DNA of 64,000 nucleotides, taken from contig JAFYAH010000025.1 of assembly GCA_017540825.1 (NCBI GenBank), forward strand, positions 52,104-116,103, in the 5' to 3' direction. A program made the position numbers and the translations under genes. Shown here in pieces: positions 1 to 64,000 of this stretch. Positions within the stretch are counted from its first letter, which is position 1. Each line of letters begins with the position of its first letter. Origin of the DNA: Candidatus Methanomethylophilaceae archaeon (lineage in GTDB: Archaea > Thermoplasmatota > Thermoplasmata > Methanomassiliicoccales > Methanomethylophilaceae). Below the pieces are notes generated by a model. The model was not told the origin of the DNA. It ran no database searches and was given only the letters and a program-made list of their open reading frames with translations.

Positions 1-487
1 CGCCGGGACGGAGGATCCTTATCCATTCGCGGTAGGCCATGCCGGGGTTCGGGAGGGTGAACACGAGGTTCCTGGCGACCACGGCGTCGAAACATCCGTC
101 CTGGAAGCCGGTAGAGGCCGCGTCCCCCCTTACGAACTCTATGTCCAGCCCGGACTGGGCGGCGTTCCATCTCGCTTCCTCCAGCATGCTCTCGCTCACG
201 TCCAGGCCCACGGCCTCGTGCCCCGCCTTTGCCAGGAGGATGGCCACGAACCCTGCTCCGGTTCCGGCGTCGAGCACCTTCAGCCTGCGGCCTCCGGGGA
301 TGCAGCGCTCCAGCTCCGAAGCGACTTGGCTGCTGTTCTTCAAGATAATTCTGGTGAACAGCCCGTATCCTCTGGCGCAGCCGCTCCAGAACTCGGTGAC
401 CTCCTTCTGGAGGGGCTCGCAGACCTCTTTTTCTGGCAAATTCAGGGGACCGTTGCCCATGATTTGAATAACAGGCGTTTTCATCAT
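1..487 (-). CDS. SAM-dependent methyltransferase (3' end outside window)
   Basis: This is a class I S-adenosylmethionine-dependent methyltransferase, read on the minus strand and cut by the window edge. The visible N-terminal part carries the glycine-rich motif I VLDAGTGAGFVAILLA, then the acidic end of strand 2 (VGLDVSES) and a post-strand region ending in FDAVVARNL. Starts are possible at 487, 484 or 460, all in one frame; the doublet ATG at 487 and 484 lies directly after an AT-rich stretch. The gene is divergent from the binding protein at 618. Methyltransferases of this type often neighbour metal-chelate or corrinoid importers, but the substrate cannot be told from sequence. Confidence 0.8.
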   Translation of the reverse strand, partial: MMKTPVIQIMGNGPLNLPEKEVCEPLQKEVTEFWSGCARGYGLFTRIILKNSSQVASELERCIPGGRRLKVLDAGTGAGFVAILLAKAGHEAVGLDVSESMLEEARWNAAQSGLDIEFVRGDAASTGFQDGCFDAVVARNLVFTLPNPGMAYREWIRILRPG

Positions 488-617
488 ATATGTTTCGAAG
501 CAGCAGAACATAACATCAAAAAAAATTGATTGATAAATCGCTTTCAGAGCAACCTTTATGTAATGAATACTTTAGTGAAAGGGTAATTGGATGTAAAGTC
601 CAATATCGAGTGATAAA

Positions 618-2237
618 ATGGACCAAAAGACTCTGATCGCCGTCGTTGCCGTGGTCGTGGCGGCAATAGCGGTCATCGCGGCCGCCTATGCCTTCATGAG
701 CAACGGCAGCAACGACAAAGGCGACAACGACAAGACGGTCGCCGTCTCCGGGATATACCTGAACAAGGCGGAGCTGTCCCTGGACATAGGCGGATCGGCC
801 ACGGTGGCGTGCACGGTATCCCCCGCCGGCGCCAGCGACAAGAACGTCAAGTGGGCTTCCTCCGACGTGTCCGTAGCCACCGTGACGGACGGCGTGGTCA
901 AGGCGGTCGCGGCGGGAAGCGCTGTGATCACCGCAACCACCAACGACGGGGGCTATGCCGCATCATGCAAGGTCGTCGTAGCCGAAGAGAAGCCTATAGC
1001 GCACGACATGACCGTCTACGACGTCAACAGCAACAGGCTCGTCGTCTACGGGAACGCGAACAACGACGACACCATCGACGAAAGGGACCTGGCCATCATC
1101 CAGTCCTACGCCGCCGGGACCAGCACCTGGTCCAAGAGCCTCGCTCCTTTCGCCGACGCCAACGCCGACGGGAAGATCGACCAGAGCGACGTCGACCTCG
1201 TGAAGAAGATCGTTTCCAAGGAGACCTGCAAGGTCAAGTACCTCAACTACAAGAACCATCCTACAGAGGTCACATACCCCTTGCCTACCGACAAGATAGG
1301 GACCACCTACTATCAGGCGGCCTCCATGGCCCAGATGCTGGGCTTGTGGGACAACGTCACCGCATGCGGCAGCGGGTCCCTCAACAACATCTCCTCTCCA
1401 GGATGGGAGTCCAAGTACTCCTACGGCCCCGGATACAACGTCGATCCGCAGACGGTCGTCGATTCCGGAGTCCACACAGTGATCTGCTACACCCAGACCG
1501 ATACGACCGCTTCTCAGATGGTGGAGCTCGTCGAGAGGACGGGGATAGACCTGAACGTCCTCTGCATCAACCACGAGCACCTGCTGAAATGCGTCTGCTC
1601 CTACGGGTTCCTGTTCGACAAGACGGACATCACCGACAAGTATCTCGCCACCGCGGACGAGTGCTCCGAGAGCATCATCGAGTCCATGACCCCTGTGCCG
1701 TCCTCCGAGCAGCCCACCGTGGCATGCGTGATGCTGTACGGGACCGCGACCACCGAGAAGATCCGCGTCCTGGGGTACAACTACGACACCACCAAGAACA
1801 CCCACAACCTCTCCAGGCTCATACACTCCGTTCCCAACGTCAACCAGGTGATGCCCGACATACCCTCGTACGGGACGTACGTGTCGTCGGAGTGGTTCAT
1901 CGAGAAGCAGCCTGACTACATCGTCCTCGTAGGCTCGTCCATGGGCATGGGAGCCGACAAGACCCAGGCCGAGTGCCAGAAGATCTATTACGACAAGTGC
2001 AAGGAGGTGTTCGGAGAGACGAACGCCTTCAAGAACGGCAACATAATCTGCTGCAGCAACGGGATGCTGAACGGCTATTCCAACCCCCTGGTGTCGCTCA
2101 ACGTCCTCTCCGAGATCTACCCCCAGATAGACAAGGAGCTCGGCCAGAAGGCGCTCGACCAATGGTACGGCTACACCCTCCACGACTTCGGAGACATAGC
2201 TTCAGAGAGGGTCTACCGCATCGGCGAAGCCGCCTGA
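618..2237 (+). CDS. Membrane-anchored Ig-like/dockerin-like substrate-binding protein of a FecCD-type ABC importer
   Basis: The 539-residue protein has an N-terminal membrane anchor (about 5-28), one bacterial Ig-like group 2 domain (about 42-121), a dockerin-like pair of calcium-loop segments (NANNDDTIDERDL and DANADGKIDQSDV, about 143-199), and a two-lobed periplasmic-binding region (about 205-539). It should capture a metal chelate (siderophore, haem or corrinoid) at the cell surface and hand it to the permease and ATPase encoded immediately downstream. The ATG follows AGTGATAAA, a Shine-Dalgarno-like GTGAT also seen before the paralogue at 8752. A likely TATA element lies around 554-563. 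The stop is TGA. The fusion of Ig, dockerin-like and binding domains is unusual; the ligand is inferred only from family. Confidence 0.85.
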   Translation: MDQKTLIAVVAVVVAAIAVIAAAYAFMSNGSNDKGDNDKTVAVSGIYLNKAELSLDIGGSATVACTVSPAGASDKNVKWASSDVSVATVTDGVVKAVAAGSAVITATTNDGGYAASCKVVVAEEKPIAHDMTVYDVNSNRLVVYGNANNDDTIDERDLAIIQSYAAGTSTWSKSLAPFADANADGKIDQSDVDLVKKIVSKETCKVKYLNYKNHPTEVTYPLPTDKIGTTYYQAASMAQMLGLWDNVTACGSGSLNNISSPGWESKYSYGPGYNVDPQTVVDSGVHTVICYTQTDTTASQMVELVERTGIDLNVLCINHEHLLKCVCSYGFLFDKTDITDKYLATADECSESIIESMTPVPSSEQPTVACVMLYGTATTEKIRVLGYNYDTTKNTHNLSRLIHSVPNVNQVMPDIPSYGTYVSSEWFIEKQPDYIVLVGSSMGMGADKTQAECQKIYYDKCKEVFGETNAFKNGNIICCSNGMLNGYSNPLVSLNVLSEIYPQIDKELGQKALDQWYGYTLHDFGDIASERVYRIGEAA

Positions 2238-2267
2238 TCAAACGGGGGGAGACCCCCATCTTACGGA

Positions 2268-3416
2268 TTGATCCCCATGATAGAAGACGACCCTCTGATC
2301 GGGAATGTTGTCAAGCGCTCCGTGCTCGAATGGGCGAAAGGCGGAGGAGCAGAAGGAAGGGAAGAGGTCCTGGAGAGGTACCACAGGTTCTACAAGAGGA
2401 AGTGGCTCCTCCTCGCCGCCCTCGTCCTGGTCGTGATGGTGCTGTCGGGGTACGCCCTGACGATCGGCGACTACCATATAGGGTTCCTCGACTGCTTCGA
2501 AGCCGTCTGGATCCATATCAGGGGCGAGGTCGGGACTACCCCGCAGGAGAGGCTCGTCGACTACGTGATCTGGGAGCTGAGGCTCCCCACGGTCGTCGTG
2601 GGGATAATCGCCGGAGCGGCGCTCTCCGTCTGCGGGGTGGCGATGCAGAGCATCCTGAAGAATCCCTTGGCAGACCCGTACACGACGGGAGTGTCCTCCG
2701 GCGCAGGGTTCGGCGCCACGCTGGCGATAGTCGCCGGAGCCACCATAGCCGACAGCGAGTACGCGATAGTCGCCAACGCCTTCCTGTTCTCCCTGATCCC
2801 GACGGCGGTCATCATGCTGATAACCAAGCTTAGGGGCGCGTCGCCGACCACGATGATAATGGCCGGGGTAGCGGTGATGTACGTCTTCAACGCCGCCTCC
2901 ACCCTGATGAAGCTCTGGGGGGACCCGAACTCCCTCGCCGCGATACTGGAATGGCAGGTCGGCTCCATCGGCGGGATCAGATGGAGCGGCATCCCTCTGA
3001 TGTTCGTCGCGACGGTGGCAGGGGTGGCCGCGATACAGCTGCTGTCCAGGAAGCTCAACGTCCTCTCGGCGGGAGACGACGGGGCGAAGGCCCTCGGGAT
3101 AGACGTGAACCGCCTCCGCATGGCGATAATGCTGGTGGTGGCCCTTCTCGCTGCCACCATAGTGAGCTTCACCGGCCTGATCGGGTTCGTCGGCCTGATA
3201 GCTCCGCACATGGTCAGGATAATCATAGGCGCCGACAACAGATACCTGGTGCCGATATCGGCCGTCCTGGGGGCCGTCATCCTCCTGGCCGCCGAGATAG
3301 CAGGAAAGGTCCTGCTGTCGCCCGCTGTGATCCCGGTGGGCGTCCTGACATCGTTCCTCGGAGGGCCCGTGTTCCTTTGGCTCCTCCTGAGGAGGAACTC
3401 GGAGGTGTGGGAATGA
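2268..3416 (+). CDS. FecCD/BtuC-type ABC importer permease
   Basis: A 382-residue polytopic permease of the FecCD (BtuC) family, which forms the homodimeric channel for iron-siderophore, haem or cobalamin uptake. After a charged cytoplasmic N-terminus of about 45 residues there are about ten membrane segments; family hallmarks are NPLADPYTTGVSSGAGFGA, GIDVNRLRM (near the ATPase contact) and TGLIGFVGLIAPHMVR. It lies 30 bp after the binding protein, separated by a GGGGGAGACCCCC hairpin (2245-2257), and overlaps the ATPase gene by ATGA, so the three genes form an operon. An alternative start is the second ATG at 2277. The substrate is not determinable from sequence. Confidence 0.93.
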   Translation: MIPMIEDDPLIGNVVKRSVLEWAKGGGAEGREEVLERYHRFYKRKWLLLAALVLVVMVLSGYALTIGDYHIGFLDCFEAVWIHIRGEVGTTPQERLVDYVIWELRLPTVVVGIIAGAALSVCGVAMQSILKNPLADPYTTGVSSGAGFGATLAIVAGATIADSEYAIVANAFLFSLIPTAVIMLITKLRGASPTTMIMAGVAVMYVFNAASTLMKLWGDPNSLAAILEWQVGSIGGIRWSGIPLMFVATVAGVAAIQLLSRKLNVLSAGDDGAKALGIDVNRLRMAIMLVVALLAATIVSFTGLIGFVGLIAPHMVRIIIGADNRYLVPISAVLGAVILLAAEIAGKVLLSPAVIPVGVLTSFLGGPVFLWLLLRRNSEVWE

Positions 3417-4183
3417 GGATGGACATATCGGACCTTTCCTACGGTTACGGGTCGGGTGCAAAGATCCTGCATGGGATCAGCGCCGAGTTCGAGTCCTCGA
3501 GCCTGGTGTGCATCATCGGCCCCAACGGGGTGGGCAAGTCCACCTTCGTCAAGTGCCTCAACAGGCTCCTGGTCCCGGACACCGGGAAGGTCCTCCTGGA
3601 TGGCGTGGACATAAGCACGCTGAGCCGCCGCGACATAGCCATGAAGATCGGCTACGTGCCACCCACCTCCCGCGACATGTTCTCGGTTCCAGTTCTGGAC
3701 GCCATCATGATAGGCCGGCACAACCTCCAGGGGTGGAGGAACACCCAGGAGGACCTGGACCGCACCTACGCAATCCTGAAGCTTCTGGACATCGAGGACC
3801 TGGCCATGAGGGACTTCAACAGCCTTTCGTCCGGGCAGCATCAGAAGGTCGCGATCGCCAGAGGGCTGGCCATGGAGACCCCCGTGCTCATCCTGGACGA
3901 GCCCACCTCCAACCTGGACGTCCGCCATCAGGTGTACATAACGGAGATGCTCAGGGGCATAGCCAAGGAGACCGACAAGCTGGTCATAATGATCAGCCAC
4001 GACCTCAACATAGCATCGAAATACGCTGACAAAGTGGTGGTCATGGCGGGCGGCACGGTGCATTCGTCCGGTCCTCCAGAGGATGTGGTGACCCAGGACA
4101 TGGTCAGGGAGGTCTACGGAGTGGACTGCCAGGTCATGGACGTCGGGGGCCGTCCGGTGGTGGTCCTCGGGTCTCCCCTGTGA
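3413..4183 (+). CDS. ABC importer ATPase, FecE/BtuD type
   Basis: The 256-residue ATPase carries Walker A GPNGVGKST, signature LSSGQ, Walker B VLILDEPTSNLD and switch His in ISHDL, in the order typical of FecE/BtuD importers. The start ATG overlaps the permease TGA (ATGA at 3413-3416), indicating translational coupling. It powers the binding-protein-permease pair encoded just upstream. A stretch antisense to it reads open, but codon use and motifs identify this frame as real. It is closely similar to the minus-strand ATPase at 6745-7518, suggesting local duplication of whole importer sets. Confidence 0.94.
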   Translation: MRMDISDLSYGYGSGAKILHGISAEFESSSLVCIIGPNGVGKSTFVKCLNRLLVPDTGKVLLDGVDISTLSRRDIAMKIGYVPPTSRDMFSVPVLDAIMIGRHNLQGWRNTQEDLDRTYAILKLLDIEDLAMRDFNSLSSGQHQKVAIARGLAMETPVLILDEPTSNLDVRHQVYITEMLRGIAKETDKLVIMISHDLNIASKYADKVVVMAGGTVHSSGPPEDVVTQDMVREVYGVDCQVMDVGGRPVVVLGSPL

Positions 4184-4541
4184 AAACCCTCGGATGCTGG
4201 CATGATATGATCGGTATGATCATCATATCGAGGCGATACAATGCATGCCGGTCGGCCAGGGCGTCCGTTCCAGACTGGCGGGACGGTGCAGTGCTATGCG
4301 CGCTGTCTGCTGTATGGAAGCGACAGCGGCATGGGGTGCATCGGAAGAACATGCGGGAACTGGAGCGTCATCGTGGATCGGCGGCCAGCGAGCCTGTCTG
4401 CTTCCGTCTGTCGGCCGTCGGGACGAACGGCGCCGAGCGGCTTTCCGAAAGGTCGCGGCGAAGAACCCAGGCCCGCGCCTCCCGCATCTGCCCTAATAAT
4501 AAATATGCCTGCAACATGGGGAGAAACCGCAGGGACCGGAA
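4184..4541. other. Intergenic region without an identified gene; TATA element for the downstream GTPase
   Basis: About 358 bases lie between the ATPase and the DRG GTPase. I see no convincing protein-coding frame. The left part holds a partly palindromic stretch around TGATCGGTATGATCATCA. The middle is GC-rich with several short potential hairpins and could be the leader of a transcript or a non-coding RNA, but I cannot assign a family. The AT-rich AATAATAAATAT at 4495-4506 fits a TATA box about 35-45 nt upstream of the GTPase start. Confidence 0.4.
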
Positions 4542-5645
4542 ATGGCGACGATCGAGGAGCAGATCAAGGAATTGGAGGAGCAGATCTCCAAGACCAAGTA
4601 CAACAAGGCCACAGAGGCGCACATAGGCAAGCTGAAGGCCAAGATCGCTCGCCTGAACGAGGAGGAGGAGAAGAGGCGCGCCTCCAAGGGCGGGAACACC
4701 AAGGGGTTCTACGTCAAGAAGGCCGGGAACGCCACCGTCGCCCTGGTCGGATTCCCCTCGGTCGGTAAGTCCACCCTGCTGAACCAGCTCACCGGAGCGA
4801 AGTCGGAGGTGGGGGCTTACCATTTCACGACGCTGGACGTAGTCCCCGGCGTTATGGAGTACAACCACGCAAAGATCCAGATCCTGGACATGCCCGGCCT
4901 GATAAAGGACGCCTCCCGCGGCAAGGGGAGGGGGAGGGAGGTGATCGCCGCCGCCAGGTCCGCGGACGTCATCCTGCTGGTGGTGGACATATTCAACCCC
5001 AACATGAACGTCCTGTTCAAGGAGCTCTACAACGCGGCAATCCGCCTCAACCAGAAGAGGCCCGATGTAGTCATCACGCAGGGGGACCACGGAGGTCTCC
5101 TGGTGAAGCCCACCGTCAAGCTCACCAAGATAACCGTGGACACCATCAGGGATATGGCCGCGGCCTACGGGCACATCAACGCCACCATAGTCGTCCGCGA
5201 GGACATAGACGTGGAGCAGATGCTGGACGTCCTGGCCGGGAACAGGGTCTACATCAAGGCGGTAATGGCCATCAACAAGGTCGACCTCGCCAAGCCCGGG
5301 CAGCTGGAGGCGGTGAGGGAGATGCACAAGCAGTACCTCAACGTCCCCGTCTCCGCCGCCACAGGATACGGCATGGAGGAGCTCAAGCAGGCCATCTACG
5401 ACACCATAGACATGATCCGCATCTACCTGAAGCCCCAGGGCCAGGAGGCGGACATGGACATCCCGCTGATCGTCAAGCGCGGGAACACCGTCGGGGACGT
5501 CTGCGAGCTCATCCACAGGGACTTCAAGAACAACTTCCGTTATGCCATGGTCTGGGGGAAGAGCGCCAAGTTCCCCGGCCAGACGGTCGGGATGGACCAC
5601 AAGGTCGAGGACGAGGACATCCTCTGCATCATCGTGCGCAGGCGA
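4542..5645 (+). CDS. DRG-family (Obg-HflX-like) translation-associated GTPase
   Basis: Archaeal DRG GTPase, expected to bind GTP and act on ribosomes or translation. The coiled N-terminal helix (about 1-60) is followed by G1 GFPSVGKST, G3 DMPGLIKDA, G4 NKVD, an inserted helical region, and a C-terminal TGS domain ending at about residue 367, the normal family length. There is no TGA, TAA or TAG at that end. The frame instead meets its first CGA at 5643-5645, directly after the residues CIIVRR. Conventional translation would run on for another 371 codons, antisense through the next gene and into the PAP2 gene in frame. The CGA forms one half of CGATCG, whose other half ends the convergent gene. 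Confidence 0.93.
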
Positions 5646-6161
5646 TCGGAGCCCGGTCGCGCCCAGGCATGCGGAGCGCAGGCATTCGGCCACGTCGTCA
5701 ACGAAACACGCCGGGACCCTCATCGTCACGGTTGTCTTCTCCGTCCTTCCGAACCTGACGGACTCCGCGTTCTTGTTCGCGATTATCACGTTCACGTCGT
5801 CGAAGCTCACGGAGAACTCCGGGCCGAACGAGCTGCCGTCCATGCCAGCGTCCACTGCGGACAGCTCCACCGCATCCCTGGCGATCTCCCTGAAGATGCT
5901 CGGCCCAGGTATTCCCAGGTCGAAGCGCTCGCCTACGCTCGGGTTGCGCCCGGTCACGCGGGACCCGCCGATGCAGTAGGCCATCGTCCTGCCTCCGTCT
6001 ATGTAAATCCATGCGAGGCCGTCCTTCAGGCGGACCAGGTCCTAGACGTCGCTTTCCGAGAACGCCTTCGAGAAGTCCTCCCTCACGGCTTCCGCGCATT
6101 CGTCGCAACCCCTCGTCTTCGGGACGGCCGAGCAGGCCTTCTTGTATCCGAACAGCGCCAC
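5646..6161 (-). CDS. Uncharacterised protein with an in-frame TAG (candidate pyrrolysine) and a CGA end
   Basis: I do not recognise the family. Reading the minus strand from a GTG at 6161 gives about 39 residues (Cys-containing, including TRGCDECAEAV), then TAG at 6042-6044, then uninterrupted protein-like sequence in the same frame (DLVRLKDGLAWIYIDGG, later IIANKNAESVRFGR and ACFVDDVAECL). Continuity across TAG suggests read-through as pyrrolysine, as known for this lineage. If TAG terminates, the visible pieces would be a 39-residue peptide and a second gene from the ATG at 5984. The frame ends at CGA (5648-5646), the mirror image of the DRG end. Without CGA as a stop it would continue antisense through the whole DRG gene. 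The start is uncertain. Confidence 0.6.
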
Positions 6162-6236
6162 GCATCCGCATCCGAACGTTCGGTATTTACCGATAGCGCA
6201 ATAGGGGAGCGACGCTATCGCCCTTCCGGTCAGCAC

Positions 6237-6761
6237 ATGGAAGAGCTGGACATCATATATTGGATCCAAGGCGCGTCCCCCGCCCTGGACGGCCTGATGG
6301 TCGGGGCGTCCGCCGCAGCCACGTACGGGGCCGCATGGCTGCTGCTGGCCTTCGTCCTCACCTGCTTCCCTGAGAGGAGGGAGGCCGGAATAGCGGTCCT
6401 GGCGGCCGTCGCGGTGTCTTTCGTGGTCGTGGACGTGATAATGAAGCCGGCCATTTGCCGCCCCAGGCCGTTCGACGTGGCGGACCTGGAGCTTATAGTC
6501 TCGGCCCCGTCGTCTTATTCGTTCCCTTCCGGACATACGGCGTATTCCTTCGCCGCCGCGACGGCGCTTCTTTTCTATGAGAGGAGATGGGGTCTGGTGG
6601 CGATGGCCCTGGCATGCCTCGTGGGGGTATCCAGGGTGTACCTGTGCCTGCATTGGCCCACGGACGTCCTGGCAGGGGCCGTCGTCGGGATCCTGTCGGC
6701 CGTGGCGTGCGTCTGGCTGGTCAGGAGGTTCTATGCGGGGGACCTCGAAGCTGGAGGATGA
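6237..6761 (+). CDS. PAP2-family membrane phosphatase
   Basis: The 174-residue membrane protein carries the three PAP2/acid phosphatase motifs: KPAICRPRP (K-x6-RP), PSGH in YSFPSGHTAYS, and SRVYLCLHWPTD (SR-x5-H-x3-D). It should dephosphorylate a lipid phosphate or polyprenyl pyrophosphate at the membrane. Several hydrophobic helices span the protein. The ATG at 6237 opens it. It is in the same frame as the DRG gene, but the 591 bases between belong to an opposite-strand gene, so a genuine DRG-PAP2 fusion is very unlikely. It ends with TGA and overlaps the convergent ATPase gene by about 17 bp. Confidence 0.88.
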   Translation: MEELDIIYWIQGASPALDGLMVGASAAATYGAAWLLLAFVLTCFPERREAGIAVLAAVAVSFVVVDVIMKPAICRPRPFDVADLELIVSAPSSYSFPSGHTAYSFAAATALLFYERRWGLVAMALACLVGVSRVYLCLHWPTDVLAGAVVGILSAVACVWLVRRFYAGDLEAGG

Positions 6762-7518
6762 CGTGCGGGGACCCGTGGTCGTCTATGATCTCGCACGGGA
6801 CCTCGTACACCTCCTCGATCATGCGCTCCGTGACGATCTGCCCCGGAGGCCCTATCCCGTACAGCTTCCCGGGCGGAGCCATCACCAGGACCTCGTCGGA
6901 GAACTTGGCGGCCAGGTTCAGGTCGTGGCTTATCATGAGGACGGTCATGCCGGTCTTCTCGCACAGCGTCTTCAGGAACGCGGAAACGTACATCTGGTGG
7001 CGGACGTCCAGGTTCGACGTGGGCTCGTCCAGTATCAGTATCCTGGGCTCCTGGACCAGGCCCCTGGCCAGCGACACCTTCTGCCTCTGCCCTGCGGAGA
7101 GCTCGCTGAAGTACCTCATGGCCAGGTCCCCTATCTCCATGCTCTCCAGCGCACCGTGGGCTATCGCCAGGTCCTCAGGGGTGGTCCTCCACTTCTGATG
7201 CGAGTACCTCCCTATCAGGACGGTGTCCAGGACCGTGAGGACGTTGAAGTCGGCGTTCATCACCGGGACGTACCCGACGACCTTGGCCAGCTCGTCCAAG
7301 CGGTAGTCCCTGACGTCCCTGCCGTATATCGACACCTTCCCCGAGCCCGGCTTTATGTGCCCGGTTATGCACTTGATGAGGGTGGACTTCCCCACCCCGT
7401 TGGGGCCGATTATGCAGTAGAACCCCGGCTCGTCTATGCGGAAGGTAATGTCATGGAGTATGGTGCGCTCGTCGTATCCGAACGAGAGGCCTTCGACGTC
7501 TATGATGCTCTCTCCCAT
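6745..7518 (-). CDS. ABC importer ATPase, FecE/BtuD type
   Basis: A 257-residue ATPase with Walker A GPNGVGKST, signature LSAGQ, Walker B ILILDEPTSNLD and MISHDLNLA. It resembles the ATPase at 3413 along its whole length and ends after HVILQL at CGA (6747-6745); conventional translation adds eight residues before TGA at 6721. The 257-residue length then matches the 256 of its paralogue. It is the second gene of a minus-strand pair with the permease at 7520, one base apart. No binding-protein gene belongs to this pair unless the divergent 986-residue protein at 8752 serves it. Confidence 0.93.
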
Positions 7519-7519
7519 C

Positions 7520-8656
7520 TCACCACGACTCCTTCTTCTGCCTGATTATCAGCCACAGGAACATCGGGCCTCCGATGAAGGCTGTAACCACCCCCACCTG
7601 GAGCGCCGAGCCTTCGAACACGCTCCTTCCGACTATGTCCGCCACTATGAGGAGCGCCGAGCCGAAGAACCCCGAGGCCGGCAGCAGGTACTTGACGTCG
7701 GAGCCAACTATCATCCTGGCGATGTGCGGGCAGACGAGCCCCACGAACCCGATCAGGCCGGTGAAGCTCACGATCCCGGCGGTGAGCATCGACACCACGA
7801 ACAGCGAGAATATCCTGAGGCGGTTGGCGTTTATCCCTATGGAGCGGGCCGACTCGTCCCCGGTTGAGAGGACGTTGAGCCTCCTGGACATCACCATCAG
7901 GACGATCCCTGACGCCAGGGTGAACGCGAACATCGTCGCTATGTGGTCCCACCCCTTGACGTCCAGGGTCCCCACGCTCCAGGCGAAAATGTTGGCCAAG
8001 GTGTCCGCATCGACCCAGAGCTTGATCATGGTGGTCATGGCGTTGAAGATGTACATGACCGCGATCCCGGCCATGACCATCGTCGCTGGGGACGCTCCGC
8101 GCATCTTGGACACGAAGACGATGACCGCCATGGGTATGAGCGAGAAGAAGAAGGCGTTCACCACTATCCCGAGACCTCCGGCTCCCGCCACGCTCAGCCC
8201 GAACCCTATGGCGAGGGACGCCCCGAAGGAGGCTCCCGACGAGACTCCCGTGGTATACGGGTCGGCCAGCGGGTTGCGGAGGATGGTCTGCATCACCACG
8301 CCGGCTATGGCCAGCCCGAACCCCGCTATCACCCCGGTCACGATGCGGGGCAGCCTCATGGTCCAGATGACCAGGTCGTCCCTGTAGTCCAAGGGAAGCC
8401 CCATTATGTGGTTCCAGATGACCTCGTAGGTCTCCCAGATGCTGATGTCGTACGGGCCGATGGTCAGGTCGTACCCTGCGGCGAAGAAGGCCGCCACGAT
8501 GCATGCGAGGATGAACAGGACCTTCCGCCCGATGTAGCGGCTGTATTCGGCCATCTTCTGGTCGGCGTCCACAGACTCTCTCCTAGAGATCCATCTGTCC
8601 ACCGACGCCTCTATGTCGGCCATCGCTTTCGACGTCATGCATTCAATGGATGCCAT
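7520..8656 (-). CDS. FecCD/BtuC-type ABC importer permease
   Basis: The 378-residue polytopic permease has a soluble N-terminal segment of about 55 residues and then about ten membrane helices. Hallmarks are NPLADPYTTGVSSGASFGA, GINANRLRI and TGLIGFVGLVCPHIARMI. The sequence is close to the permease at 2268. It lies directly upstream of its ATPase (one base gap) and is divergent from the large binding protein at 8752 across a 95-bp AT-rich promoter region, so the two units may be co-regulated, for example by a metal or corrinoid signal. The stop is TGA. Confidence 0.93.
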   Translation of the reverse strand: MASIECMTSKAMADIEASVDRWISRRESVDADQKMAEYSRYIGRKVLFILACIVAAFFAAGYDLTIGPYDISIWETYEVIWNHIMGLPLDYRDDLVIWTMRLPRIVTGVIAGFGLAIAGVVMQTILRNPLADPYTTGVSSGASFGASLAIGFGLSVAGAGGLGIVVNAFFFSLIPMAVIVFVSKMRGASPATMVMAGIAVMYIFNAMTTMIKLWVDADTLANIFAWSVGTLDVKGWDHIATMFAFTLASGIVLMVMSRRLNVLSTGDESARSIGINANRLRIFSLFVVSMLTAGIVSFTGLIGFVGLVCPHIARMIVGSDVKYLLPASGFFGSALLIVADIVGRSVFEGSALQVGVVTAFIGGPMFLWLIIRQKKESW

Positions 8657-8751
8657 ATCCGATTGAATAATCTATCCTCGAAGATTGTTAATCCGCAGTT
8701 TAAATAGTCGTTAGTTCATGCTATGCCCGGATACTTTATCCAAGTGATAAG

Positions 8752-11712
8752 ATGGAGAAAAGGAACATCGCGATAATCGCTGTCGCCGCAGTGCTGATCA
8801 TAGCGCTGCTGGCCGCCGCTTTCGTCCTTACCCAGAACGACAACGGCAGCAAGGACAACGGCAGCAGCGACGTCGTCAGCGTGAAGAGCATCGGCCTCGA
8901 CAGGACCGACGTCTCCCTCGGGGTCGGCAAGAGCACCACCTTGAGCTACACCTTGAGGCCTACGAATGCGACCAACAAGTCGGTCACATGGTCGTCCGAC
9001 AACCCCGCCATCGCCGTGGTCGACGAGAACGGGAGGGTGACGGCCGTATCCGTCGGCAGCACCAAGATAGTGGTCAAGACGGCGGACGGCGGGAAGACCG
9101 CCTCCTGCAACGTGACCGTCCCGGCGAACGTCGTGAACGTCACCGGCCTGACCCTCAACCAAGGCACTCTCTCCATGAAGGCAGGGGAGACCGCGTCCCT
9201 GACCGCAACCGTGGCGCCGTCCAACGCCACCAACAAGAACGTCCTGTGGGCGAGCGAGAACAAGTCCGTGGCCACCGTCAGCAACGGGGCGATAACCGCC
9301 GTAGCAGAGGGAGTGGCCGTGATCACCGCCACGTCGGAGGACGGCGGGTTCAAGTCCACCTGCGTGGTCAGCGTCTACAAGGCCACCGACGACAAGGTCC
9401 TCAACGAGGGGTACGTGTTCGAGGTCGACACCGTGGCCAGGGTCTTCGGAAACGCCAACAACGACGACCGCATAGACAGCCAGGACATCAAATACGTCCA
9501 GGGAGTCATCGACAAGACCATCAGCTACGACAAGTCCAGGAACCCTTACGTCGACGCCAACAACGACGGTAAGGTCGACAGCAAGGACATCGACCAGATC
9601 CAGATGATCATCGACAAGAAGAAGGGGATCGTCTGGTACGAGAACTACTACGGAGAGGTCCAGAAGATAGACTTCCCCGTCACCGGGAAGAAGATCGGAG
9701 TCACCTACTGGCAGCAGGCCCAGCTCGTCGACCTCGTCGGCCACTGGAGCGACGTCGTCGCGGCCAACGCGTCAGTCTCCCAGGCGAGGTCCAACCAGTA
9801 CGACCTCTCGAACGTCGTCTACAGCTACGGCACCACCGGGAGCAGCAAGCTCACCGAGGAGTTCTGCGAGGGATACCTCAACGCCGGGGTCGACCTCATC
9901 ATCGGCTCCCCGTACAAGGCGACCGTCACCGAGGTGGCCAACACCTACCTCCCCGGAGTCCCCGTCATCACCCTCGGGATCGGAGGCTCGTCCTGCGTGT
10001 CCTCCGCCCTGACCCTCGGAATCCTGATGGACGCGGAGGACAGGGCCCAGAAGTACGAGGAGTACGTCGTCGGCATCGTCGACACCGTGAAGAAGGGCCT
10101 GGAGAAGGTCAACAACTCGGACAAGCCCAAGATGCTCGTGTGCAGGATGTACGAGGACAACGACGGATACATCTCCCGCTACGGAGGCATCCTCGTCAAC
10201 TGCGCCAACACCGACGGAAGCTACCAGCTGCTCTCGATGTTCGCCGACCTGTACACCGACAACAGCGAGAAGGGGACCACCCCCAACAGGACCCAGGAGT
10301 GGATCCTGTCGCAGGACTTCGACCTGATCTTCGACATGGAGGTTTACACCGGATTCCAGACCTCGTCCATTCCCGGGGAGAAGTTCTACACCCAGGGCGA
10401 GTACAACAAGCGCTTCGAGAACAGCGTGCAGTACTTCAAAGGGACCAGGGCGTACGACGACGGCGGAGTCCTCAGCTCGTCGTACATATTCGACGGATAC
10501 TCCGGGTTCGCGTCCCTCATGATGTCCGCGCACATGATCTATCCCGAGTACTTCACCCTCAAGCAGGGGCAGGATTCCCTCCAGTACTGGTACGACAACT
10601 TCACCGTATGCGACGTCGACGTCACCAAGCAGGGAGGGTACTACTACACCGGAGACAAGTACCAGACCCAGTTCGGCGAGAAGATCGACAAGAAGGGATT
10701 CTACAAGTGGAACCCCACGGTCGTCACCGTCGACGGGAACTATTCCAACTGCACCCCGGCCTTCATGGACATCGCCCAGGGCGTCTACGAGGAGGTCTAC
10801 GGGAAGATGCCCGACTACTCCGGCATAACCCGCGAGTCCATACCTGCCAAGTACCTGTATCCCTACAACTCGTACGTGACCAAGAACGGCGACGGGACCC
10901 TCACCGTGAAGACCTTCGACAACACCAGCGTCGGGACCAGCGAAGCCTACGCCGACAAGGTCATCAGGTTCACGCCCACCAAGGTGCTGTGCTACACCGA
11001 CGCGTACGTCGACACGATCTACATGATCCTTTGCGACTACTACGGCGAGGTCGCCCACTCCGGAAGCACGCCCAAGGCGGAGGCCGCCCTGTGGAGCCTC
11101 GTGGACGCGATCCCCAGCTCCGTCAAGAGCGGGCTCACGAGCAAGTACGGCCTGGCCGTCCCCGACAGCGTCAAGGTCATCGGGACCGGACAGGAGGACC
11201 TGCTGGGATACTGCGGGAGCTTCCCCTCCAGCGAGAAGCTGATCGTGTTCATGTCCGAGTACAACATAAGGTCCACCAACTCATCCTCCTGGTGGGCGAC
11301 CAACACCGCCATCGAGTCCAAGGCGAGCAACATCCAGTTCGTCTATCTCCTCTCGAACTCCCCTGCCATGGTCCTCTCCACCATCGAGATGCTCGGCAAG
11401 GTCATAGGATACGAGAGCACCGACTCCATGATGACCGGCATACTCGCGAAGATATACGTCATGCAGAAGGCGATCGACGCATCCGGAAAGCACAAGACGT
11501 TCTTCGTCGAGATGGCCAACGGGAACTCCGTGGGATCCAACACCCTGATGGGCGGCATATTCGCATCCGTGCTGAAGATGGACAACGTCTTCGACGGGAG
11601 CCTGATGGGCAGCAAGATGTCCGACGAGGACGTGATAAAGGCCCAGCCGCAGGTGATCGGGTTCTACAAGGCCGACAGCAGGTCCATGGACCAGAAGATG
11701 AGAGCCGCCTGA
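8752..11712 (+). CDS. Very large surface substrate-binding protein with two Ig-like domains, dockerin-like segment and a double-length binding region
   Basis: The 986-residue protein has an N-terminal membrane anchor (about 6-27), Ig-like group 2 domains at about 43-122 and 128-208, a dockerin-like segment (NANNDDRIDSQDI and DANNDGKVDSKDI, about 233-288) and then about 690 residues of binding-protein-like sequence. That is twice the usual length and could form two lobed modules (about 300-660 and 680-986). It is the paralogue of the 539-residue protein at 618 and shares the AGTGATAA leader before ATG. The TATA-like TTTAAATA lies at 8699-8706. It heads an operon with the permease at 11723 and ATPase at 12780. 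The ligand is unknown; a metal chelate or corrinoid is inferred from the partners. It ends with TGA. Confidence 0.85.
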   Translation: MEKRNIAIIAVAAVLIIALLAAAFVLTQNDNGSKDNGSSDVVSVKSIGLDRTDVSLGVGKSTTLSYTLRPTNATNKSVTWSSDNPAIAVVDENGRVTAVSVGSTKIVVKTADGGKTASCNVTVPANVVNVTGLTLNQGTLSMKAGETASLTATVAPSNATNKNVLWASENKSVATVSNGAITAVAEGVAVITATSEDGGFKSTCVVSVYKATDDKVLNEGYVFEVDTVARVFGNANNDDRIDSQDIKYVQGVIDKTISYDKSRNPYVDANNDGKVDSKDIDQIQMIIDKKKGIVWYENYYGEVQKIDFPVTGKKIGVTYWQQAQLVDLVGHWSDVVAANASVSQARSNQYDLSNVVYSYGTTGSSKLTEEFCEGYLNAGVDLIIGSPYKATVTEVANTYLPGVPVITLGIGGSSCVSSALTLGILMDAEDRAQKYEEYVVGIVDTVKKGLEKVNNSDKPKMLVCRMYEDNDGYISRYGGILVNCANTDGSYQLLSMFADLYTDNSEKGTTPNRTQEWILSQDFDLIFDMEVYTGFQTSSIPGEKFYTQGEYNKRFENSVQYFKGTRAYDDGGVLSSSYIFDGYSGFASLMMSAHMIYPEYFTLKQGQDSLQYWYDNFTVCDVDVTKQGGYYYTGDKYQTQFGEKIDKKGFYKWNPTVVTVDGNYSNCTPAFMDIAQGVYEEVYGKMPDYSGITRESIPAKYLYPYNSYVTKNGDGTLTVKTFDNTSVGTSEAYADKVIRFTPTKVLCYTDAYVDTIYMILCDYYGEVAHSGSTPKAEAALWSLVDAIPSSVKSGLTSKYGLAVPDSVKVIGTGQEDLLGYCGSFPSSEKLIVFMSEYNIRSTNSSSWWATNTAIESKASNIQFVYLLSNSPAMVLSTIEMLGKVIGYESTDSMMTGILAKIYVMQKAIDASGKHKTFFVEMANGNSVGSNTLMGGIFASVLKMDNVFDGSLMGSKMSDEDVIKAQPQVIGFYKADSRSMDQKMRAA

Positions 11713-11722
11713 GGTGGCAAGA

Positions 11723-12778
11723 ATGGACGAGAGCCCTAGGGAGAGGGCGATCAGGCTCGACAGGACCAGGCGGCGCAGGTCCGTGGTCGCGGTCCTGGCT
11801 CTGGCCGTCTCCCTCGCCCTGGGGTACGTCCTGTGCATAACCATAGGGTCGGTCCGCATGCCCCTGGAGGACGTGTGGGCCGCCCTCACCGGGAACGCGA
11901 ACTGGGCCGACGAGATGATCGTATGCGACATCCGCGCCCCGAGGGTGGCCTGCGCCGCTCTCGTCGGCGCCGCGCTGTCGATAAGCGGTCTCGCGATGCA
12001 GGCGCTGTTCCGCAACCCGATGGCCTCCCCGTCGGTGCTCGGGATATCCTCCGGGGCGTCGTTCGGGGCGGCCTTCTACATCGCCTACGGGTCGGCCATC
12101 CTGATGTCGTCCTACGGGACCATGCTCTGCGCCTTCGGCATGGCCATGGCGACCATGCTGCTGGTGTACGGCCTGGCTTACAAACGGGCCGGAGGCGTGC
12201 AGACGACCATGCTCCTCCTGGCAGGGATGGCCGTCAGCGCCCTTTTCAGCGGGTTCACCTCGATGGTGGAGTTCTTCTCCGACGCCGACACCGTCACTTC
12301 GATAGTCTTCTGGATGCTGGGGAGCTTCGACGGCAGGAGCTGGAGCGACTTCTTCATGATGGCCGCCCCGATCGCACTCGGCGCCGCGCTGGTAGCCGTA
12401 AACGCCCGCGCGCTCAACCTCATGACAGCAGGAGAGTCCAAGGCAAAGGCGCTCGGCGTCAACGTCCGCAGGGTGCGCCTGATGGTCCTGATAGGCTCCT
12501 CCGTCATGGTGGCCACATGCGTCTCCTTCTGCGGGGTCATAGGGTTCGTGGGGCTGATAGTCCCGCACATCTTCAGGACGCTGGTCGGTCCCGACCACAA
12601 GAGGCTGGTGCCCATCTGCGCCCTCGGAGGGGCGGTCTTCCTCATGCTGGTGGACACCTTCGCGCGCGGCGCCCTGCCGCCGTACGAGCTCCCGGTGGGG
12701 ACGGTGACCTCCGTCATAGGCGCGCCGTTCTTCCTGTGGATACTCCGTTCGAGGAAGAACGAGGTATGGAGGAGCTGA
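11723..12778 (+). CDS. FecCD/BtuC-type ABC importer permease
   Basis: The 351-residue permease has a basic N-terminus and about ten membrane segments. Family motifs are NPMASPSVLGISSGASFGA, GVNVRRVRL and GVIGFVGLIVPHIFR. I chose the ATG at 11723 because GAGGTG at 11711-11716 is a good Shine-Dalgarno six bases upstream; the GTG at 11714 is the alternative. It follows the large binding protein by 10 bp and is one base from the ATPase, so it is the membrane part of a three-gene importer. It is more divergent from the permeases at 2268 and 7520 than those are from each other. Confidence 0.92.
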   Translation: MDESPRERAIRLDRTRRRRSVVAVLALAVSLALGYVLCITIGSVRMPLEDVWAALTGNANWADEMIVCDIRAPRVACAALVGAALSISGLAMQALFRNPMASPSVLGISSGASFGAAFYIAYGSAILMSSYGTMLCAFGMAMATMLLVYGLAYKRAGGVQTTMLLLAGMAVSALFSGFTSMVEFFSDADTVTSIVFWMLGSFDGRSWSDFFMMAAPIALGAALVAVNARALNLMTAGESKAKALGVNVRRVRLMVLIGSSVMVATCVSFCGVIGFVGLIVPHIFRTLVGPDHKRLVPICALGGAVFLMLVDTFARGALPPYELPVGTVTSVIGAPFFLWILRSRKNEVWRS

Positions 12779-12779
12779 C

Positions 12780-13607
12780 ATGGCTGGGCTTGAAGTCGAC
12801 GGCGTATGCTTCTCCCACGGCAGGAGGAGGATACTGGACGGCATATCCTTCGACGCGTTCAAGGGGGAGGTCCTGGGGATACTGGGGCAGAACGGCTCCG
12901 GGAAGACCACCCTTCTCAACTGCATAAGGGCGGAGTACCGTCCGGAGAGAGGAAAGGTGACGCTCGTGGACCTGTCCCAGGACGTGGTCGGGTTCATGGG
13001 CTCCGTCGACGTCCGCGACTTGTCCGAGCACGAGCGCTCCCAGGTGATGGCCATAGTGGAGCAGAACTCTTCCATGAACTTCCCGTTCACGGTCATGGAG
13101 GTCGTCAGGATGGGCAGGTACTCTCGCGCAGGGATCCTGGACGAAGGCTCGGAGGCCGAGACGGAGGCCGTGTGCGCGGCGATGGAGTCCACAGGGGTCC
13201 TGGAGTTCAGCGACCGCGACGTGGACGAGCTCTCTGGAGGGGAATGGCGCAGGGTCATGATCGCCCAGGCCCTCGCCCAGGAGCCGGAGATACTGCTGCT
13301 GGACGAGCCGACGCTCCATCTGGACATCAACCACCAGTTCGACCTGATGGACCTCTGCAGGGAGATAGCGTCCGAGCGCGGGATGCTCGTGGCCGTCGTG
13401 ACCCACGACCTGCAGCTGGCAGCCAGGTACTGCGACCGCATCATAGTGATGAAGGACGGCAGGATAGAGTCCATGGGCGCTCCCGAAGAGGTGGTCACGC
13501 CAGACATGATAGGGAGGGTGTTCGGCATGAGGGCGAGGGTCGAATACGACGAGGAGATTGGCGGGCTGTCGGTGACTCTGATAGGAAGGGACAGGGGAAA
13601 GAGGCGA
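12780..13607 (+). CDS. ABC importer ATPase, BtuD/HmuV type
   Basis: The ATPase of the importer begun at 8752. Walker A is GQNGSGKTT, signature LSGGEW, Walker B ILLLDEPTLHLD, followed by VVTHDLQLA. The protein is 275 residues if it ends at the first in-frame CGA (13605-13607) after IGRDRGKR. The conventional reading adds 16 low-quality residues and overlaps the following region. An ATPase of the same subtype, with the DEPTLHLDIN Walker B variant, occurs at 31508-32299. The start ATG lies one base after the permease TGA. Confidence 0.92.
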
Positions 13608-13782
13608 TCTTCTTGCGCTTCATCTCGGTGTGGGCACGTACCTGAACGTAAATGAACGATGAAAGTCGATTCAGCGCCATCCGATCGCAGCATTGTGAAG
13701 AAGGCTCGCTCGAAAGAGCTAGCAGACATGATGGGCCCTTCACCGCGCATGGCGTCTTCTCCGTGAATCCCTGGAACGATAC

Positions 13783-13788
13783 CTTTAA
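13783..13788 (+). promoter_or_regulatory. TATA-like element for the HAD phosphatase gene
   Basis: CTTTAA lies about 28 bp upstream of the ATG at 13814, the distance expected for a leaderless archaeal transcript. This supports the downstream start. The longer upstream extension of the same frame (from 13652) contains two CGA codons, which no established gene here contains. Confidence 0.5.
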
Positions 13789-13813
13789 CCCATGTCCGCC
13801 ATACTCCAGGCAG

Positions 13814-14839
13814 ATGACCGACATCTTTATGCCCGGAGAAGGAGCGCTGGACGCCTGGACCGAAGGATCGAAGCCTGTGAAGGCTCTTCTGGACTTCGTC
13901 TCCCGCGTCACAGATCCCGCGTCGGAGAGCTTCGTCCCCGAGGAGGACAGGGTGGCGGTCTTCGACATGGACGGCACGATCCTCTCGGAGAACCATCCGG
14001 GCGACCTGGAGTGGGCCATGTACCTCCGCCGCGTGATGCACGACCCCGGATACGTCCCGGACGAGAGGCAGAAGGCCCTGGCCGAGGAGATGATCGAGGT
14101 CATACGCACGGGAATCAAGAAGCCCGGATTCACCGAGCGGAAGAACGAATGCAACGCGGCCGCGTTCCGCGGGATGACTCTGGACGGCTACGAGGCGTAC
14201 GTCGACAGGTATCTCGAGGAGGAGTCGGGGACCTATCGCAACGCGAGGCGCAGGGACCTGTTCTACGCTCCGATGCTGCAGCTGATGGACCTCCTCAGCA
14301 GGAAAGGATTCTCTGTCTTCGTGTGCTCCGCGACCGAGACCATGAACGTCAGGAGGACCATCGCGGGCCTTCCTGGAGTCACCCCGGGCAGCGCCATCGC
14401 CACCGAGTACGAGCTGGAGGCCACCAGGCAGAATGGAGCCGACAGCATAGGGTACGTCATGGGCCCCGACGAGGACCTGGTGTACTCCGGCAGGACGATA
14501 ACCGTGGCATCCGGGATGAACAAGGTCGCGAGGATCGTGCAGGTGGTCGGGAAGCGCCCGATACTCTCCTTCGGGAACGGCTCGGGAGACTACAGCATGC
14601 TCACGTACGTCTCCGAGAACCCGCACCACGACAGCATGTCGTTCATCCTATGTGCCGACGACCCCGTAAGGGACTACGGAAATGCGGAGCGCACCGTCCA
14701 GTTCAAGGAGTACGCGGAGAAGATGGGCTGGGGCGTCATATCAATGAAGGACGACTTCAAGAGGATATACGCGGAAGGCATCGTCCCGAGGTTCAAGGAC
14801 GTGTTCGACTTCTTCGCCGGCGACAGATCCGATTCCTGA
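13814..14839 (+). CDS. HAD-superfamily phosphatase
   Basis: The 341-residue haloacid-dehalogenase-type phosphohydrolase shows motif I FDMDGTI (nucleophile Asp and acid/base Asp), motif II in FVCSATET, and motif IV around LSFGNGSGDYSM. A helical cap sits between motifs I and II. The fold resembles phosphoserine phosphatase-like members that act on small phosphorylated metabolites, but the substrate is unknown. It may be membrane-free and cytoplasmic, since no signal peptide is seen from the chosen start. It stands alone with its own promoter and is convergent with the BspA-like gene. It ends with TGA. Confidence 0.85.
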   Translation: MTDIFMPGEGALDAWTEGSKPVKALLDFVSRVTDPASESFVPEEDRVAVFDMDGTILSENHPGDLEWAMYLRRVMHDPGYVPDERQKALAEEMIEVIRTGIKKPGFTERKNECNAAAFRGMTLDGYEAYVDRYLEEESGTYRNARRRDLFYAPMLQLMDLLSRKGFSVFVCSATETMNVRRTIAGLPGVTPGSAIATEYELEATRQNGADSIGYVMGPDEDLVYSGRTITVASGMNKVARIVQVVGKRPILSFGNGSGDYSMLTYVSENPHHDSMSFILCADDPVRDYGNAERTVQFKEYAEKMGWGVISMKDDFKRIYAEGIVPRFKDVFDFFAGDRSDS

Positions 14840-14951
14840 CTTCGCCCGGCCTCGCAGCCTGCGGCATGCCTCGAGCATCTTCTCAGGGCCCACGAGGTCT
14901 ATCCTGTTCTCTTCGGCGTATTATTTTATTTATATATTTGAAATAGAAAGT

Positions 14952-14965
14952 GGGGCCGGAGCCCC
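14952..14965. terminator. Hairpin GGGGC-CGGA-GCCCC between convergent genes
   Basis: A five-pair GC stem with a CGGA loop sits just after the end of the minus-strand BspA-like gene (stop at 14974). Exactly the same 14-nt hairpin recurs at 17691-17704 after the ThrRS gene. An AT-rich run follows on the outside. Terminator function is inferred. Confidence 0.5.
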
Positions 14966-14973
14966 GTTTAAGC

Positions 14974-17586
14974 TCAGGACACGGCCCGGAGGATACGGTC
15001 GGATCCCACGAAGGCGTGGCCGCGAAGGGCTTGGGCCGTCCGAGGGAGCTTGTTCCCGTCCGCATCCAGGAAGGTGATCCCGTAGAACGCATTCGTCCCT
15101 ATGGACTTCACCGAATCTCCGATGTCCACGTGCTCCAGCGACCAGCAGAGATAGAACGCGTTCTTGCCTATGGCCTTCACGCAGTCTCCTATGGACACGG
15201 TCTTCAGGGACTTGCATCCGGAGAAAGCGCTGTCGCATACGAGCTCGACGGATTCCGAGAGCTCCACGGAGGTCAGCGATCTGCATCCGAAGAACGCGTA
15301 GGGGCCGATCTTACGCATCGACTCCCCGGTATCCATGCTCTCCAGGCTGTCGCAGTACGCGAAGGCTTTCACCCCTATCTTGGCGGTGATCCCGAGATAT
15401 GCGGTGACGAGGCTGTCGCATCCGAAGAACGCTTTTGGTCCGATCGCGTTCACCTCGTACGAGCATCCGTCCTGATCGACGGTCTCCGGGACCAAGAGCT
15501 CTGCCACAGGCTCCGAATATCCGATGAGCGAGACCGTGCAGGGCCCGTTCTTTTCGTAGACGAGGCCGTCCGAGACGAACGTCATGTCGCTTACGACACG
15601 CTTCAGAACGCTGTTCTCGCCTTCGTAGGCGAATCCTCTCAAGCTGGACGCATCGACAGCAAGGCGATTCCCGTACTCGTCCAGGAACGTGACTCCATCG
15701 AATGCATATTCTCCGATGCTGGCGATCGAGTCGGGCATGACCACGGACTCGAACGACGTGCATCCCTTGAACGCATAGCGCTCGATGGAGGTGACCGAGT
15801 CCGGGATCTCCATGGACGTCAGCGACCTGCATCCGTAGAACAGGAAGCCGGTTATGCATGTCACGGAGTTTCCTATGTTTACGGATTCGAGAGAGGTGCA
15901 TCCGGAGAACGCGCGTGCTCCGAGAGCTTTGACCGATTCGGGAATCTCGATGGAAGAGAGCTTGGTGCATCCGCCGAATGCGCTCGCTCCGATGGATTCC
16001 AGAGAACTGCCGAGTTTTACAGATTCTAGGGAGGAGCACCTGTAGAACATAGCCCCTTCGATGGAAGTCATCGAGTCCGGTATCTCTATGGACTTCAGCG
16101 AGCTGCACCAGGCGAAGGCGCCGTAGCCTATTGAGGTCGCCGAGTCCGGTATCTCCACGGACCTGAGCAACGTGCATTCAAGGAACGCATACTCCCCTAT
16201 GGACGTCACCGAGTCCGGTATCTCCACGGACTTCAATGAGCTGCATCCTTCGAATGCCCTCTCCCCTATGGATTCCACAGAGTCCGGGATCCATACCGAT
16301 TCCAGCGATGCCAGACCAATGAAGGTAATGTCAGGTATCTCTTTCAAAGATGCAGGAAGCGTCACGGACTTCAGGGAGTCGCATCCAGAGAACACAATCT
16401 TGTCGATCTTCGTCACCGAATCAGGGATGATCAGCTCTTCCAAGTTCGGAGCCCTGAGCAAGGTCTTGCCTTCCTTGTCCAGCAGCATTCCGTCGATCGA
16501 AGAGTAGCGCTCGTTCGCAGGGTCTACGCTTATGCAGGTCAGAGACGAGCACTCGTCGAATGCAAAACCTCCGATCTTCTCCACAGATTCAGGTATCGAA
16601 ACGAAGACTAGCGAAGTGCATAATCTGAACGAACTGAATCCGATGGAGGTCACCGAGCCTGGTATGACCACTGACCGCAGCGACTTGCATCTTTCGAACG
16701 CGTTGTCGCCGATGGTCGTTACCGAGTCAGGTATCGCTACGTCTTCCAAGTTCGGCGCTGCAATCAAAACCGTCCCATCTTTGTTCAGCAGAAGCCCGTC
16801 CACAGAGGAGTAGCACTCGTTCGCAGGATCGACATAGAAAGCGACCATGGATTCGCATCTGAAGAATGCATCGAAGGCGATGGTTGCAACTGATTTGGAT
16901 ATGGCAACCGTCCTCAGCGAGGCACAGTCGCAGAATGTCATTTCTTCTATGGTTCTCACCGAATCTCCGATGGTCGCGGATTCCAAAGATGTGCAACTCC
17001 TGAACGCCGACTCTCCGACCTGCTTCACCGAATCAGGGATCACGATGGATTCAAGCGACGTGCACCCCATGAATGCATACCGTTCGATGGACGTCACGGC
17101 ATCTCCGATGGCAGCAGACCTCAGAGAGATGCATCCTTCGAAGGCTCTCGATCTGATCCTCTTCACCGAGTCGGGTATGTCCACGGACTCCAATGACGTG
17201 CATTCGTTAAATGCGCTGAATCCGATCGAAGTCACCGAGCCCGGTATCTCCACGGACTCGATCAACGCGCATCCGTAGAACGCATAGTCTCCTATGGACG
17301 TAACCTGTCCATCTACCGACAGGGTCTTGACGGACGATGCCCTCCAGGGCGCCGAACTGCGATTCCAGTCCAGTTGGTAGTTGTACATGTCGCCAGTGCC
17401 GGCTATCGACAGGTTGCCCTCGTCGTCCAGGGTCCATGTCAGGTTCGGCCCGCATTTTCCCGAATTGGCGGCATCGGAGTCCTCGGCCTGAACGGCTACG
17501 AAAGCAGCCGCGATGACGAGGACGGTCGCAGCCATCAGGAGCCGAGCCTCTCTGTCATGGAATGAAACAAGACATGATTGTCTCAT
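14974..17586 (-). CDS. Secreted BspA-like leucine-rich-repeat surface protein
   Basis: The 870-residue protein has an N-terminal signal or anchor helix (about 16-33) followed by EDSDAANSG, then some thirty degenerate BspA-type leucine-rich repeats of the kind AFxGCxSLxSVxIPDSVTSIG. BspA repeats form extended solenoids used for adhesion to host or bacterial surfaces; surface function here is inferred. I see no C-terminal anchor. The start at 17586 is 25-30 bp from a TATA box, so the transcript is probably leaderless. Arg is frequently AGA or CGG, a slightly different codon style from the neighbouring housekeeping genes, and repeat expansion or transfer from gut bacteria is plausible. It ends with TGA. 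Confidence 0.88.
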   Translation of the reverse strand: MRQSCLVSFHDREARLLMAATVLVIAAAFVAVQAEDSDAANSGKCGPNLTWTLDDEGNLSIAGTGDMYNYQLDWNRSSAPWRASSVKTLSVDGQVTSIGDYAFYGCALIESVEIPGSVTSIGFSAFNECTSLESVDIPDSVKRIRSRAFEGCISLRSAAIGDAVTSIERYAFMGCTSLESIVIPDSVKQVGESAFRSCTSLESATIGDSVRTIEEMTFCDCASLRTVAISKSVATIAFDAFFRCESMVAFYVDPANECYSSVDGLLLNKDGTVLIAAPNLEDVAIPDSVTTIGDNAFERCKSLRSVVIPGSVTSIGFSSFRLCTSLVFVSIPESVEKIGGFAFDECSSLTCISVDPANERYSSIDGMLLDKEGKTLLRAPNLEELIIPDSVTKIDKIVFSGCDSLKSVTLPASLKEIPDITFIGLASLESVWIPDSVESIGERAFEGCSSLKSVEIPDSVTSIGEYAFLECTLLRSVEIPDSATSIGYGAFAWCSSLKSIEIPDSMTSIEGAMFYRCSSLESVKLGSSLESIGASAFGGCTKLSSIEIPESVKALGARAFSGCTSLESVNIGNSVTCITGFLFYGCRSLTSMEIPDSVTSIERYAFKGCTSFESVVMPDSIASIGEYAFDGVTFLDEYGNRLAVDASSLRGFAYEGENSVLKRVVSDMTFVSDGLVYEKNGPCTVSLIGYSEPVAELLVPETVDQDGCSYEVNAIGPKAFFGCDSLVTAYLGITAKIGVKAFAYCDSLESMDTGESMRKIGPYAFFGCRSLTSVELSESVELVCDSAFSGCKSLKTVSIGDCVKAIGKNAFYLCWSLEHVDIGDSVKSIGTNAFYGITFLDADGNKLPRTAQALRGHAFVGSDRILRAVS

Positions 17587-17608
17587 GCAGCAGTCGTCTT
17601 CTTATGCT

Positions 17609-17617
17609 CTTATAAAG
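17609..17617 (-). promoter_or_regulatory. TATA box of the BspA-like gene
   Basis: CTTTATAAG on the minus strand lies 24-31 bases upstream of the ATG at 17586, the canonical archaeal spacing for a leaderless transcript. Confidence 0.6.
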
Positions 17618-17690
17618 CTATTGTACGATTGCTCAGAGCTTTGACAGGGGCGAACGGGAGGAGGGCGCGACAGGAAAAAAGGTCAAGGGA

Positions 17691-17704
17691 GGGGCCGGAG
17701 CCCC
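17691..17704. terminator. Hairpin GGGGC-CGGA-GCCCC downstream of thrS
   Basis: Same 14-nt hairpin as at 14952-14965, placed about 30 bases beyond the ThrRS stop on the minus strand. A purine-rich stretch precedes it on the plus strand. It probably terminates or stabilises the thrS transcript. Confidence 0.5.
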
Positions 17705-17735
17705 TGGAAGTTTGAATTATGTCCGCAAGGACGGC

Positions 17736-19490
17736 TCAGGACCTTTCAGCGATCTCTCTCTTCACCTTGGCGATGAAGTCTTCCAGCTTCATCTGCCCCG
17801 CGTCGGTCCCGTCCCTGCACCTCACGGTGACGACCGTCCCGTCCTCGCTCTCCTTCTCGCCGAGGACCAGCATGTACGGGACCTTCTCGAGCTGCGCCTC
17901 GCGGATCTTGTAACCGATCTTCTCGTCCCTGTTGTCCAGCTCCATCCTTATCCCCGCGGCCTTGAGCTTCGCGGCGACGTCGGATGCGTACGCGAAGGTC
18001 TTCTCCGAGACGGACAGGACCTTGGCCTGCACAGGGGACAGCCAGACGGGGAACTTCCCGGCGTAGTGCTCTATGAGTATCCCTATGAACCTCTCGACGG
18101 ACCCGAATATGACCCTGTGGATCATTATGGGCCTGTGCTTGTCGCCGTCGGTGCCGATGTAGCTGATGTCGAACCTCTGGGGCATCTGGAAGTCCAGCTG
18201 GATGGTCCCGCACTGCCAGGTCCTGCCTATGGAGTCCTCAAGGTGGAAGTCTATCTTGGGACCGTAGAACGCCCCGTCTCCCTCGTTGACGACGTAGTCT
18301 ATCCCGCAGGCTTTCAGCGCGTCTATGAGCCCGTTGGTGGCCCTCTCCCAGTCCTCGTCGGACCCCATGCTGTCCTCCGGCCGGGTGGACAGCTCGACGT
18401 GGTACTTGAACCCGAACTTGGAGTACACCTCGTCGATGAGCCTGACGATCCCGGTGATCTCGCCGCCTATCTGCTCGGGCGTGACGAATATGTGGGAGTC
18501 GTCCTGGGTGAAGCATCTCACCCTCATGAGGCCGTGCAGCGTCCCGGACCTCTCGTGCCTGTGGACGAGCCCGAGCTCGCAGGTCCTGAGGGGGAGCTCC
18601 TTGTACGAGTGGGTGTAGACCTTGTACACCAGGATGCTCCCGGGGCAGTTCATCGGCTTGATGCAGTAGGTCTCGTCGTCGATGGTAGTGGTGTACATGT
18701 TGTCCTTGTAATGGTCCCAGTGCCCGGACTGCAGCCACAGCGACTGGTTGAGGATCATGGGGGTGGAGATCTCCTGGTAGTCCTCTCTGACGTGGAGCTC
18801 CCTCCAGTATTCGATCAGGGAGTTCTTGAGGACCATCCCCTTGGGGAGGAAGAACGGGAATCCGGGCCCCTCCTCCATTATGGCGAACAGCCCGAGCTCC
18901 CTTCCGAGCCTGCGGTGGTCTCTCTTCTTGGCCTCCTCCAGCATGGTCAGATGGGCGTCCAGGGCCTCCTTGCTGGCGAACGCGGTGCCGTAGATCCTCT
19001 GGAGCATCTTGTTCTTCTCGTCCCCGCGCCAGTAGGCCCCGGCGATGGAGAGGAGCTTGAAAGCCTTGACCGCCTTCGTGTAAAGGGCGTGGGGCCCCGC
19101 GCACAGGTCCACGAACTCGCCCTGCTTGTAGAAGCTGATGGAAGCGTCCTCGGGGAGGTCTTCCACGAGCTGCACCTTGTAGTCCTCGCCCTTGGACCTG
19201 AGGTACTCGATCGCCTCCTCGCGGGGCTTGGTGAAGGTCTCCAGCTTCAGGTTCTCCTTGACGATCTTCTTCATCTCCGCCTCGAGCTTCTCGAGGTCCT
19301 CGGGGACGAACCCGCCCTCCTTGTCGAAGTCGTAGTAGAACCCGTCGTCTATGGCTGGCCCTATGGCGAGCTTGGTCCCGGGATATAGCCTCTGGACCGC
19401 CTGCGCGAGCACGTGGGAGGCTGTGTGCCTCAGAACCTTGAGCTCGTCTTCGCATTCCTTCACCGTTCCGTCGCTGTATAACGCTTTCAT
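17736..19490 (-). CDS. thrS: Threonyl-tRNA synthetase, bacterial type without TGS domain
   Basis: The 584-residue class II synthetase charges tRNA-Thr. The order is a short N-terminal extension, the second additional (editing) domain beginning around LRHTASHVLAQAVQ with the HTASH zinc-like motif, the catalytic core with MNCPGS, motif 2 RHERSGTLHGLMRVR and TQDDSHIF, motif 3 near HRVIFGSVERFIG, and the anticodon-binding domain. Typical bacterial ThrRS is about 640 residues because of an N-terminal TGS domain, which is missing here. The ATG at 19490 is preferred over the GTG at 19499. A TATA-like TTATAAAAA lies at 19564-19572. A bacterial-type enzyme in an archaeon indicates transfer. It ends with TGA. 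Confidence 0.95.
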   Translation of the reverse strand: MKALYSDGTVKECEDELKVLRHTASHVLAQAVQRLYPGTKLAIGPAIDDGFYYDFDKEGGFVPEDLEKLEAEMKKIVKENLKLETFTKPREEAIEYLRSKGEDYKVQLVEDLPEDASISFYKQGEFVDLCAGPHALYTKAVKAFKLLSIAGAYWRGDEKNKMLQRIYGTAFASKEALDAHLTMLEEAKKRDHRRLGRELGLFAIMEEGPGFPFFLPKGMVLKNSLIEYWRELHVREDYQEISTPMILNQSLWLQSGHWDHYKDNMYTTTIDDETYCIKPMNCPGSILVYKVYTHSYKELPLRTCELGLVHRHERSGTLHGLMRVRCFTQDDSHIFVTPEQIGGEITGIVRLIDEVYSKFGFKYHVELSTRPEDSMGSDEDWERATNGLIDALKACGIDYVVNEGDGAFYGPKIDFHLEDSIGRTWQCGTIQLDFQMPQRFDISYIGTDGDKHRPIMIHRVIFGSVERFIGILIEHYAGKFPVWLSPVQAKVLSVSEKTFAYASDVAAKLKAAGIRMELDNRDEKIGYKIREAQLEKVPYMLVLGEKESEDGTVVTVRCRDGTDAGQMKLEDFIAKVKREIAERS

Positions 19491-19637
19491 GTAGATCACT
19501 CAGCACCCGCCCGAATACGAAGTCGGGCTGGGATTGTTGGTCGGCACGGCATCAGTGGACGTCTTATAAAAACGATGGTGCGCGGCACGAAGGCGTTCGA
19601 TAGCCTTCACGGATGCGACGAGATCCTATGACAGCTG

Positions 19638-19943
19638 ATGATGTTCTTCGCCCGGTCTCTGCTCGAAGCCTATAGGAAAGCCTCGAAGGAGTTCGGGAGG
19701 AAGGATCGTCTTAAGGACATCGACGAGAACATGCGAAAGATAGCGTACGAGGCCAGGAGCCGCGGGGCGTTCTCTTTGAACGAAGCCCTCCTCTGGGTTC
19801 CAGGCATCGGCAGCCAGACGCTCAGGGCCCGTCTCGAAAAGCTCGTGGAGATGGACATCCTCGAGAAGACTGGCAACACGAAGGGCCTCAGATACTCTTT
19901 CAAAGATCCGCTGGCATCGCTTCGCAGAAGAGGGATGGGATAA
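19638..19943 (+). CDS. Small winged-helix-like protein with an internal CGA (possibly interrupted)
   Basis: The 101-codon frame reads like a real small protein: a charged N-terminal helix, then AFSLNEALLWVPGIGS, and a C-terminal part (ARLEKLVEMDILEKTGN) that resembles a winged-helix recognition region. I do not recognise a named family. It is the only frame in the window where CGA lies inside protein-like sequence (codon 33, 19734-19736). If CGA terminates, the product is 32 residues and the gene is broken, since no obvious restart follows; if CGA is decoded here, it is the exception to the pattern seen elsewhere. It ends with TAA and stands alone between thrS and the ADP-ribosylglycohydrolase gene. 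Confidence 0.45.
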   Translation: MMFFARSLLEAYRKASKEFGRKDRLKDIDENMRKIAYEARSRGAFSLNEALLWVPGIGSQTLRARLEKLVEMDILEKTGNTKGLRYSFKDPLASLRRRGMG

Positions 19944-20164
19944 GACGGTTCTGGGATAGGTCGGCGAGTCGAGCGGCATGAGGCGTATCCTGTCCATGCG
20001 GCATCTTTCTATGTTCGAGCCGATGCTTTCGGCAAGACCATCTGCAGAACAGCCAGCCGTCATCGCTTTCCAGGCTCGAGAACGCGAATCGTTCGCAGAG
20101 GCGATTCGGACTAGTCCCGCCTTCGGCAGACATGTTAAAGGCATCTCATCGCATGACTCCTCGC

Positions 20165-21283
20165 ATGAGCGGGCTGTCAGCGAGGGAGCGCTCCCTGGGA
20201 TGCCTCTTCGGAGGTGCGATCGGCGATGCGTTCGGGTACACCGTCGAATTCTCCGACATCCAGTCGATAAAGGAGAGGTTCGGAGAGAGCGGCCTCCAGG
20301 AGCCGGTCCCTTTCGAGGGGAGGTACAGGATATCGGACGACACGCAGATGACCCTGCTCACGGCCGACGGCCTGCTCACGGGAGAGACGAGGTTCTGCTG
20401 CAGGGGCATAGCGTCCTCCCCTGCGGACTACGCATTTCCGAAGTACAGGATGTGGGCCAAGCTCCAGGGGTTCAAGGTCCCTGGCGTCGTCCACGAGTCC
20501 TGGCTGTTCAGCGATCCGTATATGTATGCCCGGCGCTCCCCCGGGAACACGTGCATAATGGACCTGTGCCAGAACGGGTCCGCTGCGAGGCCGGGCGAGC
20601 CGAGGAACGACAGTAAGGGATGCGGCGGCCTCATGAGGGCGGCACCCGCCGGCATCGCCGCGCACAGGTTCCTGGACCCGGACACGAAGGCCGTCGAGTG
20701 GGGCGAGGAGACAGCCGCCGCCACGCACGGGCATCCGCTGGGATGGATGACGGCGGCCATGATGGCAGGCATCGTCAACCGCATCTTCTGCGGAGACGGC
20801 CTCGAGGAGTCTGTAGACGGCTCGCTCAAGGCTTGCGATGCCCGGTACGGCGGGAGCCATCACATGTCGGAGCTCTCCGGAATCGTCGGCAAGGCGCTGT
20901 CCTTGGCCGGGTCGGAGAAGGACGACCTCGAATGCATGGCCGAGCTGGGATACGGGTGGGTGGCAGAGGAGACGCTCGCCATGGCTCTGTTCGCGTGCCT
21001 CAGGCACCAGGACGACATCAAAGGGTGCCTCAGATGCTCTGTGAACGTCACCGGTGACTCAGACTCTATAGGGTCGGTGGCCGGAAACATCCTGGGTGCC
21101 CTCCTGGGGATGGATGCGGTGGGGAAGGCGTTCGACATCGGCAGGATCGAATGCTTCGATCTTATAGAGACGACCGCTGAGGACCTGGCTTCGGGATGCC
21201 CTACGGACGGGCGGGTGCTGACCGACGATGGATGGGAGGACAGGTACGTCCGCTGCGTGAACCCCAAGGCCTCCGGCAATCGA
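20165..21283 (+). CDS. ADP-ribosylglycohydrolase family protein (DraG/ARH-like)
   Basis: The 372-residue protein shows the family signatures in order: GGAIGDAFG near the N-terminus, SDDTQMTLLTADGL (metal-binding Asp pair), GGLMRAAP, THGHP, and the C-terminal GDSDSIGSVAGNILGA. Such enzymes remove ADP-ribose from proteins, classically from Arg of dinitrogenase reductase, or from other acceptors. The ATG at 20165 fits a TTAAA element about 25 bp upstream; earlier ATGs exist at 20132 and 20153. The frame meets CGA at 21281 and again at 21287, directly after a normal family end (VNPKASGN). The conventional reading runs on through the hisS promoter to 21361. The nitrogenase-like H protein at 41 kb is a speculative target. 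Confidence 0.88.
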
Positions 21284-21328
21284 CCGCGACAGACGCATCG
21301 GGTCCTGCCTCGGGGCATAATAGAACAA

Positions 21329-21337
21329 TTAATAAAA
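21329..21337 (+). promoter_or_regulatory. TATA box of hisS
   Basis: TTAATAAAA lies 21-29 bases upstream of the hisS ATG at 21358. It sits in the 74-bp gap created when the preceding gene is ended at its CGA codon; in the conventional reading it would lie inside coding sequence. Confidence 0.55.
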
Positions 21338-21357
21338 CGGCCTGCTATGGGCGTGCC

Positions 21358-22611
21358 ATGATTCAGTGCCCGCGCGGTACGAGGGACTTCCTCCCGGACG
21401 AGATGGAGAAACGCAGGTTCTACGAGAACGAGCTCAGGAATGTCGCCAAGAAGTTCGGTTTCAGGGAGGTCGAGACCCCCATCTTCGAGGACGCGGAGCT
21501 GTTCATACTCAGGTCAGGCCCGAACGTCCTGAAGGAGCTGTACGCGTTCAAGGACAAAGGCGACAGGGAGATCGCTCTGCGCCCAGAGATGACCGCCCCT
21601 GCCATCAGGATGTTTGTCAACAGCATGAGCAACGACCCCAAGCCAATCAAGATTTTCTATTTCGGCCAGTGCTTCAGGTACGAGAGGCCTCAGAGCGGAA
21701 GGTACAGGGAGTTCTTCCAGTTCGGCGCGGAGCTAATCGGCAGCGCCACCCCGGAGACCGACGCGGAGGTCATATCGATGGCCGCCTCGATGATAGAGGC
21801 TCTCGGATTGAACGAGTACAAGATCCGCATAGGGCACATAGGGGTCCTGAGGCAGAGGATCGCGGACGTCGGGGTCCCGAAGGAGAGGACCGCCGAGGTC
21901 CTGCAGAAGCTGGACAAGAAGCTGTACGAGGAGGCTCGCCCGCTCCTGGAGGAGATGGGGGTGTCCGGGACGGACATAGACGGGGTGTTCGAGCTCACCG
22001 AGACCGTGGGAGGCACGGACGTCCTGGAGAGGGTCCCCGGAGAGGCCGGAGACTATCTAAGAGAGGTGGTCTCGTACCTTTCCGCCATGGGCGTCAGCGA
22101 CGTCGAGATCGACCTCGGCGTCGTCCGCGGGCTCGACTACTACACCGGCATGGTGTTCGAGGCGGAGGCTCCGTCCTTGGGGGCGGAGAAGCAGATATGC
22201 GGCGGGGGCTCATACACTCTGTCCGAGCTTTTCGGCGGAGAGAAGGTCTTCTCCACCGGCTTCGCCATCGGGTTCGACAGGATCCTTCTGGCCATGGAGA
22301 AGGAGGGCAAGGTCTACGAGCCGAAAGGCATCGACGCCTACGTCCTCCCCGTGTCGGAGGACATGAAGCTGAGGGCGGCAGAGGTTGTGGCGTCTCTGCG
22401 CAGGAATGGGGTCTCCGCGGACATAGACATCATGGGGCGCAAGATGGGCAAGGCCCTCAAGTACGCATCCTCCGTCAGGGCGAGGCATGCCGTCATCGTC
22501 GGCGCCAAGGAGATGGAGGAGGGCGCCGTGACGCTCAGGGACATGGACACCGGCGAGCAGAAGGCCGTCAAGCTCGAGGACCTCGCTTCCGAGATCAAGA
22601 AGCAGGCCTGA
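21358..22611 (+). CDS. hisS: Histidyl-tRNA synthetase
   Basis: The 417-residue class II synthetase begins PRGTRDFLPDE, has motif 2 RYERPQSGRYREFFQFGAE, the histidine-specific motif VVRGLDYYTGMVFE, motif 3 near GFAIGFDRILLAM, and a C-terminal anticodon-binding domain (DAYVLPVSE onward). It charges tRNA-His. Length and motifs are normal. The start is fixed by the PRGTRDF beginning and by the TATA box; a longer in-frame extension upstream is spurious. It ends with TGA immediately before a terminator hairpin shared with the convergent Fic gene. Confidence 0.97.
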   Translation: MIQCPRGTRDFLPDEMEKRRFYENELRNVAKKFGFREVETPIFEDAELFILRSGPNVLKELYAFKDKGDREIALRPEMTAPAIRMFVNSMSNDPKPIKIFYFGQCFRYERPQSGRYREFFQFGAELIGSATPETDAEVISMAASMIEALGLNEYKIRIGHIGVLRQRIADVGVPKERTAEVLQKLDKKLYEEARPLLEEMGVSGTDIDGVFELTETVGGTDVLERVPGEAGDYLREVVSYLSAMGVSDVEIDLGVVRGLDYYTGMVFEAEAPSLGAEKQICGGGSYTLSELFGGEKVFSTGFAIGFDRILLAMEKEGKVYEPKGIDAYVLPVSEDMKLRAAEVVASLRRNGVSADIDIMGRKMGKALKYASSVRARHAVIVGAKEMEEGAVTLRDMDTGEQKAVKLEDLASEIKKQA

Positions 22612-22629
22612 AGGAGGGTCACCCCTCCT
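22612..22629. terminator. Bidirectional hairpin between hisS and the Fic gene
   Basis: AGGAGGG-TCAC-CCCTCCT forms a perfect seven-pair stem with a four-base loop, starting on the last base of the hisS TGA and ending three bases before the convergent Fic stop. A short T-rich stretch follows it on the plus strand. Confidence 0.6.
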
Positions 22630-22632
22630 CTT

Positions 22633-23652
22633 TCAGACTATAGTCTTACGGTATTTCTGGAACCTGCTGCGAGGGTGCTCCGGGTCGGTCATGACCACGA
22701 TCCCGGATTCTATAGCCGGGCGGATGTAGTTCTTCAGGAAGTTCGACCTGTTGCTGACACCGAGGGCTTCCATTATCTCCTCTGCGCTCATGGCGTTCTT
22801 TCCCATCGACGTCAGCAGCGCAGTCATCTTCTCGTTCCTGATGTTCATGAGCCCATCCAGAGACGATAGGATGACGTCGTTGGAGAATTCGATGAAGCTC
22901 TCGCAGCTCGATGCAGACTGGCAATCTTCCAGCACGGAATAGTACTGATCTTGTTTCTTGCGGATGGTGCTCTCGATTGAGACCATCTTGAAGACGGGGT
23001 CGTATTCCTGCAGAATAGCGTTTTGCCACAGTCTGCCTATTCTACCGTTGCCGTCTACGAACGGATGTATCGATTCGATGTAGAAGTGCATGACTGCTGA
23101 TTTTATCACCGTCTGGCAGTTCGTCCTCGAGCACCAGTCGAACAGTTCTTTAATCAGGCTCGGCACTTGTGTGTAGTCCGGGGCTTTATAAATCAGCCTG
23201 TCTCCGTCGAAGACTCCTACGCCTTCCTCTCTGAACCCCGGCTTCTCTATGAGCCCGAACGTCAGCACATCATGTATTCTGAGAAAGTCATCAATGGAGG
23301 AGACATCGAATTTGCCTATCTGGGAGTATGCTTCGATAGCATTTTTTGTCTCTATTATCTCATCGAAAGGCCCTTGGACCGCCTTTCCGTCGATTATGTC
23401 TATGGTTTTGCTTAACGGAAGATCGTTCCCTTCTATCGCTAGCGACGAGTTGATCGAATGGATATGGGATGTTTTACGAAGAATCAGCCGGGCTTCGCCG
23501 TATTCGACCGATGATAGATGAGATATGCAGTCGTCGATTCTTACCAATTGCCGAAACATCTTTTCAGTCAATTCGTATTTTGGAATCGAATCGAACTCCA
23601 TGCTGGTACGATGCGAATTTGCATTATATAGTTTCCAGTAATGTTTTGACAT
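22633..23652 (-). CDS. Fic-family AMP-transferase-like protein with N-terminal inhibitory motif
   Basis: The 339-residue protein has the Fic motif HPFVDGNGRIGR, an upstream inhibitory helix motif of the type S-x3-E-G (SLAIEGN, about residue 70), and a C-terminal winged-helix-like region (MSAEEIMEALGVSN). Fic enzymes usually transfer AMP from ATP to a Ser, Thr or Tyr of a target; the inhibitory motif restrains activity. The target is unknown. The DNA is clearly AT-richer than its neighbours and Arg is often AGA or CGT, suggesting horizontal acquisition, yet even here no CGA codon occurs. The start ATG at 23652 lies in a tandem repeat; GTG at 23658 is the alternative. It ends with TGA. Confidence 0.9.
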   Translation of the reverse strand: MSKHYWKLYNANSHRTSMEFDSIPKYELTEKMFRQLVRIDDCISHLSSVEYGEARLILRKTSHIHSINSSLAIEGNDLPLSKTIDIIDGKAVQGPFDEIIETKNAIEAYSQIGKFDVSSIDDFLRIHDVLTFGLIEKPGFREEGVGVFDGDRLIYKAPDYTQVPSLIKELFDWCSRTNCQTVIKSAVMHFYIESIHPFVDGNGRIGRLWQNAILQEYDPVFKMVSIESTIRKKQDQYYSVLEDCQSASSCESFIEFSNDVILSSLDGLMNIRNEKMTALLTSMGKNAMSAEEIMEALGVSNRSNFLKNYIRPAIESGIVVMTDPEHPRSRFQKYRKTIV

Positions 23653-23684
23653 TGCCACTTACATTGCCACTTACATTGCCACCG
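23649..23684 (-). repeat. Three tandem 12-bp units overlapping the Fic start
   Basis: Reading the minus strand, two copies of GTGGCAATGTAA precede GTGGCAATGT that opens the Fic gene (the first unit differs at its outer end). Each upstream copy therefore contains ATG followed directly by the stop TAA, a minimal start-stop element, just before the true ATG. Such units could buffer translation initiation, or may be a slippage-prone repeat. Confidence 0.7.
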
Positions 23685-23814
23685 GTACAAGTAGCAATGT
23701 TGCGTCATTCTGCTGTGCAAGGAGACTCGTGCCACGGTACAGGGGGCACGTGGCGTTACTCTGATTGTATTTGGACAGCAGCTGTTTCAACAGTTCTCAA
23801 TAAAACATAAGTCT

Positions 23815-24549
23815 ATGCCAGGTGTTTTATCGCTGTACCCGGTTGTCAATTGCATGTGGTACTGGCTGGTGGCTGTCGCGATAGCGGTCGTGCTGCTGCT
23901 CGTAGTCCCCAAGAGGATCACGAGGGAGCAAACAGGCAACGTTTGGGTCCCGATGGTCTCGGGCGCTGTCCTGGGAATCGCAGCCAGCATCTTGGTCGGC
24001 TCCTACGATGCCGACATATGCTCCCTCGGCGTCTTCGGCGCCCATCTGTCTCTCTTCGCTCTCGGTGTTGTTGTCGCTGTGGCATCCGCCCTGTCTGAGT
24101 CGTTCAAGGGCGTGATGCTGCTGGTGTCTGGCACGATGTCGGCTGCCTTGCTGGCGCTTGTATACGTAGGGCAGCTGGGCATCTACGTCGGGACTCTGCT
24201 GCTGATGGGCATCGCCTGCTTATCGTCGATGATGTCTGATTTCAGACATATGGTTGGGCCAAGCCCGAGAGGCCTTAAGGCGGACCTGGTACTGGCTTCG
24301 TCGATTGCGGTAGGAACGCTCCTCCTCTGTCTCGGCGTCGAAGGACTTGTCCACGATTTGGCAGATCAGCTGAGCATCCAGTACGTCGCATCGGCAGCCG
24401 CCGTCACAATCGCCGAGCTTCTGGCATGTACGGCAGCATCCAAGGGCGGAGGCTTCTTGGGAGCTGCGGCGACGGCTTCGGCGATGACCGTCTTCGTCGG
24501 CGCGACGTTCATAGCGTCGACCTTGATAATCAGGGGGATGGTCCAATGA
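23815..24549 (+). CDS. Polytopic membrane protein of unknown function
   Basis: The 244-residue protein is almost wholly hydrophobic, with about seven predicted membrane helices and small polar loops (for example PKRITREQTGN after the first helix). I recognise no family. Its TGA overlaps the ATG of the CotH-like gene (ATGA at 24546-24549), so the two are translationally coupled; a membrane partner for the CotH-like protein is a reasonable guess. The sequence AATAAAACATAAG at about 23800 may be its TATA box. An inner start at 23851 (MWYW) is possible. Confidence 0.7.
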   Translation: MPGVLSLYPVVNCMWYWLVAVAIAVVLLLVVPKRITREQTGNVWVPMVSGAVLGIAASILVGSYDADICSLGVFGAHLSLFALGVVVAVASALSESFKGVMLLVSGTMSAALLALVYVGQLGIYVGTLLLMGIACLSSMMSDFRHMVGPSPRGLKADLVLASSIAVGTLLLCLGVEGLVHDLADQLSIQYVASAAAVTIAELLACTAASKGGGFLGAAATASAMTVFVGATFIASTLIIRGMVQ

Positions 24550-25781
24550 GCCAAGATACGCTTAGAATCGTGCTGGTTCTGGCTTTCGCTGCGTCGCTGT
24601 CTCTCGTCATCTCGACCATCGAATTTGGAGATCACGACGATGAGTCGAGCTTCCCATGCATGTATATCGACATTCCGGGGAAGGAGGCCGTGTCGAAGGA
24701 CGCCTACGTCCCTTGCAGGATAACCGTGGACTCGGAGGACTGCTCCCTGTCGGACGCCGATGCCGGCATCAAAGGGCGCGGAAACTCCACCTGGGGGCTG
24801 CCCAAGAAGCCGTACAACATAAAATTCGACAAGAAGACGGACCTGTTCGAGATCGGCTCCGCGAAGACGTGGGTGCTGTTGGCCAACTATCTGGACAAGA
24901 GCATGGTCAGGAACTTCCTCTCATACACCGTGGCGGAAGCTCTGGGGTCGGAGTACACGACAGCCACGCAGTTCGTCAACCTGTTCATCAACGGGGAGTA
25001 CCAGGGCCTCTACCTGCTGACCGAGAAGATACAGATCGGAGAGGAGAGGGTCGACATCGCAGAATCAGACGACGAGGACAGCAGCTTCAGCTTCATAGTC
25101 GAGATGGACAGCCATGCCTTCAAGGACGGGGCAGAAGGTGTCGATTATTTCTCCGTAAACGGGAGGGACTACAGCATCAAGGACCCCGACTGCACTCCGG
25201 AGCAGGTGTGGATGGTGAAGGCCTTCATGGAAGAGGCGTGGGATGCTATAGGGTCCGGGGACTGGCGCAGGGTCGATGGGATCCTGAACGTCGACTCCTT
25301 CGTGTCCACGTACATCGTGGAGGAGCTCTTCCACGACGCGGATGTCGACCTCACCAGTTTCTATCTGTTCAGGGGGCCCGACGAGAAGCTACACAGCGGG
25401 CCTATATGGGACTTCGACCTGTGCGCCGGAAACTATAACGCGACCCGCGCCAACGACCCGGACCGCCTGTATGCGGCCGAGAAGAGCATCTGGTACTCCT
25501 CCCTGCTGAGATACGATGAGTTCAGGGGGATGGTATCCGACAAGCTCTCGGAAAGCAAGACGATGATAACGCAGGCGCTGGACCGCGGGCTGCAATATCT
25601 CGACATGAACGAAGGCGACTTCGTCAGGAACTTCGAAAGGTGGCCCATACTGGACAGGCATGTGACCATGAACCCGTTCACTTTCATGCTGCTGGACACA
25701 TGGCAGGAGCACGTCGACTACACGGTCTCCTGGCTGAACAGGAGCCTGGACACCCTCTTGAGGGAGTACTGCCAGGAGCGA
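24546..25781 (+). CDS. CotH-kinase-family secreted protein
   Basis: The 411-residue protein starts with a signal or anchor helix (about 8-22) and matches the CotH family. It has GIKGRGNSTWGLPKKPYNIKF near the front, then SMVRNFLSYTVA, the metal/ATP-binding region around HSGPIWDFDLCAGN, and helical C-terminal sequence. CotH proteins are atypical protein kinases of spore coats and extracellular matrices; substrates here are unknown. After LREYCQE comes CGA at 25779 and a second in-frame CGA at 25788. Conventional translation continues 600 further codons in a frame that overlaps the next gene, which is not credible. The gene is coupled to the preceding membrane protein. Confidence 0.88.
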
Positions 25782-25815
25782 GAGCCGCGATCGGCACGGG
25801 TTCCGTTCAGGCGGG

Positions 25816-25822
25816 ATTATAT
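25816..25822 (+). promoter_or_regulatory. TATA box of the ACT-MBL gene
   Basis: ATTATAT lies 24-30 bases upstream of the ATG at 25846. It falls in the short gap between the CGA end of the CotH-like gene and this start, consistent with a separate leaderless transcript. Confidence 0.55.
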
Positions 25823-25845
25823 CGGGCTTGGGTCATCCCCGGGCG

Positions 25846-27291
25846 ATGAAGAAGTCCTACGTCACCAAGATGCCGGACGACATAGGCGCGTTCCTGAAGG
25901 CAAGCAGATGCTTTGCAGAGCTCGGCGTGAACATAACCAGAGTGAGCTACAACAAGGCGGTGGACACGCATACGCTGTTCATCGACGCCGAAGGGACCGA
26001 GGAGGCCCTCGCCGAGGCGGACAGGAGGCTCGTCGAGATAGGCTACATCCACGGTCCGAGCGTGGAGAGGTCCGTCATGCTCATGGAGTTCATCCTGAAG
26101 GACGAGCCCGGCAGCGTCACCAGGGTGCTCGAGCTGATAGAGGAGCACGGGTTCAACATCTCCTACATAAGCTCCCAGCAGGACGGCAGCGGCTACCAGA
26201 GGTTCAAGATGGGGCTGTTCGTCGAGAGCGCGGAAGAGGTGTCGAGGTTCATCTCGGAAGCGTCGGAGGTATGCCAGGTGGACGTGCTGAACTACAACGG
26301 GTCCGAGACCGTGTACGACAACTCCATCTTCTACAGCTCGTTCGTCTCGGCCATATCCAGGTCCATGGGCATATCCGACAGCAAGAAGGAGGAGCTCCTG
26401 GTCTACTGCAACATGGCCATGCAGCTGCTCGACGGCAAGGGGCTGTCGCCTTACTACACGTTCGACACCATCGGGAAGCTGGCGGATCTGCTCGTAGCAT
26501 GCAAAGGGGATGCATTCAGTCCCAGGGTCACGCGCCACAGGGTGTCGGAGAGGACCGAGATCGTGGTGATAGAGCCTCCGTGCGGGAGCAACGTCACGAT
26601 AATATCCTCCGGCGGAGAGGTGCTGTTCGTGGACACCGGGTACGCTTGCTACAGGGAGGAGACGTTCCGGACGGTCAGGGAGGTCCTTCCCGGCTTCGAC
26701 GGCATCAGGAAGAGGGTGCTGGTCACCCATGCGGACCTGGACCACATAGGCCTCTGCCCCTTCTTCGACGAGGTCCTGGCCAGCGAGAGGAGCGCAGAGT
26801 GCATGCGCGAGGAGTACGAGGGCAGGGACGGCTTCAGGGAGAGGAACCCTCTCCACAAGCCGTACATCGGGATATGCAAGGCCCTGACCCTGTACGAGCC
26901 GGTCCCCACGGAGAAGGTGTCCGTGATGTGGAAGGCGCGCCCCGACAGCGAGGTCCCGCTGTATCCCGTGGGGTTCCTGGATGTCGGGGAGCTCGGCTTC
27001 GAGGTCTACGAAGGAAGGGGAGGGCATCTCAGCGGGGAGATAATCCTAGTGGACTACAGCCACAAGCTGGCGTTCACGGGGGACGTCTACGTGAACATGC
27101 ACGGGATGTCCCCGGAGCAGGCGAGGTACAACAGGTACGCCCCGATCCTCATGACTTCGGTGGACACGGACCCGATGATGTGCAGGTCCGAGAGGGAGGC
27201 TCTATTCCAGCGCATGGGCGCAGGGGAGTGGACGATCTTCAGCGGCCACGGGGCGGCCAAGAGGTACGACGTCAGGACCGCCGAGGAGCGA
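25846..27291 (+). CDS. ACT-domain plus metallo-beta-lactamase-fold protein
   Basis: The 481-residue protein has two N-terminal ACT-like domains (about 1-68 and 72-150, with DEPGSVTRVLELIEEHGFN in the second), a helical linker, and a C-terminal metallo-beta-lactamase-fold hydrolase with the HADLDHIG metal motif (about residue 300) and further His or Asp ligands (LAFTGDVY, FSGHGAAK). ACT domains usually sense amino acids, so a ligand-regulated hydrolase is possible; the substrate is unknown. It ends after VRTAEE at CGA (27289-27291). The sequence beyond is a GC hairpin-like spacer, and the next conventional stop is TAA at 27330. The upstream in-frame ATG at 25828 would precede the likely transcription start. 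Confidence 0.82.
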
Positions 27292-27348
27292 GGCCGGGCG
27301 GACCCCCGGAAGGGCCTCGTCCGGCTGTAAACAGGTTTAGGCGGATCA

Positions 27349-28116
27349 TCATCTGGACCATTTCGGCTTCAGCCCCGCGTACGCGAGGATGCAGAAGATT
27401 GCTATCGTCACAGACGCGCACAGCGCTGCGAACACGGCGGCTGACCCGCTTGGGGAGCTGAACCCTGTCGACTCGTAGACGAGGTCGACGAAGAACCTCC
27501 CGTTGGCTCCGGAGGGGCTGTCGGTGTCGAACACGAACTCGGTCGTGGTCTTCATCCTCCCGCTGTAGGTCTCGGAGAGGTCGTGGTAGACGCCGTCGCC
27601 GTCGGTATAGGAGCACACGACGCTCTTCCCGTAGCTGTCCGTCGCCTCTAGTATGCGGATGGAGTAGCGGTCCCCGGCCTTGACGAAGAACCCGGGAGAA
27701 TAAGGCAGGACCATCTTGTCGAGGTCGGCCATCTTCGAATAGTCTTCTATGCCGGTCGCGGCCCTCACGTGTATCGGGACGTTGAGCCCTCCCAGGAGGC
27801 TCTGGCTCATGGTTGCGTAGTATATCTTCATGACGTCCCCCTCGGAAAGGGCGGACCTGTCGTCCTCCGGCAGAGCGCCTATGTGGTCTTCGAGCAGGGA
27901 CTCCATCTCGGCAATGCCCTCGGTGTTCGTGGTCTTGAAGTACCTGCAGTCCTCGCGGAATATCAGCCCGTCGACGTACTTCGCGGTGGTGGTGAGGATG
28001 TAGGAGTCGGACATCCTGGCCGTGTTCGCCGCATCGGAGTCGTCCGCTACCGCAGGGGCCAGCGCGACCGCTAGGAGGATCATCACCGAGACGAACGAGA
28101 CGAATCTGGGTCCCAT
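27349..28116 (-). CDS. Secreted, C-terminally anchored protein of an ABC-2 operon
   Basis: I do not recognise the family. The 255-residue protein has a signal peptide ending near AVADDSDAANTA, an extracellular body of mixed alpha/beta character, and a C-terminal membrane helix (about 225-247) followed by the short tail LKPKWSR. The four residues DSDA after the signal peptide recur in other exported proteins of this window. The start overlaps the end of the permease gene (TGATG), so it is the last gene of the regulator-ATPase-permease cluster. It may be a surface partner or cargo-receptor of that exporter. It ends with TGA. Confidence 0.75.
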   Translation of the reverse strand: MGPRFVSFVSVMILLAVALAPAVADDSDAANTARMSDSYILTTTAKYVDGLIFREDCRYFKTTNTEGIAEMESLLEDHIGALPEDDRSALSEGDVMKIYYATMSQSLLGGLNVPIHVRAATGIEDYSKMADLDKMVLPYSPGFFVKAGDRYSIRILEATDSYGKSVVCSYTDGDGVYHDLSETYSGRMKTTTEFVFDTDSPSGANGRFFVDLVYESTGFSSPSGSAAVFAALCASVTIAIFCILAYAGLKPKWSR

Positions 28117-29087
28117 CACATCTCCCTCCTCTCGGTCTTGAGGTATCCTATGATCAGCATCGCAGCGGTCCATGCTATGCCGATGACGGCCATGAGCCAC
28201 GTGAGGGTCAGGTCCATGCTTCCGAGGATGACCATCCCGACGGAGCCGGTCATGGAGGCCCCCAGGATCCCCAGCGCAGCCTCGCCAAGGAACATCGGGA
28301 GCAGGGACAGGGCGTAGTCGTTGATCTGGCTGCATATTATGAGGATTATGAGCGGCAGTATGAAGCTCATCAGGACGAAGGGGAACACGGAGGAGCCCTT
28401 CTTGGTCAGGCACCCTATGGTGTAGGCCGTCGCGGAGTACGCCAGGACGCCTATGACGGTCAGGGCTATGGAGCTCGCTATGAGGTCCGGGAAGATGGTG
28501 TCGTAGTCCAGCATGGCGGTGGCTATGGCCATGCTGTACGCGAACATGAAGATCCCGAGGCACATGACGAACCCTGCCAGGTACTTCCCGAAGAAGAACG
28601 AAGCCCTGGACATGGGCAGGGGTATGTTCATGTACGCCGTACTCTCCTTGAACTCCGTCGGCATCTGCGTCCCGCACATGATCGAGGTCATCAGGCCAAG
28701 CATCAGAGGCAGGAAGAACAGCAGGCCTGCTATCTTCGTGGTGGAATAGCCCTTGCTGTACCCGAACGTGCTGAGCAGGTCGATGAAGTCCGGAGCCAGT
28801 AACGCTATGATGGGTATGAGGAGGGCAGTGAACAGGAGGATGTAGGTCCATCTCATCTTGGAGAACAGCTTCATCTGGACCATGAACACGGTCAGGGTCT
28901 GGCGAAGGCTGGAGCTTATGGAGTATCTCTCGTTCCTGTGGGCCTCCTCGTCCGTGGCGCTGTAGCCGGAAGCCTTCCAGGTGCCTGTCCTCTCCCCATC
29001 GGCTGGAGCGTCTTCAGGACGGGGGATCTCCGGCTCTTTCTTCGGCTTCGGCATTATCAATCCGTCTAGCTTGGACGATATGCTCAT
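28116..29087 (-). CDS. ABC-2-type exporter permease
   Basis: The 323-residue protein has a long charged cytoplasmic N-terminus (about 1-75, rich in Pro, Glu and Lys) and then six or more membrane helices typical of ABC-2 permeases, including an amphipathic start QTLTVFMVQMKLFSKMRWTY. It should form the membrane part of the exporter with the ATPase encoded upstream, with which it overlaps by ATGA. The transported substrate is unknown. It ends with TGA overlapping the next start. Confidence 0.85.
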   Translation of the reverse strand: MSISSKLDGLIMPKPKKEPEIPRPEDAPADGERTGTWKASGYSATDEEAHRNERYSISSSLRQTLTVFMVQMKLFSKMRWTYILLFTALLIPIIALLAPDFIDLLSTFGYSKGYSTTKIAGLLFFLPLMLGLMTSIMCGTQMPTEFKESTAYMNIPLPMSRASFFFGKYLAGFVMCLGIFMFAYSMAIATAMLDYDTIFPDLIASSIALTVIGVLAYSATAYTIGCLTKKGSSVFPFVLMSFILPLIILIICSQINDYALSLLPMFLGEAALGILGASMTGSVGMVILGSMDLTLTWLMAVIGIAWTAAMLIIGYLKTERREM

Positions 29088-30031
29088 GGCTTTCCGTCCT
29101 CCGTGAGCTCCATGTACATGGATTCCAGCGTGGCGCCGGTCTCGTTGATGGAAAGTATCCCGGCTCCGCAGTCGAAGAGGGCCTTGGTCAGGGACGCCTG
29201 CTGCTCGGGCGTGCCCTTGAACGCTATCACCGCGGTGCATTCGCCCTTATGCTCGGCGTTGGTGACCCCCTCCATGCCGGAGAGGTCCTTGAGCGTTTCT
29301 TTGGATATCGGGGAAACGGTCCTGACGGTGAGCGTGACGCCGCTGTATCCTCTGCTGTGGATGAGCGTGCTTACGTCCCCGGACGCTATCACGACGCCGT
29401 CCCTTATCATGGTGACCGAGCCGCACAGCTCCGACACCTCGCTCAGTATGTGCGTGCTGATGAGGAGCGTGCGGTCCCTGGTCTTGAGGTTCTGGAGGAC
29501 CCTCCTCATCTCCACCATCCCTCTGGGGTCCAGCCCGGAGGTGGGCTCGTCCAGGATTATTATGTCGGGGTTGGGGAGGAGGGCCTGGGCGATGACTATG
29601 CGCTGCCGCATCCCCTTGGAGAACCCGCTGATGCTCTTGTTGCGCCATTCCCACATCTTGACGCTTTCCAGGACGTCGCGGGACCTTATCGCGATCTCGC
29701 GCTGGCTCATCCCGTAAATCCTTCCGATGTAGTCCATGACCTCGGTCGGTGTGAATCCGGGATAGGGCTCGGGGGTCTCTATCACGCAGCCTACGTGCTC
29801 CATCGCATGCCTATGGTCGCTTATGTCGATCCCGGAGATGCGAACCGTGCCAGAGGTCGGCTTCAGAAGGCCGGTTATCGCCTTCAAGGTGGTGCTCTTG
29901 CCGGCTCCGTTAGGTCCGACAAGGCCCATGAAGTCGCCGTTCTTCACGGCGAGGTTTATCCCTGAGATCGCGGTGAAATCGCCATAGGTCTTGGTGAGGT
30001 TCTCGGCCTCGATGGCAATTCCGCTTTCCAT
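29084..30031 (-). CDS. ABC exporter ATPase (CcmA/NatA type)
   Basis: The 315-residue ATPase has Walker A GPNGAGKST, the variant signature FSKGMRQR, Walker B IIILDEPTSGLD, LLISTHIL, and a C-terminal regulatory domain of about 90 residues typical of the DrrA/NatA exporter subfamily. It energises the ABC-2 permease with which it overlaps by four bases. A winged-helix regulator lies 9 bp upstream. The operon resembles gene sets for export of peptides, lipids or sodium, none of which can be singled out. Confidence 0.92.
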   Translation of the reverse strand: MESGIAIEAENLTKTYGDFTAISGINLAVKNGDFMGLVGPNGAGKSTTLKAITGLLKPTSGTVRISGIDISDHRHAMEHVGCVIETPEPYPGFTPTEVMDYIGRIYGMSQREIAIRSRDVLESVKMWEWRNKSISGFSKGMRQRIVIAQALLPNPDIIILDEPTSGLDPRGMVEMRRVLQNLKTRDRTLLISTHILSEVSELCGSVTMIRDGVVIASGDVSTLIHSRGYSGVTLTVRTVSPISKETLKDLSGMEGVTNAEHKGECTAVIAFKGTPEQQASLTKALFDCGAGILSINETGATLESMYMELTEDGKP

Positions 30032-30040
30032 GCGTACGGT

Positions 30041-30619
30041 TCACTCAACGATATTATATTTGTTTTCGTCCGGGTCATCCGTGCCGGTATGCTGCGGCGC
30101 CGGCCTTCCGGCTTCGTGATCGGCGGGAGCCGGGACGTTCAGCTTCTCTGAAGCGCTTATCATCAGGTCCAGCGTCTCCGTGATCCCAGACAGCACGTGC
30201 TGTATCAGAGGGATGTTGGGCGACTCCTCCTCGAGGAGCTTGTTCACGCTCGCGAGGTCCTTCTTTATCCGTAATAAGCCTTTGTTGTCGCCTTTCATTC
30301 TTAAATTGTCCGGTGCGACTATGGTATAGCCGCTGTCCCGTTTCATATCGACCGACTGGGACCCGCCGGACATGGCTAGGAACGCCATTCCGTAATCCGT
30401 GTTTTTCAAGTACTGCTTGTTGTGGGCTTCGACGGAGGAGACGCAGATGAGGCCGTGGTCTATCATCTCCTTGACCACCCTGATCTTCGTCTGTCTCGAA
30501 CCGCCTATCTTGCTGTAAAGATCTTCTTTGCTGAGCGTATCATCTTTGAGGAGGTCCAGGATTCTGAACACCTGGTCCAGGTTCAGCTTAGTAGAGCTAA
30601 AAAAATCAGTATCATTCAT
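30041..30619 (-). CDS. Winged-helix transcriptional regulator
   Basis: The 192-residue protein begins with an N-terminal DNA-binding domain (about 12-80, KLNLDQVFRILDLLKDD... LICVSSVEAHNKQYLKNT) resembling winged-helix regulators, followed by a helical region (about 100-160) and a polar low-complexity tail. It is the first gene of the exporter operon and probably controls it. The upstream region (30620-30700) is very AT-rich, containing TAAAAATAGATATTATCTATTATAAA-like palindromic sequence that could hold its TATA box and operator. It ends with TGA. Confidence 0.7.
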   Translation of the reverse strand: MNDTDFFSSTKLNLDQVFRILDLLKDDTLSKEDLYSKIGGSRQTKIRVVKEMIDHGLICVSSVEAHNKQYLKNTDYGMAFLAMSGGSQSVDMKRDSGYTIVAPDNLRMKGDNKGLLRIKKDLASVNKLLEEESPNIPLIQHVLSGITETLDLMISASEKLNVPAPADHEAGRPAPQHTGTDDPDENKYNIVE

Positions 30620-30706
30620 GGATAACCATCTATCTAAAAATAGATATTATCTATTATAAATATGTTTAGAATATTTAGAAACCGTTGTATGAATTCAATA
30701 ACAACT

Positions 30707-31108
30707 TTAAATGAATTTATCCAGAGTCTTGTTCACCAGCATGTCCGCTCTTGGGATCAGCTCTTCTGATCTGCGGACGTTCCTGTAGCGGACGGACGGG
30801 ATCAGCGAAGCCAGGGCGACAGCGTCGTCGTGGAGCGGCTTCATGTCAGGTGATTTCACCTTATACGCTCCCGTCATCTGCCTTATCACGAGCTGCGAGT
30901 CCATGACGAACTCCGCCTCCTTGCCTTTCAGCTCTATGACCTTCGAGATCCCTGCTATGAGGCCGCGATACTCGGCGTAGTTGTTGGTGCGGATGCCGAG
31001 GTATTCGGAGCCTTCGTAGACGATCCTCCCGTTCTCGGTGACGACGACGCCATAGGCCGCCTTCCCGGGGTTCCCCCTGGACCCGCCGTCGGTGTACACG
31101 ACGAACAT
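30707..31108 (-). CDS. rnhA: Ribonuclease HI family protein
   Basis: The 133-residue protein starts VVYTDGGSRGNPGKAAYG (first catalytic Asp), has NNYAEYRGLIAGI (catalytic Glu) and VMDSQLVIRQM (second Asp), and a late acidic residue in PRADMLVN. It should cleave the RNA strand of RNA-DNA hybrids. It lacks the basic protrusion, as in many archaeal and Gram-positive type members. Its ATG overlaps the end of panD in the arrangement CGATG (31106-31110), a direct analogue of the common TGATG coupling. It ends with TAA. Confidence 0.9.
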   Translation of the reverse strand: MFVVYTDGGSRGNPGKAAYGVVVTENGRIVYEGSEYLGIRTNNYAEYRGLIAGISKVIELKGKEAEFVMDSQLVIRQMTGAYKVKSPDMKPLHDDAVALASLIPSVRYRNVRRSEELIPRADMLVNKTLDKFI

Positions 31109-31446
31109 CGGTACACCAGGTCCCTTATGACCTTGTTCCGGTCGTCGACCAGGGCGACTTTAGCATGGATGGGCACGTCGGTGAGCTCGAAGGCCATGAT
31201 TATGACCTTGTCCCCGATCTCGCACATGTGCGCCGCGGCTCCGTTCAGGGCGATGATGCCGGTCCCGCGCTCCCCGGGCAGGGTGTACGTCTCGAAGCGG
31301 CTGCCGTTGTCCACGTCCGCCACGAGGACCTTCTCCCCGACCCAGATCCCGACCCTGTCCAGGAGGTCCTGGTCGACAGTAATGCTCCCTTCGTAGTCGA
31401 GGCGGGCCTCCGTCACCGTCGCTCTGTGGATCTTGCTGCGGATCAT
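31108..31446 (-). CDS. panD: Aspartate 1-decarboxylase, pyruvoyl (bacterial PanD) type
   Basis: The 112-residue proenzyme begins MIRSKIHRATVTEARLDYEG and carries the Gly-Ser self-cleavage site (DYEGSITVD), the conserved NGAAAHMCEIGD and a normal end near VYR. It makes beta-alanine from aspartate for pantothenate and CoA. Archaea normally use the PLP enzyme MfnA for this, so a bacterial-type PanD points to transfer. The first CGA (31110-31108) is at the normal family length. The conventional reading adds some 50 residues that overlap rnhA out of frame. An upstream ATG at 31455 would add three residues. Confidence 0.88.
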
Positions 31447-31507
31447 CCAACGCATGGCCGAAGTTATCGTAGGGTCATAGATGAACGTTTCCCCGATGCT
31501 CCTATCT

Positions 31508-32299
31508 TCGGCTCCTGAACGCTCCGAAGAGCCTCACGGTGTTGGACCCCCTCTCGTCCTTCTCGAACCTGGCGTCTATGTTGAAGACGGTCCTCATGTT
31601 CTCCTCGGTGAGTATCTCCTCGGGCTTCCCCATGGCGAATATGCCGTGGTCGTGTATCAGGACCATCCGGTCGCAGTAGCGGGCCACCATGGGAAGGTCG
31701 TGCGAGACTATCACCACCGTGAGCCTCCTCTTGGCTGCCAGCTCCTTCACCAGGTCGAGGACCTCGAACTGCATGTTGATGTCCAGATGCAGCGTTGGCT
31801 CGTCCATGAGCAGGATCTCCGGCGTCTGGGCGATCGCCCTGGCTATGATCACCCTCTGCCTCTCGCCTCCGCTCATGGTGTTGATGTGCCGGTCGGCCAT
31901 CTCGGTTATGCCGGTCTGCTCCATTGCCTCCGCGACTATCCTCTCGTCCTCGCTGCTGGATCCTCTGAAGGACTCCTGGAAGGGCATCCTCCCCATCTCG
32001 ACTATCTCCTTGACGGTGAAGGCGAAGCGGATCTCGTTGGACTGCGGGACGACCGCCACCCTCTTGGCGATGTCCTTCTTCCTCATCCCGGCTATGTCGT
32101 CTCCTTCCACCAGGACGCACCCGTGGTCTGGCGAGAGGTTCCTGTTGAGGTTCTTCAGGAGGGTCGACTTGCCGCAGCCGTTGGGGCCGAGTATCCCCAG
32201 GATCTCGCCCTTGCCCACGCTCAGGCTTATGCTGTCCAGGACCATCTTCTCCCTGTAGGAGTAGCCGAGGTCCCTGGTCTCCATTGCTCCGCTCGCCAT
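31508..32299 (-). CDS. ABC importer ATPase, BtuD/FecE type
   Basis: The 263-residue ATPase shows Walker A GPNGCGKST, signature MSGGERQR, Walker B ILLMDEPTLHLD and IVSHDLPM. After LFGAFRS the frame reads CGA, AGA, TAG. TAG is a doubtful stop in a pyrrolysine-using organism, and CGA two codons earlier gives the natural end. The start at 32299 overlaps the permease end (ATGGCGA); an inner ATG at 32284 is possible. It is the ATPase of the fourth metal-chelate importer in the window, with permease and binding protein upstream on the same strand. Confidence 0.92.
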
Positions 32300-33321
32300 C
32301 CCACCTCCTTCTTGCGCTTGCAGAGCAGGTATATGAAGAACGGGGCGCCGATGAGCGCGGTGACCACTCCGATGGGGAGCACCCCGTAGAACTGGGCCGC
32401 GAAGTGGGCTATGTAGTCGCACATGATGATGAACGCCGCCCCTCCGACCACGGATACCGGGAGTATTATGCGGTTGTCCGGGCCGAGGATGAGCCTGACG
32501 ATGTGAGGTATGACCAGCCCCACGAATCCTATTGTGCCGGCGAAGCAGACGCATGCGGCCACGACTAGCGAGGAGACCACAAGCAGGAACAGGCGCGTCC
32601 TCCTCACGTCCACCCCCAGGTCCATGGCGTGGGCGTCTCCGAGCATCATCGCGTTCAGGTTCCTCGCCTGGGTGACCATCAGCGCTATGCCTATGGCCAC
32701 CAGCGGCAGAGCCAGGACGATCTCGTCCCATCCCGCGTCCCCGAGGCTGCCCATGGACCAGAACACTATTGATCCCATCTTCTCGCTGGGGGCGATGTAG
32801 GTGAGGAACGAGACGACGGCCGATATCAGGGACGAGACCGCGACCCCGGCGAGGACTAGCGTCTCCGTCTTGACGTTGCTGCCTCCCGAGCGGGATATCG
32901 TGTAGACCAGCGCCATCGTCCCGAAGCACAGGGCGAAGGCGAGGGCAGGCTGTGCAACCGCCAGCGGCACCAGCGGTATGGAGAAGAGTATGGCCAGAGC
33001 GGCTCCCAGGGACGCCCCGGAGGAGAGGCCGAGGATGTACGGCGTAGCCAGAGGGTTTCTGAACACCGCCTGCATCACTCCTCCGGTTACAGCTAGGCCC
33101 GCTCCGACGCCTATGCCGAACACGATGCGGGGGAGGTTCTGCCTGTTGACTATTATGTCGGCTGCCCAGGTCCCGTGGCCGGTCAGGGCGTCCCAGACTT
33201 CGGCCAGGGAGAGGGAGGAGCTGCCGGCCCATGAGAGGTCCAGCAGCATGAAAAGGAAGAGGAGGACGAAGGAGGCGGCTATCGTCACGGATGCAGCTGC
33301 AGCCTTGTTTCTTCCGCCCAT
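32293..33321 (-). CDS. FecCD/BtuC-type ABC importer permease
   Basis: The 342-residue permease has about ten membrane helices and the family motifs NPLATPYILGLSSGASLGA, GVDVRRTRL and GTIGFVGLVIPHIVR. Its end is at CGA (32295-32293) after KKEVGW, the same position relative to the last helix as in the paralogues ending SEVWE and KKESW. The conventional reading adds about 22 residues through the ATPase gene. It lies between the binding-protein and ATPase genes of one operon. Confidence 0.93.
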
Positions 33322-33356
33322 GTTCCTGTCTCCTCGGGTGGGTGATGCGGACCTGC

Positions 33357-34448
33357 TTATTTTCTCTTCCTCAGGAGGAGCATGGCGACGGCCGCTATGG
33401 CGATGACGGCGACGATCCCTGCTATCAGGTAGAGCATGGTGTTGTCGCCTCCCTTGGAGGGGGCGGGATCGGGTTCCGGGCTGGGTGAGTCGCCGTAGAG
33501 CGCTTTCGCGATCTCCAGAAGCCCGTCCGACGATTCAGGGCACCAGTTGTTCCATTGAAGGCCCATCTGGACCACTTCGATGCTCTTGTCGCCTCCCAGG
33601 ACCTCGCTGTAGAAGTCGTCGAGGGTCTTCCCTGCGCTGAAGTAGCTGTTGGACACGAAGACCGTGGCGCTCCTGTTGTCCCCTATCAGCTTGGTTATGG
33701 TGCCCACGTCGCCGTACCTGGCCGAGGGGTTGGAGGAGTCATAGCCGATGTTGTCGGCCTCGCAGACGTCTAGCATCGACTTCATGATGCCGGTGTTGCC
33801 GATCTGGAGCGCTTTGTTGTAGTACCAGACGTAGAGCGCCTTCGGCCTCTCCTTCCCCGGGAACTCAGCAGCTATCTTCTTGACGGCTTCAACGTTGACC
33901 TTCATGTCGGTAACAGAAGGAGGGACTCCTCCGGAGGCTATCTTCGAGACGTCCTCCACCATCTTCACGACCTCGCCGTAGTCCTCGATGGTCGTCCATA
34001 CGAGGACCTTGGAGAATCCGCTGCTGTTCAGCCTCTCGCGGAGGTCGATATTGCTTGTGTAAGAGCTGAGTATGATGCTGTCGTCCAGGGAGAGCTTCCC
34101 CTCATTAACCATCTGGACGAGGGTCGTCACGATGTAGTCGTGGTTGGTCGTGCCGTAGAAGCTGCCGAGGTCCACGGCGTCGAGGCCCTTCAGCTGCTCG
34201 TACTTCGTGTAGTCGTAGGTGGAGTACTTGTCGACGGCCACGATCTTGGACACGGCTCCCGCGTCGGCGATCGTGAGGGCGACCGCAGAGCCGTTGACGA
34301 CGATCCTCTCGGCGGCGCCGTCGTATTCGAAGGTCTTTCCGGTGCCGTCGGTGATTGCGAAGCCCCCTTCCGCATCCGTTTCGGAGGGTATCGCGCAAAC
34401 CGCGACAGCGATAAGCGCCAGAGTTGTGAGTAGCAATAATGGTCTCAT
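33357..34448 (-). CDS. Substrate-binding protein of FecCD-type importer, C-terminally anchored
   Basis: The 363-residue protein has a signal peptide (about 1-19) followed by IPSETDAEGG, a two-lobed Fe/B12 periplasmic-binding domain (AERIVVNGSAVALTIADAG in lobe one, KALYVWYYNKA in lobe two), a Pro-rich linker (PSPEPDPAPSKGG) and a C-terminal membrane helix with LLLRKRK. It delivers its ligand to the permease at 32293. Unlike the binding proteins at 618 and 8752 it has no Ig or dockerin-like part and uses a C-terminal rather than N-terminal anchor. A TATA-like AT-rich stretch lies at about 34465-34485. It ends with TAA. Confidence 0.9.
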   Translation of the reverse strand: MRPLLLLTTLALIAVAVCAIPSETDAEGGFAITDGTGKTFEYDGAAERIVVNGSAVALTIADAGAVSKIVAVDKYSTYDYTKYEQLKGLDAVDLGSFYGTTNHDYIVTTLVQMVNEGKLSLDDSIILSSYTSNIDLRERLNSSGFSKVLVWTTIEDYGEVVKMVEDVSKIASGGVPPSVTDMKVNVEAVKKIAAEFPGKERPKALYVWYYNKALQIGNTGIMKSMLDVCEADNIGYDSSNPSARYGDVGTITKLIGDNRSATVFVSNSYFSAGKTLDDFYSEVLGGDKSIEVVQMGLQWNNWCPESSDGLLEIAKALYGDSPSPEPDPAPSKGGDNTMLYLIAGIVAVIAIAAVAMLLLRKRK

Positions 34449-34582
34449 CCGTTCACCAGTGTTATTATTAATTTATTTTTCAGTAACACCACATGACGAG
34501 TCCAATTTATTAGGGTTTCTGTATGGAACTGAACGTTCGAAACGACGACCCATATAAGCAGAGGTCCATCAGAGAAGATGAG

Positions 34583-34655
34583 CGCCCTGGACGGAATTCG
34601 AATCCGTGTCAAAGCCTCGACAGGGCTTTATGATAGGCCGCTACACTACCAGGGC
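34583..34655 (-). tRNA. tRNA-Asp (GTC)
   Basis: 73 nt on the minus strand. Acceptor GCCCTGG pairs with CCAGGGC, discriminator G; D-arm GTGTAGCGGCCTATCAT; anticodon stem AAGCC/GGCTT with loop CTGTCGA (anticodon GTC); T-arm ACGGATTCGAATTCCGT. CCA is not encoded. Identical to the copy at 35275-35347. Confidence 0.95.
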
Positions 34656-34802
34656 AACAGACCAGCCAACAGTGAGCCTGTATTTAACACTAACTCCGAA
34701 TCGAATCATGGTCTAGCAAGAGAATCGTGTCGAGAGCGTCCTCTCAGCGGAACGCGAGCGTCGCTGGCCCGATAGCCGCCGACGGTCTTCCATGGAACGT
34801 GC

Positions 34803-35180
34803 TCGTTCCTGCTTGGGCCTCGGGCTCCCGCAGGTGCTGCAGAACTTCCCGCTGTTGACCTGTCCGCATTCGTTGCATTTCCATTCGTTCTCTGACAGAG
34901 GGGACCCGTCCGACCAGCTAGGGCGATCGTGTCTCGCCGAAGGGTCGTAGAACATGGTGTTACGACTGGAATAGCTGACTTCCGTATCATGGGCGGGCAT
35001 CAAGAACCGGATGACGTATCTTCCGTCCATGTATTCGGGCATCGCGAATGCCCCATCGATGTAGAACTGGTAGTCGGTGTCGGTGGCGATCCAGGGGAAG
35101 ACGACCTCGACGGGCTCTCCAGGCTCATACTCTGTTCTCTCCGAGGTGAAATGACTGTCGTGTATAAGCTTGAAGCCCAT
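34803..35180 (-). CDS. Small zinc-ribbon protein of unknown function
   Basis: The 125-residue protein has an N-terminal beta-rich domain (about 1-75, with EPGEPVEVVFPWIATDTDY and an Ig- or repeat-like ending VIRFLMPAHD) and a C-terminal four-Cys zinc ribbon (CNECGQVNSGKFCSTCG). It ends right after the ribbon at CGA (34805-34803), where such proteins normally end; the conventional reading adds 30 Arg-rich residues antisense-like in composition. It is placed between two identical tRNA-Asp genes on the same strand. The function is unknown. Confidence 0.72.
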
Positions 35181-35274
35181 GGTCTCGTTATGTCGAATCG
35201 CCGGGAAGGGTTATAAACGCAACTGGCAGGACACGCAGTGCAGGATAGCGATGGAGAGATCGAGAAGGGATGAG

Positions 35275-35347
35275 CGCCCTGGACGGAATTCGAATCCGTG
35301 TCAAAGCCTCGACAGGGCTTTATGATAGGCCGCTACACTACCAGGGC
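35275..35347 (-). tRNA. tRNA-Asp (GTC), second identical copy
   Basis: Same 73-nt sequence as 34583-34655, including a few flanking bases on each side (GATGAGC outside the 3' end, AACAG outside the 5' end in plus-strand reading). The bidirectional AT-rich element at 35371-35384 lies 24-37 bases upstream and probably is its promoter. Two copies of one tRNA-Asp about 690 bp apart indicate a recent duplication. Confidence 0.95.
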
Positions 35348-35370
35348 AACAGAAGAGGGTAAATCGGTGT

Positions 35371-35384
35371 TATATATAAATATT
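35371..35384. promoter_or_regulatory. Shared TATA element between tRNA-Asp and the VOC gene
   Basis: TATATATAAATATT lies 24-37 bases upstream of the minus-strand tRNA 5' end (35347) and 16-29 bases upstream of the plus-strand ATG at 35400, so it can serve both directions. Confidence 0.5.
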
Positions 35385-35399
35385 ATGTTCAACTAACCA

Positions 35400-35810
35400 A
35401 TGAGCATGCCTCTGGGAGATCCGCATGGGGGGATGTTCGAATACACTGTGGAGGGGCTTCCTGAATCCGTTTTCGCCTTCACGGTCCCCGTGAGCGACGT
35501 CTCGAGGTCGGTAGCGTTCTATCGCGACGTGCTCGGGATGCAGGTCTTGGCCCAGGACGGGGATACGGCGCACCTTCGCAGAGGTCTTTGCAGGATCGTG
35601 CTGAAGCGCCAGGCAGCTACGGGCGTCGACCTCGGCGTGTACCTGTCTGTGGACAGCCCGTACAACACCCGCAGGCGCCTGTCGGACGAAGGCGTGGAGT
35701 TCCTGTCGGAGCCCAGGCGCGGCCCTCTGGGCGTGGAGGCGTCCTTCTACGATCCGGACAGGAACGTCCTTCGCGTGATCGATCCGGGGTCGGACGGCAG
35801 AAAAGAATGA
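35400..35810 (+). CDS. VOC (glyoxalase/bleomycin-resistance) superfamily protein
   Basis: The 136-residue protein has a single vicinal-oxygen-chelate domain: FAFTVPVSDVSRSVAFYRDVLGM at the front and the matching second half ending EASFYDPDRNVLRVIDPG. Such proteins bind a metal and act as isomerases, dioxygenases or drug-binding proteins; the specific role is unknown. The start at 35400 fits the TATA element for a leaderless transcript; inner starts at 35406 and 35433 exist. It ends with TGA. Confidence 0.82.
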   Translation: MSMPLGDPHGGMFEYTVEGLPESVFAFTVPVSDVSRSVAFYRDVLGMQVLAQDGDTAHLRRGLCRIVLKRQAATGVDLGVYLSVDSPYNTRRRLSDEGVEFLSEPRRGPLGVEASFYDPDRNVLRVIDPGSDGRKE

Positions 35811-35841
35811 AAAAGGGCCCGGACGAGGTCCGGGGATCCGT

Positions 35842-36021
35842 TTACTGGGCTGGCTCCCATTTGCATCTGACGGGGGAGACGATGGCGCCCTCGGCCTTGA
35901 GCTCCTTGAACGCCTTGTCGATCTCCTTCCTGTCGATGCCGGTGGCCTTCTCGACCTCTCCGGCGCTCATGGGCTTTCCTGCTTCCTTCATCGCTTTGAT
36001 GACGTCGTCTTTAACGGACAT
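35842..36021 (-). CDS. Small winged-helix DNA-binding protein
   Basis: The 59-residue protein, MSVKDDVIKAMKEAGKPMSA and onward, is a minimal winged-helix domain with recognition helix around RKEIDKAFKELK and a wing ending VRCKWEPAQ. It probably binds nucleic acid. I use the ATG at 36021; the longer upstream form would include a CGA codon. It ends with TAA. A similar stand-alone wHTH is common in this group of archaea, but the target is unknown. Confidence 0.72.
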   Translation of the reverse strand: MSVKDDVIKAMKEAGKPMSAGEVEKATGIDRKEIDKAFKELKAEGAIVSPVRCKWEPAQ

Positions 36022-36092
36022 GGGTATCAGCGGTCGAATCGGCACATCCTCTATTAATCGTTGCCGCGGCCGCCCTTTCGGTAGGGCGGAAG

Positions 36093-36109
36093 GAGGGGTT
36101 GGCCCCCTC
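36093..36109. terminator. Hairpin GAGGGG-TTGGC-CCCCTC downstream of the suf operon
   Basis: Six-pair GC stem 19 bases beyond the SufB stop on the minus strand. A second hairpin (GCCCTTTCGGTAGGGC, about 36072-36087) follows it. Probable terminator of sufCB. Confidence 0.5.
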
Positions 36110-36127
36110 GATACGTCCGCTTTCCCG

Positions 36128-37330
36128 TCAGTCGCCGAGGTTGGCCTGCTCTATGGCGGCGTCCAGCTCCTTCTGCAGCGCCTCGGGGAGGCCGTTGATG
36201 CTGCCGGACAGGAAGCCCCTGACGATCATGCTGACCGCCTGGTCCTCGTCCAAGCCCCTGGACATGAGGTACTCGATCTGGTCCCTCGCGATCTTCCCGA
36301 CCGCGGCCTCGTGGGTCATCTCCACGTCGGCGACATGGGCCTCGAGCTCCGGGATCGCCAGCGTCGAGCCGCCGTCCTTGAGGATGATGCTCCTGCACTC
36401 CAGATGCGCCTTCGCCCCGGGGGAGTTCCCGACCAGGCGGCCGCGGGCGCACATCTTCCCGCCCATGGAGATGCTCCTGCTCATGATCTCCGCCCTGGAG
36501 CCGACCCCGTTCAGGTTCACCATCCCTCCGGTGTCTATGTCGGAGCCCGCATGGGCGATGCACATGGTGTTGTAGGTGGTCGACGCCCCCTCGGACAGGT
36601 CCGACACAGGGAAGCTCTGGAGGTCTCCCACCGGGTTGAGGATGACGTAGTTGTTGATGTAGTTGGACCTCTTCCCTAGGACGCTCTTGGTCCTCGGGCG
36701 CACGCTGGTCTTGTCCCCCCAGCTGTGGATCATGGAGTACGACAGGTTGGCGTCGTCGCCAAGGTACATCTCCGTTACCCCCACGTGGAGGGAGTCGTTG
36801 GCGTGGTGGGTGGTCGTGCACCCGGTGATCATCTCCAGGGACGCGCCGTCCTCGACTATTATTATGTTGTGTATGTTCTGGATGGACCTGTTCTGGTCCA
36901 GGAGCATGCAGGACTGCATGGGGCTCTTGATGTGGTATCCGGCCTTCACACGGACGAAGAACCCGTCCCCGTCCTCCAGATAGGTCTTGGCGGTGTACTT
37001 GTCCTTGGAGGGGTCCATCGCGTTCCACATGAACTCCTTGAGCCCCTGGTGGACCTTCAGCGCCTGGCTCACGGACATGACCTCGAGGCCCTCCTGGACC
37101 TTGGGGCTGCAGTGGCTCATGGCGTTGTTTATGAACATGAGCGTCCCGGAGCGGGCCATCTCGTCGGCCACGACCCCTACGTTCTCCATGTACCTCTTGT
37201 ACTCCGAGCTCTCGAGGTCGGTTATCTCCGTGGCGTCCTTGTCGCCCTCGTCGTATCTCTCGAGGTCGATGTCCTTGCCGTATACCCCCTTCTTGTCGAG
37301 GGCCTGTCTCACGTCGTCCTTGCTCGGCAT
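36128..37330 (-). CDS. sufB: SufB/SufD-family Fe-S cluster scaffold protein
   Basis: The 400-residue protein belongs to the SufBD family that builds iron-sulfur clusters with the ATPase SufC. It shows a helical N-terminus, the right-handed beta-helix core (HNIIIVEDGASLEMITGC, GSRAEIMSRSISMGGK) and the C-terminal helical domain with THEAAVGKIARDQIEYLMSRG. Archaeal minimal systems consist of SufB and SufC only, as here. The ATG at 37330 overlaps the sufC end (ATGCCGA), giving tight coupling. It ends with TGA. Confidence 0.93.
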   Translation of the reverse strand: MPSKDDVRQALDKKGVYGKDIDLERYDEGDKDATEITDLESSEYKRYMENVGVVADEMARSGTLMFINNAMSHCSPKVQEGLEVMSVSQALKVHQGLKEFMWNAMDPSKDKYTAKTYLEDGDGFFVRVKAGYHIKSPMQSCMLLDQNRSIQNIHNIIIVEDGASLEMITGCTTTHHANDSLHVGVTEMYLGDDANLSYSMIHSWGDKTSVRPRTKSVLGKRSNYINNYVILNPVGDLQSFPVSDLSEGASTTYNTMCIAHAGSDIDTGGMVNLNGVGSRAEIMSRSISMGGKMCARGRLVGNSPGAKAHLECRSIILKDGGSTLAIPELEAHVADVEMTHEAAVGKIARDQIEYLMSRGLDEDQAVSMIVRGFLSGSINGLPEALQKELDAAIEQANLGD

Positions 37331-38055
37331 TCCTCGCACTCTCCGTAGCCGTTCTGCCTGATGTGCTTCAGCAGGTCGTACGGCCTGCCGCTGTACTCTA
37401 TCCTTCCTTCCTTCATGACGTACCCGCGGTCTGCGCCTATGTAGTCGAGGATCTGTCCGGTGTGCGTGATGACAAGCGACGAGACGTGCCTCTGGCGGCT
37501 GACCGAGCCAGTCTCGTCGTACAGGAGGTCCCTCACCTTCTGCCCGATGAGGTCTATGCTCTCCAGGTCCACCCCCGACTCGGGCTCGTCCAGGAGGATG
37601 AACTCGGGCTTCTGGGCGGTGAGCTGGAGGAGCTCGGACCTCTTGATCTCCCCTCCGGAGAAGCCGACGTTTATGTCCCTGTCCAGGAACCCGCTCATCT
37701 TGAACTCCTCGGCCCTTCCGACGACATCCGGGTTCGTCGACGCCGCCTTGACGAGGTCTCCGAGCTTCACGCCGAAGATGTTGGGCGGCCTCTGCATCAT
37801 CATCCCTATGCCCATCCTCGCGCGCTCGTCCACGCTCAGGCCGGTGATCTCCTTCCCTTTGAACAGTATGCTACCTTCCGTCACCTCGCAGGTGCTGTAG
37901 CCCATTATCGTGGACAGCAGGGTGGACTTCCCGGAGCCGTTCGGCCCGAAGAGTATGCACGTCTCTCCCTCCTCGACCGTGAGGTTCACCCCTTTGAGAA
38001 TCTTCCTTCCGCCGGCTTCAGCATGGAGATTCGTGATTTTCAGCATCTCGGTCAT
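37324..38055 (-). CDS. sufC: SufC, Fe-S cluster assembly ATPase
   Basis: The 243-residue ABC-type ATPase has Walker A GPNGSGKST, signature FSGGEIKR, Walker B FILLDEPESGVD (the SufC-typical ESG) and LVITHTGQIL. It drives conformational change in the SufB partner during cluster assembly. The frame reaches CGA (37326-37324) after GECEEC, at the usual SufC length; conventional translation adds four residues before TGA at 37309. The gene is divergent from the flavoprotein at 38173, with a shared 117-bp promoter region. Confidence 0.95.
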
Positions 38056-38143
38056 TTAATCGCCTAATGTTACTGGAACAGCGAATCCATACTTATAACC
38101 CACATCGACAACTCGTAGAACTGCGGCCTCGGCTCGGGACATG

Positions 38144-38150
38144 TATATAA
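38144..38150 (+). promoter_or_regulatory. TATA box of the flavoprotein gene
   Basis: TATATAA lies 23-29 bases upstream of the ATG at 38173, the spacing of a leaderless archaeal transcript. Confidence 0.6.
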
Positions 38151-38172
38151 CGGATGAGCCGATGGACGGCGC

Positions 38173-38754
38173 ATGAAGGTCCTTGCGCTGAACGGGAGCC
38201 CCCGCCCCATAGGGAACACGACCAACATCCTGAACGACATGCAAGACGAGTTCGAGAGGGAGGGCGTGGAGTTCGAGCTGGTGCACCTCTACGAGTACAA
38301 CTTCGTCAACTGCAACGTGTGCCTGACGTGCGAGATCCGTGGGGACGGACGTTGCATGGACGAGGACGACGGGTTCAACCAGCTCCTGAACAGGATGCGC
38401 GCCGCAGACGCTATAGTCCTCGCGTCGCCTGCTTATGCGGGAGCCTGCTCGAGCGTCATGCAGACGTTCCTGGAGAGGGCCCACCTGGTCTTCGAGAAGA
38501 GCGACCTAGGGCTGGCTGGCAAGGTCGGCGGCGCCGTGGCGGTCTATTCCCACCAGGGAGGGTCGCTGGTCTACAACCAGATGGTGGACTTCCTTCTGAA
38601 CAACGGGATGCTGGTGGCCGGGTCCAACCCCCTGCCCATCGTCCGCGCCCTGAACTCGCCCCAGTACCTGGAGGACAGGTCCGGGATGAAGGGGGTGATG
38701 GGCATGGTGAAGAACATGGTCTCCGCCCTCATGCGCCTCAACGGGTACGAGCGA
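38173..38754 (+). CDS. Iron-sulfur flavoprotein (flavodoxin-fold NAD(P)H-dependent FMN reductase family)
   Basis: The 193-residue protein has the flavodoxin-like FMN loop NGSPRPIGNTTNIL, a compact cysteine motif CNVCLTCEIRGDGRC (C-x2-C-x2-C-x7-C) matching the [4Fe-4S] ligand pattern of Isf proteins, and SPAYAGACSSVMQTFLERA. It should shuttle electrons between ferredoxin or NAD(P)H and small acceptors, possibly in oxidative-stress defence. It ends after MRLNGYE at CGA (38752-38754), half of a CGATCG palindrome whose other half ends the convergent gene; the conventional reading runs 250 codons antisense through that gene. Confidence 0.9.
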
Positions 38755-39468
38755 TCGGAAGAAGCACATCCTGCACCCTTCCGAGACGCACACCCTGGCC
38801 GCGGCCTCCATCCTGTCCAGCGGCCCGGAGTAGCGCCTCACCATCATCTTCCCTTCCTCGGGGAGCCTCTTGCGCAGCTTCTTGCACTCCTCCACGAGCC
38901 TTCCGGCCTCCTCAGGAGTCAGAGGCTCCTCCGTCTTGGCGCGCTCCGGTACCGACGCCACCAGGGGGCATCCGTGCTTGGCCGCTATCGACGGGAGGAG
39001 GCTGTTGTCCGGCCCGAAGGCGCCTATGCATCCGCGCCCCTTGTCCCAGGACAGCGGGCACCGGGCGCAGGTCTCGTTCATGTCGTCGAAGGAGAGCATG
39101 TCCCATTCGGTCACCGACTCGTCCGCCCTGTCGAGGACGGTCCTTCTGTCGTCCTCGGAGAGCTTCCTCAGGTCCGCCCATCCGGAGCAGACCTCTCTGG
39201 CCAGAGGCTCCAGGGCGGCCCTGTCGGCTCTCTTGAGGCTGCAGAGGTACACGTATTCCGACTCGGGGTCGAGGGAGTTCCTGTCCGAGAACGACTCCCA
39301 GTCCGAGACCGCCTTTCTGGCCTCGTCCACCGGCACGACGGCGTCCTTCTCCAGAACCGCTTCAAGCCCGGAGACGTCAGCCACATGGGCCCTCGCCGTC
39401 ACGTTCCTCATCCTGTTGCAGAGGGCCCTTTCGGCGTCCTCGTAGAAGATCCTGATGCTTATCCCCAT
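38755..39468 (-). CDS. Cys-containing protein of unknown function
   Basis: I do not recognise this 237-residue soluble protein. It is rich in Asp, Glu and Arg and has a central DMNETCARCPLSWDKGRGC cluster and a C-terminal VCVSEGCRMCFF, so a metal or Fe-S site is possible. No signal peptide or membrane segment is seen. The start at 39468 overlaps the preceding gene as CGATG. It ends at CGA (38757-38755) directly after the last Cys-containing motif. Otherwise the frame would run antisense through the whole flavoprotein gene. Confidence 0.68.
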
Positions 39469-40031
39469 CGTCTCCTCCTCCTCTTTTCCTTGGCATCCGC
39501 CTCGTAGTCCTTGTCGCTGAAATGGGTGATCTTGTAGCTCTCGAACCCGTCGGGGTCGTACTTCTGCAGGAACTCCTCCCTGTTGTCCCAGTACTGGCCG
39601 AAGAATATCGGTATCTTCAGCAGGTTGAGCAGGGCCATCACGCCTATGAGCCATGTCACGACGACCCCTGCGGTGACCTCCGAGCCGTTGATCATGAATC
39701 CGACGAAGTCTCCCAGGTCTCCGAAGTTGACCAGGTAGAGGAACCAGACGTAGTTCCCTATCATGGCGGCAGTCTGCGCCGCTATGCGCATCTTGTCCCC
39801 TTTGCGGAAGAAGCCTACGAAGAAGTACAGGGCCGCCATCACGGCCCCGAACCGCATGGACCTCCCGAGCATGTCGAACACCCCCTGCAGCTGGAAGTCA
39901 GACAGGTCCCACCCGGCTATCGAAGGATCCCTCAGGAACGCGGCGATGCAGTACGGTATCCCGATGTAGGCCATGGCGGCCACGGCCGCGAACAGGATCC
40001 CGAAGAACACGCTGTGCTTCCTGCCTTTCAT
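39468..40031 (-). CDS. Four- to five-helix membrane protein of unknown function
   Basis: The 187-residue protein has hydrophobic helices at about 7-33, 60-78, 86-108 and 118-143 and a charged cytoplasmic C-terminus ending EKRRRR just before CGA (39470-39468). That CGA overlaps the next ATG (CGATG). Conventional translation adds two residues before TAA. No family recognised. It is coupled by ATGA with the secreted protein upstream, so the three genes 38755-40966 probably form an operon. Confidence 0.65.
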
Positions 40032-40966
40032 GCGAACCCTCCTGCCATGGTCTCCAGCTTCTTCAGGAGATCGACCAGGGCGCTCGAAGTGTCGTCGGAG
40101 AGGATGACGGCGGTGCTGCCGGAAGCGATCGCCAGGCTTCCCTTGTCCAAGGAGTTCTTGATGGAGGTCGACGGGGCAGCGTTCCTTCCGTCCAGCTCCA
40201 TGACGCCGTTCTTCATCGTGAAGCTCGTGTAGTCGCCTATGCTCCCGGCACAGCTCTGGTACGCGGGGAGCCCGGAGATGACGTCCTTGTCCTTCCCGCT
40301 GGTGGTGAAGCTGTACCCGTGGGAGTCCAGGTCCGTCCTGACGTCTATGTCGAACTTCATGTTGGACTCGTAGTTTATGTGTATCCCCACGTATTCGTCG
40401 CACCCGTAGGCCAGCGCGGCGTACTTCAGGACGTAGGGGATGGTGAAGTCCGCATGGACAACGTTCCCCTCGCAGGCGTTGGCCGAGCTGGCGGGTATCA
40501 TGATCCCGGAGCCTTCGTAGCCGATGACGAGGCTTATGGAGGATACGCGGGTTATGATGTCGGGGACGTGAATGTCCATGACGGTCCTTTCGGCAACGGC
40601 GTTCCTGTAGGTTATCATCTCCTGGGTGAGCGTGCTCCCGTCGGGTCCGACGGCCCTCGCCGAGGTAGCCCCGCTGGACATCACCTTATGCGACACGTTC
40701 GCGATGCTGTCCCTGCTCAAGGGGTCGGAGTACTCGCCGTACAGGATGCGGCAGCCGGTCTTTCCATCTATGGCCTCCGTCAGGTTGGACGAGAGGCATT
40801 CGGCGTCCATCCACGTCAGGTCGTACTCGGACTTCGTGCTTATCTCCACGTCCCACTGGTTGCCCGACACGTTCAGAAGGGCGGACGCCAGCGGCGCGAA
40901 CAGTATGACGACGGCGATAACCACGACCACAGAATAGAACGTCCTCGCCGTCGTCTCCGCTTTCAT
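40028..40966 (-). CDS. Membrane-anchored extracellular protein of unknown function
   Basis: The 312-residue protein has one N-terminal membrane helix (about 10-30) and a large outside domain with several Cys (DAECLSSN, TGCRILYG, NACEGNVV, AYGCDEY, AYQSCAGS) that could form disulfides. I see no recognised domain; a DUF of methanogen membrane proteins is likely. It is the first gene of the minus-strand operon that continues with the membrane protein at 39468. It ends with TGA overlapping the next ATG (ATGA). The upstream region contains AT-rich promoter-like sequence around 40970-41000. Confidence 0.6.
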   Translation of the reverse strand: MKAETTARTFYSVVVVIAVVILFAPLASALLNVSGNQWDVEISTKSEYDLTWMDAECLSSNLTEAIDGKTGCRILYGEYSDPLSRDSIANVSHKVMSSGATSARAVGPDGSTLTQEMITYRNAVAERTVMDIHVPDIITRVSSISLVIGYEGSGIMIPASSANACEGNVVHADFTIPYVLKYAALAYGCDEYVGIHINYESNMKFDIDVRTDLDSHGYSFTTSGKDKDVISGLPAYQSCAGSIGDYTSFTMKNGVMELDGRNAAPSTSIKNSLDKGSLAIASGSTAVILSDDTSSALVDLLKKLETMAGGFA

Positions 40967-41190
40967 GGTTCATAATACAAGGTCTACGATAAAACCGTTG
41001 GCAGGAGATTCCCGGGCAGGTTAAAACCGGCACCCTGCTGGGCAGAGCAGAGGCGCATGCGAACAGCCTAGTCCTCCCTTCCAAGGTCTAATTCTATAAG
41101 AGCGCATGCGGAGTCGGGCGGAAGGCGATTCCTGGAGGCTCGATATGATTTTATTTGGCCGCATGGATGGAACCTCCAGAAGTGTTGCCG

Positions 41191-42042
41191 ATGTTCCAGG
41201 TCGCGTTTTATGGGAAAGGCGGTATAGGAAAGTCCACGATGGCCGCGAACGTGTCGTATTCGCTGGCCTGCAAGGGCAAGAAGGTGATGCAGGTGGGATG
41301 CGATCCCAAGCACGACTCCACCCGTCTCCTCCTGGGCGGAAGGGCCCAGGGCACGGTGCTCGACTACGTCCGCTCCGTCCCGGTCCTCCAGAGGAAGCTC
41401 GAGGACGTGATAGGGACGGGGTCCGGAGGGGTCATCTGCGCCGAGGCAGGAGGACCCGAGCCAGGCATAGGCTGCGCCGGGCGCGGCATCCTCACGACCT
41501 TCGACACCTTGAAGAAGCTGGGCGCCGACGGCCTGGACGTGGACATAAGGATCTACGACGTTCTGGGGGACGTCGTCTGCGGCGGGTTCGCGGTCCCTCT
41601 GAGGGGGGAGTACGCCGACGCCGTGGTGCTGGTGACATCCGGCGAGTTCATGTCCATGTACGCCGCCAACAACATCATGAAAGGCCTGGCCAACTTCGAC
41701 ACGGGGAAGCCCCGCCTCCTCGGCATGATCCTCAACTCGCGCGGAGTGGAGGACGAGGAAGGGTCCGTAGGGAGGTTCGCGAAGGCGACCGGAGTCCCGA
41801 TAATCGCCGTCATGCCCCGCGACTACGCCTTCAGAGACGCCGAGGCGGCCGGGAAGACGGCGCGCGAGCTCCGCCCGGACTCGGAGATATCCAGGAGGGT
41901 GGACGCCATCGCCCAGGCGGTCTCAGATGCGGCGGAAGGGAAGGCGCGGCTGTTCTACCCGCACCCTCTGGACGACCTCCAGCTCTCCGACCTGGCCGCA
42001 GGCAGGGAGATACGCGCCCCATCCGCCCCGGCCAGCGACCGA
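41191..42042 (+). CDS. NifH-like ATP-dependent reductase of a nitrogenase-like system
   Basis: The 283-residue NifH/BchL/CfbC-type iron protein has P-loop YGKGGIGKSTMAAN, the NifH-type GCDPKHDSTRLLLGG, and both Cys regions that hold the bridging [4Fe-4S] cluster (GGPEPGIGCAGRGI and YDVLGDVVCGGFAVPLR). It should deliver electrons with ATP hydrolysis to the D/K-like partners. After APSAPASD the frame contains CGA at 42040-42042, the only CGA in a 724-codon open frame and exactly at normal NifH length, so I treat this as its end. Conventional translation gives an H-D fusion. The start is chosen at MFQVAF; ATG at 41167 and TTG at 41155 are alternatives. TATA-like TGATTTTATTT lies at 41147-41157. 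Confidence 0.88.
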
Positions 42043-42096
42043 CAACCCTGCGAAGGCTGCCCCAGGCGCAGGTCGTCCATACGCGACACCAGGATC

Positions 42097-43329
42097 ATGA
42101 GCTCATGCGCCGCGTACGGGGCCATGGCCGCGTTCATGAGGCTCACGGACTACACTGTCGTGCTCCACGGCCCGCGCAGCTGCATGTACCTGATGGACAT
42201 GTCCCGCGGCGGCATCTCGCTGAGGCTGCACCGCAGGGGGATGTACAGCAGCCCGCCCACCCACAGGCTTCGCTGCACCATGATGGACGACACCGTGTCC
42301 ATATTCGGGGGCGTGAAGCATCTGGACTCCTGCCTCCGCAAGGCCTTGGACGAGGGATGCCGGAAGATCGCGGTGGTGACCACCTGCATGCCGGGGATAA
42401 TCGGCGACGACTCCGAGACTGTGGTAAAGAGGGCCGCCCTCGACTATCCCGACGCCGAGATCAGGTTCGTCCCTACGGACGGCGACATGGCGGGGAGCTT
42501 CACGGAAGGGATGACCATGGCAGCCGTCGAGATAGCAGGGATGATCGACCTGTCGGTGGAGCCGGAGCCGGGCTACGTGAACCTCGTAGGGCATTCCTTT
42601 TTCGACATCCAGTGGGACAAGGGCATCAAGGAGCTCGACCGCATGCTGTCGGTGTTCGGGCTGAAGGTGAACTGCCGCTTCCTGGACGAGTGCGAGTCGG
42701 AGGACATCAGGGGATTCTGCAGGGCTTCAATTGACATGCTGGTGTCCAACGACGACGCCAACCGGGAGAACTACCGCATAATCTCCGCCCGCACCGGAAG
42801 GGAGCCCTTCCCGCTCCCCCTGCCCGTAGGGATAAGGGAGCATGTGGCCTGGATGCGCGCCATGGGGGAGAAGCTGGGGATGAATGACGCCGCGGAGGCC
42901 GAGATAGCTTCCGCCCAGGACGAGTACGGACGGTTCCTGGAGGAGCACGGCCGCCGCTTCCGCGGGAAGAAGGTGATTATACTCAGCAGGAAGAACGACT
43001 GGCTGATCGACCTGTTCCTCGACCTGGGGGCCGACATCGTCCGCATAGGCGTGTTCCCGGGCGTGCGCCAGTACTTCGCGGAGATCCCTTCGAGGCACCA
43101 GTCCATGGTCACCGAGGACTACTCTCTGGAGAAGCTGGAGGAGGACATGGACGTCCTGGAGCCGGACCTGCTGATATCGGACCTGGCCTTCCCTGTTAGG
43201 GGCAGATGCAGGTTCGCGAGGATAAGGAGGGTGGGGGCGGGATACAGGGGCACAATGATGTACGCCGAGTATCTCGAGAACGTGATGAGGCTCCCCGCCA
43301 CGGAAGGATGGAAGGAGGCGGTGCTGTGA
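42097..43329 (+). CDS. NifD-like subunit of a nitrogenase-like reductase
   Basis: The 410-residue protein belongs to the nitrogenase component 1 family. It keeps three Cys positions of the P-cluster type (MSSCAAYG, HGPRSC, VVTTCMPGIIGDD) and has the three-domain Rossmann organisation (VNLVGHSFFDIQWD, KKVIILSRKNDW). Between the H gene's CGA and the ATG at 42097 are 54 bases in the same frame containing a CEGCP-like reading; if CGA is read as Arg, H and D are fused and this becomes linker. It overlaps the K-like gene by GTGA. The substrate is unknown; it is not the classical NifDK, and CfbD-type (F430) identity is not supported because a K-like partner exists. Confidence 0.82.
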   Translation: MSSCAAYGAMAAFMRLTDYTVVLHGPRSCMYLMDMSRGGISLRLHRRGMYSSPPTHRLRCTMMDDTVSIFGGVKHLDSCLRKALDEGCRKIAVVTTCMPGIIGDDSETVVKRAALDYPDAEIRFVPTDGDMAGSFTEGMTMAAVEIAGMIDLSVEPEPGYVNLVGHSFFDIQWDKGIKELDRMLSVFGLKVNCRFLDECESEDIRGFCRASIDMLVSNDDANRENYRIISARTGREPFPLPLPVGIREHVAWMRAMGEKLGMNDAAEAEIASAQDEYGRFLEEHGRRFRGKKVIILSRKNDWLIDLFLDLGADIVRIGVFPGVRQYFAEIPSRHQSMVTEDYSLEKLEEDMDVLEPDLLISDLAFPVRGRCRFARIRRVGAGYRGTMMYAEYLENVMRLPATEGWKEAVL

Positions 43330-44594
43330 GGACGCTCCCAGACGGGTTCAACGGCGCCGTGATGGCGGTGGAGAGCATCGAGGACGCCGCGGTGCTCCTG
43401 CACGGGCCGGGAGGCTGCAGGATAAGGCATATGATCCACTCCACAGCGACGTTCCCCAGGGTCGCCCCAGGCTCCCCGGAGGACTACTACGGGATCTACT
43501 ACTACGGGTACCCCAGGGTCCCGGCCACCTACCTGGACGAGTACGACTTCATAAACGGCGCCTTCTACAAGATGTCAGAGGCGCTGCCTGTGGTGGCGGC
43601 GAAGGAGCCCTCGATAATCGTGGTCATAAACTCGCCCGGTGCGGCCCTCATAGGCGACAACCACGAGAAGGCCATCAGGGACAGCGGGCTGGAGGGCAGG
43701 GCGATTTACATGGACGAGTCCCTGGTCTCGATGCCCATGACCGAATGCTACGGCCACATGCTCCGCGCCGTCATGGAGCACCTGTCCCCCGAGAGGAGGG
43801 ACGTCGTCCCGGGAACGGTGAACCTGCTGGGCCTGTCGCTTTTCGACAAGGACTGGGCCGCAGGCAGGGAGGAGCTGTGCGCCATCGTGGAGAGCATGGG
43901 CCTGAAGGTCGTCTCCACCCCAGGGGCGGGGGCTTCGGTGCAGGACCTGAAGGATTCCGTCTCCGCCGAGATGAACGTCGTGGTCTGCCCCGAGATGTGC
44001 GCCGGGCTGCTCGAGTACTACGAGTCCCTGGGGATCCCGACCGTCCGTTCCCCCGCGGGGGCGCCTGTGGGCTTCTCCGCCGTCAGGGAGTGGGCGAAGG
44101 CGGTGGCCGTCGCAGCCGGGAAGGATCCCGGGCCCGCTCTCGAGAAGGTCCGCTCAGCCGAGAGGAAGGTCTACGACAAGCTCATGGGGATGAAGTACAA
44201 CGCCCTGCGCATGAGGGGGATGTCCTTCTCCATCGCCGGGACCGCCTCCGTGGTCAGGCCTCTGGCCGAGTGGCTGTACAGCTACCTCTCCATGGTGCCG
44301 GTCGCCGTCGCGGTCGATCCCGGGGCGGACGAGAGGGAGGTTTCCATGCTCAGGTCCTTCCTGGACGAGAGGGACTTATCGGACTCCTTCGGGAAGGAGC
44401 CTCTGGAAGGCAGCGAGGCAGTCCTATGCGAGGGCGTCACAGCGCTCACCATGGCCGAGGCCTCGGGATGCATCGGGATCCCGATTGGGCATTCGTGCAC
44501 CGGGATGGACGACATAATCCCCCGCCCGATATACGGCGTCCAGGGGGCGCTCTACATACTGGACGAGATGATGCACGGCGTCAGGGGAAGCCGA
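43326..44594 (+). CDS. NifK-like subunit of a nitrogenase-like reductase
   Basis: A 422-residue component-1-type protein starting at a GTG that overlaps the NifD-like TGA. The first Cys region is HGPGGC; the second family region reads INSPGAALIGDN, with Ser or Gly where cluster-binding Cys usually stands, so its cluster differs from a P-cluster. A C-terminal GCIGIPIGHSCTGMDD holds two further Cys. It ends after MHGVRGS at CGA (44592-44594); the conventional frame continues 310 codons antisense through the exporter genes, and a GC hairpin follows the CGA. It probably forms a D-K heterotetramer reduced by the H protein. No nifB, nifE or nifN is nearby. Confidence 0.85.
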
Positions 44595-44636
44595 GGGCGG
44601 GTCCCGGAGAGGCTTGGCCCCTCCGTTCGCCGGCCG

Positions 44637-45392
44637 TCAGACCTTCCTGGTCTTCAGAAGGTAGAGGTTCAGAGCGAAGAAAGCCGCCCCGAACGCTATC
44701 AGGACCGCCAGGGAGATCCAGGGGAACTCCAGGTAGTCGGGGAGGGCGGCTGCCCTTATGGTCTCGCTGGCATGCGTCAGCGGGAGGCAGTACAGCACCG
44801 CCTGGAACACGGGGTTCAGGGACGACACCGAGAAGAACGTGCCGCAGAGGAACGTCATGGGCAGTATGATCAGGCTGTTCAGGGTCGCCATGCTCTGGTG
44901 CGACTTGGACAGAAGGGCGGCGGCCATCCCCAGCAGGGAGAACGTGATGCAGGAGATGACGATGCACAGCACCACCAGCGGGGTGAGGGCCAGGTCGGAG
45001 GCCAGGAACAGCCCCAGCGCATAGATCAGGAGGCAGCTAATGAGGCCCCTGGTCAGCCCGAGCATGCATTTGCCTATGACGATGGACGACAGGCTCAGGG
45101 GGCACATCATCATCTCGTCGAAGCTCTTGTAATACAGCCTCTGCACGTTCATCCTGGTCGCGGTCGAGCCGAAGGACGACGAGAGCGACGACAGGGCGGC
45201 TATCCCGGGGATGACGAACGCCACGTAGGACACCCCGATGTCCGTCTGCCCGGTCCTGAGCCCGTATCCGAACGCTATGAGGTACAGCAGAGGGCTCATG
45301 ATGCTCATCACCAGGATGTTCCAGAAGTTGTGCTTCATGAACATCATGTCGCCCCATGCGACGTGGTAGGCGTCCACCAGAAGGTTGCTCAT
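44637..45392 (-). CDS. ABC-2-type exporter permease
   Basis: The 251-residue six-helix ABC-2 permease includes the family segments SYVAFVIPGIAALSSLSSSF, SFDEMMMCPLSLSSIVIGK and FLCGTFFSVSSLNPVFQAVL. It is a close paralogue of the plus-strand permease at 47768. The start overlaps the ATPase stop (ATGA at 45389-45392). The pair probably exports a hydrophobic compound, antibiotic or polysaccharide. It ends with TGA, convergent with the NifK-like gene across a GC-rich hairpin region. Confidence 0.9.
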   Translation of the reverse strand: MSNLLVDAYHVAWGDMMFMKHNFWNILVMSIMSPLLYLIAFGYGLRTGQTDIGVSYVAFVIPGIAALSSLSSSFGSTATRMNVQRLYYKSFDEMMMCPLSLSSIVIGKCMLGLTRGLISCLLIYALGLFLASDLALTPLVVLCIVISCITFSLLGMAAALLSKSHQSMATLNSLIILPMTFLCGTFFSVSSLNPVFQAVLYCLPLTHASETIRAAALPDYLEFPWISLAVLIAFGAAFFALNLYLLKTRKV

Positions 45393-46249
45393 GTCTGCGC
45401 CCCCACGCTCTTTCCTGTCAGCTCCACGAACACGTCCTCCAGGTTGGTGTCCCTTATCGTCACGTTGCCCTTGAGGGATGCAGCGAAGGCGCTGGCCTCG
45501 TCCCTGCTCTTGAAGTACTTGTAGGTCGTCTTCCCGTTCTCTATAGTCTCTACTGCGATGGAGCCGACCTTCTCGCACAGGTTCTTCGGTATGTCCAAGG
45601 CTATGATCCTGCCCTTGTCTATTATCCCGACCCTGTCGCACAGGGACTCGGCTTCCTCTATGTAGTGGGTGGTGAGAATTATGGTGGTCCCGTCCCGGTG
45701 GAGGGACTTTATCACGTCCCAAAGCAGGCGGCGCGCGTTTATGTCCAGCCCGGACGTAGGCTCGTCCAGGAACAGGACCTGCGGGCGATGGAGCATGGCG
45801 CATACTATCGCCGCCCTCTTCTTCCATCCGCCGGATAGGGAGTCCACGGGCTTGTCGAGGTATTCCCCGAGGCCGAAGAAATCTGAGAGCTCCGATATGC
45901 GCTCGTTGCGCTCCTTCTTGCCCATGTTGTGATACATGGCGTGTGAGATCATGTTCTCGCGGATGGTGAGGTCCTTGTCCAGAGACACCTGCTGCTGGAT
46001 CACGCCCATCGATCCTTTCGCTGCTTCCGGCTCTTTAGTTATGTCGTGGCCGTTCACGGTTATGGTCCCTTCGTCGAACCCGGTCAGCGTCGAGACGCAC
46101 CGCAGAGTGGTGGTCTTCCCTGCGCCGTTCGGACCCAGGAACCCGAAGAGCTCTCCCCGGTGGATGACCAGGTCGAGACCGTTGACCGCGGTCTTGTCCC
46201 CGAACCTCTTCACCAGGCCTTTGATCACTATCATGTCTTCCATTGACAT
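45389..46249 (-). CDS. ABC exporter ATPase (DrrA type)
   Basis: The 286-residue ATPase carries Walker A GPNGAGKTT, Q-loop VIQQQVSLD, signature LSGGWKKR (Trp variant shared with the paralogue at 46899), Walker B VLFLDEPTSGLD and LTTHYIEEAESLCDR, plus a C-terminal domain typical of DrrA-type exporters. It works with the permease with which it overlaps. A TATA-like TTTATATATT (minus strand) lies near 46340. Alternative start ATG at 46243. Confidence 0.93.
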   Translation of the reverse strand: MSMEDMIVIKGLVKRFGDKTAVNGLDLVIHRGELFGFLGPNGAGKTTTLRCVSTLTGFDEGTITVNGHDITKEPEAAKGSMGVIQQQVSLDKDLTIRENMISHAMYHNMGKKERNERISELSDFFGLGEYLDKPVDSLSGGWKKRAAIVCAMLHRPQVLFLDEPTSGLDINARRLLWDVIKSLHRDGTTIILTTHYIEEAESLCDRVGIIDKGRIIALDIPKNLCEKVGSIAVETIENGKTTYKYFKSRDEASAFAASLKGNVTIRDTNLEDVFVELTGKSVGAQT

Positions 46250-46605
46250 TCCCCAGTGGCGATTCTCCCTGCTCGAGGGAGTGCATGTCCAGAGCGCTCT
46301 GTCGAGACGCTGGGCTACTCATCCATTTCCAGTCAGCTGCAATATATAAAGATTTATGCTCAGGCGGCCGACCTAGTTATCCGTGGCGGAGCGTCGGTCG
46401 CAGGTCGTCAATAAAAAGCGTTGGTTTTTAGGACCTACAAGATACATTGAATAAAATCCATAATAATTATTGTTTTAATGCAAATAGATATAATAATTGT
46501 CAATAAAACAATTACAATTATTACAATTATTACAGTTATTTCAACGGGCAATTATTATATTGGTAGTGCGTTTGTATTCCGGGGATGTGGAGGTAATAGC
46601 CACAC
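46250..46605. other. AT-rich divergent intergenic region between two exporter operons
   Basis: About 356 bases. The left part carries the minus-strand promoter for the exporter at 45389. The stretch 46440-46560 is extremely AT-rich with short repeats (ACAATTATT repeated, with AATAATTGT forming inverted pairs around 46492 and 46513), a likely operator or promoter zone for the small gene at 46606. No gene is seen. Confidence 0.5.
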
Positions 46606-46776
46606 ATGCCAGAGGGATCACCTATGAACGACGTCATACAAGCTGATAAGAGGATCAAGCTGAATGGGAACAGCCTGGTCGTGCACCTTACCAGCGAGGT
46701 TAAGCTAATGGGTTTGGGATACAACGACTGGGTCAGGGTCACGCTGGAGCGCGTGCCGGAAGACGAGAAGCGCCGA
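46606..46776 (+). CDS. Small AbrB/SpoVT-like DNA-binding protein
   Basis: The 56-residue protein shows the swapped-hairpin AbrB pattern: RIKLNGNSLVVHLTSEVKLM followed by GLGYNDWVRVTLE. Such proteins act as transition-state regulators or antitoxins. It stands between two paralogous exporter operons and upstream of the second, so it may regulate them. GGAGGT lies upstream of the ATG at 46606; an inner ATG at 46624 is preceded by GAGG and may be the real start. It ends after EDEKR at CGA (46774-46776); the conventional stop TGA comes four codons later. Confidence 0.65.
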
Positions 46777-46898
46777 TCGGGACGGCAATGATGCAGAATC
46801 GAAGATAATAGACATGATGTGCGGTACGGCACAAACATCCATTAAATACTGTCAGGCCTCTCATCGGCGCATGGTTCAGCACATGCCGTCCGGGGGAG

Positions 46899-47768
46899 AT
46901 GCCCGTGGCCGGCGATCCTATCGTAGAAGTGGAAGGCCTGACTATCCGCTTCGGAGACTTCACCGCCGTAGATGGACTCACGTTCAGCATCGAACGCGGT
47001 GAGGTCTTCGGTTTTCTGGGGCCGAACGGAGCCGGGAAGACCACTACGATAAGGGCCATCACGACGATACAGCGTCCCACCTCCGGAAGGGTCGTCATCG
47101 ACGGCCACGACTCCTCCACGGACTATCTGGAGGCCAGGCGCTGCATAGGGATAGCGCAGCAGCACATAAGCCTCGACAAGGACCTGACCGTGCGCCAGAA
47201 CATAAAGTACCATGCGATGCTCCACAAGATCCCTAAACGCGTCATGGAGGAGAGGGTGAAGAGCCTCTCGGACATGCTGGGGCTGGGGGAGCATATGGAC
47301 AAGAAGATAGCCGACCTGTCCGGAGGGTGGAAGAGGAAGGCCGCGATAGTGTGCTCCATACTCCACGAGCCGTCCGTCCTCTTCCTGGACGAGCCCACCG
47401 CAGGGCTGGACACCCAGTCCCGCCATCTCCTCTGGGAGCTCGTCAGGACGCTCAACTCCCACGGGACCACGATATTCCTGACCACACATTACATAGAGGA
47501 GGCGGAGTCGCTCTGCGACAGGGTGGCGATAATCGATAGGGGGAAGCTGTCGGCGATCGGGACGGTGGACGAGCTCAAGGACATCGTGGGCAAGGTGACG
47601 GTGGACGTCTCCGAAGGGAGCAGGACCGTCCCATACCATTTCGCGTCCCGGGAGGAGGCAAAGGCCTTCGCCGAGTCCCAGGGCGGGGAGTTCTTCAACA
47701 TCCGCAGGACGACGCTGGAGGACGTCTTCCTCGCGCTGTCCGGCGACGCCAAGGGGAGGCTGGGACGA
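46899..47768 (+). CDS. ABC exporter ATPase (DrrA type)
   Basis: The 289-residue ATPase has Walker A GPNGAGKTT, Q-loop IAQQHISLD, signature LSGGWKRK, Walker B VLFLDEPTAGLD and LTTHYIEEAESLCDR. It is paralogous to the minus-strand ATPase at 45389. Its CGA (47766-47768) overlaps the permease ATG as CGATG, after GDAKGRLG; the conventional reading adds 29 residues inside the permease gene out of frame. GGGGGAGA precedes the ATG as a Shine-Dalgarno-like sequence. Confidence 0.93.
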
Positions 47769-48517
47769 TGCTCTGGGACATCGTGGACGAGTCGTACCGC
47801 GTGGCGTGGGGGGACCTGTGCTACATCAAGGGGAACCTTCCGGAGACCCTGCTGACCGGCCTGGTCGGCCCTCTGCTGTACCTTCTGGCCTTCGGCTACG
47901 GGGTCGGAGGGAGCATGGGCGGGGGCCAGGACTACATCGTCTTCATAGTCCCCGGGATCATAGCGCTGACCACCCTCTCCGCTACCTTCAGCACGGTGTC
48001 CATGAAGATACTGGTGCAGCGGCTGTTCTACATGAGCTTCGACGAGATGCTACTTTGCCCCATCCACATAGCGTCCGTGGTCATAGGCAAGACGGCTTCC
48101 GGCGTCATCCGCGCCACCCTGAGCTGCGTCGTCATAATGCTGGTGGGCCATCTTATAGCCCCCTCGGTAGCGATCTCCCCCTACGCCATCCTGCTGGTAG
48201 TCTTCGGGGCGTTCATGTTCTCGCTGCTGGGGCTGCTGGCAGGGATGGCCGTCCAGAAGACCAACACGCTGTCCCTGATATCCGGGACGGTGATCGTGCC
48301 CATGACGTTCCTGTGCGGGACCCTGTTCAACGTGTCCGCGCTTCCCGCCTGGGCCGCCGCCGCCACGTACGCCCTGCCCCTCACGCACGTGAGCCAGCTG
48401 ATGAGGGCGGTCATGCTCGGGACGGACGTTCCGCTGGACTCGATCGCCATGATGGTGATATACACCGCCGCGTTCTTCTCGCTCTGCTGGTGGATGATCA
48501 AGACCAACAGGTGCTGA
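47768..48517 (+). CDS. ABC-2-type exporter permease
   Basis: The 249-residue six-helix permease has the same landmarks as its paralogue at 44637: DYIVFIVPGIIALTTLSATF, SFDEMLLCPIHIASVVIGK and FLCGTLFNVSALPAWAAAA. It partners the ATPase at 46899. It ends with TGA two bases before the end of the convergent HAD gene. Confidence 0.9.
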   Translation: MLWDIVDESYRVAWGDLCYIKGNLPETLLTGLVGPLLYLLAFGYGVGGSMGGGQDYIVFIVPGIIALTTLSATFSTVSMKILVQRLFYMSFDEMLLCPIHIASVVIGKTASGVIRATLSCVVIMLVGHLIAPSVAISPYAILLVVFGAFMFSLLGLLAGMAVQKTNTLSLISGTVIVPMTFLCGTLFNVSALPAWAAAATYALPLTHVSQLMRAVMLGTDVPLDSIAMMVIYTAAFFSLCWWMIKTNRC

Positions 48518-48518
48518 A

Positions 48519-49154
48519 TCGCAGCAGGCCGCAGAGCTCGGGGAGGCTCTCCGCGTACGGGACGCCCTCCCTCTCGCAGACGTCCTTGGGAAGCCCGTAC
48601 CCGTACGCCGCGGCGACGAAGTCCATGCCGAGGGCCCTCGCCGCGTCCAGGTCGTCGAAGGAATCTCCGATCATGACCGCCTCGTCGACGTCGGCGCCCG
48701 CGTCGGCCAGGCACCTCTCGATGAGCTCGCGCTTGGATATGGCCGTCTTGAAGTTGGTGCCCCTGACAGAAAGGAACATGTCGCGGATCCCGAGCTTCTC
48801 CAGCGTCCTGACCGAGAACTCCTCCACCATCATGGTGGCCACGCACAGGACGTAGCCTTTGGACCGCAGGCATTCCAGCGCCTTCCTCGCCCCGGGATAG
48901 CCGGTGCACATGGAGAAGCCTTTGTCCACGTAATGGGAGACGTAGACCTTGACCCCTTCCATTATCCTCTCCGGCGGTATGCCGACTATCCTGACCATGT
49001 TTTCGACGAAAGGGCCGCCGAGCCCGCTCCTGAGGGACTCCTCTGGGATGTCTGGCCTCCCGAAGGCCTCGCCCGTCCTCCTGTAGCAGTACAGGATGCC
49101 CTCCGACGAATCGGACAGGGTCCCGTCCAGGTCGAACACCAGCAGCTTCTTCAT
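48519..49154 (-). CDS. HAD-superfamily hydrolase, phosphoglycolate phosphatase-like
   Basis: The 211-residue phosphatase has motif I FDLDGTLSDS, motif II in CVATMM, a conserved Lys (ISKRELIE region), and motif IV MIGDSFDDLDAARALGM. It resembles phosphoglycolate phosphatase or pyrophosphatase members; the substrate is unknown. The frame meets CGA (48521-48519) after LPELCGLL, so it abuts but does not overlap the exporter gene; the conventional reading adds six residues and overlaps that gene by 20 bp. The start at MKKLLVFD is preferred over an upstream extension. Confidence 0.87.
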
Positions 49155-49236
49155 GAACGGGTGATGCGCCACGGGTTTAAGTGCTTTCGACCGCGGGAAC
49201 CGCAACCGATATCATCCCTGCCAACATAGTTCGCCC

Positions 49237-50361
49237 ATGGATTTCCAGGAAGCGGTCTCGAAAGCCGAGGCAGGGGACGTGGACGCGATGGTCGAAGCCG
49301 CACGCATGCTCCGCGAGGGGGACGGCGCAGGCAAGGACCTCCGTCTCGCCGTATCGTATCTCAGGAAGGCCGCCGATGCGGGAAGCGCCGCCGCAGCCTC
49401 GTCCCTGGGCTACATGTACATGATGGGGGAAGGCGTCAAAGCCGACCCGTCGGAGGCGGAGAGGCTCCTCTCGTCCGCTGCGGCGGCAGGGGATCCCGGC
49501 GCTATGTGCAACATGGGCGTCCTGTTCTCCGCGAAGGACCCCCTGCGCTCGCTGGAATGCTTCGAGAAGGCCGCGACCATGGGCAGCGCTCAGGCGATGA
49601 AGAACCTGGGCGCGATGTACTCCGCAGGGCAGGGAGTGGTCGCGGACAGGAGGAAGGGCGCGGAATGGTACTCCAAGGCCGCCGACCTGGGGGACGCCGA
49701 CTCCATATGCGTTCTCGCCTCGATGTACCGCAACGGCGACGGGGTCCCGGTGGACAAGGCGAAGGCCGCCGAGCTCTACAGGAGGGCCGCAGACATGGGC
49801 GAATCCGACGCGCAGTACGACCTGGCGTTCATGCTGGACTCGGGAGAGGGCGTCCCTGCGGACCACGAGGAGGCGGAGAGGTACTTCCGCATGGCGGCAG
49901 ACCAGGGGGACTCCGACGCGTGCCTGTGCATGGGAGGGATCCTGTTCGAGAAGGGGCAATACAAGGACGCAGAGGACTACTTCCTCACGTCCGCTCTGAA
50001 GGGGGACGTGAAGGCGGAGTACAACATCGGCCTCCTCTACATGGGCGACTACCTGGGCGCTTCCGATTTGGGGAAGGCGAAGGAGTGGTTCTGCTCCGCC
50101 GCTGACAAAGGGTTCGCGCTGGCCCAGACGATGCTCGGGACCATCGCCCTGGACGAAGGCGATCCCGGGGAGGCCGAGAGGCGCTTCAGGGAGTCCGCCG
50201 AGCAGGGCGAGCCGACGGCCATGTACAACCTGGGGGCGATGGGGCTCTCGGGGCAGGCCGGGATGGAGTACCGGGAGTCCGTAGAATGGCTGACGAGGGC
50301 GGCGAAAGCAGGATACCAGCCTGCCTACGAGGTCTTGATGCGCCTGGGCTCCCAGGGACGA
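49237..50361 (+). CDS. Sel1-like repeat protein
   Basis: The 374-residue protein is built of about ten Sel1-like (TPR-related) repeats of some 36 residues, for example ALKYLRKAADAG-like and NLGAMYSAGQGVVADRRKGAEWYSKAA-type units. Sel1 proteins are scaffolds for protein-protein contact, often in signalling or surface assembly. No signal peptide is visible, so it is probably cytoplasmic. It ends after MRLGSQG at CGA (50359-50361). The conventional frame continues 29 codons into the convergent HAD gene and contains a further CGA. Confidence 0.88.
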
Positions 50362-50377
50362 GCGGATACAGCCGACG

Positions 50378-51016
50378 TCAGGCAGAGAAGTCGAGGAGGC
50401 CCTCGAGGGAGCGGATCTCCCATGTGCAGTCTATCCCGTCGGGGGTGAGCCCGTTGCGCCTGTTGACTATGACGGAGTCCACGCCCGCGCGTTCGGAGGC
50501 CACGGCGTCGTGGGGGCTGTCCCCGATGTAGACGATGTCCTCCTTGGGGACGTCGAAGCGGGATATCGCGTTCAGGATGGGGTCCGGCTCCGGCTTGTGC
50601 CTCGCCGTGTCCTCGTATCCCGATATGACTTCGGGCGTCAGTGCGGACATCCCGTGGATCTCCATCAGCTTCACGATCTTGTACCTGTACTTTCCGGACG
50701 CTATGGCCACGGACTTTCCGCGCCTGTAGAGCTCCTCGAGGACCTCAGCGGTCTCCGGGAACGGCTCCGCATCCAGATAGGCGTCCGAATGCACTATCTC
50801 CTTGAACTTCTCGTAGAAGGTCTCGCGCTTGGACTCGTCTCCCACGAACTTGTCGAACATCTGCTCCATCGTCATCCCCACGAACTCCGGGAACCTGGAG
50901 TCGTCGTAGGTCCTGCCGACGGAAGGAAGGGCGTGGTTCAGTATGGCGCTTATCCCGCGCCTCGTGTCGAACAGGGTGTTGTCGAAGTCGAAGACGTACA
51001 GCTCGTATTCCTTCAT
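50378..51016 (-). CDS. HAD-superfamily hydrolase, phosphoglycolate phosphatase-like
   Basis: The 212-residue protein has motif I FDFDNTLFDT, motif II AIASGKYRYK, and motif IV YIGDSPHDAVASERAGVDSV. It is a phosphatase of the beta-phosphoglucomutase or Gph type with a helical cap; the substrate is unknown. Its ATG overlaps the TGA of the UbiE-like gene (ATGA at 51013-51016), so it belongs to the prenyl-compound operon and might dephosphorylate an intermediate there. It ends with TGA. Confidence 0.88.
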   Translation of the reverse strand: MKEYELYVFDFDNTLFDTRRGISAILNHALPSVGRTYDDSRFPEFVGMTMEQMFDKFVGDESKRETFYEKFKEIVHSDAYLDAEPFPETAEVLEELYRRGKSVAIASGKYRYKIVKLMEIHGMSALTPEVISGYEDTARHKPEPDPILNAISRFDVPKEDIVYIGDSPHDAVASERAGVDSVIVNRRNGLTPDGIDCTWEIRSLEGLLDFSA

Positions 51017-51762
51017 TTCGTGCCCACGTAGATGTTTACCGCCCCGAAGGACTTCACGTAGTACCTTGCGTCCTCGAATCCCGCCTTCCTGAAGACCTTG
51101 ACCATGTCCTCGCCGTACGGGAACCCCTCGATGGAGGTGGTGAGCCACTGGTATGCGGACTGCCGCCCGTCGATCGACTTCCCCTTGTCGTACTTGCGGC
51201 CGTACCTCTTGACCCTCTTCATGTATATGTTGTAGAAGAAACGGACGACGGCGTTCTTCGGCTTGGAGAGCTCCGCGACGACCACCTTTCCCCCTGGAGC
51301 CAGGACCCTGTGCATCTCGCTCACGGCCTGCAGGATGTCGGTGACGTTCCTGAGCATGTACCCCGAGGTTACCAGGTCGAACGACCCGTCCTCGAACTCC
51401 AGCTTCAGGGCGTCCCCGACGCGCCAGTCTATCTTCACTGGAAGGTCCATCTCCTTCTCCTTCCTCTCGGCGAGCTCCAGCATCTTGGGGGTGATGTCCA
51501 CTCCCACAACCGTCGATCCGGCTCCGGCCGTCCTCGCGACGTGGAAGGCTATCTCGCCGGTCCCGGTGCCCACGTCGAGGCACCTCTTCCCGGAGATGTT
51601 CCCGGCCTTCTTCATCATGAACCTGTGCCAGCCCTGGACCATGCCCATGGACATTATGTCGTTCATCTCGTCGTAGTAGTCCGCGATCTCGGTGAAGACG
51701 TCCTTGATGTACTCTTCCTTGCCTTCGAACTGGTTTCCTTTCTTCAGCTCTTCCTCAGCCAT
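51013..51762 (-). CDS. UbiE/MenG-family C-methyltransferase
   Basis: The 249-residue SAM-dependent methyltransferase has motif I LDVGTGTGEIAFHVA, motif II VVGVDITPKMLELA, and the UbiE-type signature SYMLRNVTDIL-like (SGYMLRNVTD) and SIEGFPYGEDM. UbiE/MenG methylate prenylated quinone rings. With the adjacent prenyltransferase it suggests synthesis of a methylated prenyl redox lipid or related compound, but the complete menaquinone or methanophenazine pathway is not shown. It is the middle of a three-gene operon. Confidence 0.88.
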   Translation of the reverse strand: MAEEELKKGNQFEGKEEYIKDVFTEIADYYDEMNDIMSMGMVQGWHRFMMKKAGNISGKRCLDVGTGTGEIAFHVARTAGAGSTVVGVDITPKMLELAERKEKEMDLPVKIDWRVGDALKLEFEDGSFDLVTSGYMLRNVTDILQAVSEMHRVLAPGGKVVVAELSKPKNAVVRFFYNIYMKRVKRYGRKYDKGKSIDGRQSAYQWLTTSIEGFPYGEDMVKVFRKAGFEDARYYVKSFGAVNIYVGTK

Positions 51763-51763
51763 C

Positions 51764-52684
51764 TCACATCACCAGGGGCAGCGCGTAGTACTGTATCAGG
51801 TATCCCGCTACGAGGAGGACCCCGAAGTGCCAGTTCATCTTGAACGCCAGAGGCACCAGCATGAAGCTCGCGCGGGCGTCCGTCGGGGCCTTCCTGCTGT
51901 TCTCCACGAGCCTGTACAGGTCGTACAGCGTAAGGAAAGCCAGAGCAGTGCATAAAGGTGCGCATCCGAAGCCTATGAGGGCCAGGAGGATAGGGAAGGC
52001 GACGACGTTCTCGAACAGGTACAGCTTCATCCCGCTCTCGTACGACATGTGCTGCGAGAGGGTGCCGACCCCGGCCTTCCTGTCCTCGTGGTAGTCGCGC
52101 ATCTCGTTCCCGGACAGGACCGCGGTAATCATGAACGCGTTCGGGAGGGACAGCAGGAGGACCTCCCACGAGAACATCTCGCCGGTCATAACGCAGTACG
52201 TACCGAGGGGCATCAGGAGCCCCATCATGACGAAGACGCTCGCCTGCCCCAGCCCGAGGTACTTGTAGGAGCCGCATATGGTGTACGTCCCGGCCCCTAT
52301 GACTCCCAGGATGCCGTATATCACGATGGGCCAGCCCACGTGCCATATGAACGCCAGCCCGATGAGGCAGGTTATCCCGATGCATGCGATCCCGGCCTTG
52401 AGGACGGACTTCGGCTTCAGGGCGCCGGTGACGAGCTCGGGCGACCTCGTCTCGTTCTCCACCGTGTCGGTTCCCTTCTTGAAGTCTCCGTAGGTGTTGA
52501 GGATGTTCGCCGCGGACTGCAGGAGGATTCCGCCCGCCAGGACCAGGAGGAACATCAGCAGGTCGAAGCTCCCGTCGTGGTATGCGACAGCGCCTCCTAT
52601 GAGCACGGGGACTACGGCTCCGTGGAGCGTCCACGGCCTGAAGACGTTGTACCATCCGGCCTTCACAGGCTTCACATCGGGCAT
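51764..52684 (-). CDS. UbiA/MenA-family prenyltransferase
   Basis: The 306-residue membrane protein has about eight or nine helices and the two Asp-rich UbiA motifs: NILNTYGDFKKGTD (first, N-x3-D type) and NEMRDYHEDRKAG (second). It transfers an isoprenoid chain to an aromatic or other acceptor. MenA (1,4-dihydroxy-2-naphthoate prenyltransferase) is the closest named subgroup from the motif spacing. It leads the operon with the UbiE-like and HAD genes. TATA-like TTTTTATCGATAAACATT on the minus strand lies just upstream (52710-52730). Confidence 0.88.
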   Translation of the reverse strand: MPDVKPVKAGWYNVFRPWTLHGAVVPVLIGGAVAYHDGSFDLLMFLLVLAGGILLQSAANILNTYGDFKKGTDTVENETRSPELVTGALKPKSVLKAGIACIGITCLIGLAFIWHVGWPIVIYGILGVIGAGTYTICGSYKYLGLGQASVFVMMGLLMPLGTYCVMTGEMFSWEVLLLSLPNAFMITAVLSGNEMRDYHEDRKAGVGTLSQHMSYESGMKLYLFENVVAFPILLALIGFGCAPLCTALAFLTLYDLYRLVENSRKAPTDARASFMLVPLAFKMNWHFGVLLVAGYLIQYYALPLVM

Positions 52685-52740
52685 GACCGCTCGATACGTT
52701 ATTCGTTTTTAATGTTTATCGATAAAAAAGTAAGGTGTTT

Positions 52741-52768
52741 CCCTCCTCCCGGGGCTCCAGGAGGAGGG
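52741..52768 (-). terminator. Strong hairpin after the large BspA-like gene
   Basis: CCCTCCTCC pairs with GGAGGAGGG (nine pairs) around a ten-base loop, about 32 bases beyond the stop at 52800, followed on the minus strand by AAACACCTTACTTTTTT. Likely terminator for that gene. Confidence 0.65.
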
Positions 52769-52799
52769 CGGGCCGCTACTTCGTCGGCCCATTGGAGGC

Positions 52800-55700
52800 T
52801 CATTTGTCCATGACCATGTCGATGAACTGGCCTGGCAAAACGGAGCTCCTCTCGAAGCCGTGCCCGGCCAGGTTGCTCGCTACGGAGCTGTCGATCTCGA
52901 TCCCGTTCGCCTCGTCGTCGTAGCTGGCGTAGAAGCGCACGTTCACGAAGGAGTCGGCGGACACGGTCCTGAGGTTCTCTGAGAACGCTATCCCTCCTAC
53001 GCTGTAGCAGCCCTGGAACACGTCCTCGCCAATCTCCTCGACGGACAAGAGGTTCAGGCGGCTTTCGTAGAGGTTCGCGTTCATGAAGGCGCGGTCCCCG
53101 AGCACGGTGACCCTTTCCAGGTGGGTGTCGCTTATAGACGCGCCGGAGAAGGCATCCTCCGCCACGCGCGTTAGGCTGAACGACCTATCCCCGACATCGA
53201 CGATGCTGTTCACCACGAAGTAGCCGCCGTTGTAGCCTATGGCCTCGACTTCGTCCAGGTCTATGACCCTGTACCTGACCATTTCCGATGTGAACTCGTC
53301 CCCTATCGACGGGACCCGGTGCAGGATGCTGTCGTAGCCCTCGTACGTCCCGGCCTTGATCCCGGATTCGGTGTCGATCAGGTTGCCGTCCAGGTCGTAC
53401 AGCTCTATGTCGTTCAGTTCGGCGCAGATGTCGCGGCTGAAGGTCAGCTTGTCGATCTTTACCAAGGAGAACGCGTCTGGCTCTATGGTGCTGATGGAAA
53501 GCGGGATGGTCAGGGCTTCGAGGCCGCCGTTGAAGGCTTGGTCCATCACGGTCGTCACGGTGAACGTGAACCCTCTGATAGACACCGTGGAGGGGATCTG
53601 GTAGACGTTGCTGGAACCGAGACACTTTTTGAATGCGACGGTGCGGTCGGCGTTGGAGATCACGAGGTAGCGGACGTCGCCGATCTCGTACTCGGTCCCG
53701 TCCTTGGGGTTCTTGACGAGCTTGCTGTATTTTCCCGTGAACAGGTATCCGGGCAGCTTGCTCATGTCCGTTATCGGCTCGGTGCTGGTCGTGTTCTCGT
53801 AGAACTTGCATCTGTAGAACGCGTTCTCTCCGAACTGCTGGACGTCTCCGAAGGCGACCCTCTTGAGCCCGGTGCACTCGCTGAAGGCGCTCTTCCCGAT
53901 GCTCTGGGCGTTTATCTCTATCTCGTTTATCGCCTTGCACTTGTAGAACGCGTACTCGCCTATGGACGAGACCCCGGTTATGTCCACCTCGGACAGGGAG
54001 GAGCACTCGTAGAAAGCCTTGTTGCCGATGGTCCCGGACTGCACGGTCAGGCTCACGAGAGTGTCGCATCCGAGGAAGGCCCTGCTGCCTACCCCTTCGA
54101 CCACCATGTGGTATCCGCCGATCTCCAGGTCCGCTATCCTGGCTTCGGTTATGCCTTCCACGAACCCGATCGCTGTGGCTCCTACGGCGGCCCCGATGTG
54201 CACCTTGTACAAGACGCCGTCCTTGGTGAGGACGTCCCCGTCGGCGAGATTTGCCGTCAGGATCCTGTTCCCGACGCCCGTGAGACGATGCCCGGGAACC
54301 GATCCGAGGGGCAGCGGAGAGCCGTCCGCGTAGCGCAGGGTCAGGCCGTAGAGCGCGTTCTCGCCCATGGTGGCCGACCCGTTGAACAGAGCGAACTCCT
54401 CGAGCCCGTAGCACTTGCTGAAGGCGCTCTTGCCGACGGTCTCGACGGTGTCGGGCAGCAGGACGGTGTCCAGTTTGGCGCATCCGAAGAAGGCGTATAT
54501 GCCCACGGCCCTCAGCTCCCCGTCTATGGCGAGGCTGTCCAGCGATGAGCAGTTGGCGAACGCTCTCTCGCCTATGGCGCCGAAGCAGCGGCAGTCGACG
54601 GAGGTCAGGGCCTTGTCGCTGTAGAACGCCTTGTCATTCACTCCGATGACCCTGAACTCCCTTCCCTTGTCGTTGTACGCGTAGTCCTGGATGACGATGT
54701 CCGTGCTCGCCCCGCGTCCGGTGGCGATCGCTTCGTAGGAGTTCTGAGGGGAGTAGTAGACGCCGTCGTAGAAGAACGGGTCGAAGTGCATGTGCAGGAC
54801 GGAGCCGGACCCCACGAACCTGTTCCCGGACAGGTTGTAAGGGGTGCTGGACAGCAGGTCGTCCCCGTCGTAGAACTTGATCTGGTAGAACGCGCTCTTC
54901 CCGATGTCGGCGATGTTTCCGAACTCCGCGGTCCTCAGCCCGGTGCATCCGTAGAACGCGGCCACGCCTATGGCGATCCTGCTGTTGGTGTCGCAGTTCA
55001 GCCTCAGCTCCGACAGCGACGTGCATTTCGTGAACGCCCTCTCTCCGATGTCGGTGCTGATGCTGGCGGTCTCGAGCGTGCCGCATCCGTAGAACGCTCT
55101 GTTGGCGACCCTTTCGACCGTATAATCGACGGGCCCGCACTGGACGTGGTCGCCTATCACGATGTCCGTGACCTCTTCGACATGCCCTACAGCCTTGGCC
55201 CGCGGCACCTTCTTGGCCGTCACTTCGTATATCACGCCTCCGGACTCGAACTCGTATCCCTCGTACGTCTCGCATACCAGCTTTCCGTTCGTCAGGTAGA
55301 ATATCTTATCTGACAGGATCCCAGCGTCGTGGGCGAGCTCGGTCTTCGCGTCGGGAGCATAGAACACGGTCCCGTAGAACGCGTTCTTTCCGACGGAGGC
55401 TATCTTTTCGAAATTGACGATCTCGAACAGGTTGCAGTAGCTGAACGCGCTCTGCCCTAAGGACACGCCGTTCGCGCCGCTGCCGAGATGGATGTACGTG
55501 ATGGGGCACCTGAAGAAGGCGTAGTCTCCGATGGAAGAAACGTTGACCGCGACGACGTAGTACAGCGACGTGCATCTCGCGAACGCTTTGTCGCCTATCG
55601 CGCCTTCTCCGCCGTAGTACAAGGTCATCAAGGTATCGCACCCGTAGAACGCCTTGCTGTCGATCCCGGTGACCGTGTAGCTGGAGCCTTCGAAGTCGAC

Positions 55701-56513
55701 AAGGCCAGGTATGGAGGGGCTGACGATTCCCGGATCGTAGCCGATCACGGTCGCCGTCGAGGTGCTGGAAGGCTTGTAGATCACGCTGTTGACCTGGAAC
55801 GGGTCCAGGTCCAGGTACAGGACGGAGTCGGAGCCCACGAACTTCCTGAAAGACAGGTTGTCGGTGTTCTTGGCGAGGAGGGTCGACCCGTCGTAGAACT
55901 TGGTGCTGTACAGCGCATTGGTGGAGGCCAGGCTGACGCAGCAGCTCTCGAAAGACATCTCTTTCAGGGAGGTGCATCTGCAGAACGCCTTCTCGCCGAG
56001 GAACACGCTCTGGGAAAGGAATGCGGCCCTCTCCAGAGACGAGCAGCTGTAGAATGCGCACTCCTCGATGCTGGTGCATGCAGTTCCGAACGACACCGTC
56101 TTAAGCCCCGTGCAGTTGCAGAAGGCCCTGTTCTTCACCTCCGATGCGTCTATAGTTACGGATTCTAGGGTGTCGCACCCGTAGAACGCCTTGCTCTTCA
56201 CGGAGTCCACTATGAATTTCCCGCCATCGATGGTGATGTAGCGAGGGATGTCGGCGTTCCTGATGCCGTCCTCATGGCCGCAAGCGGCGACCAGGCCGCT
56301 CCGGTCTATGACTCTGTAGACGACGCCGCCGGACGTGAACTCGTATCCGACCGGGTACGGGTCCGGCGCGGCGGGATCGCTCCCGATTGTCTGAACAAAT
56401 CCGCTGTCGACCGTCCTGAACGCGTCCGATTCGTCGGAAACAGCAACAGATGCAGATACCAACGCCATCAGGACGCACAGGGCTACCGCCAGCAATCCTT
56501 TTTTTCCGAACAT
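52800..56513 (-). CDS. Giant secreted BspA-like leucine-rich-repeat protein
   Basis: The 1237-residue protein starts with a signal peptide (about 4-24) followed by SDESDAFRTVDSG, then four or five long blocks of BspA-type leucine-rich repeats (AFYGCDTLESVTIDASEVKN-type). Each block is introduced by a short beta segment such as GYEFESGGVIYEVTA or GDEFTSEMVRYRVIDL. The architecture, a repeated GGVIYRV-like module plus solenoid, suggests an elongated surface adhesin. There is no visible C-terminal anchor. The ATG at 56513 is chosen over the GTG at 56528. Not one CGA occurs among its 1237 codons although it has dozens of Arg. It ends with TGA. Confidence 0.88.
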   Translation of the reverse strand: MFGKKGLLAVALCVLMALVSASVAVSDESDAFRTVDSGFVQTIGSDPAAPDPYPVGYEFTSGGVVYRVIDRSGLVAACGHEDGIRNADIPRYITIDGGKFIVDSVKSKAFYGCDTLESVTIDASEVKNRAFCNCTGLKTVSFGTACTSIEECAFYSCSSLERAAFLSQSVFLGEKAFCRCTSLKEMSFESCCVSLASTNALYSTKFYDGSTLLAKNTDNLSFRKFVGSDSVLYLDLDPFQVNSVIYKPSSTSTATVIGYDPGIVSPSIPGLVDFEGSSYTVTGIDSKAFYGCDTLMTLYYGGEGAIGDKAFARCTSLYYVVAVNVSSIGDYAFFRCPITYIHLGSGANGVSLGQSAFSYCNLFEIVNFEKIASVGKNAFYGTVFYAPDAKTELAHDAGILSDKIFYLTNGKLVCETYEGYEFESGGVIYEVTAKKVPRAKAVGHVEEVTDIVIGDHVQCGPVDYTVERVANRAFYGCGTLETASISTDIGERAFTKCTSLSELRLNCDTNSRIAIGVAAFYGCTGLRTAEFGNIADIGKSAFYQIKFYDGDDLLSSTPYNLSGNRFVGSGSVLHMHFDPFFYDGVYYSPQNSYEAIATGRGASTDIVIQDYAYNDKGREFRVIGVNDKAFYSDKALTSVDCRCFGAIGERAFANCSSLDSLAIDGELRAVGIYAFFGCAKLDTVLLPDTVETVGKSAFSKCYGLEEFALFNGSATMGENALYGLTLRYADGSPLPLGSVPGHRLTGVGNRILTANLADGDVLTKDGVLYKVHIGAAVGATAIGFVEGITEARIADLEIGGYHMVVEGVGSRAFLGCDTLVSLTVQSGTIGNKAFYECSSLSEVDITGVSSIGEYAFYKCKAINEIEINAQSIGKSAFSECTGLKRVAFGDVQQFGENAFYRCKFYENTTSTEPITDMSKLPGYLFTGKYSKLVKNPKDGTEYEIGDVRYLVISNADRTVAFKKCLGSSNVYQIPSTVSIRGFTFTVTTVMDQAFNGGLEALTIPLSISTIEPDAFSLVKIDKLTFSRDICAELNDIELYDLDGNLIDTESGIKAGTYEGYDSILHRVPSIGDEFTSEMVRYRVIDLDEVEAIGYNGGYFVVNSIVDVGDRSFSLTRVAEDAFSGASISDTHLERVTVLGDRAFMNANLYESRLNLLSVEEIGEDVFQGCYSVGGIAFSENLRTVSADSFVNVRFYASYDDEANGIEIDSSVASNLAGHGFERSSVLPGQFIDMVMDK

Positions 56514-56714
56514 GAACAACTCCTGCACTGCGACAAGGCGTCCGGACAGGTCGCCTTCGACGCGGTCCGTATGATGTTACGGCAGGAGAGTTTAAAAAAG
56601 AAATGATGGTAAAACTTCAGGCGACACTAGTTTCAAAAAGACAAGGTATTGATAATAATTAATTATTTAACGATAATCATTAATTATATAGACTATCAGC
56701 ACATTGTGGCGGGC

Positions 56715-57680
56715 ATGTCCGCGATCACGCTCCTCAAGAGCAGCGCATTCATGATGACACTCGCCCTGGTGGTGGCCTTGGCGACCAACTTCGGAGGCGT
56801 GTTCCCCGGAGGGGTGCTGTCCGCCGATGTGCGCTCGAACCTCACGGTGATAACGCTCGCTGTCATGCTCACCGTCTCCCTTTCCAGGATCCCGTACAAG
56901 AACCTGAACCCCGTGACCCACAAGAAATCTGTCGCCAGGGCCGTCCTACTCGGCCTGGTGGTGTCCTCGATAATCCCGCTGGCCGGCTATTTCCTTTTGA
57001 AGGACACCGAGTTCGGAAAGCAGGCCATGGGGCTGGTGTTCATCGCCGCCACACCCTTCGCGGCTTCCGTGGGGCCCCTCTCCTACATCCTGAACGGGGA
57101 CATGGAGCATGCGATGAGGGGGACCATAGTGGTCTACGTCATAGCCCTCGCCTGGATCCCGTTCATCGTCTGGCTCGCGCTGGGCGAGTTCGTCGACATG
57201 ACCAACGTGTTCATAACGGTGATAGAGCTCATCGCGGTCCCGCTGGTGGTCTCCAGGCTCCTGACCAAGGTGAGCATGAACAAGGACTACATGGCGGTGT
57301 TCCTGAACTGCTGCATATTCTTCCTGGTGTGGCTCTCCGTCGGGTCCACCAAGTTCGCAGGCGACGCCTGGATATTCGCCGCGTTCCTGCTCATAGCGGC
57401 CTTCAGGTCGTTCGGCCTCGGGATAGGGGTGGAAGCCGTAGAGAAGAAAGCCGGGATCCACTGGTCCCAGAGGGTCACCGACATCCTGATGACCTCGTAC
57501 AAGAACAAGGGGATAGCCATCGCGACGTGCATGGCCGTCCTCGGCCCCACAGGTCTGGCCCCCGTGGCGATGGTGGCGATAGCGACCTCGATAGTGGTGG
57601 AGGTCCTCTGGGTGGCGTTCATGGACTCCGTCCTGTTCGGAAGGAAGAGGATGGAGAAGGAGCTGGCGTCGGAGGCTTGA
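56715..57680 (+). CDS. SBF-family (bile acid:sodium symporter-like/arsenite-type) transporter
   Basis: The 321-residue membrane protein has about ten helices and resembles the SBF/BASS and ACR3 superfamily (paired repeats, NFGGVFPGGVL start, FIAATPFAASVGPLSYILNGD with the polar cross-over region, GPTGLAPVAMVAI in the second repeat). Substrate (organic anion, pantothenate-like or arsenite) is uncertain. The ATG at 56715 is preferred; the frame extends upstream through AT-rich promoter DNA (TTAATTATTTAACG and TTAATTATATAG). It ends with TGA, overlapping the end of the convergent XRE gene by 12 bp. Confidence 0.83.
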   Translation: MSAITLLKSSAFMMTLALVVALATNFGGVFPGGVLSADVRSNLTVITLAVMLTVSLSRIPYKNLNPVTHKKSVARAVLLGLVVSSIIPLAGYFLLKDTEFGKQAMGLVFIAATPFAASVGPLSYILNGDMEHAMRGTIVVYVIALAWIPFIVWLALGEFVDMTNVFITVIELIAVPLVVSRLLTKVSMNKDYMAVFLNCCIFFLVWLSVGSTKFAGDAWIFAAFLLIAAFRSFGLGIGVEAVEKKAGIHWSQRVTDILMTSYKNKGIAIATCMAVLGPTGLAPVAMVAIATSIVVEVLWVAFMDSVLFGRKRMEKELASEA

Positions 57681-57905
57681 AGGGGGGTCCCCCTCCTCCT
57701 CGTCCTCCACATACTCCAGTATGTCGCCGGGCTGGCATCCGAGCGCCTTGCAGATGCCGTTCAGGGTGGAGAACCTTATGGCGGATATCTTGCCGGTCTT
57801 GATGTTGGACAGGTTCACGTTCGAGATGCCGACCTTCTCCGCAAGGAGGTTCAGGGACATCTTCCTGTCCGCCATCACCCTGTCCAGCCTGAGGATTATA
57901 GCCAT
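57669..57905 (-). CDS. XRE/Cro-type helix-turn-helix regulator (YozG-like)
   Basis: The 78-residue protein is a compact Cro/C1-type HTH: LDRVMADRKMSLNLLAEKVG, then the recognition helix region SNVNLSNIKTGKISAIRFST and the ending GICKALGCQPGDILEYVEDE. It matches small regulators that pair with DUF2975 membrane proteins. It ends at CGA (57671-57669) after DPPSSL, near the normal length of this family. Conventionally the frame runs 240 codons antisense through the SBF gene. Start is 7 bp after the CGA end of the partner gene. Confidence 0.85.
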
Positions 57906-57912
57906 GGTCGCC

Positions 57913-58428
57913 TCGGAGGGTCTCGTCGGACTCCTTCTGCAGGACCCCGCCGTAGCGGAAGGCGAGCGCGAGGCAGTAGATCACGACCCCCGCCATCACC
58001 GACCCGAAGAACATGAACATGGCGGTGGCTATGCTCCCGCGGGCGACCCAGTCGGCTACGGCCAGAAGGACCGAGAAGACGAGGTAGGCCTTTGACAGGA
58101 ACCTCATGGCGTCTACGTTCCTCTCGCTGAACGGGCTGTGGTCCCTCTCCACCGCCTTCATGAACCTGTATATCACGATCACCGTGACCAGGCCGAGCGA
58201 CAGTATCGTCACCATCTCGGCGACGGCCGCTATCCCCGAGGCGGACGACAGGTCCCCGGGGCCGGTCCATGCGGACAGCATGTCCGAGAACGCTCCGCTT
58301 CCCAGCGCCGCTCCTGCGCACAGGGCGAGCGTCCCGGCCAGGAGGGCGGCGAGGCCGACGGCTCCGCAGAGCATCGCCGCGGACGCGTAATGGCAGATCT
58401 TCTTCAGGGTGTTCAGGTTTCCTTTCAT
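57913..58428 (-). CDS. DUF2975-type four-helix membrane protein
   Basis: The 171-residue protein has four membrane helices (about 13-38, 67-88, 108-127, 132-155) and the DUF2975 landmarks RDHSPFSERNVDAMR and the end GGVLQKESDETL. DUF2975 proteins are regularly encoded just upstream of a small YozG-type HTH gene, exactly as here; the pair probably forms a membrane-linked regulator. The CGA (57915-57913) directly follows SDETL, the usual end of the family. The start at 58428 (MKGNLNTLKK) is well placed. Confidence 0.85.
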
Positions 58429-58481
58429 GTTTCCCGCCAGGGGAAGGAGAGGGGTCGTCGATCCCGTCGACCCCTTGATGC

Positions 58482-59951
58482 TCAGAGCAGGTGGAGTATG
58501 AGCCTCCCCTCGCCCGAGGCGTTCTGGTGCTGGCCGGCCTGCAGGGCCTCCTCTATGACCTGGGTGCACGAGGTCGAGATGACCCTGTCCTTGCGGTTCT
58601 TGCGGACCTCGTCCACGGTTATGTCGAACGAGTCCTTCATGTTGAGGTAGTGGAAGTGCTGCAGCCCGACGGTGAAAACCCTGTCGTCTTCTATGGGCTC
58701 GTCCTCGAACTCGAACCTCAGCAGGGAGTGTGTTGCCTGGTCGTACTCCACGAGGAATCCCTTGGAGAGCTGGTAGAACTCGCAGTGGGCCCCCTCCCAG
58801 ACCTCGTCCCTGAGCATGCGCATGATCATGTGCTTCAGCTGCGCCCCGGTGACGTAGATCATGTGGACGGCGTCGTCGTACGGGAAGCACTCGCGCAGGT
58901 CCCCTTTGGTCACGATGGGCCCCAGCTGCTCGTTGCGTATGCTCCCGGACCCGAGGAGGAAGATGTCCACCCCCAGGGCGTCCCTGAGCACGTCGCTGAA
59001 CAGGTCCCCGAGCTCCGTCTCCCTGTTCCTGTCGGGGTGGGTGAGCTGCCTTACGAACTTCGTGACGATGGCGTTGTACTTCGCGTCGGTGCGCGACTTG
59101 TACGTTCCGAGCACCTCCTCCATGGCGAGGTCCCTCGGGCAGTTCTCGGCGGTGATGGGTATGCACTTCCACGAGTACGTGTCGATGCAGTTGTTGTCCG
59201 TGTCTATGAGTATGTCGAAGCGCCCGATCTGGTCGGTCCCGACGCCTACCTGGACTATGGGTATGCCGTTGACCTCGCAGGGCTCGTTCAGCAGCGTGTG
59301 GGAGTGCCCTCCGATGATGACGTCCACTCCCCAGGCGGGGTCGAGCAGGGCGGCCAGCTTCTTGTCCTCCTCGAATCCTATGTGGGTCAGCAGGACCGTG
59401 AAGTCGATGTCGATGGCGTTGTACGTGTTGCAGATCCTGCCGATCTCCATGGCCGCGTCCTCGACGTTGACGAAGGTCCCGATGAGGCCGTCGGTCTTGC
59501 ACTGGGCGATGACGCTCTCGGTCAGGATCCCTATGAACAGGATCTTCATGCCGTCCATCTCTATGATGTGGCACGGCTCGAACAGGCGCGCGTGGTTGGT
59601 GGTGATGTGGAGGTTGGCGTTGATGATCGGGAACTCGGCGCACTTCTCGAGGAAGAGCAGGTGGGCGACCCCGTAGTCGACCTCGTGGTTCCCGACGGTC
59701 ACGATGTCGGGGCCCAGGAGGTTCATGATCTCGATGGTTGAGATCCCCTGGTACTCCGAGTCTATGATGGAGCCCCTGAACATGTCTCCCGCTATGGCGT
59801 AGATCACGTTGGGCTCCTCCTGCCTGACCTTGTTTATGTATCCGGAGAGCAAGGAGACTCCCCCCACGAGATTCGCGTCTACGTTCTCCGCGAGGAAGTC
59901 CCCATGCATGTCGTTGGAATGCAGCAGCACTAGCTTCTTCAGATTTGCCAT
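58482..59951 (-). CDS. 5'-nucleotidase/UshA-family metallophosphoesterase
   Basis: The 489-residue protein has the two-domain 5'-nucleotidase architecture. The N-terminal metallophosphatase domain shows LLHSNDMHGDF, AGDMFRGS, TVGNHEVDYG, LLTHIGFEED and IGGHSHTLL. The C-terminal domain includes LGDLFSDVLRDALG, SGSIRNEQLGP and FPYDDAVHMIYVTG. There is no signal peptide, so unlike bacterial UshA it is probably cytoplasmic. It should hydrolyse nucleotides or related phosphoesters with two metal ions. It stands alone and ends with TGA. Confidence 0.93.
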   Translation of the reverse strand: MANLKKLVLLHSNDMHGDFLAENVDANLVGGVSLLSGYINKVRQEEPNVIYAIAGDMFRGSIIDSEYQGISTIEIMNLLGPDIVTVGNHEVDYGVAHLLFLEKCAEFPIINANLHITTNHARLFEPCHIIEMDGMKILFIGILTESVIAQCKTDGLIGTFVNVEDAAMEIGRICNTYNAIDIDFTVLLTHIGFEEDKKLAALLDPAWGVDVIIGGHSHTLLNEPCEVNGIPIVQVGVGTDQIGRFDILIDTDNNCIDTYSWKCIPITAENCPRDLAMEEVLGTYKSRTDAKYNAIVTKFVRQLTHPDRNRETELGDLFSDVLRDALGVDIFLLGSGSIRNEQLGPIVTKGDLRECFPYDDAVHMIYVTGAQLKHMIMRMLRDEVWEGAHCEFYQLSKGFLVEYDQATHSLLRFEFEDEPIEDDRVFTVGLQHFHYLNMKDSFDITVDEVRKNRKDRVISTSCTQVIEEALQAGQHQNASGEGRLILHLL

Positions 59952-60119
59952 GATCAGTCTCCTTTGAGTCGCGCCGTTAGGGGCCTAAGGGCAACCGCGG
60001 GAATGGATGCCGATATCATGATTTAACTATGCGCTCGGCCAGGTCGGGGTCGGGACAGCGCTGCAGGCCCGCGCATGGCAACATATAAGGATTGGCCAGC
60101 CATACGAAGCCCAGTTATC

Positions 60120-60731
60120 ATGGAAGGGCATTATTCCAAGTGTCTTCTTCGCTCCATCCTGGCGGGCATGTGCATAGGCATAGGCGGCTGCGTCTACATA
60201 GGGTGCGACGTCAAGTGGGTCGGGGCGATCCTGTTCTCCATAGGGCTGTTCACCATACTGACATACGGCATGGACCTGTACACCGGCAAGGTGGGGTACG
60301 CCGTAGACAACCCTCCGTCCTACGTCAAGGACCTTCTCGTGATCGTCATAGGGAACTTCATCGGGACGTTCATCCTGGGGATGATGATGCCTCTGGAGGG
60401 CGCCCAGGTACTCGTGGCCAAGAAGCTGGAGTCGTTCGCGCTCATGTCTGTCTTGTTCAAGGGGGTGCTCTGCGGGATACTGATGTTCATCGCCGCGGAC
60501 ACGTTCAAGACGGGGAAGGGCCCTCTGGCGACGTTCATATGCGTCCCGGTCTTCATACTGGCCGGGTTCGAGCACAGCATCGCGGACATGTTCTACTTCT
60601 GCTCCGCGATGGAGTTCAGCCTTGACGCGCTCGCGTTCATAGTGGTGGTCATAATAGGGAACGCGATAGGTGGCATGCTGATACCGTTCTGCAGGAAGCA
60701 CATGTACGAGAGCAGGCCAGAGGCGGCGCGA
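60120..60731 (+). CDS. FNT-family (formate/nitrite transporter-like) channel
   Basis: The 203-residue protein is a short member of the FNT (FocA/NirC) family with six helices. It has the first-repeat sequence KCLLRSILAGMCIGIGGCVY, a broken-helix region FTILTYGMDLYTGKVGY, and the second-repeat FEHSIADMFYF with the central His typical of FNT pores. Permeant (formate, nitrite, hydrosulfide or acetate) is open. Family members are usually about 250-280 residues. The end is marked by tandem CGACGA (60729-60734); conventional translation adds 55 residues antisense to the next gene. TATA-like CATATAAG lies at 60082-60089, supporting the ATG at 60120 over 60075. Confidence 0.88.
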
Positions 60732-60736
60732 CGAGG

Positions 60737-62155
60737 TCAGAGGAACTCGCCGACGTCCGCTCCAGCCCTGTCGCAGAGGTGCTTGACCACAGCGCTGGCC
60801 GAGCCGTCCTCCCTGTTCAGTGCGCAGGAGAAGAAGGAGACGGAGGAGAAGTCCTTCTCCAGCAGGTTCACCAGGTTGAAGTACCCCTCTCTGGACAGGT
60901 AGTCCTTGACATCCTCCTTGTCGGCGGGCCCTCCCCTGTCCGCATGGGTGACTACCACGGAGATGGGCGTCGATATCCTCACGGAGGCGTCCATCCTGTT
61001 GATCCGGCGGCACCTCTCTATGAACCCCACGTATGCGCCGGTGGCGGCGTCTACAGGGTCGCGGCAGGTCGGGTCCAGGGTGAAGACGATCGCGTCGCTG
61101 AATGCGTACTGGGGCTGGAGGTCCGCCTCTATCGTCCCGGAGAAGAACCTCCCGCTGACGTCGAACATGCAGAGGTTCCTGCCTGTGGGGAGATGGGGAG
61201 CCTCGATGCAGACCACATGCGGCTTCTGGAACGAGCCGGGCGTGGGGCGGCACACCCCGGAGCGGTAGTCCGACAGTTCCGCGTCGTGCTCGGGATGGTA
61301 GTTCTCTGCCTTGGAGGCCCTGCCGTTCCCCGACGAGGAGAGGATACCGCCCGTCACGGCGAGCACGAAGCTGGTCTTCCCGGAGGAGGGAGCCCCGGCC
61401 ACGGACAGCACGAACGGCTTCCTTTCTCCGGTCGACACGGACCACTTGCACTCCGGGCACTGCTGGGGAAGGTCCTTCCTTCCGCTCCGGGAGCCGAAGC
61501 AGGGCGCCGCAGAGGTCTCCATCTCAACGGTCAGCACGCCCTTCGCGCTCGGGCGGAGGCCGGCGAACGTCCTCCCTTCGATGGAGTACTCTGGGCGGAG
61601 AGACCTCCTGCCGCATTCGGGGCAGACGAAGCATCCCGTGTTCCGCTCGTACTGGCGCCTGTCGGAGCTCCTGGCGGCGACGACCGCGAGGCAGTAGATC
61701 GCATCGACCGCGGCCAGGAACGGGAGTAGGAACAGCGTGCACAGGAGGCCGAAGAGGCATGCGGGGAGGCAGAACGGAATCGTGATGAGCAGGATGCAGG
61801 CCAGACCCATCCATCCGGAGAACCTGAGGAGGGACGCGAACAGCCAGAACGACGCCTTGCTGAGGCCCAGGAAAGGAACGGGGTAGCTCTCGGGGTCGGG
61901 CGGCTCCGTGTCGACGTCGAACGCCTCGCCTATGGACGTCAGGCAGTTGACCACGACGCCGAGGAACCCCAGGACGACGGGAATCGCCTGCAGCCAGAAC
62001 GCGTCCAGGTTCAGGGTCTCCTCGTTCAGCACCGCTATGTAGTCGAACGGGAACACCGTCAGAAGGATCCCGAACAGCCAGTACGATATCAGGCTGGCCG
62101 GGATAGCGGTGACCAGGTACGCCAGGCGCCAGATCGCTAGGTTCAGTCTCCTCAT
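60737..62155 (-). CDS. Membrane protein with zinc ribbons and a P-loop NTPase domain
   Basis: The 472-residue protein has four N-terminal membrane helices (about 12-34, 52-72, 103-125, 130-150), a treble-clef/zinc-ribbon pair (CPECGRRSLRP and CPECKWSVS), and a C-terminal P-loop domain starting SVAGAPSSGKTSFV, with later CMFDVSGRFFSG (switch-like) and VVVTHADRGG (NKxD-like position as THAD). It resembles bacterial and archaeal double-zinc-ribbon plus GTPase (DO-GTPase-like) proteins of unknown role. Both cysteine pairs are complete. It ends with TGA. Confidence 0.72.
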   Translation of the reverse strand: MRRLNLAIWRLAYLVTAIPASLISYWLFGILLTVFPFDYIAVLNEETLNLDAFWLQAIPVVLGFLGVVVNCLTSIGEAFDVDTEPPDPESYPVPFLGLSKASFWLFASLLRFSGWMGLACILLITIPFCLPACLFGLLCTLFLLPFLAAVDAIYCLAVVAARSSDRRQYERNTGCFVCPECGRRSLRPEYSIEGRTFAGLRPSAKGVLTVEMETSAAPCFGSRSGRKDLPQQCPECKWSVSTGERKPFVLSVAGAPSSGKTSFVLAVTGGILSSSGNGRASKAENYHPEHDAELSDYRSGVCRPTPGSFQKPHVVCIEAPHLPTGRNLCMFDVSGRFFSGTIEADLQPQYAFSDAIVFTLDPTCRDPVDAATGAYVGFIERCRRINRMDASVRISTPISVVVTHADRGGPADKEDVKDYLSREGYFNLVNLLEKDFSSVSFFSCALNREDGSASAVVKHLCDRAGADVGEFL

Positions 62156-62299
62156 CTGTGTCGGTCTGATACCGGCGCATGCTCGGATATAGATTGTGCT
62201 GCGGGGACGATATCGACGGAGCCGTCGCGGACAGCAGGGAACATCATATAAGCTCCTGCATGAATCTGGCGGTCACGACCGTCAGCGCCGGTGGTTGCA

Positions 62300-62725
62300 A
62301 TGGCATCGAGTAGGATCATCTGCTACGACGAAGGGTTCATCGACAGTTTCGAGAGGCTGAGGGAGATGATAGAGGCCGGGGACCGCCCTGCTCTGCACCG
62401 CTACCTGATAGAGAGCTTCGGCTTCGTCTTCGAGACTTTTCAATACTATGCGAAGCACATTGCGGAAGGCTGCGCTAGGGACTTCGAGGAAGCGGACGAA
62501 GAGACGAAGCGCGAGCTGATGAGGCCCCTTTCGCACAGGCAGTACCGGATGATAGAGAGGTCGTTCTCGATCTGGGAGGAAGAGACGGAAGACGTCATCT
62601 GGTCGATATGGGACTTCCTTCATGACAACGGCAGGATATACCGGAAGAAGGCCACGAGCTCGGCGGAAGTGGGAGGCTGCTCGCTGATACTGGAGCAGGT
62701 ATATCGCGTTCTGGACAGGCCGCGA
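62300..62725 (+). CDS. Small helical protein of unknown function
   Basis: I recognise no family. The 141-residue protein is mainly alpha-helical and acidic (IICYDEGFIDSFERLREMIE, then EEADEETKRELMRPLSHRQY, IWEEETEDVIWSIWDFLHDN) and ends EQVYRVLDRP at CGA (62723-62725), followed by a second CGA at 62738. The conventional end is 18 codons later in Arg/Pro-rich sequence. The ATG at 62300 is chosen over GTG at 62291. It stands alone between divergent and convergent neighbours. Confidence 0.65.
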
Positions 62726-63005
62726 ACCCCGGCACCGCGAGGGCACACCCGGCGGACGGCAGCAGAAGACCAAAAGTGACAAGTCTGGCTAACACTAAAA
62801 AGGAGAGTGGTCCCAATGGGATGTGTTTCCTTTTCGGGATACCATGCCGGTGTGTTACAGAAAAGCCCAGATTGATCAGGTCTGGTATGTGCGGGACGAT
62901 ACATACCTCATTCTTTCGATGTTAATCTGATGCCAGAATTGAAGAGGCGCTTCCAGCTAGGAGATCTGAAAGACGTTCGAATAGAGGCTTGTTGCAGGCA
63001 CGGCG

Positions 63006-63527
63006 TCGTTCTATCTGGTCAACGACGAATTCGAGGGGGACGCTTCCGACCAGGTACACCCCGTCGGCGGAGCGGTAGAACCGGAACCCTTCGCGATGCA
63101 TGCGGCTCGCATCGATCACCAGGGCTATCGCCTCCCCGTGCCTCCGCCCGACGCCGATCGCCTTGTCGGGGTCGTCGCTCAGATGGACCATGTGGCGCCC
63201 CATGGGGAGGATGCTCCCCGAATCCTGGATGGCTTCGAGCCCTGCTGACGATGTCCCGTGGAAAAGCGTGTCCGGAGGCTGGGCGCTCTCGTACTCCACC
63301 GGGAACGAATGCCCATGCAGCGCTCTCACGGTCCGCCCGTCCTGAGAGAGCTGGTAGCGGGTGTTCCTGGCGACCTCCTGTTCCAGGCGTTCGCAGTCCC
63401 AGCGGAGCTCCGCTAGCACCGTGTCCACCGGGAACCATCCTTCGATGTCGTGCTCAAGGTCTCCGCGATGCCTGAGAACCTTCGCCAAGCGCCTGCCGTC
63501 TGCAGAACGGTCGTCTTTCGATGTCAT
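63006..63527 (-). CDS. kptA: RNA 2'-phosphotransferase (Tpt1/KptA)
   Basis: The 173-residue protein matches Tpt1/KptA, which transfers a 2'-phosphate of RNA to NAD. It has an N-terminal winged-helix part (AKVLRHRGDL, GWFPVDTVL) and the catalytic landmarks NTRYQLSQDG, RALHGHSFPV, FHGTS, MGRHMVHLSDD and GVYLVGSVP. It ends at CGA (63008-63006) after EFVVDQIE. The conventional frame continues 27 codons to about 62922 without family similarity. It is divergent from an AT-rich region of about 425 bp. Confidence 0.9.
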
Positions 63528-63952
63528 GGGGGATGCGGTCGCAGTAGCGCGTTCCGAGATATCATTGTGACGGCTTACATGAGGGTTTTGTCGTTGTTAT
63601 GCTCGAAGATGAGGGCGTCAGCTGGGTGTTCTCTGTGCTCATTTGTCTGTAGTAATATGATAATGATTGGGTAAAATGGCCAAGAGGACGGCAAGGTCAT
63701 CGTATTTGCGGGCGATGGGCCCGAGTAAGCGGAGCTCAGAGCATCTGACGGAACGATCGGCATGATGATGTGGAGGCTCGCGAAGGAACGAGCGGAACGT
63801 CTTCTACCGCAATCCCTCGCATGGAACCTCATGCATAGGATTATACTTGGCGCTCACATCCCGAACTCTCGTTTTAAACTCCGATCTTTTGTAACAAGTT
63901 GATTGCTGGCTCTCCATGCATTTATATATTAAAACATTGTTATATTATAACA
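63528..63952. other. Intergenic region, AT-rich at its right end, no clear gene
   Basis: About 425 bases between kptA and the partial gene at the window end. A short frame from 63676 (MAKRTARSSYLRAMG) and weakly protein-like stretches near 63750-63830 might be remnants of an older gene or insertion element, but I cannot support one. The right end (63880-63952) is AT-rich promoter-like DNA including TTTATATATTAAAA. Confidence 0.4.
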
Positions 63953-63955
63953 ATG
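63935..63955. repeat. Perfect 21-nt palindrome overlapping a start codon
   Basis: CATTGTTATA, one T, TATAACAATG: ten perfectly paired bases on each side of a single central base. Its right arm contains the ATG of the partial gene at 63953. It may be an operator for autoregulation or a terminal repeat of a mobile element. Confidence 0.75.
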
Positions 63956-64000
63956 ACTTATGACTTCGTCCAGAAGGTCGGCAACAATTACTACCTCTAC
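63953..64000 (+). CDS. Start of an unidentified gene (cut by window end)
   Basis: Sixteen codons are visible: MTYDFVQKVGNNYYLY. This start is reminiscent of transposase N-termini of the IS4/IS1634 type (a short lead-in before a basic domain), but far too little is visible to assign it. The start codon lies in a 21-nt palindrome and about 25-30 bases after TTTATATATTAAAA, a plausible TATA region. The surrounding AT content differs from the housekeeping genes. Confidence 0.4.
   Translation, partial: MTYDFVQKVGNNYYLY

Follow-up and report, generated by a model that had tools for sequence, protein, structure and literature searches.

About a quarter of the genes sampled from a Candidatus Methanomethylophilaceae archaeon have the arginine codon CGA at their conserved ends, and hardly any have it inside. 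Because of this distribution, CGA is likely read as a stop, and the reader is likely the release factor aRF1; an in-frame CGA in the aRF1 gene would limit the factor's own synthesis. The window is a stretch of 64,000 nt (assembly GCA_017540825.1, contig JAFYAH010000025.1, positions 52,104-116,103). Together with 317 kb of larger stretches it forms a 381 kb sample, to which small tRNA and aRF1 loci were added; the aRF1 gene is not in the window, and about 80% of the genome falls outside the 381 kb sample.

Gene ends at CGA

We called genes with a codon-bias caller to whose stops CGA had been added. In the window, 25 of 58 genes end at CGA at a loose cut-off; a stricter cut-off gives 22 of 52, and in the 381 kb sample the count is 80 of 299 (window genes in Table 1). 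The first-pass annotation had listed 26 such ends in the window; CGA is present on the strand it gave at all 26, and all 22 stricter calls are among them. Of the four that the stricter calls did not recover, those at 21281 (ADP-ribosylglycohydrolase) and 63008 (KptA) are supported by Pfam, and we do not count those at 34805 and 46774 as shown. The triplet itself is not avoided, as that annotation had also noted, since it makes up 2.5% of all window triplets. Pfam families were found for 20 of the 25 CGA-ended window proteins scanned, and many profiles finish near the CGA, including those of DRG, PanD, FecCD and DUF2975, which bears out the earlier statement that these families end at their normal length. 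In a Pelota-like paralogue from this genome the last domain is followed by one residue and then the CGA end, and in ArgS of the relative G028, which also ends at CGA, the DALR match extends to the final residue.

Table 1 CGA-ended genes in the window (G numbers denote genomes of relatives)
Feature	Positions	Strand	CGA codon	Evidence and homologue ends
DRG-type GTPase	4542..5645	+	5643-5645	Pfam MMR_HSR1/TGS, TGS to 364/367 aa; 40 codons downstream of CGA noncoding by codon bias
112-aa ORF	5646..5984	-	5646-5648	Codon-bias call; no Pfam family
ABC transporter ATPase	6745..7518	-	6745-6747	Pfam ABC_tran
ABC transporter ATPase	12780..13607	+	13605-13607	Pfam ABC_tran
ADP-ribosylglycohydrolase	20132..21283	+	21281-21283	Pfam PF03747; absent from stricter calls
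CotH-family protein	24426..25781	+	25779-25781	Pfam CotH to 439/451 aa
ACT / metallo-beta-lactamase protein	25828..27291	+	27289-27291	Pfam
PanD aspartate decarboxylase	31108..31455	-	31108-31110	Pfam to 109/115
ABC transporter ATPase	31508..32299	-	31508-31510	Pfam; 6 homologues: CGA/TGA/TAA within 5 codons
FecCD permease	32293..33321	-	32293-32295	Pfam to 335/342; 5 homologues: TGA, same or next codon
125-aa ORF (claimed CGA end, weak)	34803..35180	-	34803-34805	No Pfam; absent from stricter calls
ABC ATPase (SufC in the first-pass annotation)	37324..38055	-	37324-37326	Pfam ABC_tran; G018: CGA end; 4 relatives: TGA, 3-6 codons off
FMN reductase	38173..38754	+	38752-38754	Pfam; same position: CGA in G001, G026, G028, TGA in G018, G029
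237-aa ORF	38755..39468	-	38755-38757	No Pfam; same codon: 4 relatives TGA, 1 CGA
187-aa ORF	39468..40031	-	39468-39470	No Pfam; CGA end in G018, G026, G029
NifH-family protein	41155..42042	+	42040-42042	Pfam Fer4_NifH to 282/295; CGA at same place in G018, G001, G026, G029
Nitrogenase component 1-type oxidoreductase	43308..44594	+	44592-44594	Pfam Oxidored_nitro to 421/428; TGA at same codon in 5/5 homologues
ABC transporter ATPase	46899..47768	+	47766-47768	Pfam; CGA overlaps next ATG; G018: TGA, same codon
HAD hydrolase	48519..49205	-	48519-48521	Pfam to 223/228; G018: TGA, same codon
Sel1-repeat protein	49237..50361	+	50359-50361	Pfam; 2 homologues: TGA at 0, TAA at +1
HTH regulator	57669..57905	-	57669-57671	Pfam HTH_26 to 68/78
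DUF2975 protein	57913..58428	-	57913-57915	Pfam to 170/171, at the family's cut-off
Formate/nitrite transporter family	60120..60731	+	60729-60731	Pfam
144-aa ORF	62291..62725	+	62723-62725	Codon-bias call; no Pfam
KptA RNA 2'-phosphotransferase	63006..63527	-	63006-63008	Pfam to 160/173; absent from stricter calls

Homologues stop where these genes meet CGA. Twenty-one CGA-ended genes have homologues aligned into the last five residues. Of the 168 homologue ends, 164 fall no more than five codons from the CGA, 117 of them exactly on it; these 164 ends comprise 138 standard stops (119 TGA, 12 TAA and 7 TAG) and 26 CGA. The same comparison for 32 TGA-ended genes placed 249 of 254 homologue ends within five codons. 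If CGA were merely a rare arginine codon, with translation continuing to the next standard stop and chance or misannotation producing the pattern, one could point to its minor use in related genera (117 of 6,830 arginine codons in other-genus alignments), to the presence of tRNA-Arg(UCG), and to the 23 of 80 CGA ends in the 381 kb sample that lie fewer than ten codons ahead of a standard stop. We regard this as highly improbable, as the sequence 3' of CGA ends lacks coding bias, Pfam domains finish and homologues stop at the CGA, and the distance to the next standard stop shows no relation between species: PanD has the same CGA at the same position in all five relatives compared (six species in all), and the standard stop follows, by species, 23, 23, 22, 3 and 29 codons later. 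There is next to no chance that assembly or base-calling errors turned TGA into CGA; the two triplets are one transition apart and nothing more favours it, whereas separate assemblies (G018, G028, G001 and G026) agree on CGA at the same ends and out-of-frame TGA is common in the window.

The predominance of TGA, one transition away, among the homologue ends also fits C-to-U editing of CGA to UGA in mRNA, in which case the stop actually read would be ordinary UGA; this was the alternative named by the first-pass annotation. A general editor, however, would also alter NCG codons followed by A (Ala to Val, Thr to Met, Pro or Ser to Leu). Aligned with other genera, NCG codons kept the unedited residue about equally whether followed by A or by another base: 0.58 versus 0.62 for ACG (n = 411 and 899), 0.78 versus 0.74 for CCG (n = 183 and 1247), 0.55 versus 0.52 for GCG (n = 925 and 1609) and 0.59 versus 0.56 for TCG (n = 163 and 523), where n counts aligned pairs, several per codon. 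Editing confined to in-frame end CGAs would require recognition of the frame, and it leaves the aRF1 CGA and the tRNA mismatch described below unexplained. Having failed this direct test, editing seems to us scarcely credible.

CGA inside genes and in aRF1

The 52 stricter window genes contain 885 arginine codons and no CGA, a zero that is fixed by how the caller works. Because the caller excludes internal CGA by construction, we tested gene interiors by homology. Among 18,934 conserved aligned codons of this genome in the 381 kb sample, CGA was in frame at four: Arg78 of aRF1, a gene junction at window position 42040, where the next gene continues in the same frame after the CGA of the NifH-family gene, and two single-query alignments that we take for shadow reading frames. 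Two further CGAs that looked internal in the 381 kb gene set were again those of aRF1 and the gene junction. Arg78 of aRF1 is therefore the one conserved coding position at which CGA was found, and the near-absence of interior CGA reported in the first-pass annotation was confirmed, with one real case in the 18,934 codons. Same-genus alignments covering 82,100 codons gave 16 internal CGAs. All fall in two query genes, of which one evolves fast and the other probably has misplaced starts; we do not read these CGAs as arginine. Shadow frames were judged by clustering and by overlap with other genes rather than site by site. Our first screens (649, 62 and 41 in-frame sites) were swamped by shadow-frame alignments, and a cleaner query set was used instead. 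We also considered TAG as a widely used sense codon and set the idea aside, as most TAG-containing ORFs look like antisense ORFs.

The exception, aRF1, is a consistent one. Arg78 is CGA in 26 of the 27 same-genus genomes with a readable codon, and it is the sole CGA in the part of aRF1 read; a second clade has one aRF1 CGA, at Arg25, and outside these two clades the positions vary. Across 44 CGA-poor loci, aRF1 has 52 CGAs among 965 arginine codons and at least one CGA in 40 loci (four have none), compared with 0 of 5,057 arginine codons in the aligned neighbour genes of the same loci (Fisher P 1e-42 with kinship among the loci ignored). The Arg78 context is GCT/TCT-CGA-CTN in all 15 loci for which it was printed, and Ala77 is encoded by GCT in 12 of 12, a codon that accounts for only 10% of alanine codons in these genes. 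CGA is followed by C at Arg78, mostly because Leu79 forces it, and by G at Arg25. The aRF1 reading frame continues unshifted through the CGA, with no +1 frameshift. It is conceivable that CGA is a stop but that at Arg78 it slows translation or makes it pause, serving another role, for example in folding or mRNA stability; the constraint on the codon before Arg78 and the different context of the Arg25 site would suit this. We think it unlikely, as it is the release-factor gene that holds CGA in 40 of 44 CGA-poor loci, which is what release-factor feedback predicts.

The earlier proposal of a release factor that accepts CGA has become the best-supported mechanism, the strongest evidence for it being the in-frame CGA in aRF1. 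The comparison of aRF1 codon-recognition residues that the annotation had proposed showed changes in some relatives and none in the genome of the window. Two relatives, G001 and G006, have NIRS in place of NIKS, and G028 has NH for KN at 66-67, changes that align with human K63 and L69-S70; in the window genome's own aRF1 no such codon-reading change was seen and the NIKS motif is intact. We dropped a T63-specific residue as the cause because outgroup Thermoplasmata also have KSKTT.

Proposed competition between aRF1 and tRNA-Arg(UCG)

The first-pass annotation had suggested that CGA was captured as a stop after loss of tRNA-Arg(UCG). Capture as a stop has strong comparative support, but the loss is ruled out for this genome, in which a tRNA search found the gene. 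Nor does the tRNA come from a contaminant contig, as it shares 96-97% identity with the corresponding tRNA in the four closest same-genus matches. It carries a 31:39 mismatch, the sole case among 39 intron-free tRNAs of this genome. The mismatch recurs in 17 of the 18 genomes read from the genus, or 14 of 15 distinct sequences, and in none of five outgroup copies. The eighteenth, G007, has C33 instead, the only non-U33 of 42. In G028, a genome 87% complete, tRNA-Arg(UCG) was not found, and this is the only relative that seems to lack it. The mismatch may weaken the tRNA. Weak or scarce tRNA might also leave stalled ribosomes to be rescued by Pelota/ABCE1-type factors, aRF1 not recognizing the codon, and the state of tRNA-Arg(UCG) in the genus and the Pelota-like protein encoded here are both compatible with that. 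We judge such rescue very unlikely, since nothing in it leads one to expect a CGA kept at a fixed site and context in aRF1 rather than in another of the genes examined, or substitutions in the codon-reading loop of aRF1 in CGA-using lineages.

We infer instead that aRF1 terminates at CGA, and the in-frame CGA in its own gene predicts a same-frame, RF2-like switch. In this scheme aRF1 and tRNA-Arg(UCG) would compete at CGA. At ordinary levels aRF1 would win, so that genes end at CGA and lose the codon from within. Were aRF1 scarce, the tRNA would read Arg78 CGA in aRF1 mRNA and full-length aRF1 would be made; with plentiful aRF1, a 77-residue stub would be released at that codon. It is probable, on comparative grounds, that aRF1 took over CGA in this way: purged from genes in at least two clades, the codon would serve as a stop at up to a third of ends, the last aRF1 CGA (Arg78 or Arg25) would act as a same-frame readthrough switch, and a selectively weakened tRNA-Arg(UCG) would be retained for that single codon. 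A literature search for release-factor autoregulation by readthrough gave nothing related.

Known systems and variation among relatives

In openly licensed PMC papers, a scope that leaves preprints outside, we found no description of CGA as a stop, and sense-to-stop changes only in mitochondria and chloroplasts. These papers describe UCA/UCG reassigned to stop in sphaeroplealean algal mitochondria (PMC6821328) and UUA/UCA in peDinoflagellate plastids, the latter called the first case outside mitochondria (PMC12574857). The present case would resemble these in having a sense codon that is missing from gene interiors and found only at ends, with apparent changes to the release factor and tRNA set. 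It differs from them in the genome, which is cellular and archaeal, in the codon, which is CGA for arginine, in its eRF1-type factor and in retaining a mismatched tRNA. If correct, it would be the first sense-to-stop change in a cellular, non-organelle genome that we could find. Codetta found CGA/CGG reassigned to Trp in Absconditabacteria and CGG reassigned in Firmicutes (PMC8629427); there, too, an arginine CGN codon was driven rare and changed meaning, although those changes are sense-to-sense and in low-GC bacteria. Codetta is described as blind to sense-to-stop changes (PMC9825746), so the CGA case would have been missed by it.

The predicted switch is like that of bacterial RF2 (prfB) in having an in-frame cognate stop early in its own gene within a conserved cassette. 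In RF2, as reviewed in PMC5009743, the base after the stop is nearly always C, as at Arg78, and this C weakens termination; the Arg25 site differs in this. Whereas RF2 uses +1 frameshifting, the aRF1 frame is unbroken, so readthrough by an Arg-tRNA would give the protein. According to that review, neither an RF2 gene whose early UGA stays in frame nor a counterpart in RF1 was known, and it notes a giant-virus release factor made by readthrough; aRF1 would thus supply the same-frame autoregulation that had been anticipated for RF2 but not seen in it. With its lowest pair, 31:39, open, tRNA-Arg(UCG) is comparable to tRNAs with 4-bp anticodon stems, as the class opened at the very bottom; the Trp tRNAs that read UGA better in PMC13092985 have 4-bp stems opened at the top, unlike tRNA-Arg(UCG), in which the opening may weaken the tRNA. 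A release factor that admits C in the first position of the codon would serve to test the normal reading of U1, and standard-code gene calls in these gut methanogens would carry false C-terminal extensions.

If the reading is right, the change has been caught in progress, with species that have hardly any, few or many CGA stops, a tRNA that is mismatched or apparently missing, and release-factor substitutions that differ between species. Counted with overlapping loci removed, CGA ends are rare in some same-genus genomes (1 of 39 in G014, 1-2 of 41 in G007 and 0-1 of 26 in G030), and these three have Arg78 CGA in aRF1 despite hardly any CGA ends. About a third of sampled genes end at CGA in G028, where Arg78 is CGC and aRF1 itself ends at CGA; with tRNA-Arg(UCG) also not found, the loop would be absent there. 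G028 branches earliest in the genus and so may have lacked Arg78 CGA from the start. Some CGA-ended calls in relatives are followed by coding-like sequence.

Gene ends at CGA

The assembly of the source genome, G000, is archaeal, spans 2.37 Mb in 73 contigs and is 95.6% complete; the window corresponds to G000:C23:52104-116103. The first-pass annotation had read CGA as a stop codon and listed 26 gene ends in the window, and we found CGA on the stated strand at every one of these positions. When a codon-bias gene caller was run on the window with CGA treated as a stop, 25 of 58 genes ended at CGA at a loose cut-off; a stricter cut-off left 52 genes, with 22 CGA, 28 TGA and 2 TAA ends, and all 22 were among the 26. 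Pfam families were matched by 20 of the 25 CGA-ended proteins, and many of the profiles stop near the CGA. In a genome sample of 381 kb (the window and 20 further stretches, 16% of the genome), 299 genes ended at TGA (190), CGA (80), TAA (21) or TAG (8). For 23 of the 80 CGA ends a standard stop comes less than ten codons later, and each of these carries less weight by itself. The sample also contained two more CGA-ended calls with coding-like sequence downstream, namely the gene for the archaeal release factor aRF1 and a NifH-family gene. The gene after the NifH-family CGA continues the reading frame with no standard stop between, as it does in the relatives G018, G001, G026 and G029, and readthrough there would yield a fusion protein.

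Homologues reaching the last five residues, at no less than 40% identity and 60% of length, were available for 21 of 72 CGA-ended query genes. In 164 of 168 cases the homologue ended no more than five codons away from the CGA (119 TGA, 26 CGA, 12 TAA and 7 TAG), and in 117 at the very codon; TGA-ended genes behaved alike (249 of 254 within five codons). PanD has the same CGA end in G000, G018, G001, G026, G029 and G028, and in the five relatives the next standard stop lies 23, 23, 22, 3 and 29 codons further on. In the interiors of G000 alignments, in-frame CGA occurred 4 times among 18,934 conserved codons, and we take only codon 78 of aRF1 to be a real internal site; this residue is arginine in 68 of 69 queries and lysine in one. 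The expectation that CGA would be confined to C termini along family alignments was borne out in the 381 kb sample with one accepted interior site. Alignments within the genus (82,100 codons) held 16 internal CGA codons, all within two variable query genes, and CGA stood at 41 of 234 homologue ends in same-genus relatives. A fast-evolving gene of 428 residues near aRF1, which has no Pfam family, has same-genus homologues with several in-frame CGA codons, many close to their starts.

General C-to-U editing, offered earlier as a less likely alternative, was put to the test and failed. Sense-to-stop codon changes are described for mitochondria and, in 2025, for plastids (PMC6821328, PMC12574857). 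Among the papers listed by our searches of openly licensed PMC articles, preprints excluded, none dealt with CGA as a stop. TAG, which ends few of the sampled genes, may encode pyrrolysine; PylS (TIGR02367) scored above its cut-off in each of the six genomes of the genus that were searched, G000 and five relatives.

Distribution among relatives

Among the named records, the genus comprises Methanomethylophilaceae from gut and rumen together with related metagenome-assembled genomes.

CGA-ended genes in relatives of G000. Clear ends have noncoding sequence downstream; near ends lie fewer than 5 codons before a standard stop. CGA-ended calls with coding-like sequence downstream are excluded (two in G028; one each in G018, G001, G029, G009, COG_1, UBA78 and 1R26).
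Record	Genus	Clear	Near	Ambiguous	Genes sampled
G028 (isolate SIG8)	same	28	2	2	83
G001	same	12	3	1	55
G026	same	10	1	1	41
G021	same	5	1	0	53
G009	same	3	1	0	21
G029	same	3	3	0	41
G018	same	2	2	0	43
G020	same	2	0	1	41
G014	same	1	0	0	39
G007	same	1	0	1	41
G030	same	0	1	0	26
G034	other	0			37
G032	other	0	1	0	40
L178	other	0	0	1	20
L185	other	0	0	1	19
L189	other	0	0	1	20
L202	other	0			14
UBA78	other	2	0	0	19
1R26	other	2	0	0	24
COG_1	other	4	2	0	19

The excluded calls of G018, G001 and G029 represent one and the same junction, that of the NifH-family gene. A nitrogenase-type oxidoreductase of COG_1 ends at CGA one residue past its domain, and PheS of this record also ends at CGA, two codons ahead of a standard stop. 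ArgS of G028 ends at CGA, and the match to its last domain runs through to the final residue. A Pelota-like aRF1 paralogue of G000, which carries eRF1 domains 1 and 3 and which we take to be Pelota, ends at an in-frame CGA, its last Pfam domain stopping one residue before.

A CGA codon within the aRF1 gene

In the aRF1 gene of G000 the codon for the conserved Arg78 is an in-frame CGA. This codon could be read in 27 same-genus genomes; it is CGA in 26 of them, where it is the sole CGA in the aRF1 sequence covered (one locus begins at codon 78 and another breaks off at residue 281). Only G028 differs, with CGC for Arg78 and an aRF1 gene that itself ends at CGA. In 44 of 80 named loci the neighbouring genes, with 30 or more aligned arginine codons per locus (5,057 in total, one variable gene excluded), were free of CGA; aRF1 in these 44 contained 52 CGA among 965 arginine codons, with at least one in 40. 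Exactly one was present in 32, at Arg78 in 17, at Arg25 in 12 and at other sites in 3. Enrichment, for which P values ignore kinship, was weaker in 28 CGA-using loci (56 of 638 arginine codons in aRF1 versus 84 of 2,651 in neighbours). Eleven of the 12 sole-Arg25 loci form their own clade in the tree (support 100/100), the twelfth, L179, lying elsewhere; the genus forms a separate clade (20 rows, 100/98) with G028 as its first branch.

Judged by codon usage, the most unexpected of the fixed codons in 16 same-genus aRF1 genes is that of Arg78. Ala77, present in 12 of them, is always GCT, though GCT makes up 10% of alanine codons there; Ser77, where present among the loci inspected, is TCT. The Arg78 CGA is followed by C in each of the 15 loci inspected, whereas C follows 13% of 78 ordinary CGA stops; Leu79 contributes to this. 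Eleven of the 12 Arg25 loci have GGA as the next codon. We infer that aRF1 probably catalyses release at CGA and that the CGA within its own gene would be autoregulatory; an early stop in the same frame had once been considered for RF2 and was not found there (PMC5009743).

Codon-reading residues were compared with those of relatives, as proposed in the first-pass annotation. NIRS replaces NIKS in G001 and G006, aligning with human eRF1 K63, and in G028 NH replaces KN at 66-67, unlike every other aRF1 segment inspected, aligning with L69-S70; neither change occurs in G000.

The tRNA-Arg(UCG) gene

A suggested loss of tRNA-Arg(UCG) did not hold, as the gene is present in G000. It alone among 39 intron-free tRNAs of that genome has a 31:39 mismatch. 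Copies were read from 18 same-genus genomes, and 17 of these have an A.A or C.A mismatch at 31:39 (14 of 15 distinct sequences), as against none of five copies from other genera. In the 18th genome, G007 (one contig), 31:39 is paired, but C33 replaces U33, the sole such case among 42 tRNAs, and 27:43 is open. This copy escaped both DNA and pattern searches, so the tally is confined to the same-genus genomes whose copy could be read directly. In the 87% complete assembly of G028, none of 43 tRNA matches had the anticodon TCG (arginine anticodons were TCT, CCT, CCG and GCG), and seven matches from a DNA search were all other tRNAs. These features are consistent with a weakened tRNA-Arg(UCG), which may compete with aRF1 at CGA. 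A homologue of the G028 argS directly follows aRF1 in G000; the enzyme would charge the competing tRNA.

tRNA-Arg(GCG), tRNA-Gln(TTG) and tRNA-Ser(GCT) were absent among 41 tRNA matches of G000, perhaps through gaps in the assembly, as all three occur in G007 and G028. The window contains a pair of identical tRNA-Asp(GTC) genes 0.7 kb apart.

Coordinates of features in G000 (L002 and L044 are loci in this genome).
Feature	Location
BspA-type leucine-rich repeat protein, large	window 14974-17586
Fic-domain protein	window 22633-23658
tRNA-Asp(GTC)	window 34582-34655
tRNA-Asp(GTC)	window 35274-35347
NifH-family junction (CGA at 42040)	window 42040-42100
Pelota-like protein	L002:1495-2520 (G000:C54)
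PylS	G000:C68:15595-16233
aRF1	G000:C72:25651-26880
Fast-evolving gene	L044:7753-9039
aRF1 directly followed by argS homologue	L044:10651-13644 (G000:C72)
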